From the IMG/VR virus record IMGVR_UViG_3300002835_000526, positions 1 to 36,370 of that record: DNA of 36,370 nt; one strand, given 5' to 3'. The position numbers and the translations under genes are program-made. Below, one piece after another: positions 1 through 36,370 of this stretch. Every line of letters starts with the position of its first letter. Within the stretch, counting starts at the first letter, position 1. This DNA comes from a virus. The notes beneath the pieces were generated by a model. That model made no database searches. It was not told where the DNA came from and saw only the letters and a list, made by a program, of their open reading frames with translations.

Positions 1-2
1 TT

Positions 3-218
3 ATACCTTCCGCTAAAAAGAAAGCAGTCGGTGTTTTATTTGAATTGGGATACGATAAGTCTGTTATCAATGATGAGTTACAGGCGTACTTTTCTACCGA
101 ATTCTTATCTCTGAAGAGTAAAACAAAACTCAATAAAAAGGAACTCGAGAATATTACCGATGTTGTTCTTGAGCTTAAGAGTAATTTTAAAGATTTTAAG
201 AAAAAAATTAAATTCTAG
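3..218 (+). CDS. 3' end of an unrecognised protein (partial)
   Basis: An open frame runs from the window edge to TAG at 216-218 (71 codons); the start lies upstream of the window. The visible tail is lysine-rich and looks helical, ending in KDFKKKIKF. I recognise no family. The gap after it (219-318) holds a late promoter and leader for the next gene. Confidence 0.7.
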   Translation: MPSAKKKAVGVLFELGYDKSVINDELQAYFSTEFLSLKSKTKLNKKELENITDVVLELKSNFKDFKKKIKF

Positions 219-240
219 TATTGCCAAATAAGAATAGTCG

Positions 241-250
241 TATATAAATA
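241..250 (+). promoter_or_regulatory. T4-type late promoter upstream of hsp20
   Basis: TATATAAATA contains the full T4 late motif TATAAATA. It lies about 68 nt upstream of the Hsp20 start, so unlike most late promoters here it would give a transcript with a real leader, carrying the Shine-Dalgarno AAAGGAG at 305-311. Confidence 0.6.
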
Positions 251-255
251 TATTT

Positions 256-270
256 GCTCTGGTCGCTCAA
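256..270 (+). repeat. Left arm of inverted repeat flanking hsp20
   Basis: CTGGTCGCTCAA (259-270) recurs as its exact reverse complement at 821-832, just after the Hsp20 gene. The match extends to GCTC(C)TGGTCGCTCAA if one single-base gap is allowed. Confidence 0.7.
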
Positions 271-318
271 ACAGGACTAAAGTAAACATATTAACTCGCT
301 TAACAAAGGAGAACATAT

Positions 319-798
319 ATGACAACACACACATACACACTAGGTCGGGTAATCCCGGCAGCAGGTACTGGTTATAGCCATCTTCCAGGCCTGTTTAACG
401 AAAGTTGGCTAAGCAGCGTTATCAAGGATTTTGATAAAGCATTTGATATTCCAAATGCTACATATCCTTATAACATCGTATCGGAAACCGATCCTGATGG
501 GAATCCATACGCATACTATATTGAAGTAGCGTTGGCAGGGGTCGGTAAAGACAATATTACCGTTAATGTTAAGGAGGGTCGACTCCACATTAATGTTAAT
601 AAAGAGGAAGAGGAACATGATGAGACCGTCCACTTCCACCGTAAGGGCATTAGTAGGAGGAAGGGACAATTGTCCTTCACCCTCAATGACAATACGGACA
701 TTAAGAACATCTCATCAACATACACAGACGGCCTTCTTCGAGTTAAGGTCCCTGTCGTAAAACCGGAGGTCGTTTCTATCGACGTGAAGGTTAATTAA
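319..798 (+). CDS. Small heat-shock protein, Hsp20/alpha-crystallin family
   Basis: A 159-aa protein with an alpha-crystallin domain at about residues 50-147, including the beta strand region YIEVALAGVGKDNI and the family's late motif GLLRVKVPV (residues 138-146). A short hydrophobic N-terminal arm precedes it. Hsp20 proteins are ATP-independent holdases that keep unfolding proteins soluble; phage copies are common in marine T4-like phages and are thought to help fold or assemble virion proteins. The start has a good Shine-Dalgarno (AAAGGAG) and a late promoter upstream. Odd feature: the gene is bracketed by a 12-bp perfect inverted repeat (259-270 and 821-832), as if it were a discrete cassette. 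The family call is secure; the substrate is unknown. Confidence 0.93.
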   Translation: MTTHTYTLGRVIPAAGTGYSHLPGLFNESWLSSVIKDFDKAFDIPNATYPYNIVSETDPDGNPYAYYIEVALAGVGKDNITVNVKEGRLHINVNKEEEEHDETVHFHRKGISRRKGQLSFTLNDNTDIKNISSTYTDGLLRVKVPVVKPEVVSIDVKVN

Positions 799-820
799 AA
801 AAGTTTAATTTAGCTCTGGA

Positions 821-835
821 TTGAGCGACCAGGAG
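821..835 (+). repeat. Right arm of inverted repeat flanking hsp20
   Basis: TTGAGCGACCAG (821-832) is the reverse complement of 259-270. It lies 23 nt after the Hsp20 stop codon and upstream of the tRNA at 866. Confidence 0.7.
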
Positions 836-865
836 CACTTATAATAAAATTTTCTTATATAACAC

Positions 866-952
866 GGAGGTGTACTCAAGCGGTCGACGAGAGCGATTTA
901 CTAAATCGCCAGACCATAACCGGTCTCGGGGGTTCGAATCCCTCCACCTCTT
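866..952 (+). tRNA. Class II tRNA, probably tRNA-Ser, anticodon reads ACT
   Basis: Acceptor GGAGGTG pairs with CACCTCT (945-951) with a G1-U72 wobble. The anticodon stem GCGAT/ATCGC encloses the loop TTACTAA, giving anticodon ACT (serine AGU). The long variable arm (AGACC/GGTCT) and a canonical T arm (GGGGG-TTCGAAT-CCCTC) make it class II, consistent with Ser. Position 73 is U and no CCA is encoded. A34 is unusual for this box, where bacteria normally use GCT. Confidence 0.75.
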
Positions 953-986
953 GTTTGTAAGAGTGGTTAAAAGTGACCGTCTAGAC

Positions 987-992
987 TAAATA
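987..992 (+). promoter_or_regulatory. Late promoter (TAAATA) of homing endonuclease gene
   Basis: TAAATA ends 6 nt before GTG 999, the same spacing seen at other late genes here, which supports GTG 999 over TTG 996 as the start. The preceding CTAGACTAAATA resembles CTAGAGACTAAATA upstream of the second endonuclease gene (6959). Confidence 0.55.
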
Positions 993-998
993 TCTTTG

Positions 999-1745
999 GT
1001 GAAAATTAAAAGAAACTACACAGATTGCCCTGGTTGCAATAAAAAAATATCTTTATCAACGATACAGCGTCATTTAAATGGTAAACAGTGCGGTAAAAGG
1101 CTATATGCACAATATAATGATACAAAGTGTAATTTCTGTAATAAGGAAATTCTTAACAAGGGATCGCTTATCGTACATATTAAAAGATGTAAATTAAATC
1201 CCAATAGAATACCTGGAAAGCGGTCACCTAATGCAGGCAGACAAAAAGGAAGCACGGCGTGGAACAAGGGTTTAACAGCTGAAGATCCACGCGTTCAAAA
1301 ACTTTTAAATACTAAGCGTGAAAACTATATTACCGGTAGGACGGTATATACTGGTCGTAAACATACAGAAAAATCTAAAGAACTTATTAGACAAAGCGCA
1401 TTACGTAGACACGCTGAAGGGTGGGACAATAAAGCCGGTAGATGCAAAAAATACACGTATTTGAGTCCAATCGCTGGTGATATAACTGTGGATGGCACGT
1501 GGGAGCTTAGAGTTGCAAAATGGTTAGATAGTAAAAATTATAATTGGAAGAGAAATACGCAACGGTTTAAATATGTTCACTTGAACGGTAGAGATGCTTA
1601 TTATACACCTGATTTTTGGGTAGAAGAACTTGGTGGTTATTTGGAAGTAAAAGGATTTGAAACAGAGCTTGATCGATGTAAATGGAATCAATTTAAGGAA
1701 AGCTTGATTGTGTGGAAAAAAGAAGATATAATGTCTCTTAAATAA
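999..1745 (+). CDS. Freestanding homing endonuclease (zinc finger + NUMOD3-like + Vsr/EDxHD-type nuclease)
   Basis: About 248 aa. The N-terminus has two CxxC pairs (DCPGC, KCNFC) with downstream His/Cys like C2H2 fingers. The middle stretch, with WNKGLT and KHTEKSKELIRQ, resembles the NUMOD3 DNA-binding module. The C-terminal third has GTWELRVAKWLD, YTPDFWVEE and YLEVKGFET, the signature of PD-(D/E)XK nucleases of the Vsr/EDxHD homing type. Such enzymes cut phage genomes lacking the gene and drive its spread. It sits among tRNA genes, a common niche. Start GTG 999 is preferred for promoter spacing; TTG 996 is the alternative. There is no Shine-Dalgarno. Confidence 0.82.
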   Translation: MKIKRNYTDCPGCNKKISLSTIQRHLNGKQCGKRLYAQYNDTKCNFCNKEILNKGSLIVHIKRCKLNPNRIPGKRSPNAGRQKGSTAWNKGLTAEDPRVQKLLNTKRENYITGRTVYTGRKHTEKSKELIRQSALRRHAEGWDNKAGRCKKYTYLSPIAGDITVDGTWELRVAKWLDSKNYNWKRNTQRFKYVHLNGRDAYYTPDFWVEELGGYLEVKGFETELDRCKWNQFKESLIVWKKEDIMSLK

Positions 1746-1763
1746 ATTAATATAGATTTATAC

Positions 1764-1852
1764 GGGCAGTTACCCCAGGCGGCCCTGGGCTCCGACTTGA
1801 AATCGGGTGATACTGTTAAAGGTATGGGGATCGACACCTCAGCTGCCCGCCA
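1764..1852 (+). tRNA. tRNA-Ser (anticodon TGA), CCA encoded
   Basis: Acceptor GGGCAGT/GCTGCCC, discriminator G, encoded CCA (1850-1852). Anticodon stem TCCGA/TCGGG with loop CTTGAAA gives TGA (UCN serine). The variable arm is long (ATAC...GTAT), as expected for Ser. The T loop ATCGACA departs from the usual TTCRANY. Confidence 0.9.
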
Positions 1853-1861
1853 ATTTTTAAT

Positions 1862-1939
1862 GCGTAGATGGCTGAGTGGTCAAAGGCAATCCTCTGCAAA
1901 AGGATAAAATCGCCAGTTCAAATCTGGCTCTACGCTCCA
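1862..1939 (+). tRNA. tRNA-Cys (anticodon GCA), CCA encoded
   Basis: Perfect 7-bp acceptor GCGTAGA/TCTACGC, discriminator U (a Cys identity element) and encoded CCA (1937-1939). Anticodon stem ATCCT/AGGAT with loop CTGCAAA gives GCA. T arm GCCAG-TTCAAAT-CTGGC. Confidence 0.92.
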
Positions 1940-1962
1940 GCACGCAGCTCATTAAATAATTT

Positions 1963-2047
1963 TGCTAGACCCGAGTAGGCAGGGGGCAACTAGAGCGCTT
2001 CGTCCAGCGGGTTAAAGACCCGGTAGCCAACGAAGACCTATCTAGCA
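1963..2047 (+). ncRNA. Structured tRNA-sized element of unknown function
   Basis: A 7-bp outer stem TGCTAGA (1963-1969)/TCTAGCA (2041-2047), continued by TAGG/CCTA, encloses the nested stems CTTCGT/ACGAAG and CGGGT/ACCCG. The size and acceptor-like outer stem resemble a tRNA, but there is no TTCRANY T loop or convincing anticodon arm. It may be a decayed tRNA, a processing signal or an independent small RNA. Its 3' end touches the late promoter of the next gene. Confidence 0.4.
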
Positions 2048-2053
2048 TAAATA
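2047..2053 (+). promoter_or_regulatory. Late promoter (ATAAATA), 5 nt before ATG 2059
   Basis: ATAAATAC followed by TTTT and ATG. With T4 late-promoter geometry (motif at -13 to -6) transcription would begin at the A of ATG 2059. Confidence 0.65.
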
Positions 2054-2058
2054 CTTTT

Positions 2059-2793
2059 ATGACTTTCAAGACTTTTTACGAACAGACATTTAGTGGTCTA
2101 GCTAAAGGTAAAAGCATTGATGATCTCGCTAAGAAGCACAAGGTTTCTATAGAGCATATTAGCAGTCAGTTAAAGAAGGGTATTAAAATAGAGCACGAAC
2201 ATACAAAGGATGATAGTGTTGCAAGAAAGATTGCTATGGATCACTTGTTTGAAGACCCCGACTATTATACAAAGCTTTCTAATGTTGTAGAAGGCACACA
2301 GCAAGCAATAAACACACTTCAAGCCGCCTTAGATGTAATAGGCTTTGAACCTACTTTCGGTACGTTTGCCGATGCTGCAAATGTCTTAATATCAGGGCTA
2401 CGAGCTGGATTATCCAAGACAACTGACGAACGAAAGAAACATATAATCAATGCAGGGATCAGTGCTATATCTTTGATTCCGTTTGCTGATATCATCAAAG
2501 TTCTTAAATTACGAAAAGCAAAGCCGATAGCTCGGGCTGTAGTAGCAGGTGCACGGCAAATCAAGAAAGTTGGTAGAGGTGTACGAGCTTCAAACCGTTT
2601 TAATACCCAACCAGGTCTTGCAGAAGTTACAGAGAAGAAGAATATACATGATCCAGTTCGTCCTGGTATTCTCAAGCGTCAAATAAAGGGTAAAGTAACC
2701 TGTGCTAAGGCTCGAGCCTTAAAATCAAAACAAAAGAATAAATCTAACGCTACAGCAAAGGGAGCTCAAAGATTTATAAATTATCATTGCTAA
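2059..2793 (+). CDS. DUF5661-like protein with pre-toxin-like hydrophobic helices and basic tail
   Basis: 244 aa in three parts. Residues 1-11 (MTFKTFYEQTF) match a tag shared with other late genes here. Residues about 15-75 (DDLAKKHKVS, HTKDDSVARKIAMDHL, EDPDYYTKL) look like DUF5661, a small domain seen in phage and bacterial proteins. Residues about 85-160 hold amphipathic/hydrophobic helices (ALDVIGFEPTFGTFADAAN and AGISAISLIPFADIIKVLK) strongly reminiscent of the pre-toxin helical region of polymorphic toxins. The C-terminal 80 residues are Lys/Arg-rich. A membrane-interacting or injected virion protein would fit, but function is unknown. It is driven by a late promoter with no Shine-Dalgarno. 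The next gene starts 2 nt after its stop. Confidence 0.75.
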   Translation: MTFKTFYEQTFSGLAKGKSIDDLAKKHKVSIEHISSQLKKGIKIEHEHTKDDSVARKIAMDHLFEDPDYYTKLSNVVEGTQQAINTLQAALDVIGFEPTFGTFADAANVLISGLRAGLSKTTDERKKHIINAGISAISLIPFADIIKVLKLRKAKPIARAVVAGARQIKKVGRGVRASNRFNTQPGLAEVTEKKNIHDPVRPGILKRQIKGKVTCAKARALKSKQKNKSNATAKGAQRFINYHC

Positions 2794-2794
2794 T

Positions 2795-3553
2795 ATGAGT
2801 CTAGAACAAGCATACAATCAAATAATTCTTGAGAGAATTAACTCATCTCCTGCGCCTATTCAGAAGAAAATCTCTGACCTCAAAGAATACCTCAATACAA
2901 AAGAAAACATTTTATTCTTAACTACCTCAAACAGAAGGCCTGGTCAGGATGAAGAAAGACCTAAGAGTACTCTTTTCGCTTATCACTTAAAAGATGAATT
3001 TCCGAGCAAAAATATTAGAATTATTGAAGTACCGGATCTCAATATTCTACCCTGTGTTGGTAATGTATCGACAAAAGACGGGAATTCGTGTGGTCTCAAA
3101 GGTGCGCTTTTAGAAGATAAGGATAAAAACCCTTCCGGTTATCATCGTTGCTGGGTATCGTATGGTAATAAAGATGATGAGCTTTGGAAGATATCAAAAG
3201 AACTTTTTAAGTCAGACTGTGTTGTGTTTTTCTCTAGTATTCGCTGGGGCCAGACAAACGCTATATATCAAAAACTAATCGAAAGACTAAACTGGATAGA
3301 GAATAGGCATACAACTCTCAGTGAAGCAAACGTCGTGAAGGATATTGATGTAGGCTTTATCGGTCTTGGTCATAACTGGAATGGTAAGGTCGTCGTGGAG
3401 ACGCAACAACAAGTTTTAAAGTTCTTTGGATTCAAGACACCGAATCAGCTTTTCTTTAACTGGCAGTATACTACAGATGCATACGATGAATCAAAAGAAG
3501 GATACAAGCAGGATCCTAAAGTTTTTGAGAAAGTATTTAAAGTAGAGATATAA
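2795..3553 (+). CDS. Flavodoxin-fold / FMN reductase-like protein
   Basis: 252 aa. The region around residues 35-165 has an alpha/beta pattern (ENILFLTTSNRRPGQ near the start, then DCVVFFSSIRWGQTNAIYQK) consistent with NAD(P)H-dependent FMN reductases or flavodoxin-like oxidoreductases. This type occurs in some large phages, but the substrate is unknown. The N-terminus MSLEQAYNQIILER precedes the fold and could be a divergent form of the N-terminal tag seen in neighbouring late genes. It starts 2 nt downstream of the previous stop, so it is probably co-transcribed with the 2059 gene from its late promoter. Confidence 0.65.
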   Translation: MSLEQAYNQIILERINSSPAPIQKKISDLKEYLNTKENILFLTTSNRRPGQDEERPKSTLFAYHLKDEFPSKNIRIIEVPDLNILPCVGNVSTKDGNSCGLKGALLEDKDKNPSGYHRCWVSYGNKDDELWKISKELFKSDCVVFFSSIRWGQTNAIYQKLIERLNWIENRHTTLSEANVVKDIDVGFIGLGHNWNGKVVVETQQQVLKFFGFKTPNQLFFNWQYTTDAYDESKEGYKQDPKVFEKVFKVEI

Positions 3554-3559
3554 AAATAT

Positions 3560-3565
3560 TAAATA
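3560..3565 (+). promoter_or_regulatory. Late promoter (TAAATA), 5 nt before ATG 3571
   Basis: ATTAAATATCTTT-ATG. The core and downstream bases (TAAATATCTTT) are the same as at the homing endonuclease start near 999. Confidence 0.5.
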
Positions 3566-3570
3566 TCTTT

Positions 3571-3711
3571 ATGCTTACCGCTGAAGAAGGTATTTTTTTT
3601 GCATTAATTCTTTTGCCTTTTCTAGCGACTGGTGCTTTATACTGGACGATCTTCTTTACATTTCTCGCAGTACAGAAATTATGGAAGTTTATTCTTGTTA
3701 AATTTAAATAG
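3571..3711 (+). CDS. Small membrane protein, 46 aa
   Basis: ATG 3571 to TAG 3709-3711. Most of the protein is hydrophobic (FFALILLPFLATGALYW, then FFTFLAV), giving one long or two short membrane segments and a basic C-terminus ending in LVKFK. No family recognised. The late promoter 5 nt upstream supports it being a real gene; it fills the gap between 3553 and 3729. Confidence 0.6.
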   Translation: MLTAEEGIFFALILLPFLATGALYWTIFFTFLAVQKLWKFILVKFK

Positions 3712-3728
3712 CTCTTTATACTATAGGA

Positions 3729-3959
3729 ATGCCTAAAGCACCTATCAAAGCAAAGTCTAAGCCAAAAAACGAAGAAATGTATACTATTACTGTTCCTTTT
3801 ATTAAGGAGTGTACGTATGAAGAGCGTGAAGGTATTCTACGTCGTGCTCTCATCAGAGAGAATAACAAGTATGAAGGTAGACCGTTTCGCTTTATTATTG
3901 CAGAGAAGGATATGAAGTCTGCGAAAGTTAATATCTTTGTTCGTAAAAAGAAGAGGTAG
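3729..3959 (+). CDS. Small basic hypothetical protein, 76 aa
   Basis: Lys/Arg-rich at both ends (KAPIKAKSKPK; VRKKKR) with a compact alpha/beta-like centre (TITVPFIKECTYEEREGIL). The high charge suggests nucleic-acid contact, but I recognise no family. It lies in a run of short co-directional late genes. Confidence 0.7.
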   Translation: MPKAPIKAKSKPKNEEMYTITVPFIKECTYEEREGILRRALIRENNKYEGRPFRFIIAEKDMKSAKVNIFVRKKKR

Positions 3960-3977
3960 AAATGATTATATATCTGT

Positions 3978-4175
3978 ATGAATAGACTTTTAGCGTATAT
4001 ATTTTACTATCTTGGTGATTTTTGTTGGCGAATAGTCTGTTGGACAGATTGGAATACAGTGACTCGTCATCTTATTGCTATGCCTTCCTGGTCTCTTTAT
4101 CAAAAGTTCATGTCGTTATCTCTTGATTATGACGAAAGAGCAGGTTACCTTCTTTGGAAAAAGCCAATAGAATAA
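3978..4175 (+). CDS. Small aromatic-rich hypothetical protein, 65 aa
   Basis: Begins MNRLLAYIFYYLGDFCWRIV and is rich in Trp and Tyr; the first 25 residues could be a membrane-associated helix. Not recognised. No clear Shine-Dalgarno. Confidence 0.6.
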   Translation: MNRLLAYIFYYLGDFCWRIVCWTDWNTVTRHLIAMPSWSLYQKFMSLSLDYDERAGYLLWKKPIE

Positions 4176-4201
4176 TTATTGTAAATAGAAGGTATTTATT
4201 A

Positions 4202-4209
4202 TATAAATA
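4202..4209 (+). promoter_or_regulatory. T4-type late promoter TATAAATA upstream of bS21
   Basis: An exact match to the T4 late consensus. Transcription is predicted to start 3-4 nt before ATG 4219, the short open frame that leads into bS21. Confidence 0.65.
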
Positions 4210-4218
4210 TTCGAACAT

Positions 4219-4302
4219 ATGAACGGTGTTCACTCTTTTATTAACCAAATTAGCGGTTTAGAAATATTTCTAACTGCTTGCAACATAATATTTTTCCTGT
4301 GA
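4219..4302 (+). CDS. Short leader ORF (27 aa) overlapping the bS21 start
   Basis: ATG 4219 opens a 27-codon frame (MNGVHSFINQISGLEIF..., hydrophobic end IIFFL) that stops at TGA 4300-4302. The stop overlaps GTG 4299 of bS21 as GTGA. That arrangement is typical of translational coupling, so this may be a leader peptide. It could also be noncoding; the main support is the position right after a late promoter. Confidence 0.4.
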   Translation: MNGVHSFINQISGLEIFLTACNIIFFL

Positions 4303-4499
4303 TTAGACGAGGCGGGCTTTACTCTATAAAGGTTTATCAAGGAGAGGATATAGATCGTGCTCTTAAGAGACTTAAAACAAAGCTCGACGCTGGTAATATC
4401 CTCGAAGAGGTAAAAAATCGTCGTTCCTTTGAGACAAAGGCCCAAAAGAAGAAACGTAAACAAAAGGCTCAGGACCGTAAATATAAGCGTAGGAGATAA
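4299..4499 (+). CDS. rpsU: Ribosomal protein bS21 homologue
   Basis: About 66 aa. The segment SIKVYQGEDIDRALKRLK followed by a Lys/Arg-rich helix and the tail RKYKRRR matches bS21 (compare the general form I-x-V-x-x-x-E-x-x-x-x-ALRR-x-K). bS21 sits on the 30S platform near the anti-Shine-Dalgarno end of 16S rRNA and influences initiation. Phage-encoded bS21 is known from marine phage genomes and is thought to be swapped into host ribosomes. Start choice is uncertain: GTG 4299 overlaps the upstream stop (GTGA), and TTG 4278 is a longer in-frame option. Late promoter upstream; the next gene follows 5 nt later. The family call is good. Confidence 0.82.
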   Translation: MIRRGGLYSIKVYQGEDIDRALKRLKTKLDAGNILEEVKNRRSFETKAQKKKRKQKAQDRKYKRRR

Positions 4500-4504
4500 T
4501 ACGT

Positions 4505-5344
4505 ATGCTTGTTCCGTTTAAAAAATTTGTAACGGAGAAGACTTACAGCGTTACATCAAAAGAAAGAAAGCAAATCGAGGATATCTTCGATAGATATCAG
4601 CTTTATTTTAATGATGATAAGCTGCAAGGTAAATCACCTGAAGCTGTTTATAGAAAAAAACTACAGGGAGATGGTACTTTCTTTCTCGGGACGGTTACCT
4701 ATATAGACCAGGTAGATAGAAAAGAAAAAAAGCTTCATGTAGAGGTAAGCTTCGGTCAAAAGGCGTCTGCTGCAGCGGGATATAGAGAGAGCACGAATTC
4801 TGTAATTCTCTTTTATAACTATTTCAGTAATTTATCACCTAACGAACAGCGTAATACAATATTACATGAAGTCCTTCACGCCAGACAGCACTATAAGAAA
4901 CTAAGGCCTCAAGACATACGTGCTACTAATCAGAGAACCCTCCCTACCGGTCAAGTTTCTATAAGAAGTAAGCAGGGTTATTATACATCACCGAACGAAT
5001 TTCCAATACAACTCGCTTCAATTACTGAAGAACTTCAGCGTCAATACAGTCTCATTCTTCAGCATTTGAAACGAGGTGATAATAAGAAGTTTTGGGAAAA
5101 GCAGCGTATCGGTTTTCTCCGATTACTTGATACCTTTATAAGGTCATCTAATCTACCTAAAGATTTCCCTCTCCCGAGTTATTTGAAGTATCAGGAAGAC
5201 TTTATTCGTACTCTCTTTCGTATTAAAGAAAAGCCTGAATTCAGAAAACAATATAGAAAATTTAAGTTAGCTCTTCAACACTATTACCAAAAATTAAACC
5301 AACGACCACAAAAAGATGTTGCAATTCCTGAAGAAGGGTTTTAA
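4505..5344 (+). CDS. HExxH zinc metallopeptidase-like protein with N-terminal tag
   Basis: 279 aa. Residues 118-130 contain HEVLHARQHY, a zincin HExxH motif (121-125). Residues about 75-110 form a beta-rich approach (LHVEVSFGQ, NSVILFYNYF) as in small zinc peptidases. The C-terminal half is helical and basic, and a third zinc ligand cannot be fixed by eye. The N-terminus MLVPFKKFVTEK matches the F-K-x-F-x-x-E tag of other late genes, suggesting packaging in the head. AGGAG at 4491-4495 is a plausible Shine-Dalgarno, and bS21 ends 5 nt upstream. It could cleave a host target after injection or act in virion maturation; the substrate is unknown. Confidence 0.75.
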   Translation: MLVPFKKFVTEKTYSVTSKERKQIEDIFDRYQLYFNDDKLQGKSPEAVYRKKLQGDGTFFLGTVTYIDQVDRKEKKLHVEVSFGQKASAAAGYRESTNSVILFYNYFSNLSPNEQRNTILHEVLHARQHYKKLRPQDIRATNQRTLPTGQVSIRSKQGYYTSPNEFPIQLASITEELQRQYSLILQHLKRGDNKKFWEKQRIGFLRLLDTFIRSSNLPKDFPLPSYLKYQEDFIRTLFRIKEKPEFRKQYRKFKLALQHYYQKLNQRPQKDVAIPEEGF

Positions 5345-5348
5345 AACA

Positions 5349-5355
5349 ATAAGTA
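5349..5355 (+). promoter_or_regulatory. Variant late promoter (ATAAGTA), 5 nt before ATG 5361
   Basis: ATAAGTAC-ATTT-ATG has one change from ATAAATAC and exactly the spacing seen at the other late starts. It overlaps the region just after the stop of the metallopeptidase gene. Confidence 0.45.
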
Positions 5356-5360
5356 CATTT

Positions 5361-6107
5361 ATGGTATCATTTAAAACATTTCTCATTGAAGGCGGCGTCG
5401 GAGCTGAGCGTCAAGAACGTGGAGTCATTGATGCTATTAACAGATATGCTAAAAAAGGGCCTATTTCTGTTAATCAAATAAAGAACGTATCTTCTGCAGA
5501 GAAGATGGAAGGCATTAATGAACTAGGCACTGAACCATACACAGATGTAATTCTTACAATTGGTTCGGGTAAAAAGCGTATTAACGTTAGCCTCAAAGGA
5601 GGTACCGAGAGCGGTGTATCTGCAGCACCGAGCGTAGGAGGAGGTGGTCTTGTCGGCTTACAGACTTTAATACCTGATATAACTAAAAGATTTTTAAATA
5701 ACGCTAATGCTTGGTATAAAAAGCAAGGGTTTAAGAGAGGTGATTTAATTCCAGATGTATATGGTCGTCTGAATGAAAAAGATACTCTCACTGTTTTAAA
5801 AGGAACACCAGCTATGGGTGGACCGGTTGATTACATGTATATTGGTCCTATGGATGTTGTTGGATCCTTTAAGAGCAATCAATTAAATCTCAACGGTGTG
5901 TTTACAGATATTGATCAATATGCGAAAGGACATTCAATCTTTTTAAGACTAAGAAAGCGTAGAGAAGATCAACCATATGAACCGGATTTAAAAGATAAAG
6001 ACGGTAACCCGTTGATTCTAGGTAAAAGCCCGACAAAGGGAGATAGCGGTCGAAGGATCGTGCTAGTTGATCGTGTACCGGCTTCTGGTAATATTGTTGA
6101 GATATAA
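5361..6107 (+). CDS. Late tagged protein, possible PD-(D/E)XK-like nuclease
   Basis: 248 aa from ATG 5361. A longer frame from 5316 exists, but 5361 has the late promoter spacing and exposes the tag MVSFKTFLIEGG. After the tag come a helical stretch, then PYTDVILTI...INVSLKGGTE, where D and S-x-K spacing recalls a PD-(D/E)XK core with a Ser variant, and a Gly-rich loop (SVGGGGLVGLQ). The C-terminus is basic with RLRKRRED and ends RIVLVDRVPASGNIVEI. The nuclease reading is tentative; a structural or scaffold role is equally possible. T4 internal proteins have a similar tag that a head protease removes. Confidence 0.6.
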   Translation: MVSFKTFLIEGGVGAERQERGVIDAINRYAKKGPISVNQIKNVSSAEKMEGINELGTEPYTDVILTIGSGKKRINVSLKGGTESGVSAAPSVGGGGLVGLQTLIPDITKRFLNNANAWYKKQGFKRGDLIPDVYGRLNEKDTLTVLKGTPAMGGPVDYMYIGPMDVVGSFKSNQLNLNGVFTDIDQYAKGHSIFLRLRKRREDQPYEPDLKDKDGNPLILGKSPTKGDSGRRIVLVDRVPASGNIVEI

Positions 6108-6110
6108 ATC

Positions 6111-6139
6111 TTGCATCTTCCTTTAAAGGAGTATATTCT
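6111..6139 (+). promoter_or_regulatory. Sigma70-type promoter, leaderless geometry
   Basis: TTGCAT, a 17-nt spacer, TATTCT (6134-6139), then 6 nt to ATG 6146. A -10 box spanning -12 to -7 places +1 on the start codon. Confidence 0.6.
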
Positions 6140-6145
6140 CTTTTT

Positions 6146-6436
6146 ATGACTGACAGAGAAATAGCAGAAATTGATCTCTCAATTACGTTTGGTCAGAGAT
6201 TAATTCAATATAAGAAAGCTTCTCTCGAGCGAATGCTATCTTCTATGCTAGACAATAACGAGAAAATTCGTCAGCACTACGAGAGTGATCGTGATTATAT
6301 CCGCGATATTATTCAAGCACTTGAGAACGGTGATGTTATTACCTTTATGCCTCTGCTTAAGCAAAGACTGACAATTGTTGGTCAGTTGTTTTTTAAAAAC
6401 GAATTTAAGTCGCTTAAGATGCTTGCATCTTCATAA
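6146..6436 (+). CDS. Helical hypothetical protein, 96 aa
   Basis: Mostly alpha-helical, charged sequence (SLERMLSSMLDNNEKIRQHY, then IIQALENGDVITFMPLLKQRL) with no recognisable motif. It has its own early-type promoter immediately upstream and no Shine-Dalgarno. The tRNA region follows. Confidence 0.7.
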   Translation: MTDREIAEIDLSITFGQRLIQYKKASLERMLSSMLDNNEKIRQHYESDRDYIRDIIQALENGDVITFMPLLKQRLTIVGQLFFKNEFKSLKMLASS

Positions 6437-6507
6437 GACTGTATATATATTACGTGAATAATGATTCATGCAACTAACTCAACAAAAGGAGGATGCTAAA
6501 CAATTGC

Positions 6508-6602
6508 GGTGGGTTAGTGTAACTGGATAGCACCGACAGACTTATAATCTGTGTTCCCTAGATGAGGGACGAGCATGGGTTCGATTCCCATACCCACTTC
6601 CA
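6508..6602 (+). tRNA. Class II tRNA with anticodon TAT (AUA, Ile?), CCA encoded
   Basis: Acceptor GGTGGGT/ACCCACT (G1-U72 wobble), position 73 U, CCA at 6600-6602. Anticodon stem ACAGA/TCTGT, loop CTTATAA, so anticodon TAT. T arm ATGGG-TTCGATT-CCCAT. Between anticodon and T arms is a 22-nt region with a 5-bp stem (TCCCT/AGGGA), i.e. a long variable arm typical of Leu, Ser or Tyr, not Ile. The charging identity is therefore uncertain. Confidence 0.75.
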
Positions 6603-6617
6603 TTTTTTAAAATTTTA

Positions 6618-6645
6618 TTGCATATTTTCTTTTAGAGATTAATAT
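6618..6645 (+). promoter_or_regulatory. Possible sigma70 promoter of tRNA-Asn
   Basis: TTGCAT (6618-6623), 16-nt spacer, TAATAT (6640-6645). TATAAT at 6643-6648 is the alternative -10. Transcription would begin at or just before tRNA nucleotide 1 (6655). Confidence 0.4.
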
Positions 6646-6654
6646 AATTACCGA

Positions 6655-6909
6655 TCCGGGGTAGCTCAGCGGTAGAGCGGTCGGCTGTATTAAGTTGCAG
6701 CTTTCAGCAGTAATGTTGATTGAAAAATGTCGCTAAGTCGGTGAAAGCTGAAATGCTAACGCCGAGCTAGCAGGTCGAAAGACCGGGCAAGTGTAGAGAC
6801 TTTACACGACACATCCTAACAGGATGAAGACAAAGTCCATTCCTTAAGGAATTAAAACTTAAGGGTAGATGTAACCGATTGGTCGCAGGTTCAAATCCTG
6901 CCCCCGGAG
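6655..6909 (+). tRNA. tRNA-Asn (anticodon GTT) interrupted by a group I intron
   Basis: Exons 6655-6688 and 6872-6909 join to a standard tRNA: acceptor TCCGGGG/CCCCGGA, D arm GCTC...GAGC, anticodon stem GTCGG/CCGAT around CTGTTAA (anticodon GTT), T arm GCAGG-TTCAAAT-CCTGC, discriminator G as in other Asn tRNAs. CCA is not encoded. The intron splits the anticodon after U35. If the exon boundary were read differently a Tyr-like GTA could be written, but the group I rules (5' exon ends U, intron ends G) and the short variable loop favour Asn. Confidence 0.88.
6689..6871 (+). ncRNA. Group I intron, about 183 nt, in tRNA-Asn anticodon loop
   Basis: P1: 5' exon end GCTGT pairs with internal guide GCAGC (6696-6700), leaving the conserved U-G at the 5' splice site. 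A GGTC-GAAA-GACC hairpin fits P5/P6. GACTT and AAGTC in GAAGACAAAGTCC (an S-box-like element) fit P7. CATCCT-AAC-AGGATG fits P8. ATTCC-TTAA-GGAAT fits P9. The intron ends in G (6871). No internal ORF. It is very compact. The IGS also overlaps CAGCTTTC, which can pair with GAAAGCTG further on. Confidence 0.8.
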
Positions 6910-6934
6910 CTCTTTAGGACTCGAACCTAGAGAC

Positions 6935-6963
6935 TAAATAATTATAGGTTCAAATCTTATGAA
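6935..6963 (+). promoter_or_regulatory. Late promoter plus T-arm-like hairpin sequestering an endonuclease start
   Basis: TAAATA (6935-6940) is followed by ATAGG-TTCAAAT-CTTAT (6944-6960), a perfect 5-bp stem/7-nt loop identical in form to a tRNA T arm; the ATG at 6959 lies in the 3' strand. Transcripts from upstream would hide the start codon, while late transcripts starting near 6946 would lack most of the 5' strand. Confidence 0.5.
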
Positions 6964-7723
6964 ATGTATAACTTGTAAAGAAGAAATAGTTGATGATTGG
7001 CGTAAGGATAGGGTTGTTCGTAAAACAAAACCTTTATTATATTGTTCGCGCAATTGCGCTAATAACAGGGGAGTGCGCTCAGAAGCAACAAAATTAAAAA
7101 TCTCTCGGTCCCTCAAAGGTAGAAAGCGAAATATTCCAGGATCACCGGGATATAGGCCAAGGACGTACATCGATTGTGTTTGTGTAACGTGTGGTGATAC
7201 TTTTATAGCACAAGCTGGTTACGAAAAAAAGACATGTAGTAAGGTATGTGCGAGCTATTTACGTTCTATTAATAGGCAAAATTATCTCAAAGAGCACGGT
7301 AATTTCTCTACATTAAGAGAAACATTTAATTATAAAGATGTGGTAATAGATGTTGATTCAAATTTAGAAAAAGCTGGTATTGTATATCTCATTGATGAAT
7401 TAGGTGCGAATCGTATTGAGCGATTTATAAGTATTTTAAATTATTGGGAAGACGGGTCACATCGAACATTTAATCCTGATTTTATTTGTAGGATAGATAG
7501 TAAAACGTGCATTGTCGAGGTAAAGCAAAAGTGGAATATACAATCAGAGCACCCTTATAATAGAACTATACCTTATAAGCAACTGGCGTTAGAAAAATAC
7601 TGCGACGATAAAGGGTATAAGATGCTTTGGTTAGATTTTAATACGGCGCCGGTGCTTAAAACCATCTATAAAAGAATATTAAATGAGAGACAGTCTCAAG
7701 CCTCAATAGGTACTTTAACATGA
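6959..7723 (+). CDS. Freestanding homing endonuclease with zinc fingers and PD-(D/E)XK-type nuclease
   Basis: 254 aa. The N-terminus has ITCKEE and YCSRNCAN (a small zinc finger), then a NUMOD3-like stretch (EATKLKISRSLKGRKR), a second CxxC pair (CVTCGDTF) with KTCSKVCA, and a C-terminal nuclease region with NPDFICRIDSKTCIVEVKQKW, matching the D...ExK core of Vsr/EDxHD-type homing enzymes. It follows a tRNA-Asn gene carrying an ORF-less group I intron, so it may cut at or near that tRNA in intron-less relatives (collaborative homing). Regulation by a hairpin over the start codon is likely. Ends 2 nt before the next small ORF. Confidence 0.82.
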   Translation: MKCITCKEEIVDDWRKDRVVRKTKPLLYCSRNCANNRGVRSEATKLKISRSLKGRKRNIPGSPGYRPRTYIDCVCVTCGDTFIAQAGYEKKTCSKVCASYLRSINRQNYLKEHGNFSTLRETFNYKDVVIDVDSNLEKAGIVYLIDELGANRIERFISILNYWEDGSHRTFNPDFICRIDSKTCIVEVKQKWNIQSEHPYNRTIPYKQLALEKYCDDKGYKMLWLDFNTAPVLKTIYKRILNERQSQASIGTLT

Positions 7724-7724
7724 T

Positions 7725-7847
7725 ATGAACAAAAATCAATTATACCGAGCTTGGTTAAATTTTTGGAACCACGACCGTATAATCATGATTACAATATGTG
7801 TATGTTTTATAATTTTTATACTTGAATGCCTGTGGCTAAGCTATTAA
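7725..7847 (+). CDS. Small membrane protein, 40 aa
   Basis: Starts at the ATG 2 nt after the endonuclease stop. A polar N-terminus (MNKNQLYRAWLNFWNHDR) is followed by one transmembrane segment (IIMITICVCFIIFILECLWL). Not recognised; it could be a minor inner-membrane protein. Confidence 0.5.
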   Translation: MNKNQLYRAWLNFWNHDRIIMITICVCFIIFILECLWLSY

Positions 7848-7862
7848 TATATTCAAGAATTT

Positions 7863-8021
7863 ATGACACAAACAAACACAACAAAAGAAGCACGCGTTTT
7901 TCAACTCTGTACAGAGCTCGAGGACATGAAGCTCCGTAAAAAGGCAGCTGCAAAGGGATTTAACGAAGAAATCAAGAGGATTAACGAAGAGATTAAAGAG
8001 CTAATTGATCCAGAAGATTAA
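7863..8021 (+). CDS. Short coiled-coil protein, 52 aa
   Basis: ATG 7863 to TAA 8021. The C-terminal half (NEEIKRINEEIKELIDPED) has heptad-like spacing. No family recognised; position in a run of small same-strand genes supports it. Confidence 0.6.
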   Translation: MTQTNTTKEARVFQLCTELEDMKLRKKAAAKGFNEEIKRINEEIKELIDPED

Positions 8022-8029
8022 TATCTAAT

Positions 8030-8356
8030 ATGGCCAAGCAATATATTCTTAAAGACGTTGCTGTAAAAGCTAAGGACCTGGAACGGTCTTTTAAAAAAGC
8101 GCATAAGATTATAGAGCGAGCTCAAAAGAAAGTATCAAGAACAGGTAAAGATAAATCCTTGCTCAAAGCAGCATGTGAGCTTGGATTTATCTGTAACCAT
8201 TCACCCATTACAAAAGACGGTAAAAGATATGTTAACCCCATGACATTGGGCGATAAACTCTATCTTGAAGAAATAGGGACATATAAGTGTGTAGAATTTA
8301 AAAATAATGAGTTTTTAGATTGCACAAATAAGCCTGTACAATTAAAATACTATTAA
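8030..8356 (+). CDS. Hypothetical protein, 108 aa
   Basis: Basic N-terminal helical half (VAVKAKDLERSFKKAHKIIE) and a mixed C-terminal half with single Cys residues (FICNHSP, YKCVEF, LDCTNK). The paired cysteines might bind metal, but the spacing matches no motif I know. Confidence 0.7.
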   Translation: MAKQYILKDVAVKAKDLERSFKKAHKIIERAQKKVSRTGKDKSLLKAACELGFICNHSPITKDGKRYVNPMTLGDKLYLEEIGTYKCVEFKNNEFLDCTNKPVQLKYY

Positions 8357-8360
8357 TAAT

Positions 8361-8528
8361 ATGAAATTCAAAAGAGGAGATAGGGTAGAGTATGATGGTT
8401 GGGATTATATTGTATTGGATACAATTAATGATTCTGATCGACCGGATGATCCGCTTATTCAGCTCATACCTATTCAGCCTTCGAAGATGTATCGATCGGC
8501 CTCTGAGCTTACTTTGATAGAGAAATAA
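8361..8528 (+). CDS. Small KOW/SH3-like protein, 55 aa
   Basis: MKFKRGDRVEYDGWDYIV is typical of small beta-barrel (KOW or SH3-like) phage proteins. It ends at TAA 8526-8528, just before an early-type promoter. Function unknown. Confidence 0.6.
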   Translation: MKFKRGDRVEYDGWDYIVLDTINDSDRPDDPLIQLIPIQPSKMYRSASELTLIEK

Positions 8529-8531
8529 AGC

Positions 8532-8560
8532 TTGTCATTCCTTCTTCTGGAATCTATTAT
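8532..8560 (+). promoter_or_regulatory. Sigma70-type promoter, leaderless geometry
   Basis: TTGTCA, 17-nt spacer, TATTAT (8555-8560), then 6 nt to ATG 8567. The transcript of the HD hydrolase gene should begin at its start codon. Confidence 0.65.
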
Positions 8561-8566
8561 GGTAAT

Positions 8567-8986
8567 ATGAAAGACGGATTAGATCTTATAGCAACGGCCA
8601 GGAACTTTGCCCAGATAGCCCATATGGGTCAGTTCCGTAGAGATGGTACTACTCCATACTTTAAGCATGTTGATGGTGTCGCCAGGCTAGTTAAGCCGCA
8701 GAAGCCTGAGTACATTGCTACCGCCTACCTTCATGATGTCATTGAAGATACGAATTATAACTCCATGGATCTTCAGAAGATTGGAATGCCTAAGATGGTA
8801 GTTGACGCAGTCTTGATTCTAACAAAGTTTGATCATCTTTCATATGAAGAGTATCTAAAGAAGGTAAAGGAGAATGCTATAGCCAGGGCAGTAAAGATTG
8901 CCGATATGACCTATAACCTGAATGATACACCATCTCAGAAACAGATTGAGAAGTATAAGAAGGGTTTGGAGTACCTAAATGATTAA
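8567..8986 (+). CDS. HD-domain phosphohydrolase, SpoT/MESH1-like (possible ppGpp hydrolase)
   Basis: 139 aa covering almost only the HD domain. AHMGQFRRDGTTPY and H34, then LHDVIEDT (H56-D57, E60-D61) and KIADMTYNL (D113) match the Mn-dependent hydrolase half of RelA/SpoT and the stand-alone small alarmone hydrolases. Removing (p)ppGpp would keep host transcription and translation going during infection. It may act on another nucleotide instead. Its C-terminus overlaps the next start by 8 nt, so it heads a small operon (8567-9920). Early-type promoter, no Shine-Dalgarno. Confidence 0.82.
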   Translation: MKDGLDLIATARNFAQIAHMGQFRRDGTTPYFKHVDGVARLVKPQKPEYIATAYLHDVIEDTNYNSMDLQKIGMPKMVVDAVLILTKFDHLSYEEYLKKVKENAIARAVKIADMTYNLNDTPSQKQIEKYKKGLEYLND

Positions 8987-9278
8987 AGAACTTCTATATT
9001 ATCTATCCCATGGTCATTGGAGGAAGGCTAAGATCTACTTCCAGGCCCATGTCATCTATAATAAGATGAAACTCATTAGATGGGCTAATAGAATGTGGCT
9101 TAAAGTTTGGCCTATCTTCTTTATTGTTCCAATTATTATAATGCTTATTGGAGCCTTCCTTCAGATGAAACATGATTATAGTTTAATTCATAACTATATT
9201 AATCTTGACGCCTTTAATGAAGGCATCTATATTAATTGGAGAACTGACGGATCACCAGGACAAGAACCACCAAAATAA
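8979..9278 (+). CDS. Single-pass membrane protein, 99 aa
   Basis: Starts inside the end of the HD hydrolase gene (8-nt overlap). A basic N-terminal 40 residues are followed by one transmembrane segment (VWPIFFIVPIIIMLIGAFL), then a polar C-terminus. No family recognised. Confidence 0.65.
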   Translation: MIKELLYYLSHGHWRKAKIYFQAHVIYNKMKLIRWANRMWLKVWPIFFIVPIIIMLIGAFLQMKHDYSLIHNYINLDAFNEGIYINWRTDGSPGQEPPK

Positions 9279-9283
9279 AACAT

Positions 9284-9493
9284 ATGAGTACATTCACAAT
9301 TACAGATGCTTATAGGGCTGATGTAACTACCTATAAGGTTGAGCTTAAAGGAGCTTATGAAGGCAGGTATAAGGTTAATAGGATTCGATCGGCAGCTGGA
9401 GACCAATACTTTGTCTTCTCCGATTACCATCTTGGACCTCATATTCATAACCCAGACATTATTGAACTAGTTAAGGAGACAATCAATGCTTAA
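9284..9493 (+). CDS. Hypothetical protein, 69 aa
   Basis: Probably a small beta-rich domain (TFTITDAYRADVTTYKVEL, then YKVNRIRSAAGDQYFVFSD). Its end overlaps the next gene by 8 nt, indicating coupling. No function assigned. Confidence 0.65.
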   Translation: MSTFTITDAYRADVTTYKVELKGAYEGRYKVNRIRSAAGDQYFVFSDYHLGPHIHNPDIIELVKETINA

Positions 9494-9740
9494 GCGTAAT
9501 GGATGGGACAACCAAGAGGTCATCGATATCCTAGAAGGATTGATGATTCCTATTAAGATGGATGATGCTAAGAAGTGGTCAAAAGAAGAATATGATAGTG
9601 TTGTAAGCTGGAATCAACCTCTTCTTTCGGCTATATCTCAATTCTCAGAATTCAAAGCTGATCCAAATGATTGGGTTGCTAAGGCTTTGGATACTGAAAC
9701 CAATCAGATCTTTGTTATTAGCCCTCCTCTTCCACAATAG
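9486..9740 (+). CDS. Hypothetical protein, 84 aa
   Basis: Acidic small protein (ILEGLMIPIKMDDAKKWSKE...). Overlaps its upstream neighbour by 8 nt. Not recognised. Confidence 0.65.
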   Translation: MLKRNGWDNQEVIDILEGLMIPIKMDDAKKWSKEEYDSVVSWNQPLLSAISQFSEFKADPNDWVAKALDTETNQIFVISPPLPQ

Positions 9741-9743
9741 CTT

Positions 9744-9920
9744 ATGACAACTCCTATTCAAGCTGAGTACGAATATATTCTAAAAGAGAAGAATCTTCAT
9801 ATTAAAGTACTTGAAGATCAGATCAAGTACAAAGATAAGCAGTTGGTAGAACTTGCTGAAGCTTATGGACACGCTCTTATTGAACGAGATGACTATAAGA
9901 AGGCTTTGGAAGCTCTATAA
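9744..9920 (+). CDS. Short coiled-coil protein, 58 aa
   Basis: ATG 9744 to TAA 9918-9920. Almost entirely helical (EYEYILKEKNLHIKVLEDQI). Last gene of the operon before the tRNA-Leu promoter. Confidence 0.6.
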   Translation: MTTPIQAEYEYILKEKNLHIKVLEDQIKYKDKQLVELAEAYGHALIERDDYKKALEAL

Positions 9921-9925
9921 AATGC

Positions 9926-9954
9926 TTGCGTTCCAGTATAATAAGATATATTAT
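9926..9954 (+). promoter_or_regulatory. Sigma70-type promoter of tRNA-Leu
   Basis: TTGCGT, 17-nt spacer, TATTAT (9949-9954). Transcription should start near 9961, about 34 nt before tRNA-Leu. A GGAGGT-ATG mini-frame of four codons (ATG 9974) lies in the leader. Confidence 0.6.
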
Positions 9955-9994
9955 ATAGATCTAATTTGGAGGTATGAATAACTTTTAAAAATAT

Positions 9995-10082
9995 GGTGCG
10001 GTGGCGAAATTGGTGAAACGCAAGGGACTTAAAATCCCTTACATTAGAAACATTGTGGGTTCGAATCCCACCCGCACTACCA
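9995..10082 (+). tRNA. tRNA-Leu (anticodon TAA), CCA encoded
   Basis: Acceptor GGTGCGG/CCGCACT with G1-U72, discriminator A, CCA at 10080-10082. Anticodon stem AGGGA/TCCCT, loop CTTAAAA, anticodon TAA. A long variable region and T arm GTGGG-TTCGAAT-CCCAC confirm class II Leu. Confidence 0.92.
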
Positions 10083-10094
10083 TATTAACATTCT

Positions 10095-10250
10095 ATGACA
10101 ACAAAAAACAAAATAATTAAGGTGTGGGGTGCTACAACCTCAAAGAACAGCTTTGCAGCTAAAGAACAAAAAGCTACCGCAGCTCGTCAGCGTATGTTCG
10201 GACAGAAGAGCCGTGCCCAGCGTAGTGATGCCGGTAGGAAGCGGAAATAA
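10095..10250 (+). CDS. Small basic protein, 51 aa
   Basis: ATG 10095 to TAA 10248-10250. Rich in Lys, Arg and Gln (KEQKATAARQRMFGQKSRAQ), ending GRKRK; likely binds nucleic acid. No family recognised. Confidence 0.6.
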   Translation: MTTKNKIIKVWGATTSKNSFAAKEQKATAARQRMFGQKSRAQRSDAGRKRK

Positions 10251-10254
10251 AAAT

Positions 10255-10593
10255 ATGAAAAAAAGAACACCAACAACCTGGAAGAAGTTCTACAATCGAT
10301 CTGAGCTTCATAATAAATTTGAGATCGATAATATTATTGAAAAGACATTCAAGGTTCTTTTCCCTAATGAAGACTATCTACCGCCTGCTTATTATAACGA
10401 TACTGAGTATGGTCTCGGTCATAGCTACAAGTACTTTGGACAAAAGCTACGTTTTAATAAAATCTGGCCTATTGTAAATTACAAGCTTAAGGCTCTCGAT
10501 CCTAATAGCACGTGGGGCAATGCAACTAAATTTAATAACGAAAAGGGCTGTAAGGCATGGACAGCTGGTATTCGTTCCTGGACTAAGAAGTAA
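10255..10593 (+). CDS. Hypothetical protein, 112 aa
   Basis: ATG 10255, 4 nt after the previous stop, is preferred to the in-frame start far upstream, which overlaps that gene. Basic N-terminus (MKKRTPTTWKKFYNR) and a Tyr/Trp-rich centre (YYNDTEYGLGHSYKYFGQK). Not recognised. Confidence 0.65.
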   Translation: MKKRTPTTWKKFYNRSELHNKFEIDNIIEKTFKVLFPNEDYLPPAYYNDTEYGLGHSYKYFGQKLRFNKIWPIVNYKLKALDPNSTWGNATKFNNEKGCKAWTAGIRSWTKK

Positions 10594-10597
10594 CCTT

Positions 10598-10861
10598 ATG
10601 ATTCACGATAAAGAACATCTTAAGAAGCTTCTTCACGAAAATACACTTACTGTCTGTTTCACTAAGAAGGACGGTACAGTGCGTACCATGCTCTGTACAC
10701 TTAATCCGTCACTTCTTCCTGTTATTGAAAAGAAGGAAGATGATGAGGTTAAGAAGGAAAAGAAGCAGAACGATGAAAGTATCGCAGTCTGGGACCTGGA
10801 AAAGGCTGCTTGGCGATCGTTTAGACATGATTCTATAGTTTCTTATTCTACAACTCTATAA
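10598..10861 (+). CDS. SH3-like/DUF2693-type phage protein, 87 aa
   Basis: ATG 10598, 4 nt after the previous stop. VCFTKKDGTVRTMLCTLNP and AVWDLEKAAWRSFRHDSI match the small beta-barrel family often named DUF2693 or SH3 beta-barrel fold protein in T4-like phages. A charged loop (KKEDDEVKKEKKQ) sits between the two halves. Function in phages is not established. Confidence 0.7.
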   Translation: MIHDKEHLKKLLHENTLTVCFTKKDGTVRTMLCTLNPSLLPVIEKKEDDEVKKEKKQNDESIAVWDLEKAAWRSFRHDSIVSYSTTL

Positions 10862-11068
10862 GTGAAGCAACACAACGATTACACCGTCTACATTCAATTT
10901 CTTGGCAAGCCATATAAGTGCGACGTTGTAGGTACGAACGTTACGATTGAAGGCTGGGGACCTATAGATGAACAGCATTATGCCTCATTGAGGAACTATC
11001 TCGAAGACGAAGGTTTTATTCAAGAAATTGATAAAAGAAAAGGAATTTTTGACTTGTTTAAATCGTAG
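10862..11068 (+). CDS. Hypothetical protein, 68 aa; paralogue of the 22935 gene
   Basis: GTG start directly after the previous TAA (TAAGTG). The pattern (V-x-I-x-F-x-G, a beta hairpin, then LRNYLEDEGFIQE) parallels the 22935 protein (ITFQGIQY... LTQYLVEEGFVEY), so the two are probably diverged copies. Function unknown. Confidence 0.65.
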   Translation: MKQHNDYTVYIQFLGKPYKCDVVGTNVTIEGWGPIDEQHYASLRNYLEDEGFIQEIDKRKGIFDLFKS

Positions 11069-11091
11069 GGGGTTATATAATAGGTTTTTAT

Positions 11092-11168
11092 GCAACCGTA
11101 ACTTAACTGGATAAAGTACCGAGCTTCTACCTCGGCTTATGGGGGTTCAAGTCCCTCCGGTTGTACCA
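11092..11168 (+). tRNA. tRNA-Arg (anticodon TCT), CCA encoded
   Basis: Acceptor GCAACCG/CGGTTGT with G1-U72, discriminator A, CCA at 11166-11168. Anticodon stem CCGAG/CTCGG, loop CTTCTAC, anticodon TCT (AGA/AGG). T arm GGGGG-TTCAAGT-CCCTC. Confidence 0.92.
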
Positions 11169-11175
11169 TTTTTAA

Positions 11176-11248
11176 GCCTGTATAGCCCAGCGGAAGAGGC
11201 AATGGTCTTAGAAGCCATCAAGGGTAGGTTCGAATCCTACTACAGGCA
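11176..11248 (+). tRNA. tRNA with anticodon TAG (CUA, Leu) but a class I fold
   Basis: Perfect acceptor GCCTGTA/TACAGGC, discriminator A, no CCA. Anticodon stem ATGGT/GCCAT, loop CTTAGAA, anticodon TAG. The variable loop is only 5 nt (CAAGG), whereas bacterial tRNA-Leu has a long arm, so charging as Leu is uncertain. T arm GTAGG-TTCGAAT-CCTAC. Confidence 0.8.
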
Positions 11249-11269
11249 AAAGTTCGAATTATTACAATC

Positions 11270-11298
11270 TTGATTTTCTATCTTTCTGTCTATATACT
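11270..11298 (+). promoter_or_regulatory. Sigma70-type promoter of tRNA-Val/tRNA-Ala
   Basis: TTGATT, 17-nt spacer, TATACT (11293-11298), about 12 nt before tRNA-Val nucleotide 1. Confidence 0.6.
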
Positions 11299-11310
11299 AA
11301 AGACAAATAA

Positions 11311-11384
11311 GGGAGATTAGTTTAAAAGTAAAACACCTGATTTACACTCAGGATTCGGCGGAGCGTTACCGTCATCTCCTACCA
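11311..11384 (+). tRNA. tRNA-Val (anticodon TAC), CCA encoded, odd T loop
   Basis: Acceptor GGGAGAT/ATCTCCT with G1-U72, discriminator A, CCA at 11382-11384. Anticodon stem CCTGA/TCAGG, loop TTTACAC, anticodon TAC. The T arm GGCGG-AGCGTTA-CCGTC has an atypical loop without TTCRANY. Confidence 0.82.
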
Positions 11385-11391
11385 TTTTAAT

Positions 11392-11467
11392 GGGGCATTA
11401 GCTCAGTTGATAGAGCGGTAGCTTTGCAAGCTTCAGGTCGTCGGTTTGATCCCGACATGCTCCACCA
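11392..11467 (+). tRNA. tRNA-Ala (anticodon TGC), CCA encoded
   Basis: Acceptor GGGGCAT/ATGCTCC carries the G3-U70 pair that defines alanine identity; discriminator A, CCA at 11465-11467. Anticodon loop TTTGCAA, anticodon TGC. The anticodon stem has one T-T mismatch (28-42). Confidence 0.92.
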
Positions 11468-11505
11468 TTTTTTAAGCTTGCATTTTAATTTCTTAAAATT
11501 ATCAT

Positions 11506-11715
11506 ATGGATATGATTAGTAAAATTATTAGCTTACTCACCGTATGTATAATTGCTCTCGCACTTATAATTTTTATTCCACTCTGTGTTATCTGGTCTTT
11601 AAATACACTGTTCAATCTACATATTGCTTACAGCCTTACTAACTGGGGAGCTATGTCGTTTTTGTATTTCACGTGGAGAGGTGCAACGCATTGGCAAAAT
11701 AAAAAGAATAATTAA
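11506..11715 (+). CDS. Small membrane protein, 69 aa
   Basis: A strong transmembrane helix at about residues 7-33 (LLTVCIIALALIIFIPLCVI) and a second weaker hydrophobic stretch near residue 50. No holin-type features beyond this; no family recognised. Confidence 0.6.
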   Translation: MDMISKIISLLTVCIIALALIIFIPLCVIWSLNTLFNLHIAYSLTNWGAMSFLYFTWRGATHWQNKKNN

Positions 11716-11716
11716 A

Positions 11717-11950
11717 ATGTCGATGAGATTTGTCGTTGAGAGGTGGACAGGGCGTGCGTGGGATTCTTTTCCTGGTTTGTCCTTTAAAACAATGTCGGAA
11801 GTCTCTAAGCATTTAAAAACGTATTCATGGCACTATACAGCAGAGAACCCATACCGTGTCGTAAATTCCAAGCCTAAGAAAAAACCTAGTAAATACACAA
11901 ACCCATTTCATCGCTGGAATTCAGATGAAGGTATGGTGGTTAAGATTTAA
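11717..11950 (+). CDS. Small basic hypothetical protein, 77 aa
   Basis: ATG 11717 is preferred over the longer in-frame start, which overlaps the membrane protein gene. Trp-rich first half (VERWTGRAWDSFPGL) and Lys/Pro-rich centre (SKPKKKPSKY). Not recognised. Confidence 0.6.
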   Translation: MSMRFVVERWTGRAWDSFPGLSFKTMSEVSKHLKTYSWHYTAENPYRVVNSKPKKKPSKYTNPFHRWNSDEGMVVKI

Positions 11951-11969
11951 TGTACCTACTCGATATTAA

Positions 11970-11975
11970 TAAATA
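11970..11975 (+). promoter_or_regulatory. Late promoter (TAAATA), 5 nt before GTG 11981
   Basis: TTAATAAATAATATC-GTG; the standard late spacing supports GTG 11981 as the true start. Confidence 0.55.
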
Positions 11976-11980
11976 ATATC

Positions 11981-12328
11981 GTGGAATTCATAACATTATC
12001 ACCTCTCACTACCGCTTATCTTAATGTACAAGGTTATCAGTATAATTATACATTAAATGTTTTTTTAAGCTCTGGAACTGTTAGATTTCCAAGTCTAACA
12101 GCGGTAAATACATTTACCACAAACAGAGTGGTATCAAGCTTTTGTCCACCATTTTCTGGTTATAATCTACCACAAAAATACTTTGCAGCAATCGATAACA
12201 ACAATTTACGCGTAACTATACCAGGATTCGCTCTTTCAGGTACCGGTATAGTTGATGTAGTGTTTTACAATAAAGCAGGATATACAAAATTATCCAATAG
12301 AAATCAATTGATTTCTGTAGTATTATAA
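11981..12328 (+). CDS. Beta-rich late protein, probably structural, 115 aa
   Basis: GTG start fixed by the late promoter. The sequence is Ser/Thr/Asn-rich with alternating strands and ends GTGIVDVVFYNKAGYTKLS, reminiscent of Ig-like/IPT domains in phage structural proteins. It lies just upstream of the fibre region, so a tail or fibre-associated role is plausible. Confidence 0.6.
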   Translation: MEFITLSPLTTAYLNVQGYQYNYTLNVFLSSGTVRFPSLTAVNTFTTNRVVSSFCPPFSGYNLPQKYFAAIDNNNLRVTIPGFALSGTGIVDVVFYNKAGYTKLSNRNQLISVVL

Positions 12329-12337
12329 TTTTTAAAC

Positions 12338-12346
12338 AATAAATAC
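12338..12346 (+). promoter_or_regulatory. Late promoter (AATAAATAC), 6 nt before ATG 12352
   Basis: AATAAATACTCAAT-ATG. The core and following ACTCA are the same as at the fibre promoter (12673) and the minus-strand fibre (29620-29627). Confidence 0.65.
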
Positions 12347-12351
12347 TCAAT

Positions 12352-12591
12352 ATGAGCATTACATTTACACTTAGACCGGCAGAAACCGTTACCATTGATG
12401 AAGTTGAAGTTTTAGCAGTAAGAGATCTCTTCCTCGAGAAGAAGATTGTTGCAAGAGTTAAGGGTCTCCCTTCCCCGGTCGTCCTTTGGGATGGTGAAGA
12501 GGAGTATACTGCAGCTGGAAACTGGACTAACGAGACAGTCCTCAGTAAAGCTACTGAAATTTTAAATTCCGGTAACGTTAGATTTCTCTAA
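12352..12591 (+). CDS. Small fibre-flanking protein, 79 aa; paralogue of the 17613 gene
   Basis: Its C-terminal half (VVLWDGEEEYTAAGNWTNE, then ATEILNSGNVRFL) is clearly related to the 80-aa protein at 17613. The pair brackets the large fibre gene. Both have their own late promoters. They may be tail components or fibre partners. A strong hairpin terminator follows this copy. Confidence 0.75.
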   Translation: MSITFTLRPAETVTIDEVEVLAVRDLFLEKKIVARVKGLPSPVVLWDGEEEYTAAGNWTNETVLSKATEILNSGNVRFL

Positions 12592-12612
12592 TAAACTTTA
12601 AGAGTCTACAAC

Positions 12613-12648
12613 GAGAGAGAGCATATATATGCTCTCTCTCCATTTTTA
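12613..12648 (+). terminator. Rho-independent terminator
   Basis: A 28-nt perfect palindrome, GAGAGAGAGCATAT with ATATGCTCTCTCTC, followed by CATTTTTATA. It separates the small paralogue from the fibre gene's own promoter. Confidence 0.8.
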
Positions 12649-12672
12649 TAGATTGAATACTTCTAATAACGC

Positions 12673-12679
12673 ATAAATA
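12673..12679 (+). promoter_or_regulatory. Late promoter (ATAAATA), 5 nt before GTG 12685
   Basis: GCATAAATACTCAC-GTG; drives the large fibre gene and predicts a leaderless GTG transcript. Confidence 0.65.
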
Positions 12680-12684
12680 CTCAC

Positions 12685-15600
12685 GTGCAGCTTATTGATA
12701 TAGTCATTGATAATCGAATATCGTGTTCCTTTATCGAGAGTTCGAGTATTGAAAATGTTATATTCTGTCGACCTCTCGAAGAGAGTCTCGATAATGTATC
12801 TATTATCTCTACAAAGGATAATGAGTTTATTCATAGCTACATACAAGAATCAACCAACAACTATTTAGAGACTGATATCCAGCTCCCTGATGGTCGTGTT
12901 TACCCTAGTGTCCGCTTTAAGCTCGTCACTGTTGAAGGCAGTAAAGAGCTACCTCAATCAACCATTAATCTCTCTTTACTCGGTTCTTATTCGTCAATAA
13001 GCGAACACACAACACTACCTAATTTCATCGAAGAGAGTTATGATGTAACTATCGGTAACGAAAAGAATATAGAGGACTCGATTGATGATCTTCAGATAAT
13101 ACCTGTATCAGAAGATGTTAGCGAATATGTAGAAAGGGTTAAATCATATGAAGCACATCTTATTGAGGAGCAAGCAAGAATTAAGGCTGAAGTACAGCGA
13201 TTGAATAGAGAGCGTATAGTGTTAGAGGATGATCGTAGAATACAAAAAACGCTTGAGGATTATAAGTCAGAGTTATTACATGAAACCTTTCGTATTAGTG
13301 AACAACAGAAAGAGCTTCTTGAGCAAGCAATTAACGAAGCTGTTGCATCTATACAAGGACAGTTTGATGATCAGCAAATTAATGTCGGTAAATATCTTGA
13401 AACACTATCTTCTGCCAATCTGGAGGAAGTTAAGAAATATCAGGATAATCAAGTAAATGAGATTAAGAGTAGCATTAATTCTCTTCTAGCAGAGAGATTA
13501 GAGCAGGCCTCTGTTGAGAATGATAAGCTACTTCTTGAACGTGCTTCTGAGCTTGAAGCTGTTTTTACAGAAAAAATCATTACAGAACTAGAAGAGCATA
13601 AGCGTAATATCGGTTCAGAGATTGATACGATAACTAAGTCACTTGATGTTATTGTTACTGAAAAAATAACTTTAAACAATGATAATGTTGATGTGCTTCT
13701 TGTAAATAGAGCTGGTATTTTACAGGATCAATTTAGTGAAAAGGTAGCTACAGATTTAGCTGAATATAAAAACAACCTGTCTCGTGAGTTTAAAACCTCC
13801 TCTACGGAGACAGCCTCAAGGATCTTTAACGAAAAGACAGAGGAGTTAAATAAGGCTGTAACTGTATTACTTGATGAACATAAGCAGAATTTAAACAATA
13901 CAATAACAGATAAACTCAACACTGTCGGGTATTCAATTGATAAATTTAAGAGCGAAGTAGACGGAAAGCTCCCCGAGCTCAACACCACCATTAAAGATAT
14001 AAACAAGAGAATACAATCTTTTGTCACTGAGAAGAAGAACGTCCAGTTACTAGTTGATGACGCAAGAAAATATACAGACGCTAAGGTAGCTAAGGTATCA
14101 GAAGAGGTCATGTCGTACGCTAGACGCATTCTTGACCTCGGAGGCGGTGGTGGTTCAAATGCTGTACAATACGCTAATGGCGGTACGATGAATGGCGATC
14201 TGAACGTTACCGGTCAATATCTCTCTGGTGGCGTTAGTTTATTTAATATTCTATCTGGGAGCGGAGGCGGTGCTGGTAACCCTAACGTTAATGCTCTTGT
14301 TATTAGTACGAGTGCTAATTGGGATACTGCATATAATATCTCTACTGTATACGCTAGCAATTCTGCATTATATGCTACAACAAACTATGTAGATAGTAAC
14401 TTTCTCAATCTCACTGGTGGCTTAGTTTCAGGTCCTGTAAGAATCAATAATAATTTAACTGTCTTTGGTAACTTGACAGCGACAGGCACTACAACGTTTG
14501 CAAACACTGTCTTTTCTGTTACAAGTGCTTTGAGCGTTGTTCACATAGGGAGTGGTCCTGCATTATATATTGGTAACAATGGAGATGGTGACATTGCTTC
14601 ATTCTATGATTTGGATCAAGGTATTGAAGTACTTCATGTTGGTGGTAATAATGGTTCGCATCCTAATGTAGGTGTTAAGACGAGTACACCTAATAAGACA
14701 TTAACTGTAGTCGGTGAAATATCAGCGACGTCGGATATCACGACGAGTGGCAAGATTTACATACAAGGAGACGGAAATTCAGATCAATGGAATACAGCGT
14801 ATCAAGCAGTTTCAACTAATCCCTTTACAATTGTTTCTTTAACGTCATCAATTGATACAGTTTTAGGTGATAATATAGCTTCTGGTATATTCTCTGGTGT
14901 CTTAGGAGGTGATTGTAATATAGCATCTGGAACCTATTCATCAATCGTTGGCGGTTTTAGTTCACGTGCAACAGGCTATGCAACATTTGTAGGCGCTGGT
15001 TCAGGAAATAGAGCTACAGGTAACTATGCTGTAGCTGTTGGTGGTAATAAGAATACAGCTTCGGGTAATTATAGCTCTATAAACGGTGGATGTTGTAATA
15101 CAGCTTCAGCTGCTTATAATGTAGTTGTAGGAGGTAGAAACAACACTGCTTCTGTTGGTACATTTGCTAATGTTGTTGGTGGTTTATCTAATTTAGCTCA
15201 AGGTAGAGCATCAATTGTAGCTGCTGGTAATTCAAATTGTGCTATTGGTAATTGCAGCTCTGTAGGCGGAGGTCTGCAGAATTGTGCATTAGCCGCACCT
15301 AGCAATATCGCTGGAGGTAGTTGTAATGCTATTACAGCTTCTTCAGCCTATTCTATTATCGTTGGCGGTCTCGGTAACTTTAACCCTCTTCGAGACTCAA
15401 TTATTGGTGGAGGCGTTGCTAATCATACCGGTGGATTTGCTCCTTTTAATATCACAACAGCATCAATTTCAGGTAATGGTACCCAGACCAGATTAACTGG
15501 TACTGGTATCCAAAGCTGTTTCTCTTTTCCTTTTACTACTGGTAATGTTTCTCTATACTATGCTACACCTACTGTACCTCTAAGCTCTGGTATATTTACA

Positions 15601-17604
15601 ACAGCTACAATTGCAGCAACTGGTACTAACTTTATTGTAGTTAATAATGATTATAGTACTTGTACCTCATCTGGTCTTAGTGCTACATCTGTATATGTTT
15701 ATGACAGAACAATAAACCAGACAGGGTACGTTAATACTATAGCTGGTGGTAAACTTAATACAGCTTCAGGGCGCTATAGTTTTATCGGTGGAGGTGCAAG
15801 TAATACAGTAACTGGTAGCTGTTCTGTTATAGTAGGCGGTTGTGCTAATACTGTTATTGCTAACTGTGCAAGTATACTAGGCGGGAGAGGTAATATTATT
15901 TGCACTGGTGGTGCTGCTGGAACCGCATCAGGATATCTGAATCAGGTCATTGGAAATATTGGTGTTGCAATGGGAGCATCAAATAGAGCATGCGGAAGTG
16001 TTAACGTAGTTCTCGGACATGCAAATACAACATGCGGAGCTCGTACTACGATTTCAGGGGGTTATAGACAAACGGCTTCTGGAAACTATTCAAATATAGC
16101 AGGTGGTTTATGTAATACTGTATTAGGTGCTTTCTCAACTATCGCCGGTGGTAAATTCAATCATAACCCTCTCTTTAATTCTAGTATTGTTGGTGGTTCT
16201 TTTAACCATACTGGTGGCTTTACTCCAGCTAATATCACTTTTGGTGCTAACCTATCAGGTAATGGAACTAATACAGCTTTAATAGCTACAGGCATCGGAT
16301 CGTGCTTTAGTGCATCAGGTACAACAGGAGCAGTATCCTTAATGTGGATGACATCAGGTACAGCTAATAGTACCCTATCATCAGCATGTTTTACTACAGC
16401 CAATGTCGTTACGAATGCTGCGAACTGCATTATTATTAATGAAGACTATAGTGCATGCAGAACAGGATTGAGTGCTTGTAGTATCTTTGTTTATGATAGA
16501 TGCTTAAACATCGGCGGGCGAAACAGTTTTATTGGCGGAGGTATTTTAAATACAGCGTCCGGTTGTTATAATTTTGTGGGAAGTGGTTTTAGAAATACAT
16601 CATTTGGTAGCTTTAGCTTTGTTGGAGGTGGAGACACAAATACAATAAGTACAGGAAGTTATAATAACATTGTCGGTGGTATCACAAATACAATAAGTAC
16701 AGGCAACTATAATAACATTGTCGGTGGTCTCACAAATAGAATATGTGCAGGCAGTTATCACTCTATTTTAGGAGGGCTTTTTAACACAGTCAATTCGCCT
16801 GCAAATGATGTTAATACGATTTTAGGCGGAAGTGGTAATGCAATATGTGGCGGTAGCAGAAATACTGTTTCAGGTTATACAAATTGTATCACAAGTGGTG
16901 GTGCCTCAACAGTTATTGGCGGGAGAAATAATATAGCTTCTGGCGGATGTATTTTCATAGGTGCAGGTTGTAGAAATCTTGTATCTAGTGGTTTCTCCGT
17001 TATCGTTGGTGGTTTCTGTAATACAGCATCTGGTAACTACTCATTCGTTGCTGGTGGGTCTGCTAATAATACAAAGGGATTTGCTAATACCTTTATCTTA
17101 GGATCAAGTTTAAGTGCATCTAAAGCAAATTACACATACGTTAATAACTTATCGGTTCAAGGAAATATTGAATCAAATACAAACTACGTTGTCACTTTAT
17201 CTTTAACAGCAAATCAAACAGCTAATAACGCTTCTGATACTACTGTAACTCTCGATCCTTTAAATGATCCAAATAATTGGTTTGATAGAAGCACCCGCAG
17301 ACTTACACCAACCATCCCTGGTTATTATCATGTTGATTATCAAGTAGCCTGGGTCGGTGGCACTTCAGGTTCAGGTAATCAAAATAACATTCAAATTAGA
17401 AGAAATGATACATCGGTGGCTCTAGCTCAGCAACCTATTAGTGACTCTAATGTTAACACAACACAGAATACAGCAGATATTGCCTTCCTTAATGGTACGA
17501 CTGATTACCTTGAATTTATAGCCTATTCAAGCAATGCTGCTCAAAGTATTATAGGTACATCTGATGGAGCTTGGACAAAGGTTGAAGTCTTTAAGATTAA
17601 CTAA
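12685..17604 (+). CDS. Large tail fibre/adhesin with YadA-like head repeats and C1q-like tip
   Basis: 1639 aa, GTG start set by the late promoter. Residues 1-130: N-terminal domain, perhaps the virion attachment part. About 140-465: long coiled coil. Then a Gly linker and a tail-fibre region (GGTMNGDLNVTGQYLSGG; SALSVVHIGSG). About 735-1470: many head repeats of the form N-T-A-S-G-x-Y-S-x-V-x-G-G-x-x, as in trimeric autotransporter (YadA/Hep_Hag) adhesins, unusually rich in Cys. The array is interrupted twice by a related segment of about 110 aa beginning NHTGGF. About 1490-1639: C1q/TNF-like jelly roll (RLTPTIPGYYHVDYQVAWVG), a likely receptor-binding tip. The protein is probably a trimer that binds the host surface. 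Confidence 0.9.
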   Translation: MQLIDIVIDNRISCSFIESSSIENVIFCRPLEESLDNVSIISTKDNEFIHSYIQESTNNYLETDIQLPDGRVYPSVRFKLVTVEGSKELPQSTINLSLLGSYSSISEHTTLPNFIEESYDVTIGNEKNIEDSIDDLQIIPVSEDVSEYVERVKSYEAHLIEEQARIKAEVQRLNRERIVLEDDRRIQKTLEDYKSELLHETFRISEQQKELLEQAINEAVASIQGQFDDQQINVGKYLETLSSANLEEVKKYQDNQVNEIKSSINSLLAERLEQASVENDKLLLERASELEAVFTEKIITELEEHKRNIGSEIDTITKSLDVIVTEKITLNNDNVDVLLVNRAGILQDQFSEKVATDLAEYKNNLSREFKTSSTETASRIFNEKTEELNKAVTVLLDEHKQNLNNTITDKLNTVGYSIDKFKSEVDGKLPELNTTIKDINKRIQSFVTEKKNVQLLVDDARKYTDAKVAKVSEEVMSYARRILDLGGGGGSNAVQYANGGTMNGDLNVTGQYLSGGVSLFNILSGSGGGAGNPNVNALVISTSANWDTAYNISTVYASNSALYATTNYVDSNFLNLTGGLVSGPVRINNNLTVFGNLTATGTTTFANTVFSVTSALSVVHIGSGPALYIGNNGDGDIASFYDLDQGIEVLHVGGNNGSHPNVGVKTSTPNKTLTVVGEISATSDITTSGKIYIQGDGNSDQWNTAYQAVSTNPFTIVSLTSSIDTVLGDNIASGIFSGVLGGDCNIASGTYSSIVGGFSSRATGYATFVGAGSGNRATGNYAVAVGGNKNTASGNYSSINGGCCNTASAAYNVVVGGRNNTASVGTFANVVGGLSNLAQGRASIVAAGNSNCAIGNCSSVGGGLQNCALAAPSNIAGGSCNAITASSAYSIIVGGLGNFNPLRDSIIGGGVANHTGGFAPFNITTASISGNGTQTRLTGTGIQSCFSFPFTTGNVSLYYATPTVPLSSGIFTTATIAATGTNFIVVNNDYSTCTSSGLSATSVYVYDRTINQTGYVNTIAGGKLNTASGRYSFIGGGASNTVTGSCSVIVGGCANTVIANCASILGGRGNIICTGGAAGTASGYLNQVIGNIGVAMGASNRACGSVNVVLGHANTTCGARTTISGGYRQTASGNYSNIAGGLCNTVLGAFSTIAGGKFNHNPLFNSSIVGGSFNHTGGFTPANITFGANLSGNGTNTALIATGIGSCFSASGTTGAVSLMWMTSGTANSTLSSACFTTANVVTNAANCIIINEDYSACRTGLSACSIFVYDRCLNIGGRNSFIGGGILNTASGCYNFVGSGFRNTSFGSFSFVGGGDTNTISTGSYNNIVGGITNTISTGNYNNIVGGLTNRICAGSYHSILGGLFNTVNSPANDVNTILGGSGNAICGGSRNTVSGYTNCITSGGASTVIGGRNNIASGGCIFIGAGCRNLVSSGFSVIVGGFCNTASGNYSFVAGGSANNTKGFANTFILGSSLSASKANYTYVNNLSVQGNIESNTNYVVTLSLTANQTANNASDTTVTLDPLNDPNNWFDRSTRRLTPTIPGYYHVDYQVAWVGGTSGSGNQNNIQIRRNDTSVALAQQPISDSNVNTTQNTADIAFLNGTTDYLEFIAYSSNAAQSIIGTSDGAWTKVEVFKIN

Positions 17605-17607
17605 ATA
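17602..17607 (+). promoter_or_regulatory. Late promoter (TAAATA), 5 nt before ATG 17613
   Basis: CTAAATACTATT-ATG; the TAA stop codon of the fibre gene (17602-17604) is part of the promoter. Confidence 0.55.
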
Positions 17608-17612
17608 CTATT

Positions 17613-17855
17613 ATGGCAACAATTATACTACAACCCGAACAGACAGTCGATATAGATACAAATTCTCTTATGCTAGAGAAGGTTATCGATAGCTCGTCAA
17701 GTCAGACAATCTGGACAACAATACCTGCTTTAGGAAGAGATATCTACCTCTGGTATGGACCAGTAGAATACGAAGAAGCAGGAATCTGGACAAACGAATC
17801 AGCTCTTCAAAGAGCTAAAGAGCTTATTAATTCTGGGAATATTCGATTCGTTTAA
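17613..17855 (+). CDS. Small fibre-flanking protein, 80 aa; paralogue of the 12352 gene
   Basis: YLWYGPVEYEEAGIWTNES and AKELINSGNIRFV mirror the 12352 protein. It starts 9 nt after the fibre stop with its own late promoter. Likely the same role as its paralogue, perhaps fitted to a different fibre. Confidence 0.75.
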   Translation: MATIILQPEQTVDIDTNSLMLEKVIDSSSSQTIWTTIPALGRDIYLWYGPVEYEEAGIWTNESALQRAKELINSGNIRFV

Positions 17856-17887
17856 ATACATTATTATAAATTAGTTATAGCTATTTT

Positions 17888-17907
17888 TTTATTCGTAAAA
17901 AATAATT
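17888..17907 (+). other. AT-rich TTCG-loop hairpin after the fibre region
   Basis: TTTTTTA-TTCG-TAAAAAA hairpin, in a 159-nt gap between the fibre paralogue and nrdB. It could end transcription from either side, but its stem is all A-T, so it is weak. Confidence 0.35.
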
Positions 17908-17933
17908 GCTTTAGCTGGTATTTAGGCTATTAT
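17906..17933 (+). promoter_or_regulatory. Sigma70-type promoter of nrdBA
   Basis: TTGCTT (17906-17911), 16-nt spacer, TATTAT (17928-17933). Gives a leader of about 75 nt before nrdB. Confidence 0.55.
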
Positions 17934-17942
17934 TGATGTAGA

Positions 17943-17989
17943 TTTTACAACAAAAGTTTCTCTTTTGATGTAAGATGCCTTGTAAAACA
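17943..17989 (+). promoter_or_regulatory. Inverted-repeat leader structure before nrdB
   Basis: TTTTACAA and TTGTAAAA pair around an inner hairpin CAAAAG-TTTCT-CTTTTG. Lying between promoter and nrdB start, it may control nrd expression; the mechanism is unknown. Confidence 0.4.
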
Positions 17990-18014
17990 ATAATAAATAA
18001 ACTCGACCAAAGCC

Positions 18015-18986
18015 ATGATTTTCAACGAACAAATCTCACGTAAACCGAATAACTATCCCTGGACAGAAGAATTCATAGAGGCCATGCACAATGGCTTCTG
18101 GACAGATAAGGAATTTAGCTTTAAGGCTGATGTCCAACAATTTAAAGTAAATTTAACCGAACAGGAAAGAGAAGCAGTAATCAGGGTTCTTTCAGCTATC
18201 GGTCAGATAGAGGTCTCAGTTAAGACATTCTGGGCACGTCTAGGTGATAATCTACCTCATCCATCTATCTATGATCTCGGTTATGTTATGGCTAATACAG
18301 AAGTCATTCATAATAATGCCTACGAACGTTTGCTTTCCGTTCTTGGATTAGAGGATATCTTCGAAAAGAACTTAGAGCTCCCTTGGATCCAGGGTCGAGT
18401 AAAGTATCTTAAGAAGTATACTAAACGTTGTTTTAAAGATTCAAAGAAGCAGTACCTTTATGCTATTGCTCTCTTTACTCTTCTTATTGAGAACGTATCG
18501 CTCTTTAGTCAGTTCTATGTTATTAATTGGTTTGCACGTTTTAAGAACGTTCTCAAGGATACCGACCAGCAAGTAAAGTACACTCGTAATGAAGAGAACA
18601 TTCACGGGCTTGTAGGTACAAAGATAATTAATACAATTAGAGAAGAATACCCTGATTTATTTGATCAAGAGCTTGAAGATAAGATTATTCACGAAGCTCA
18701 TGAAGCCTTTAAAGCAGAGGCTAAGATTGTTGATTGGATGTTAAATGATATCAACGAGGAGAATCTCAATGCTCTTCTTCTCAAGGAGTTTATCAAGAAC
18801 AGAATTAATCATTCATTAGAAGGCATTGGCTTTCAAAAGCCCTTTGAAGTTGATACTGAATTACTAAAAGCTTCGACCTGGTTCGAAGAGGAATTACATG
18901 GCAACAACATGACCGATTTTTTTAGCTCTCGTCCAGTTGAGTACTCAAAGAAAAATCAATCTTTTTCTGAAGACGATCTATTCTAG
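18015..18986 (+). CDS. nrdB: Class I ribonucleotide reductase small subunit (R2)
   Basis: 323 aa, full length for R2. Metal ligands visible: E66 (IGQIEVSVK, in the position of the first carboxylate), E96 and H99 (NTEVIH), E159 (LLIENVS), E194 and H197 (EENIH). Y103, four residues after H99, matches the radical tyrosine. The di-metal site makes the radical passed to NrdA, which reduces ribonucleotides for phage DNA synthesis. The C-terminus ends in acidic SEDDLF, as expected for docking to the large subunit. Early-type promoter and a structured leader lie upstream; nrdA follows after 36 nt. Confidence 0.95.
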   Translation: MIFNEQISRKPNNYPWTEEFIEAMHNGFWTDKEFSFKADVQQFKVNLTEQEREAVIRVLSAIGQIEVSVKTFWARLGDNLPHPSIYDLGYVMANTEVIHNNAYERLLSVLGLEDIFEKNLELPWIQGRVKYLKKYTKRCFKDSKKQYLYAIALFTLLIENVSLFSQFYVINWFARFKNVLKDTDQQVKYTRNEENIHGLVGTKIINTIREEYPDLFDQELEDKIIHEAHEAFKAEAKIVDWMLNDINEENLNALLLKEFIKNRINHSLEGIGFQKPFEVDTELLKASTWFEEELHGNNMTDFFSSRPVEYSKKNQSFSEDDLF

Positions 18987-19022
18987 TTGTTATCTAGAAA
19001 CCAGGTATTAAAATAAAACTAT

Positions 19023-20672
19023 ATGCATAAGGATATCTATTGGCTTAATAAGGATTCTAGAAAGTTTCTAGAACGTGGTTACCTTCTAGAAGGAGAAACT
19101 GCCGAACAACGCATTACTGACATCGCAAAGACTGCTGAAAAGCTTCTAAAGATTAAAGGTTTTGCAGACAAGTTCGAAGAATATTTAAAATTAGGTTACT
19201 ATTCACTTTCAAGTCCTATCTGGAGTAATTTCGGCCGTGATCGCGGCTTACCAATTTCTTGCTTCGGTTCTTATGTTAACGATGACATGGATGATATTCT
19301 TTATAAGATGTCAGAGGTCGGTGTTATGTCTAAGGTTGGCGGTGGTACATCTGGATATTTTGGTGCAATTAGACCGAGAGGTGCTAAGATTTCTTCTGGG
19401 GGCGAAGCAACCGGTGTCCATCATCAGTTAACAGTGTTTGAGTCATTAACAAATTATATCTCCCAGGGTAATGTCCGCCGTGGTTCTTTTGCAGCTTATC
19501 TTCCTATTGATCACCCTGATATTGAAGAGTTCCTGAAGATTAGAGGAGAAGGTGATGATATTCAGAATCTTTCAATTGGTGTCTGTGTATCGGATGAATG
19601 GATGAAGTCCATGAAGGAAGGTGACAGGGAAAAGCGTACTATCTGGGCCTCTGTTATTAAGAAGCGTTTTGAATCTGGATATCCTTATATCTTCTTTACC
19701 GATAACGCTAATAACCAGGCCCCGCAAGTCTATAAGGATAAGGGATTAAAGATTCACCACAGCAACCTTTGCAGCGAAATTATGTTATCAAATGGTATTG
19801 ATGAGTCTTTTGTGTGTGATCTTTCTTCGCTTAATCTTGAGCGTTGGGAAGATTGGAAGGATACAGATGCTGTCGAAACACTTGTATACTTCCTTGATGC
19901 TGTAATGACAGAGTTTATTAATAAGACCGAAGGAATGAAGTTTATGGATCATCCTAGAAACTTTGCTATCAATCAGCGCGCTATTGGCGTTGGTGTTCTA
20001 GGTTGGCATTCCTTACTTCAGCAAAAGATGGTTGCGTTCGAGTCAATGCAGGCGAAGATTATCAATACTCAGATCTGGAAGACTATTAGAGAGAAAGCAG
20101 ATAGAGCTTCTGAATCTCTAGCTAAGGAATTTGGCGAACCACCTCTACTTAAGGGTTATGGTCGTCGCAACACAACGACATTAGCTGTAGCTCCAACGAC
20201 ATCGAGTTCGTTTATTCTCGGTCAGGTAAGCCCGTCTATCGAACCTCAAAATTCAAACTACTATGTTAAGGATCTTGCTAAGGGTAAATTTACCTATAAG
20301 AATCCGTATCTTAAAGCGCTTCTTAAGGAGAAGGGTAAGCATGATGATGAGACATGGATGTCTATTCTCAAGAAGGGCGGTTCGGTTCAGCATTTAGATT
20401 TTCTAACGCAGCATGAAAAGGATGTCTTCAAGACTTTCGGTGAAATTCCACAAAAAGAGATTATCATCCAAGCTGCAGGTCGTCAAAAGTATATTGATCA
20501 AGGTCAGTCATTGAATGTAATGATACCTCCTAATACAAAGCCTAAGGATGTAAATGAACTTATTATATTTGCATGGGAGCAGGGAATCAAAGCTTTATAC
20601 TATCAGCGTTCGGCTAACCCTGCCCAAGAACTTGCTCGCTCCATCTTGGCTTGCTCCAATTGCGAATCATAA
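19023..20672 (+). CDS. nrdA: Class I ribonucleotide reductase large subunit (R1), without ATP cone
   Basis: 549 aa, much shorter than E. coli NrdA (about 760): the N-terminal ATP-cone is missing and the protein begins near the catalytic barrel. Catalytic features are present: C80 (PISC) and C265 (VCDLSSLNL) as the redox pair, N248-C250-E252 (SNLCSEI) with C250 as thiyl radical site, Y526-Y527 (ALYYQ) on the radical path, and C544/C547 (CSNC) as the C-terminal shuttle pair. Loss of the ATP cone suggests relief from dATP inhibition, which suits a phage needing high dNTP output. Confidence 0.95.
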   Translation: MHKDIYWLNKDSRKFLERGYLLEGETAEQRITDIAKTAEKLLKIKGFADKFEEYLKLGYYSLSSPIWSNFGRDRGLPISCFGSYVNDDMDDILYKMSEVGVMSKVGGGTSGYFGAIRPRGAKISSGGEATGVHHQLTVFESLTNYISQGNVRRGSFAAYLPIDHPDIEEFLKIRGEGDDIQNLSIGVCVSDEWMKSMKEGDREKRTIWASVIKKRFESGYPYIFFTDNANNQAPQVYKDKGLKIHHSNLCSEIMLSNGIDESFVCDLSSLNLERWEDWKDTDAVETLVYFLDAVMTEFINKTEGMKFMDHPRNFAINQRAIGVGVLGWHSLLQQKMVAFESMQAKIINTQIWKTIREKADRASESLAKEFGEPPLLKGYGRRNTTTLAVAPTTSSSFILGQVSPSIEPQNSNYYVKDLAKGKFTYKNPYLKALLKEKGKHDDETWMSILKKGGSVQHLDFLTQHEKDVFKTFGEIPQKEIIIQAAGRQKYIDQGQSLNVMIPPNTKPKDVNELIIFAWEQGIKALYYQRSANPAQELARSILACSNCES

Positions 20673-20682
20673 GGATACGTAT

Positions 20683-20838
20683 ATGCGTTGGGAGCCAGAT
20701 GCAGATAAAGTAGTCCTCTCTAAGGAAGACTTTATCTGGTATCAGCAACGTAGAAAGGAATGCAAAGTTTACGACACAACATTAACTCCGTATAGAACTT
20801 TCAACCACAAAAAGAAAAAAAGCTTTAAGCGGTATTAA
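20683..20838 (+). CDS. Small basic protein downstream of nrdA, 51 aa
   Basis: ATG 20683, 10 nt after nrdA stop. Starts MRWEPDADKVVLSKEDFIWY and ends in a Lys-rich tail (HKKKKSFKRY). No thioredoxin/glutaredoxin CxxC is present, so it is not an obvious RNR reductant. Function unknown. Confidence 0.6.
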   Translation: MRWEPDADKVVLSKEDFIWYQQRRKECKVYDTTLTPYRTFNHKKKKSFKRY

Positions 20839-20843
20839 TTTTA

Positions 20844-20872
20844 TTGCTATCTTAAATTAAGAGTTTTACAAT
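20844..20872 (+). promoter_or_regulatory. Sigma70-type promoter of HNH gene
   Basis: TTGCTA, 17-nt spacer, TACAAT (20867-20872), 15 nt before ATG 20888. Confidence 0.5.
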
Positions 20873-20887
20873 AGGTGGATTAATTCT

Positions 20888-21469
20888 ATGACAAAGGGAG
20901 AAATAGTTCTTGTGTTGAATCGTTGCTGGCAGGCTATTGGTACTAAGACCGTGGCAGATGCCCTTTCTATGATGTATTCAGATTCTGCTACAGGTTTAGA
21001 TATACAAAGTTCAGAAACAATGATTCCAAATAAGTGGCAAGATTGGATTAAGCTTCCTTATGATGAAAACTCTAATTACATTAAAACTGTAAGAGGGGAT
21101 ATAAAAATTCCCAAGGTCATCATCTTATGCAAATACGATAGAGTACCGCAAAAGAGACCTAAGTTCTCGTTTAAAGCCCTATGGCAACGAGATGGTGGTA
21201 TTTGTCAGTATACAAATAAAAAACTTACACCCAACGAGGCTAATATCGATCATATTATCCCAAGGAGTCGAGGAGGTAAGACATCATGGACGAACTGTGT
21301 TGTTACCCATAGAGAGGTTAACGCACGGAAGGCTAACATGACACCGGAGGAAGCTAATCTACGTCTGGTTCGACCACCTAAAGAGCCGAAGTGTCTTCCA
21401 ATAACATTCTATATAAAGAACTATCATCAAATTCCAGAATGGAATCTCTTCTTAGACCATATAAAATAA
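20888..21469 (+). CDS. HNH endonuclease
   Basis: 193 aa. NIDHIIPRSRGGKTSWTN (D121-H122, N136) and HREVNARKAN form the beta-beta-alpha-metal HNH core, with the N-terminal half resembling the McrA-like/phage HNH family. The zinc-binding Cys pairs usual in this family (CxxC before and after the core) are mostly lost (CQYTN, THREVN). It may be a homing-type or DNA-processing nuclease. Sits between nrdA and the dCMP deaminase gene, which starts 5 nt later. Confidence 0.85.
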   Translation: MTKGEIVLVLNRCWQAIGTKTVADALSMMYSDSATGLDIQSSETMIPNKWQDWIKLPYDENSNYIKTVRGDIKIPKVIILCKYDRVPQKRPKFSFKALWQRDGGICQYTNKKLTPNEANIDHIIPRSRGGKTSWTNCVVTHREVNARKANMTPEEANLRLVRPPKEPKCLPITFYIKNYHQIPEWNLFLDHIK

Positions 21470-21473
21470 TATA

Positions 21474-21926
21474 ATGAAAGAACGATTGTCATGGGATGTT
21501 TATGCTTTACGCTTAGCGGAAGTTGCTGCACTGAGATCAGAAGACCCATATGTGCAAGTTGGTTCATGTGCTCTCGATCATAACAATCGCGTCCTTGGTG
21601 TAGCTTATAATGGATTAGCACCTGGTACAGCAGCATCAGACTACTTCTGGGCAGATAGAGATGGTAGACGTCCATTTATTTTGCATTCGGAGACTAATTT
21701 GTTATCTCTCTTTAAGAGAGGGGAAGGGCGTTTACTTGCATGTACATTGCTACCATGCTCATCATGCGCAAGACAAATCATAGCGCATGGTATTAAGCGA
21801 GTAGTGTATAGGGATATATACACTAAAGATATGAGTGCTCTGGATATTTTTAAGTTCTATAATATAGATTGTATAAGAATTGAGTTGCCATCACTCTCTA
21901 AAGAATCTAATCTCTATACAGAATGA
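21474..21926 (+). CDS. dCMP/cytidine deaminase family protein
   Basis: 150 aa. Zinc site H71-S-E73 (HSETN) and P-C95-x-x-C98 (PCSSCAR) mark the deoxycytidylate deaminase fold; the usual HAE is HSE here. Converting dCMP to dUMP feeds dTMP synthesis, so it works with nrdAB. An allosteric dCTP site cannot be judged by eye. Overlaps the next gene by 4 nt (ATGA). Confidence 0.85.
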   Translation: MKERLSWDVYALRLAEVAALRSEDPYVQVGSCALDHNNRVLGVAYNGLAPGTAASDYFWADRDGRRPFILHSETNLLSLFKRGEGRLLACTLLPCSSCARQIIAHGIKRVVYRDIYTKDMSALDIFKFYNIDCIRIELPSLSKESNLYTE

Positions 21927-22417
21927 GTAATACAACACCAACCATTAAGGCAAAAATCGCTAAAGCAGTTTATAACGGTATTACAGATACTGTTATTAAA
22001 GCATCGACACACCCTATTTTTTGTAAGCTCAATTTACATAATAGTAGCATCCTTAAGAAAATTAATAGTAAGGCATTTGTAGCTTATAAGCTAGCATATC
22101 ACTCAGATGACCTTGTAAAGGCACCATACGATCAAGGAGGTGAGACGGATATAGAGAATGCTTTGCTAGCTATCCAATCACTCGTACGCGGTGGTAGATA
22201 CAGTGATAACAAAGAGTTTACCTTTAGCCGTATTGATTATCTCGTAAATGAAGGACTCAGTGCACTATATGATCAAGCACATCAGGAATGGCTCCAGCGT
22301 ATTCAGAACGCTATTCATTCAGTTAAGTTTCAACGTGTTCCCTCTAATGTAAAGAAGAAGACCGGTCCAGCGCGCGACAAGAAGGGGAGATTCACTAAAG
22401 CAAAGAAGCGTAAATAA
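21923..22417 (+). CDS. Hypothetical protein with basic tail, 164 aa
   Basis: Starts in the ATGA overlap with the deaminase. Helical middle (ENALLAIQSLVRGGRYSDN...) and Lys/Arg-rich C-terminus (VKKKTGPARDKKGRFTKAKK). The family is not recognised; the tail suggests DNA or RNA contact. Confidence 0.65.
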   Translation: MSNTTPTIKAKIAKAVYNGITDTVIKASTHPIFCKLNLHNSSILKKINSKAFVAYKLAYHSDDLVKAPYDQGGETDIENALLAIQSLVRGGRYSDNKEFTFSRIDYLVNEGLSALYDQAHQEWLQRIQNAIHSVKFQRVPSNVKKKTGPARDKKGRFTKAKKRK

Positions 22418-22423
22418 TAAATA
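22417..22423 (+). promoter_or_regulatory. Late promoter (ATAAATA), 5 nt before GTG 22429
   Basis: ATAAATATATAC-GTG. Places the start at GTG 22429 and predicts a leaderless transcript from inside an otherwise early-type gene run. Confidence 0.6.
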
Positions 22424-22428
22424 TATAC

Positions 22429-22689
22429 GTGCCTATCACGTTTAAGACCTTTATAGAAAAGACAAATCTCCGACCTAATGAATTAAAGGTTGGAGATAAT
22501 GTCGAGGATTGTAATAAAGAATGCAAACACTATAAAAGTAAAGGTGTTGTTACAAAGGTTAGTAAGATAAAGGGTAAGAAAGACAATATTATCGGCAATA
22601 AGATCGAGTATAAATGTGATCAGGACGGTAAGACATGGGATAAGGGTGATAAGTTAGAAAAAACAGAGATACAACTAAGAAAAAAGTAG
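22429..22689 (+). CDS. Late tagged small protein with KOW/SH3-like domain, 86 aa
   Basis: GTG start set by the late promoter. The N-terminus MPITFKTFIEK carries the F-K-x-F-x-x-E tag. The remainder (LKVGDNVEDC...SKGVVTKVSKIK) looks like a small beta-barrel with Cys residues, a type common in T4-like phages. Likely a virion or internal head protein; function unknown. Confidence 0.7.
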   Translation: MPITFKTFIEKTNLRPNELKVGDNVEDCNKECKHYKSKGVVTKVSKIKGKKDNIIGNKIEYKCDQDGKTWDKGDKLEKTEIQLRKK

Positions 22690-22722
22690 ATCTGTAAACG
22701 AGCATATCATAAATTATTATAT

Positions 22723-22938
22723 ATGTTAAACGAAACACTCAAGAAAGATCTTCAGGTTTTAGCTGCAGCTCAAACAGCATTTGAAACAAATAACTGGGAA
22801 AATATTGGTTCAGTGCAGCGTGAACCAATGAGCAATACACATGCATGGGGGACAATCTACCAAAAGGATGGTAGACAGTTCTTTTTGAATATTAATTCAG
22901 CACCTAAAGCATTACAGTTTATTCAGAAAATTGTGTGA
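22723..22938 (+). CDS. Hypothetical protein, 71 aa
   Basis: Helical N-terminus (LNETLKKDLQVLAAAQTAFE), then a beta-like part. Overlaps the next gene by 4 nt (GTGTGA). No recognised family. Confidence 0.6.
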   Translation: MLNETLKKDLQVLAAAQTAFETNNWENIGSVQREPMSNTHAWGTIYQKDGRQFFLNINSAPKALQFIQKIV

Positions 22939-23126
22939 ACAACGACGGCACTACCTTTCGTATAACTTTTCAGGGCATACAATATATTGTTGATGTCATG
23001 GAGTGGAACGGTAGGACGTCTGTTTATGTGGAGTATGCAGATATCGATGATGATATAGCTGAAGAAGATTTACTAAAATTAACCCAATACCTCGTTGAAG
23101 AGGGATTTGTAGAATACGATGAATAA
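22935..23126 (+). CDS. Hypothetical protein, 63 aa; paralogue of the 10862 gene
   Basis: GTG start overlapping the upstream stop. ITFQGIQYIVDV and LTQYLVEEGFVEY parallel the 10862 protein. Overlaps the next gene by 8 nt. Confidence 0.6.
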   Translation: MNNDGTTFRITFQGIQYIVDVMEWNGRTSVYVEYADIDDDIAEEDLLKLTQYLVEEGFVEYDE

Positions 23127-23382
23127 GCCGTCTATTACATCGAAAATAAAAAGTGTAACCGAAGAGGTTATTAAGTGGTCAAAGAATGACTTTGGTCTTG
23201 TAACGGACGAGCAGTATGAGGAGCGCATTAAACAGTGCAAAGCCTGTGAGCATTGGGATCCCACAGGCTTTGTTAATACTGGCTTATGTAAGGTTTGCGG
23301 TTGTTCTACTATTGCTAAATTACCATTAGTGACAACAGAATGCCCGCTACCGCAGCCAAAATGGAGAGAAATTACTCCTTAG
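23119..23382 (+). CDS. Cys-rich small protein, DUF6171-like zinc-binding, 87 aa
   Basis: Cys pattern CKACEHW, GLCKVCGC and a final TECP...W is typical of small phage proteins often grouped as DUF6171; it probably binds zinc. Its end runs 11 nt past the 3' end of the minus-strand Hc1-like gene, a tail-to-tail junction between opposing gene blocks. Confidence 0.7.
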   Translation: MNKPSITSKIKSVTEEVIKWSKNDFGLVTDEQYEERIKQCKACEHWDPTGFVNTGLCKVCGCSTIAKLPLVTTECPLPQPKWREITP

Positions 23383-23566
23383 TTGCCTTACGTGCGTTCT
23401 TTGTCTCTTGTATTGTCTTTCTCTCCGTGCGACCATACTTAATGATCTCCTGAAGAGTCTTTCTTGCGCGAGCTCCAGCAGCGTTATTTCCGCTGTAAAA
23501 TTTCTCTGCATCAAGAGCAAAAGAAGCTACGAGTTCTGTTAGTGTGTTGGATGTGTTTGTTGACAT
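23372..23566 (-). CDS. Hc1/histone H1-like small basic protein, 64 aa
   Basis: AEKFYSGNNAAGARARKTLQ followed by a Lys/Arg-rich helix (ERKTIQETKNARK) closely resembles the small histone H1-like (Hc1 family) proteins common in Bacteroidota, with the conserved form D-x-x-K-F-x-x-G-N-x-A-A-G-x-R-x-R-K. Such proteins bind and compact DNA. In a phage it could organise packaged DNA or alter the host nucleoid. It is the last gene of the minus-strand block that begins with the large fibre. Confidence 0.75.
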   Translation of the reverse strand: MSTNTSNTLTELVASFALDAEKFYSGNNAAGARARKTLQEIIKYGRTERKTIQETKNARKATKE

Positions 23567-23599
23567 ATATAATAAGATTTATTCTGTTTATTTGATTTT

Positions 23600-23773
23600 T
23601 CAACTTAAAGAAGGCTGTGTAGGTGATGCAGCAGGTAATGCTGCAGTTGATCCCATATTGCTTGTATCCATATGACGTGATTTAGTGCATACAGGCAAAG
23701 CGTGTCTCTTCTTTATAATCTGTTTAATTTTGCGTTTTGCTTCTGGTGTCTTCAGGTATTCTTTAAATGTCAT
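23600..23773 (-). CDS. Small tagged protein, 57 aa
   Basis: Minus-strand ATG at 23773. MTFKEYLKTPEAKRKIKQII begins like the late-gene tag (MTFKTF), then basic and Ser/Ala/Pro-rich parts. A palindrome containing TTAAATAAT lies just upstream (23775-23796), so a late promoter is possible. No function known. Confidence 0.6.
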   Translation of the reverse strand: MTFKEYLKTPEAKRKIKQIIKKRHALPVCTKSRHMDTSNMGSTAALPAASPTQPSLS

Positions 23774-23774
23774 T

Positions 23775-23796
23775 GGCTATATTATTTAATATAGCC
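23775..23796. repeat. Palindrome at the sulfotransferase 3' end
   Basis: GGCTATATTA-TT-TAATATAGCC, 10-bp arms. It covers the last codons and stop of the sulfotransferase gene and precedes the small tagged gene. It may be a terminator-like hairpin or a late promoter/operator. Confidence 0.55.
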
Positions 23797-24600
23797 AAAC
23801 ATTCTTTGATAGTTCTGGAATGTATTATCAATCCAATCACATATCTGTGGTCCTAGTACCTGTGTATAGTCCGGTGTCAGGGGTTTTACAGATTTTCTAA
23901 TTGTGTGTAATGTAGATGATAGACCGTATACAGAATCATCTTCTTTTATTGTTTGCTCTACATTATCAAAGTCATGCTTAAACGGGTCAAGACCAAGATA
24001 ATTATAAATCTTATTCATCTCCCGATCAGGGTAGCTAGTAAGATCTTCAGCTCGTACGTATAAAAAGTTTTTGTTTGTACCTTCAAGGAAGCACTGCTGT
24101 AGACGTTCTAACGCCAATCCAACCGGTGGACTTGCAAACCATGAATCGACTCTCTTAGCGGTACTCGTACCGGTCATCGCTGCGTGGTTTTGTATCTCTT
24201 GATGGTTTTCTTGATTTGACCTATAGAGCTTCTCCATAGAGGAGACAATACTCTTAAGATTCCTCACCATTACAATGCACTTCATATCATATGGCATAAA
24301 TGAATTAAACCAATCATGGTGAATTGTAGCACCTCTTGTTTTAATACAAATATGATCCTTATTGGTATATGCCTTTGCATAACCCTCGAGACCTCCCCAA
24401 CAAAACCCTCGCCAAGTCTTTAAAGCTAGTTCCTTATCTATGGCTTTAACCTCTGGTGTTGAAGTATAGTTAGCACGTGCACCATATAGGTACTCTAATA
24501 CACCGTCTGTTGGAGTAGCACATACTTGTGGGTTCTGATTGAGTATACATTGTAGCAAGGTCGACATGGACCTTGGCATTGATGAATTAAAGAATATCAT
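23782..24600 (-). CDS. Sulfotransferase-family protein
   Basis: 272 aa. SSMPRSMSTLLQ (residues 6-17) is the 5'-phosphosulfate-binding P-loop-like motif and CIVMVRNLKSIVSS (about 108-121) fits the 3'-phosphate-binding R...S motif of PAPS sulfotransferases. The acceptor may be a sugar, lipid or protein. It overlaps the glycosyltransferase gene upstream by 4 nt and both lie just downstream of the 1341-aa fibre on the same strand, so modification of the fibre or of host surface sugar is plausible. Confidence 0.8.
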   Translation of the reverse strand: MIFFNSSMPRSMSTLLQCILNQNPQVCATPTDGVLEYLYGARANYTSTPEVKAIDKELALKTWRGFCWGGLEGYAKAYTNKDHICIKTRGATIHHDWFNSFMPYDMKCIVMVRNLKSIVSSMEKLYRSNQENHQEIQNHAAMTGTSTAKRVDSWFASPPVGLALERLQQCFLEGTNKNFLYVRAEDLTSYPDREMNKIYNYLGLDPFKHDFDNVEQTIKEDDSVYGLSSTLHTIRKSVKPLTPDYTQVLGPQICDWIDNTFQNYQRMFGYIK

Positions 24601-25538
24601 AGGGTTATAGAGTGTTTGTTGACATCAATATCAAAGAGTAGCTCTTTCTTAGATCCAAGAAGAGATTCAATAATTTGCTGTCTATCGAAAATAGTGTTTA
24701 AGTCTGTATAATTACATTGGTAGAAATTATTACCTACCCAATCTGCCTGATCAAGATAATGATCAATCTGATGACTAAAGCTCTTATGTCCTTTTGCTAG
24801 GATATTGTTATGAATACTGTACCCAAAAACCTTTGGTGAATTTGTAATCCAACATACAGTTGCTGGTTTATTGAGAGCTGCTGCAACGTGCTGGATTAGA
24901 GAATCTACACCGAGAATCTTATCAGCAAGAGCAACGTGACAGAAGAGGTGTCTTAGATTATCTGTTAGCGCTATTGTATTTTCAAGAGGTGTTTGATTTT
25001 CACGTCTTACATGTACAATAGATTTAAATTTATCCTTCACACCATTTACTACATCTTGTGCTATTGACGGTGGAAGGTCACGAGCCCAGCTATAGGGATG
25101 AGGCTGGGTGTCTGCACCACCAGAGGGTTGAATCAATAGAACAGGGCGAGTGTCTTGATACTGACGACTAATAAACATCAGTTCACGCTGGGTGAGATAA
25201 ATCTCAGGCTTTTCACCTGTTGTCGGTACATTAAAAAGATCACACCAAATTTCACTTAGATGCTTGCGACGATAAAGAAAATCTTCCGTATGATAAGGCT
25301 CAAGTCTTAGGATCTTTGATTCTTTATTCTTAATATAATCATCATAAAAGTACGGTAAATTACCAAACTTATACACCCTATAAACGTTAGGATTGTGAAG
25401 AAACACCTCTGGGTAAGCTGTTACAACTACAAGATTGTGTTCAGGGTAAGCTGCTTTAATTGAACGGCATACTGCTGTTGCAATAACGTTTTTACCAGCT
25501 CCACCATCTATGTGAAATACAATATATTTGTCTGACAT
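24597..25538 (-). CDS. GT9-like (heptosyltransferase-type) glycosyltransferase
   Basis: 313 aa with a GT-B look: N-terminal VFHIDGGAGKNVIATAV (donor/acceptor loop as in ADP-heptose transferases), middle VLLIQPSGGADTQPH, and C-terminal region LADKILGVDSLIQHVAAALNKP, the D-S-x-x-x-H motif typical of GT9 proteins. It probably transfers a sugar to surface glycan or to a phage protein. The gene lies 50 nt downstream of the fibre and overlaps the sulfotransferase gene (ATGA). Confidence 0.75.
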   Translation of the reverse strand: MSDKYIVFHIDGGAGKNVIATAVCRSIKAAYPEHNLVVVTAYPEVFLHNPNVYRVYKFGNLPYFYDDYIKNKESKILRLEPYHTEDFLYRRKHLSEIWCDLFNVPTTGEKPEIYLTQRELMFISRQYQDTRPVLLIQPSGGADTQPHPYSWARDLPPSIAQDVVNGVKDKFKSIVHVRRENQTPLENTIALTDNLRHLFCHVALADKILGVDSLIQHVAAALNKPATVCWITNSPKVFGYSIHNNILAKGHKSFSHQIDHYLDQADWVGNNFYQCNYTDLNTIFDRQQIIESLLGSKKELLFDIDVNKHSITL

Positions 25539-25540
25539 AT

Positions 25541-25565
25541 CTATATTTTAATATTAAAAATATAG
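25541..25565. repeat. Inverted repeat between fibre and glycosyltransferase genes
   Basis: CTATATTTT and AAAATATAG arms (9 bp) around TAATATT, directly before the glycosyltransferase start. It could be a weak terminator or attenuator limiting read-through from the fibre gene. Confidence 0.45.
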
Positions 25566-25587
25566 AAAACAACAGGTATTATTATTA

Positions 25588-28500
25588 TTATGCTCTTGTA
25601 CTATATATAGGAATAAACCCTAGCGATCCGCCGTCACGATCAAACACTTCTATTGTACGTGCGACTGTTGTAACCGATGCAGATGTAACAGCATTACCTA
25701 TACGTAATATATTTGCGGATACCACGTTTCTTGAGCTAATATTATTAACATATGTATAGCTGACCTGTGAAGCACTTAAACCTGTACCGAGAATAAAGGT
25801 ATTAGCAAAACCACTTGTGTTATTAGCAGAGCCACCAGCTACGAAAGAATAAGTACCAGAAGCAGTATTATTTCTACCACCAGCTACATTCGAACTAACT
25901 CCACAAGCGTTATTACAAAGACCACCAGCTACATTAGCATGATATCCTGAAGCTGTATTATTATATCCACCAGATACAGTAGAATAATTTCCAGAAGCAG
26001 TATTACAAAACCCACCAGCTACATTTGAAAAATATACAGAAGCTGTATTTTTATATCCACCAGATATAGTAGAATTTAAGCCGCAAGCTATATTACTACT
26101 ACCTCCAGCTACATTAGAATTTCCAGAAGCAGTATTACAATACCCACCAGCTACATTAGAATATCCGTTAGCTGTATTACGACACCCACCAGCTACATTA
26201 GAAAAAGATCCACATGCTGTATTGAGAGCTCCACCAATAACCACATCATAAGCTGCGGTAGCACAATTTCCAGAACCTGCTCCTACGAAAGTGGCGTATC
26301 CAGTAGCACAAGAACTGAATCCATTGATAACAGTTGAATATCTACCGGAAGCATTATTACATGTACCGGTACCGATAATTGCATAATCATTTATAGCTTG
26401 TGAACTTAATCCATTGATTACAGTAGAATATTGACAACAAGTTGTATTTGAAAATCCGTTAACCACAGTGGAATAAAAAAACGATGCTCTATTACACCCA
26501 CCACTGCCGATAAAGCTAGTGGTACCGCTAGATGTATTACACTCACCGCCTGCTACTACACTATTAGTACCGCTAACACAATTAGTACAACCTGCACCGA
26601 TAAACCCACCGAGGCCTGTGACTCTATTAAGAGTTCCACCAAGTATAAAACCACCGGAAGGTCCTCCACCAGTAGCAATACTATTACACCTACCACCTCC
26701 AATAAATGAATTAGTGCCATTATTACAACTACTAATTCCACCCACGATAGTTGAATTCGCACAAAGAACGATATTACAACAACCACCTACGACAGATGAT
26801 GCACATCCACTGGCTCTATTTAAACACCCGCCCCCGATAAAGGCTAGACCACGAGTAATACACCCGCTGATACCCCCTACAATAGTAGAAGCACTTTCGG
26901 CTCCACCGAGTCCAACAATGTTATGACATCCTCCGCCAACAGATGTAAAGTTGCCGCAAGCTGCATTACGACACCCGCCAACAATACTACCAAAGGAACC
27001 TGAAACTCTATTACAAGCACCCCCTACAACAGATGCACCGATGCCGGTGACACAGTTAACAGCACCACCACCTATAAAGCCAGAGCCCTGACATATAAAA
27101 TTACAGCTACCGCCGACTATTGCAGACTCGATCCCTGACACATCAATACAGTTGCGTATACCGCTGCCGATAAAAGCATTATAGGCAGCAGAATTTGTAT
27201 TACATTCACCGCCTACTAGTACATTATTCCGGTTATCACCGTACACAGATGATATAGTATTAGTAGAACCACTGCCGATATAGTGACCACCGGTTGTGTA
27301 ATACCCTGAAGAAGTGCTTTCACAAATTACATTAAGAGTACCCCCGGTAATACTACTATTACAATTACTAGCACCGAGTATTCGATTACAACATCCACCA
27401 GCTACATTAGAGTAAGATGAAGAAGCTGTATTACTATTACCACCAGCTACATTAGCATGATATCCTGAAGCTGTATTATTATATCCACCAGATACAGTAG
27501 AATAATTTCCAGAAGCTGTATTACTATTACCACCAGCTACATTGGAAGCACATCCAGTAGCACGTGAACTAAAACCGCCGGTGATAGTTGAATTGACTCC
27601 AGAAGCTCTATTACACTCACCGCCACCTACACTAGAATTACAACCAGAGGCTGTATTATTACAACCACCAGCTATATTAGAGTTAGCTCCACACGCTATA
27701 TTACCACTACCACCAGCTACATTGGAAAAGCCGCAAGAAGCAGTATTACTGCTTCCACCTGCTATATTAGAGCGACTACCACAGGCTGTATTAGCGTCAC
27801 CGCCTGCTACGTTAGACCAATAACCGGAAGCTGTGTTGCTTTCACCACCTGCTACATTTGATCTCGGTCCAGAGGCTCTATTTGCTTTACCGCCAGCTAC
27901 GTTAGAATAACATCCAGAAGCTGTATTCTTGCAACCACCAGCTACATTAGAACAATTTCCACTTGCTATATTGAGGGTACCACCGCCTATACTAGAATTA
28001 TTACCCGTAGCTTGTGAACTAAAGCCGCCGACGATAGTAGAATAATCTGCGGTGGCTCTATTACACTCACCACCGCCTACACTAGACCAGTTTGCAGAGG
28101 CAATGTTGCATTCACCTCCAGCAATATTAGAGTATGAGTTAGAAGCTGTATTAAACCCATTAATAGGCTGAATTGATTTTAAGCCGGCAGAATTTATACA
28201 ATACGCCTGACTTGATAATTTTGAAAATCTTGTGTCATTGAATTCTAGAACAGATGTCCCTGAGGCACTGTTCCATGATGAATAAGCTGTGCCCCATGAA
28301 GCACTTAAAGCTGATACTGTACCGTAGGTACTTTGCCAGTTACCAGTTAATGCTCTTACACCGGAATCTGTCGTATATCCACCTGTACTCCATAAAGCAC
28401 TTAAAGCTGATACTGTACCGTAGGTACTTTGCCAGTTACCGGTTAACGCTCTTACACCAGTATCAATACCACTACCCCCACCGGTACCCCATGAAGCACT

Positions 28501-29613
28501 TAAAGCTGATACTGTACCGTAGGTACTTTGCCAGTTACCGGTTAATGCTCTTACACCGGTATCAACACCAGCTACGGTAATACCGGTTAGTTGAGAACCG
28601 TCGCCATATATAAACCCTCTTGAACTAATATTATTAACGTATGTAGTGTTTGCCTGTGAAGCACTTAACCCTGTACCGAGAATAAAGGTATTAGCAAACC
28701 CCTTGGTGTCATTGGCGGAACTGCCTGCGATAAATGAATATGTACCGGAAGCTGTATTATAAGCACCACCAGCTACATTAGACGCACATCCACAAGCTAC
28801 ATTAAAACGTCCACCAGCTACATTAGAGAAATATCCAGAAGCAGTATTATTACAACCACCAGCTACATTGGAAGTACGTCCAGAAGCTCTATTTACAAAT
28901 CCACCAGCAACATTAGAACCAGCACTACAAGCGTTATTACAAAGACCACCAGCTACATTAGTAAAACAATCAACAGTAGTATTACAACAACCACCTGCTA
29001 CAGTCGAGGTATTTCCACAAGCTATATTACGGCTACCACCTGCTACATTGGAAGAGCCGCAAAAAACAATATTACAAACACCACCGGCTACATTAGAATT
29101 AGTTCCACAAGCAGTATTGAGGGAGCCACCACCTATAAATGAATAATTACCAGAAGCTATATTGCAACAACCGCCAACTACATTAGAATAAGTACCGGAA
29201 GCAGTATTGGAACCACTTATAGGCCGTATACCACCAGTTACACCGGATTCCACATAGGGTGCACCAGAGAAATTTAGTGTATTTGTAGTCTGTGTTAGTG
29301 TTATTTGCGCTAATGGTTTATACGAAGCTCTAACATTATAACTACCACCTGTTAGGATATAATATAGGGTTTGACTCTGATCATATACAACGTCGCCTGT
29401 TATTGCTGTTGCAAGAGTTGTATCTGTGGTAATGTCTGTAGCATTATAAAACTTAACACCTGCACTAATACCACCAGGCATGATGCCATCACCAACAAAC
29501 AGACGCTTTGAGTCTATAGTGTATCCGATTTCACCTTGATCGAGGGTAATAAGCTTTCTTTGCGCGTCCGTACCTCTACGGACCTTAAGTTTTACAACAT
29601 TAACGTTAGCCAT
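25588..29613 (-). CDS. Second large repeat fibre: Mtd-like N-terminus and YadA-like head repeats
   Basis: 1341 aa. Residues about 5-45 (VKLKVRRGTDAQRK...LDQGEIGYTID...LFVGDG) match the N-terminal domain of phage tropism-determinant/tail-fibre proteins, which joins the fibre to the virion. About 138-310 and 470-1300 are dense N-T-A-S-G-x-x-S-N-V-A-G-G-type repeats, very Cys-rich (e.g. AGGCCN). About 345-455 hold three copies of a 40-aa unit with VRALTGNWQSTYGTVSALSA. The protein ends RTIEVFDRDGGSLGFIPIY. It has no C1q tip, unlike the 12685 fibre, but its repeats are close in sequence, so the two genes may recombine. An exact TATAAATA late promoter lies upstream. Confidence 0.9.
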   Translation of the reverse strand: MANVNVVKLKVRRGTDAQRKLITLDQGEIGYTIDSKRLFVGDGIMPGGISAGVKFYNATDITTDTTLATAITGDVVYDQSQTLYYILTGGSYNVRASYKPLAQITLTQTTNTLNFSGAPYVESGVTGGIRPISGSNTASGTYSNVVGGCCNIASGNYSFIGGGSLNTACGTNSNVAGGVCNIVFCGSSNVAGGSRNIACGNTSTVAGGCCNTTVDCFTNVAGGLCNNACSAGSNVAGGFVNRASGRTSNVAGGCNNTASGYFSNVAGGRFNVACGCASNVAGGAYNTASGTYSFIAGSSANDTKGFANTFILGTGLSASQANTTYVNNISSRGFIYGDGSQLTGITVAGVDTGVRALTGNWQSTYGTVSALSASWGTGGGSGIDTGVRALTGNWQSTYGTVSALSALWSTGGYTTDSGVRALTGNWQSTYGTVSALSASWGTAYSSWNSASGTSVLEFNDTRFSKLSSQAYCINSAGLKSIQPINGFNTASNSYSNIAGGECNIASANWSSVGGGECNRATADYSTIVGGFSSQATGNNSSIGGGTLNIASGNCSNVAGGCKNTASGCYSNVAGGKANRASGPRSNVAGGESNTASGYWSNVAGGDANTACGSRSNIAGGSSNTASCGFSNVAGGSGNIACGANSNIAGGCNNTASGCNSSVGGGECNRASGVNSTITGGFSSRATGCASNVAGGNSNTASGNYSTVSGGYNNTASGYHANVAGGNSNTASSSYSNVAGGCCNRILGASNCNSSITGGTLNVICESTSSGYYTTGGHYIGSGSTNTISSVYGDNRNNVLVGGECNTNSAAYNAFIGSGIRNCIDVSGIESAIVGGSCNFICQGSGFIGGGAVNCVTGIGASVVGGACNRVSGSFGSIVGGCRNAACGNFTSVGGGCHNIVGLGGAESASTIVGGISGCITRGLAFIGGGCLNRASGCASSVVGGCCNIVLCANSTIVGGISSCNNGTNSFIGGGRCNSIATGGGPSGGFILGGTLNRVTGLGGFIGAGCTNCVSGTNSVVAGGECNTSSGTTSFIGSGGCNRASFFYSTVVNGFSNTTCCQYSTVINGLSSQAINDYAIIGTGTCNNASGRYSTVINGFSSCATGYATFVGAGSGNCATAAYDVVIGGALNTACGSFSNVAGGCRNTANGYSNVAGGYCNTASGNSNVAGGSSNIACGLNSTISGGYKNTASVYFSNVAGGFCNTASGNYSTVSGGYNNTASGYHANVAGGLCNNACGVSSNVAGGRNNTASGTYSFVAGGSANNTSGFANTFILGTGLSASQVSYTYVNNISSRNVVSANILRIGNAVTSASVTTVARTIEVFDRDGGSLGFIPIYSTRA
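28280..28570 (-). repeat. Three near-identical repeats within the fibre
   Basis: Three copies of a roughly 100-120-nt unit encoding VRALTGNWQSTYGTVSALSA. The DNA is nearly identical between copies, pointing to recent duplication and possible copy-number change. Confidence 0.8.
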
Positions 29614-29619
29614 TATGAG

Positions 29620-29627
29620 TATTTATA
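29620..29627 (-). promoter_or_regulatory. Exact T4 late promoter TATAAATA, 6 nt before ATG 29613
   Basis: On the minus strand, TATAAATACTCATA-ATG. It has the same ACTCA extension as promoters at 12338 and 12673. Confidence 0.75.
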
Positions 29628-29669
29628 AAAGAATACAGGTTATTTGGTAATTCTTTTAAAGAAGAATGA

Positions 29670-29870
29670 CTACTTATTTACATAAGTACCGAACTTCTCT
29701 TTGAATTGATGAACGTACTTCTGTACAAAGCTCTCTAGGGCTTTGTTAGCGCCATCAAGTCCATGATTTTTTACAATAGTAGCGAGCTCATCCATATCAA
29801 GGATAGCTGAGAAAACATCGTTTTCTTTATTTGTGTCATTCTTTAGTGTGGTTTCAATAACAATCTTCAT
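29670..29870 (-). CDS. Hypothetical acidic protein, 66 aa
   Basis: Minus strand. MKIVIETTLKNDTNKEND... with a helical C-terminal half (ANKALESFVQKYVHQFKEKF). Not recognised. It lies upstream of the fibre promoter. Confidence 0.6.
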   Translation of the reverse strand: MKIVIETTLKNDTNKENDVFSAILDMDELATIVKNHGLDGANKALESFVQKYVHQFKEKFGTYVNK

Positions 29871-29902
29871 AGTGTATAAGTAATTAATAGATCAGTAGGT
29901 AT

Positions 29903-30226
29903 ATGCAACATTTAATTCAAACTATTATTTCGTTCATAAAAACAAAGCCACCGGAATTTTTTCAGTTTAAAAAAATTCCTGGTCGCACAACAGGCGTATA
30001 TAAAGAGGATCATATAGAGCTTGACTTCCGGAAAGACTTAATTCAAACTATTATTCATGAGTGTGTACATGCTCTACATCCTGAACTATCGGAAACAAAA
30101 GTGATACAAACAGAAAACAAAATAATGAAAGTTATTACCAATAGCGATGTTGCAGAAATACTTTGCATAGTAGCGAAAAAGGTGAAGTACACAGAATTAC
30201 ATCAAAGTTTTTTAAAAAGACAATAA
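29903..30226 (+). CDS. Small HExxH metallopeptidase-like protein, 107 aa
   Basis: TIIHECVHALHPELSETKVI contains HECVH (52-56) with a nearby acidic residue (E64) that could be the third zinc ligand. The whole protein is near the minimum size for a zincin, similar to small phage-encoded SprT/M48-like or uncharacterised peptidases. It has no tag like the 4505 gene. Substrate unknown; activity not proven. Confidence 0.7.
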   Translation: MQHLIQTIISFIKTKPPEFFQFKKIPGRTTGVYKEDHIELDFRKDLIQTIIHECVHALHPELSETKVIQTENKIMKVITNSDVAEILCIVAKKVKYTELHQSFLKRQ

Positions 30227-30233
30227 AAAGAGC

Positions 30234-30260
30234 TTGATTATACCGCTTACCCCCTATAAT
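30234..30260 (+). promoter_or_regulatory. Sigma70-type promoter
   Basis: TTGATT and TATAAT (30255-30260), spacer 15 nt, short of the usual 17. Start of transcription near 30267, about 42 nt before ATG 30309. Confidence 0.45.
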
Positions 30261-30308
30261 ATTTTGTACAAATCAACAAACACACATAAAAACTAATTCA
30301 TAAAACAG

Positions 30309-30632
30309 ATGACAATAAATCAATATCTTACTGAATATCTCATTAAAGACAATAGTATTACCGGTACTGCAATTGAAGTATATAATTATACCGTACACGG
30401 TAGAGGCTCAGTAACAGTAGAGTATGACGGTGTACATGACCGAGCTAATATTATACATGTAACAAATAATGGGCGAAATGATTTTTACGAAGCTGATAAC
30501 TGTAAGGATCTTAAAGATGTTTTGGAGTTTTGTCTCGGTCCTCTTGTCTCTGACAGCCAGTGGAAAAGCGGTGTTATGACAGGCTCCAATGAATATGTAG
30601 AGGGAGAGGAATTAGATGACATCGATTACTAA
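30309..30632 (+). CDS. Hypothetical protein, 107 aa
   Basis: MTINQYLTEYLIKDNSI could be a divergent form of the late tag, but the gene has an early-type promoter. Central part beta-rich (GRGSVTVEYDGVHDRANII), acidic C-terminus. Overlaps the next start by 17 nt. Confidence 0.6.
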   Translation: MTINQYLTEYLIKDNSITGTAIEVYNYTVHGRGSVTVEYDGVHDRANIIHVTNNGRNDFYEADNCKDLKDVLEFCLGPLVSDSQWKSGVMTGSNEYVEGEELDDIDY

Positions 30633-30885
30633 TACGGTTGCTGTAATCATTATAGGGTTGACATCAACAGGATGTATTACAGTTCCACCTACTGATAAAA
30701 TAACAAGTATTGATTCGCAGTTACCTAAAGAACCCACAGCTATTCAACCACATACACCTTATGTGTATGTAGAGCAAATCGATCAACCTCAAACACTTTC
30801 AAGTAAGATTAATTATCTTAATACGTGCATGATTAATTACAGCTGGGGTAGAGGGTGGACAGGTAAAACAACATTTTCTGATTAA
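30616..30885 (+). CDS. Putative lipoprotein, 89 aa
   Basis: Residues 1-20 form a signal-peptide-like helix (VAVIIIGLTSTGC) ending at a possible lipobox cysteine. The mature part is Pro/Gln-rich. Its overlap with the preceding gene and Pro content recall outer-membrane spanins (Rz1-like), but no matching inner-membrane partner is evident, so the lysis role is only a guess. Confidence 0.5.
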   Translation: MTSITNTVAVIIIGLTSTGCITVPPTDKITSIDSQLPKEPTAIQPHTPYVYVEQIDQPQTLSSKINYLNTCMINYSWGRGWTGKTTFSD

Positions 30886-30912
30886 TTTACATACGCTAGA
30901 ATATATAACTAT

Positions 30913-31101
30913 ATGACAAAAACAAAACTCAAACAAATATCATTGGATGCTATCCATCAATATCTTGAAGAGAATAAAGAAGATATTATTGATCTTATTA
31001 GTATGGACGCTGTAGATATTGACGAAGACGGTGAGTCTGTACCTGTCGATTTAGAGCTCGTTGATGAAGCATTCGATGATATAATGTCTAAACTCTTTTA
31101 A
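30913..31101 (+). CDS. Acidic hypothetical protein, 62 aa
   Basis: Strongly acidic (EENKEDIIDLISMDAVDIDE), helical. It could mimic DNA or bind a basic partner; no family recognised. Confidence 0.6.
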   Translation: MTKTKLKQISLDAIHQYLEENKEDIIDLISMDAVDIDEDGESVPVDLELVDEAFDDIMSKLF

Positions 31102-31141
31102 AGCTTGCTTTCCTTTATAGATACCCTATCATATATACATT

Positions 31142-31369
31142 ATGCACTTCTGGCCTAATAAATCACTTACTCGAGCCTCAAAACTTTACAACGTAAAGTC
31201 TCAGCTCGCTAACCGTCCTAAAAATATTGCTGACGAGACATGGACTGAAATAGTAAAAGAAACAAAGCTTAATAAGCTTATTGTTCTCGATGCAGTACCT
31301 AAGGTATCACAAAAGCAAGCTTCAACAAAAAACAACAAATTCGGAGGTACAAAAAATGGGGATGTTTGA
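31142..31369 (+). CDS. Hypothetical basic protein, 75 aa
   Basis: An early-type promoter may lie at TTGCTT (31105). The end overlaps the next gene's start by 14 nt. Not recognised. Confidence 0.6.
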   Translation: MHFWPNKSLTRASKLYNVKSQLANRPKNIADETWTEIVKETKLNKLIVLDAVPKVSQKQASTKNNKFGGTKNGDV

Positions 31370-31988
31370 TAATTTAATCGTCAAGCGCAAGCTTCCTCTC
31401 TCAAAGGAACTTAAAAAGGCTTTTCCTGATACTGATTGGTCTCAGGAAGACTTTCAGACAAAGGATCTAGACAACACAATGACCACCTACACCATTAAGG
31501 GCACTGGTCTTTATTGGGATAAGGTTGATGGAGAGATGGTCAGGACAATGACTGAGGCAGAAGAAAAGAAGGCCCGAAAGAAGAAGAGATGGGTATGGCC
31601 TTATAAATTTGTTGAGTCAGGTCGTAAAACTGTAAAAATACCTCATCATGGCACTATTAACTTCTACCATTATAAGGAAGATAAAGAAGGTAATACCTGG
31701 GACATTGAGTTTGATGCTATCTTTAATGCTGGAAAACTTGAAAGTATTGAACTTGTAAAGGGTGAGATCTCTAGTACAGCTGAAGAGAATGCAGCAAGGG
31801 AAAAGCAATGGAAAGATCAGCTTGATGCTTATGAATCCCATCCCTGGACCAAGACTAAGAAGATTCTGAATAAGATTACCTTTGGTTATTGGACAAAGTT
31901 TTGGAGTAACTATGTTTCAAGAAGCCTTTATTGGGTTGCTCAGAAAACATTGAAGCTTCAGCTCTGGGTTATTCGTAACCTTGCCTAA
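31356..31988 (+). CDS. Phage protein of unknown function with C-terminal hydrophobic helix, 210 aa
   Basis: ATG 31356 has a strong Shine-Dalgarno (GGAGG, 8-nt spacing), so it is preferred over the longer upstream start. MGMFDNLIVKRKLPL then FQTKDLDN is a pattern I have seen in large-phage hypothetical proteins. The middle is Lys-rich and the C-terminus is hydrophobic (KFWSNYVSRSLYWVAQ...). Function unknown. Confidence 0.65.
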   Translation: MGMFDNLIVKRKLPLSKELKKAFPDTDWSQEDFQTKDLDNTMTTYTIKGTGLYWDKVDGEMVRTMTEAEEKKARKKKRWVWPYKFVESGRKTVKIPHHGTINFYHYKEDKEGNTWDIEFDAIFNAGKLESIELVKGEISSTAEENAAREKQWKDQLDAYESHPWTKTKKILNKITFGYWTKFWSNYVSRSLYWVAQKTLKLQLWVIRNLA

Positions 31989-31989
31989 C

Positions 31990-32094
31990 ATGAGAGGTGA
32001 TATTAATCCTTTGTTTGCCTGGCTTTGTGCTATGGTACTCGGTGGGGTAATCTGGTATGGCTTAATTGAAGTTGTTATTTACTTTTTTCATTGA
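31990..32094 (+). CDS. Tiny membrane protein, 34 aa
   Basis: ATG 31990 to TGA 32094. One transmembrane helix (LCAMVLGGVIWYGLIEVVI). It starts 1 nt after the upstream stop. Confidence 0.5.
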   Translation: MRGDINPLFAWLCAMVLGGVIWYGLIEVVIYFFH

Positions 32095-32119
32095 CCTTTC
32101 CTTAGACTGAATATACTAT
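32091..32119 (+). promoter_or_regulatory. Sigma70-type promoter, leaderless geometry
   Basis: TTGACC, 17-nt spacer, TACTAT (32114-32119), then 6 nt to ATG 32126. Confidence 0.65.
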
Positions 32120-32125
32120 AGGTGT

Positions 32126-33019
32126 ATGGCTAAATTACTATGCGTGGGTGACGTGCACAACCACTGGGTTGAGGCTGAGGCTATTGCATCAAAATACGAT
32201 GCAACACATACTATTGTGTTCACTGGCGACTACTACGACGACTTTGGTGATTCTGCTATAGAGGCTGAACAAACAGCTCGTTGGCTTAAAGAGTCTTTAT
32301 CTAAGTCTAATCGAGTTCACTTAATGGGCAACCATGACATAAATTATGCGAGCTTTAACCTAAGACCTGGTTCTAGTCTTGGAGATCAGATCTATAATTG
32401 CTCAGGTTATTCACCAGCTAAGGATGATGCTATTAATAGGATCATGTCTAATGAGGATTGGAATAGGGTTAGGCTTGCCCATAAGCAGAATGGCTTTTGG
32501 TTCTCTCATGCTGGGTTCCATCCTTTTTGGTTCTCTAGCCCTCCTTATGGGATGGATGATGAGATCATTGAGATAAAGCTTAAGAAAATTCAAAAAGCTA
32601 TCGAGGATAGAGAGTTCAGCAATGAGCTTGGTGCTGCTGGAAGGTGTAGAGGTGGTATTCATCGTGTGGGAGGATTGATCTGGCGAGATGCTATAAGGGA
32701 ATCCTATACTGGTTCTTATTGGAATGATGAGTCTGGTATTAAGCAAGTTTCTGGGCATACTCCTGTAAAATCAATCGATGTTGAAGAGACTGCAAACAAA
32801 GGTCTTTGTATTGATATTGATTGTGGGTTGTCTCAGGTGCTTGAAATCCTAGAAGATGGTACATATAATATCATTGACACAGGACTTGAGAGCTTTTATA
32901 AAGAATCAGAAAGAAAGTTCGTTGAACAAGAGAAGAAGAATAAGGAAGAACAAAAGAAGAAATATCTCTATAATCTTGGAGCATATGATGATGTCTATAA
33001 CAAACTAAACAAATCGTGA
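32126..33019 (+). CDS. Calcineurin-like metallophosphoesterase
   Basis: 297 aa. GDVHNHW (D9, H11), FTGDYYDD (D35) and LMGNHDINY (N69-H70), with later FSHAGFHP and SGHTP, form the two-metal site of calcineurin-like phosphoesterases. The substrate could be a nucleotide, RNA end or phosphoprotein. The last 40 residues are Lys-rich (EQEKKNKEEQKKKY). The 3' end overlaps the next gene by 4 nt (GTGA). Confidence 0.9.
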   Translation: MAKLLCVGDVHNHWVEAEAIASKYDATHTIVFTGDYYDDFGDSAIEAEQTARWLKESLSKSNRVHLMGNHDINYASFNLRPGSSLGDQIYNCSGYSPAKDDAINRIMSNEDWNRVRLAHKQNGFWFSHAGFHPFWFSSPPYGMDDEIIEIKLKKIQKAIEDREFSNELGAAGRCRGGIHRVGGLIWRDAIRESYTGSYWNDESGIKQVSGHTPVKSIDVEETANKGLCIDIDCGLSQVLEILEDGTYNIIDTGLESFYKESERKFVEQEKKNKEEQKKKYLYNLGAYDDVYNKLNKS

Positions 33020-33213
33020 AAACTATTAGAATGGAAGTAGAATTAACTTATGATGATTATATTATGCATGAGAATAATTCGGATGAGATTATATGGTTCT
33101 ACAAAGACATTTTAGAAAAGAAAGTATGTGAAGATGGATCTCCTAATTTAATTTTACATTCTAATGAAATAGGTGATGAGGTTGGTCTTATTAAAGTATT
33201 AAAAATTTTATGA
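33016..33213 (+). CDS. Hypothetical protein, 65 aa
   Basis: GTG start inside the end of the phosphoesterase gene (GTGA overlap). Acidic, beta then helical. Overlaps the next gene by 4 nt. Confidence 0.6.
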   Translation: MKTIRMEVELTYDDYIMHENNSDEIIWFYKDILEKKVCEDGSPNLILHSNEIGDEVGLIKVLKIL

Positions 33214-33569
33214 AGAAGATACTAAAGCCAAAACAGATCGAGGAAGCAATTTACTTCTCAGATTTTTCAGGTGAGCCTTTTGATACTAGGTTTAAGCATC
33301 CTCCTGTAGAAGTTAAGATGAATTTTAACTATGGATCAAAATATGATGGATCTGAAATTAATTTGCATTTGTCTGATAAAGACATGGAGCCTATTTTAGA
33401 TCTTATTCAATCTAAACTGAATCCAGATTTTAAGAAGAGCTTAGAAGAAGATATCAAAGAGAATACTCTGGAGTACAATAATGCTATGGATTCAAGAGAC
33501 CCTATAATGTGTGATTATTATATCTCATGTTATAATCTCTTTAAAAAGCTTTTAGGTAATGGCGAATAA
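33210..33569 (+). CDS. Hypothetical protein, 119 aa
   Basis: Overlaps its upstream neighbour by 4 nt (ATGA). Beta-rich N-terminal half, helical C-terminal half. No recognised motif. Confidence 0.6.
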   Translation: MKKILKPKQIEEAIYFSDFSGEPFDTRFKHPPVEVKMNFNYGSKYDGSEINLHLSDKDMEPILDLIQSKLNPDFKKSLEEDIKENTLEYNNAMDSRDPIMCDYYISCYNLFKKLLGNGE

Positions 33570-33571
33570 GC

Positions 33572-33600
33572 TTGACTAGTCATTTAAGGATCTCTATTAT
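33572..33600 (+). promoter_or_regulatory. Sigma70-type promoter, leaderless geometry
   Basis: TTGACT, 17-nt spacer, TATTAT (33595-33600), then 6 nt to ATG 33607. Confidence 0.65.
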
Positions 33601-33606
33601 AAGCAG

Positions 33607-34029
33607 ATGAACAGGCCAGTTATAGCATTTGACTTCGACTATACTTTAGCCATTGAAGAAGTGTCAGGAGGATGGATTGCTGTAGGTACAGGTGTTCTAA
33701 AGCCTATTCAAAAGATTATTGATATGGTCCTAGAGAAGGATGAAGAAGGATTTGATTGTCATATTGTAACCTTTAGAAAGGAAGAAGATATCCCAGAAGT
33801 AGAAGAGTTTGTAAAGAAGCACAATCTACCTATTAAGGGTATTCATAGTACATCAGGAAGATCAAAGATTCCTATTCTAAAGAAGCTCAATTGTACTTTG
33901 ATGGTTGATGACCAGGTAGAAGTCTGTACAGCTTGTATAATGAATGATATTCCCTGTTTACTTGTTGATCATGGATTCTCAGGAACAAATAATGTTGTTG
34001 CAGATAGAATGGATAAAATCAAAGTTTAA
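33607..34029 (+). CDS. HAD-superfamily phosphatase-like protein, 140 aa
   Basis: AFDFDYTLA (motif I, D-x-D), IVTFR (motif II), a conserved Lys near KIPILKK and MVDDQ (motif IV) define a HAD phosphatase. It could be a nucleotide 5'-phosphatase or a polynucleotide 3'-phosphatase. Leaderless early-type promoter. Confidence 0.85.
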   Translation: MNRPVIAFDFDYTLAIEEVSGGWIAVGTGVLKPIQKIIDMVLEKDEEGFDCHIVTFRKEEDIPEVEEFVKKHNLPIKGIHSTSGRSKIPILKKLNCTLMVDDQVEVCTACIMNDIPCLLVDHGFSGTNNVVADRMDKIKV

Positions 34030-34030
34030 A

Positions 34031-34068
34031 CTTGAAGTGTCCTAAGAATCCCTATAGTATATAAAAAT
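34031..34068 (+). promoter_or_regulatory. Promoter cassette copy 1
   Basis: CTTGAAGTGTCCTAAGAATC followed by the TATAGTATATAAAAAT block, before ATG 34069. TTGAAG, 17-nt spacer, TAGTAT, then 8 nt to ATG. Confidence 0.6.
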
Positions 34069-34419
34069 ATGAATAAAAATATTAGTTATCTACTTTTTAA
34101 TTTCTTTTTAGCTCTTCTTCTTTGGAAGGGCATTGAAGGTAATAAGACAGCACAATACATCTATGTTGGATTTAATTGGCTGGGGGTATGGATTATTTCT
34201 TTTAATGTATATGCTCTTAATTCGATTAAAAAGATTGAGAGTGTAAAAATGTCAAGACCAAGTACATCACTTTGGGTTTCAATTCCAGTGACAGTTGGAT
34301 TCTTTTGTACTCTAATTTGGTTTGGATGGATTTGGACAGCTGTTGCAGTTGTGCTTGAATTCTACTTTGTCCAAGAGTATGCTGAACTCTATGATAAGAA
34401 AAAGCTTGAAGTGTCCTAA
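34069..34419 (+). CDS. Membrane protein, 3 TM segments, 116 aa
   Basis: Hydrophobic segments near residues 5-22, 35-55 and 70-105. The C-terminus KKLEVS is encoded by promoter cassette copy 2 and is shared with the 35499 protein. Family unknown. Confidence 0.6.
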   Translation: MNKNISYLLFNFFLALLLWKGIEGNKTAQYIYVGFNWLGVWIISFNVYALNSIKKIESVKMSRPSTSLWVSIPVTVGFFCTLIWFGWIWTAVAVVLEFYFVQEYAELYDKKKLEVS

Positions 34420-34442
34420 AAATCTCTATAGACTATAAAAAT
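34404..34442 (+). promoter_or_regulatory. Promoter cassette copy 2
   Basis: GCTTGAAGTGTCCTAAAAAT then TCTCTATAGACTATAAAAAT, overlapping the last codons of the 34069 gene. TTGAAG, 17-nt spacer, TAGACT, 8 nt to ATG 34443. Confidence 0.6.
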
Positions 34443-34835
34443 ATGAAAACAACAACAGCAGTATCAGTAACAACACTTGTAGCAATTCTCTTCATTGGAG
34501 TTATTACCCTTGGAATGTGGGGATGTCTAAAGTATGATGTATATTCAAAGAAGATGGAAGGAGAGGCAATCCTTGCACATGCTCAATCCTCTCGAGAGGT
34601 AGCTGTAGCTGAGGCAAAGGCTAAGATGGAGAGTGCATCTTTGCTAGCAAAGGCAGAGATTGAAAGGGCGAGGGGAGTTGCAGAGGCTAACAAGATCATT
34701 GGTGAGTCTCTGAAGAACAATGAGGAATATCTTCGCTACCTCTTTGTTAATAATCTAGAGAACACAAAGAATCAGGTAATCTATATTCCTACAGAAGCTA
34801 ACCTTCCTATCCTTGAAGCTAATAGGAAGAAGTAA
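34443..34835 (+). CDS. Truncated SPFH/band-7-like membrane protein, 130 aa
   Basis: One N-terminal transmembrane helix (TTLVAILFIGVITLGMWGC), then an Ala/Glu-rich coiled coil (VAEAKAKMESASLLAKAEIE) and ANKIIGESLKNNEEYLRYLF followed by NQVIYIPTE, which resembles the C-terminal part of HflK/stomatin SPFH proteins. The SPFH domain proper is missing. A dominant-negative or scaffold role is conceivable; not known. Confidence 0.7.
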   Translation: MKTTTAVSVTTLVAILFIGVITLGMWGCLKYDVYSKKMEGEAILAHAQSSREVAVAEAKAKMESASLLAKAEIERARGVAEANKIIGESLKNNEEYLRYLFVNNLENTKNQVIYIPTEANLPILEANRKK

Positions 34836-34847
34836 ACTCCTTTATAT

Positions 34848-35105
34848 ATGGCTAAGAACATCTGGAAAGAGGCAATTATTGAAGAGCTGATGACTACTGG
34901 TATCTATACAGAAGAGTGGGCAAAAGATCCCAAGAAGGCTTTACACCATCTTGCCTGTTGGCATACTGAGTGTGGAATGCATTTTGCTAAAGAAGAGAGA
35001 TGGCATAAGAGCTTTAGGAGGATGTGGATTAGTCTTTGGTATAGTACACCATTTCCTTATTGGTACTGGAGAATGAAGTACAAAAACAACCAACCACCTT
35101 TTTAA
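34848..35105 (+). CDS. Hypothetical Trp-rich protein, 85 aa
   Basis: Helical N-terminus and a C-terminus full of aromatic residues (WYSTPFPYWYWRMKY). Family unknown. Confidence 0.6.
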   Translation: MAKNIWKEAIIEELMTTGIYTEEWAKDPKKALHHLACWHTECGMHFAKEERWHKSFRRMWISLWYSTPFPYWYWRMKYKNNQPPF

Positions 35106-35106
35106 T

Positions 35107-35502
35107 ATGAATTGTCCTTATAATCATAATGACCCAGAGTCTAGGTTTGTATGGCTCGAAGAAAAGCTTGAGACAGTTAAGCTCGAAAGAGATATGCTGG
35201 AACATAAAGCATGGGACCTTGAAAAATATCTTACAAAGAAGCTAGAAGAGCTTAAACTAGAAAGAGATGCTCTGTGGGTCAAAACTCAAGAGGACGAGAG
35301 GGAAATCAATCAGTTGAGGGATGCTGCTGAAGAGCTAGAAGAAGTAAAGCTGGAGAGAGATGCTCTGTGGGTCAAAACTCAAGAGGATGAGAGGGAGATT
35401 AATGACCTAAGGGATATTAATAAGCAGTTAAGAGAAAGGTTGACAAATTACCTTGAAGCATTTGTAAGGTTTAACAAGGATATTGAGGTTTTTAAACAAT
35501 GA
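35107..35502 (+). CDS. Coiled-coil protein with internal duplication, 131 aa
   Basis: Two copies of a 30-odd-residue unit (L-E-R-D-A-L-W-V-K-T-Q-E-D-E-R-E-I-N) in a long coiled coil. The DNA of the copies is nearly identical. Starts 2 nt after the upstream stop; its end overlaps the next gene by 4 nt (ATGA). Confidence 0.65.
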   Translation: MNCPYNHNDPESRFVWLEEKLETVKLERDMLEHKAWDLEKYLTKKLEELKLERDALWVKTQEDEREINQLRDAAEELEEVKLERDALWVKTQEDEREINDLRDINKQLRERLTNYLEAFVRFNKDIEVFKQ

Positions 35503-35774
35503 GTGATACACCAAGAACAGATGCAGAGGATATTAACATCCTTGAACAAGAAGGCTTTGTAGAAGCAGATTTTGCTAGAGAGCTAGAGAGGGAGATAAAT
35601 GCATTACAAAAATGGAAAGAAGAAGCTCTAAAGGTTATGAATCAGTGGAATGAAGTCTCTGATTATATTAACCATAATGCTGAAGTAGAGGATCTTGGTA
35701 GGTTTGTTCCACAAATCTGTTTGAAGTATCTTAAGGAGAGGGATGAGCTGAAGAAGAAGCTTGAAGTGTCCTAA
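35499..35774 (+). CDS. TPRTDA-family small helical protein, 91 aa
   Basis: MSDTPRTDAE then FARELEREINALQ is a pattern seen in many phage proteins of unknown function. The C-terminus KKLEVS comes from promoter cassette copy 3. Confidence 0.7.
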   Translation: MSDTPRTDAEDINILEQEGFVEADFARELEREINALQKWKEEALKVMNQWNEVSDYINHNAEVEDLGRFVPQICLKYLKERDELKKKLEVS

Positions 35775-35795
35775 AAATTCCTATAGTATAAAGAC
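35759..35795 (+). promoter_or_regulatory. Promoter cassette copy 3, leaderless geometry
   Basis: GCTTGAAGTGTCCTAAAAAT then TCCTATAGTATAAAGAC. TTGAAG (35761-35766), 17-nt spacer, TAGTAT (35784-35789), 6 nt to ATG 35796. It overlaps the end of the 35499 gene. Confidence 0.65.
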
Positions 35796-36062
35796 ATGAA
35801 GAATAACATTTATCTTGTTTATCAAGAAGAGAGCAAAGGTTATGACACCTATGACTCTATGGTTGTTGTAGCACCAGATGAAGAGACAGCTAAAAGGATT
35901 GATCCAAGTACTATGTGGGGTACCTTTATGACTGAACATAGGTGGAATAATAATTATGGCTCCTGGGCATCATCACCTGATAATGTATATGTAAAATATC
36001 TTGGAAAAGCTGATGAAAGTCAGGAAGTTGGTCTGGTCCTATCATCCTTTAATGCTGGATAA
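35796..36062 (+). CDS. Hypothetical protein, 88 aa
   Basis: Beta-alpha start (NNIYLVYQEESKGYDTYDS) followed by APDEETAKRIDP, a layout seen in small phage proteins. Function unknown. Confidence 0.6.
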   Translation: MKNNIYLVYQEESKGYDTYDSMVVVAPDEETAKRIDPSTMWGTFMTEHRWNNNYGSWASSPDNVYVKYLGKADESQEVGLVLSSFNAG

Positions 36063-36063
36063 T

Positions 36064-36369
36064 ATGAATGAAGAAATGTTAAAGGCTTTGAAGTGTTTAC
36101 ATTTAGCTGTTCAAGAAAACATTGCTAAGGATGTTGAGACAAAGGTAATGATTTATGTAAAACACTTAGAAGAAAGATGTGAGGGGTTTGCTACTAATTT
36201 ATATAGAGTAAGAAAAGAAAGAAATGAACTAAAGGATAGAGTTAAAATGCTTGAAGATATAATTGCAAAGCATACATCTATACCAAAGGCAGTAATCCCA
36301 AAGCTTACTACAAAGTTTCCAGAGATTGTTCAGAGTGAAATTACACCTGTTCCAAAAGAAGAAGCTTGA
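36064..36369 (+). CDS. Coiled-coil hypothetical protein, 101 aa
   Basis: ATG 36064 is preferred to the longer in-frame start that overlaps the preceding gene. Helical with a coiled-coil centre (RKERNELKDRVKMLEDIIAK) and a Pro-rich tail. Ends at TGA 36367-36369, just inside the window. Confidence 0.6.
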   Translation: MNEEMLKALKCLHLAVQENIAKDVETKVMIYVKHLEERCEGFATNLYRVRKERNELKDRVKMLEDIIAKHTSIPKAVIPKLTTKFPEIVQSEITPVPKEEA

Positions 36370-36370
36370 A

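Follow-up and report, generated by a model that had tools for sequence, protein, structure and literature searches.

We consider it very likely that the phage contig analysed here (the window, the whole 36,370-nt stretch of IMG/VR record IMGVR_UViG_3300002835_000526) and its relatives carry host-type σ70 promoters that place +1 on the A of the ATG codon and so yield leaderless mRNAs, with the phages matching the initiation style of their hosts. A preliminary description of the window had suggested phage-wide initiation independent of Shine-Dalgarno (SD) sequences. This suggestion is supported by the combination of a 17- or 16-nt promoter spacer with an exact 6-nt distance to the ATG, its recurrence in 12 contigs, its retention in diverged orthologues, its absence from controls, and the scarcity of SD sequences. 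Leaderless expression is probably both host-matched and phage-wide here.

In the proposed mechanism, σ70 -35/-10 promoters would be positioned such that transcription begins on the A of the start codon, and the 5'-terminal AUG would be recognised directly by the ribosome and initiator tRNA, without SD pairing. In the T4-type members, late promoters (TAAATA) would be placed likewise and presumably read by a gp55-like sigma factor. The arrangement appears to span a set of freshwater phages with Verrucomicrobiota as likely hosts, and some family members may reuse the promoter as a unit that reaches from the -35 box into codon 4. The messages of these large lake viruses would lack a landing site for the ribosome, and the apparent reason is that their likely hosts, of Verrucomicrobia type, translate such messages too.

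Promoters ahead of start codons in the window

All five TTGNNN-N17-TANNNT-N6-ATG promoters listed in the preliminary description (genes 6146, 8567, 32126, 33607 and 35796) are present as exact matches, and the two further sites said to lie 8 nt from the ATG are those of genes 34069 and 34443. The σ70-type promoters of the window are as follows:

3695–3731, + strand: TTGTTA-N16-TATACT-N6-ATG, gene 3729–3959 (7 nt in orthologues in G006 and G012)
6111–6148, + strand: TTGCAT-N17-TATTCT-N6-ATG, gene 6146–6436
8532–8569, + strand: TTGTCA-N17-TATTAT-N6-ATG, HD-domain protein 8567–8986
31105–31144, + strand: TTGCTT-N16-TATCAT-N9-ATG, gene 31142–31369 (9 nt also in L022 and G006)
32091–32128, + strand: TTGACC-N17-TACTAT-N6-ATG, calcineurin-like phosphoesterase 32126–33019
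33572–33609, + strand: TTGACT-N17-TATTAT-N6-ATG, phosphatase/kinase-like protein 33607–34029
34032–34071, + strand: TTGAAG-N17-TAGTAT-N8-ATG, gene 34069–34419
34406–34445, + strand: TTGAAG-N17-TAGACT-N8-ATG, stomatin/protease-like protein 34443–34835 (8 nt also in L036 and L037)
35761–35807, + strand: promoter cassette TTGAAG-N17-TAGTAT-N6-ATGAAGAATAAC, gene at 35796, with similarity reaching codons 1–4 (MKNN)

The similar sites of genes 3729 (N16, 6 nt) and 31142 (N16, 9 nt) were missing from the earlier list. In simulated upstream sequences for 47 starts, the architecture of the five sites occurred 0.03 times on average and at most twice in 2,000 trials, against the five observed. With spacers of 16–17 nt, the window contains 8 sites at 6 nt, where the mean for each of the remaining distances is 0.41 (Poisson p = 1.4e-8). 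The promoter at 6111–6148 is the weakest of the five; orthologues of gene 6146 (L020, L031) keep TATCTT or TATATT at 6 nt, without a -35 box at 17 nt. The choice of transcription start by σ70 holoenzyme varies by 1–3 nt, and sites at 7–9 nt could therefore carry leaders of 1–3 nt. The genes behind these promoters are designated putatively early solely from the σ70 appearance of the promoters.

The window also contains putative T4-type late promoters adjacent to start codons:

2048–2061, + strand: TAAATA-N5-ATG, gene 2059
12340–12354, + strand: TAAATA-N6-ATG, gene 12352
12674–12687, + strand: TAAATA-N5-GTG, 1639-aa gene 12685
17602–17615, + strand: TAAATA-N5-ATG, gene 17613
29611–29625, - strand: TAAATA-N6-ATG, 1341-aa gene 25588–29613

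This TATAAATA-like late box is enriched 5–7 nt before ATG in the window and in G001, G005–G007, G009, G012, G013 and G015, and no such TAAATA enrichment was found in G002–G004. A gp23-type capsid was detected in several contigs of the phage set.

Exact spacing in related phages and orthologues

When 12 related or gene-sharing phage contigs, some of them overlapping or closely related, were pooled, TTG-N16/17-TANNNT lay 6 nt from ATG at 241 sites, compared with 66, 50 and 58 sites at 7, 8 and 9 nt and 10–32 at other distances (about 18 at unrelated distances). The 6-nt sites have predominantly N17 (168) or N16 (73) spacers, with 4–15 sites for other lengths, and the 6-nt peak is significant in each contig (p from 1.8e-5 to 4e-30). 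These spacers lie within the 16–18 nt expected between the TTGAC-like and TATAAT-like boxes of σ70 promoters, and TANNNT centred about 10 nt ahead of the start codon exceeds the shuffled expectation. A PWM scan was also trained on the 6-nt sites; because of this training set, the distances it gives do not count as independent evidence and were set aside.

Six control phages (T4, P-HM1, HTVC008M, S-PM2, Ma-LMM01 and RcXuper, which include two cyanophages, a Microcystis phage and a pelagiphage) have no 6-nt peak (0–3 sites, p at least 0.46), nor does 100 kb of E. coli sequence (1 site). For Thermus phage P23-45, taken as a positive control, neither a TANNNT nor an extended -10 peak was clear with this simple test; the spacing test thus misses other promoter types.

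The spacing is conserved in orthologues of the window genes. Among 30 orthologues of gene 32126 (46–90% identity), the distance is still exactly 6 nt in most, the N-terminus is conserved and the upstream DNA has diverged. Their conserved domain starts at residues 2–5, so no downstream start is available. The 6-nt spacing is also present in orthologues of gene 33607 at 41% and 34% identity.

The resemblance between promoters carries on past the ATG through the opening four codons (M-K-N-K) of small proteins that are not related to one another, a pattern that is new here. Near-identical units recur, for example TTGACAcctcctcctaaagcataTAGAATaagattATG in G001, G002, G006 and G013. We tentatively entertain, as a possible but doubtful extension, that a reusable leaderless unit from the -35 box to codon 4 sets a common N-terminus, M-K-N-K, for many small early proteins that are otherwise unrelated, and that phage bS21 may tune host ribosomes to such mRNAs. 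Were this so, constraints on the promoter and the initial transcript would fix the N-terminus, since +1 coincides with the start codon.

The recurrence of near-identical units raises the question of whether the fixed spacing reflects mere descent, a few promoter-plus-ATG cassettes having been copied often, with real promoters and a distance devoid of function. The 168 N17 sites indeed shrink to 80 at 75% identity. However, these 80 differ from one another by more than 25% and still favour consensus bases that were not selected for (TTGAC, TATAAT); the 6 nt hold in such mutually diverged promoters and in orthologues whose upstream DNA is no longer alike, and occur with two spacer lengths and whether or not a T4-type capsid was detected in the contig, which makes descent as the whole explanation improbable. 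We regard as still less probable that the genes are leadered, their true starts lying downstream or their mRNAs arising from upstream promoters, with the -10-like box beside the ATG a product of compaction or A+T-rich chance. TANNNT is frequent by chance in A+T-rich genomes, and the 6-nt peak of the window is weak if no -35 box is demanded. Yet a single-base peak that requires a -35 box at N16/17 is not expected by chance, the peak is missing from the A+T-rich T4 and HTVC008M genomes, and the orthologues of 32126 leave no room for a downstream start.

SD scarcity, bS21 and the likely hosts

SD sequences precede 0–14% of genes in the family contigs and 51% of T4 genes. None of the 302 genes with a promoter at 6–9 nt has an SD, partly because a 6-nt promoter leaves too little room; among window genes lacking a recognised promoter, 6 of 30 have one and most do not. 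That some genes keep strong SDs, as had been described, is borne out by AAAGGAG at 319 (hsp20) and an SD visible ahead of the ATG at 31356.

The window encodes a ribosomal protein:

4299–4499, + strand: ribosomal protein bS21, probable GTG start at 4299 (PF01165 over cut-off, 4326–4481)

The best 80 bacterial matches of this protein are all from Verrucomicrobiota (44–54% identity), and mainly this one small protein points to Verrucomicrobiota as the likely hosts. The only near-identical DNA found in annotated phages, 64 nt shared with a Chryseobacterium phage, had prompted consideration of a Bacteroidota host; bS21 points to Verrucomicrobiota instead. Actinobacteria are known for leaderless genes; actinobacterial hosts were set aside, as no bS21 turned up in Corynebacterium, one of the control genomes. 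No relatives of the window phosphoesterase were found in bacterial genomes, and no S1-domain proteins in the phages.

In whole-genome counts for nine Verrucomicrobiota, 198 sites lie at 6 nt versus 55 at 3 nt and 107 at 12 nt, an uneven excess that is clear in G017, G021 and G022 and weak in G018, G020 and G025. These counts replaced Haloferula samples (400–600 kb) and a small lake MAG sample, in which 6-nt signals were weak. Akkermansia is SD-scarce with a conserved CCUCC (PMC10783764), and Cappable-seq found 10% of A. muciniphila transcription start sites to be leaderless, compared with 0.4% in E. coli (PMC4782308). As few SDs and the production of leaderless transcripts also characterise the likely host clade, the leaderless habit need not be a phage invention.

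This bears on the alternative that the phages use leaderless expression to outcompete host mRNAs by changing the ribosome, through phage bS21 or a shift in IF2/IF3, rather than to match the host. The bS21 gene of the window fits such a device, a published proposal holds that phage bS21 gives phage transcripts preference (PMC9723584), and infection by phiYS40 reportedly increases IF2 and decreases IF3 (PMC3594737). We nevertheless consider it unlikely: only 4 of the 17 family contigs, many of which are incomplete, were found to encode bS21, contigs where none was found carry the same promoters, and the candidate hosts belong to a clade that is poor in SDs and capable of leaderless expression itself.

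Relation to known systems and significance

Several known systems come close to this arrangement. Middle and late transcripts of Thermus phage phiYS40 are leaderless according to the summary in PMC3594737, and the two systems share phage-wide leaderless mRNAs and a host clade in which leaderless genes are common; they differ in phage lineage and likely host, and here early-type -35/-10 promoters occur besides late ones, at exactly 6 nt. TANNNT near the start codon is likewise read as a sign of leaderless expression in the TA-led genes of Actinobacteria and Deinococcus-Thermus, where it lies about 12 nt upstream (Zheng et al. 2011, PMC3160421), but those genes are on bacterial chromosomes, whereas the present ones are viral, with a clear -35 box in an A+T-rich genome. 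A. muciniphila, a member of the probable host phylum, also makes leaderless transcripts, although from host rather than phage genes and in a smaller share of them (PMC4782308). T4 and T4-like cyanophages resemble several of our contigs in the gp23-type capsid and share the TATAAATA-like late box, but T4 differs in its SD frequency, has no 6-nt early peak, and its late promoters are not ATG-adjacent. Pelagibacter phage HTVC008M encodes bS21 and has TAAATA sites peaking 5 nt from ATG (11 sites), but lacks the 6-nt σ70 peak and has SDs in 40% of its genes.

Leaderless phage expression has previously been reported mainly for Thermus phages. If the proposed reading holds, a widespread lake-phage group, T4-type members included, would express many early- and late-type genes without leaders, and SD-poor Verrucomicrobiota would offer a testable system for leaderless translation. 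Start codons in such phage genomes could be called better, promoters would be seen to constrain the protein N-terminus, and initiation style could serve as a sequence signature that predicts the hosts of uncultured phages.

Spacing between the -10 hexamer and the start codon

The window is a single fragment of 36,370 bases, in which the five promoters listed in the preliminary description (before the genes starting at 6146, 8567, 32126, 33607 and 35796; TTGNNN-N17-TANNNT, 6 nt from ATG) were all found exactly as stated, as were two with an 8-nt gap (34069 and 34443). In simulated upstream regions for 47 starts, TTG-N20-TANNNT-N6-ATG had a mean expectation of 0.03 against the 5 observed, with a maximum of 2 in 2,000 trials. 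The -35 half AAGCTTGAAGTGTCCTAA recurs at 34032, 34406 and 35761, and at the latter two sites the same bases also code for the last residues of the gene before it (K-L-E-V-S-stop). At the cut end of the window (36360), the final bases resemble the beginning of one more promoter copy of this type.

Relatives were collected by IMG/VR search using the calcineurin-like phosphoesterase (32126) and the protease-like protein (34443) as queries. For 12 contigs, we counted distances from TANNNT, preceded by TTG across a 16- or 17-nt spacer, to the ATG of ORFs of at least 40 codons. The pooled distribution contains 241 sites at 6 nt, 66, 50 and 58 at 7, 8 and 9 nt, and 10–32 elsewhere; spacers at the 6-nt sites are N17 (168) or N16 (73), with all others at 4–15. 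Contig G001 (59,099 bases) starts at window position 27,524 and prolongs the window rightwards, so that it has three sites in common with the window. The 6-nt excess is significant in every contig taken singly (p from 1.8e-5 to 4e-30). Six control phages were flat at 6 nt (T4, 0; P-HM1, 3; HTVC008M, 2; S-PM2, 2; Ma-LMM01, 0; RcXuper, 0), and 100 kb of E. coli contained one such site. As judged from sequence, the 6-nt spacing is the rule throughout this phage family. At sigma-70 promoters, transcription starts about 7 nt past the -10 hexamer, and a 6-nt gap would therefore place +1 on the A of ATG.

Conservation, copying and a proposed unit extending into the gene

Repeated copying of a few promoter-plus-start cassettes could produce a fixed distance, and near-identical units do recur. 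However, 80 of the 168 N17 sites are less than 75% identical to one another, and these favour TTGAC and TATAAT at positions left free by the search pattern. Most of the 30 orthologues of 32126 (46–90% identity) have TTG-N16/17-TANNNT exactly 6 nt before ATG, many with mutually dissimilar upstream sequences; their start codon is fixed because the conserved domain begins at residues 2–5. Orthologues of 33607 retain 6 nt at 41% and 34% identity, while 34443 retains 8 nt and 31142 retains 9 nt. Support is weakest for the 6146 promoter, whose relatives retain only the -10 position. On these comparisons, copying by itself is unlikely to account for the fixed spacing.

The start ATGAARAWKAA (mostly M-K-N-K) occurs at 35 of 229 unique 6-nt sites (spacers 16–17) versus 21 of 1,262 other starts. 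Where two such genes are unrelated in their later sequence (30% identity, +12 to +59), their promoter regions still agree at 61% of positions; taken over every site whose downstream sequences are unrelated, columns match in excess as far as about +11. A reused promoter-plus-start unit is the simplest reading; the A-rich first codons may also aid leaderless initiation. A near-identical unit, TTGACAcctcctcctaaagcataTAGAATaagattATG, is repeated before unrelated small genes in the early regions of contigs G001, G002, G006 and G013, and its spacer contains CCTCCTCC, the anti-Shine-Dalgarno (SD) sequence, on the non-template strand.

Shine-Dalgarno sequences, late boxes and related contigs

In a single crude test, SD-like 4-mers precede 0–14% of family genes (shuffled, 2–4%) versus 51% in T4 (shuffled, 7%) and 18–40% in the remaining control phages. 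None precedes the 302 genes with a 6–9 nt promoter, where room for one is scant. Some genes do keep SDs, as initially proposed: 6 of 30 window genes lacking a recognised promoter.

The T4-type late box TAAATA lies 5–7 nt ahead of ATG in the window as well as in G001, G005–G007, G009, G012, G013 and G015, and is not enriched near ATG in G002–G004; the sigma-70 spacing rule thus holds whether or not a contig has the late class. In the pelagiphage HTVC008M (NC_020484, L168–L174), TAAATA boxes are most frequent at precisely 5 nt upstream of ATG (11 sites), which suggests leaderless late mRNAs there too, despite SDs in 40% of its genes. In the window, a 12-pair hairpin (GAGAGAGAGCATATATATGCTCTCTCTC; 12613–12640) with a T-rich tail lies directly upstream of the late promoter of a 1639-aa gene.

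A T4-type major capsid gene (PF07068) is present in G001, G005, G007, G009, G012 and G013, the closest capsids among annotated phages being cyanophage-like (~36% identity); none was seen in G002, G003, G006 or G010, possibly because these are fragments. The window shares early-region genes at 82–98% identity with G002, G003 and G004; no gp23-type capsid was found in G002 or G003, and no TAAATA late class in G002–G004. This sharing suggests gene exchange among differing phage types within one host group. IMG/VR sample numbers and lake MAG relatives point to a lake origin of the contigs.

Probable host and proposed initiation pathway

The window encodes a ribosomal protein:

4299–4499, bS21 gene, probable GTG start; PF01165 match at 4326–4481

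By the same profile, bS21 was also found in G006, G012 and G016, which brings the total to 4 contigs out of the family's 17, a set that includes many incomplete ones. The best 80 bacterial-genome matches of the window protein are all from Verrucomicrobiota, mostly Akkermansiaceae (44–54% identity), with one record titled only 'uncultured bacterium'. The probable bS21 start overlaps the stop (GTGA) of a 27-codon ORF (4219–4302), suggesting translational coupling; this ORF begins 9 nt past the late box TATAAATA. ARAGORN identified seven tRNA genes at 866–11467 (Ser, Cys, Ile, Leu, Leu, Arg, Ala), and Rfam one further tRNA (11311–11381) that it missed.

Akkermansia is reported to be SD-scarce with a conserved CCUCC (PMC10783764), and leaderless transcription start sites are reported to make up 10% in A. 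muciniphila versus 0.4% in E. coli (PMC4782308). A count over nine genomes of Verrucomicrobiota gave 198 instances of TTGA-N18-20-TANNNT-Nd-ATG for d=6, compared with 55 for d=3 and 107 for d=12; A. glycaniphila (51/9/20), a lake MAG (50/18/23) and G022 (20/3/4) show the excess clearly, others weakly. The bS21 matches, the published data and this uneven excess make Verrucomicrobiota likely, though not proven, hosts.

From the sequence, which establishes promoter architecture, spacing, conservation and SD scarcity, we infer the RNA start, its timing, the ribosome step and the host. Host RNA polymerase would recognise the early-type promoters and begin on the A of AUG, and the ribosome with fMet-tRNA would bind the 5'-terminal AUG. 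An SD would be unnecessary, in keeping with an SD-poor host, and bS21 may alter the ribosome, a role suggested in other phages (PMC9723584), but only four family contigs were found to carry it.

Calling leaderless genes by TANNNT is an established approach (PMC3160421), and phage mRNAs lacking leaders have precedents: most middle and late mRNAs of phiYS40 are reported to be of this kind (PMC3594737). No description of such a system was found in the literature searched, where most subscription titles are absent. What appears new is a freshwater family with T4-type members that would use both sigma-70-type and T4-type late promoters in this way, together with the single-nucleotide precision of the spacing, a promoter unit extending to codon 4 and a probable Verrucomicrobiota host.
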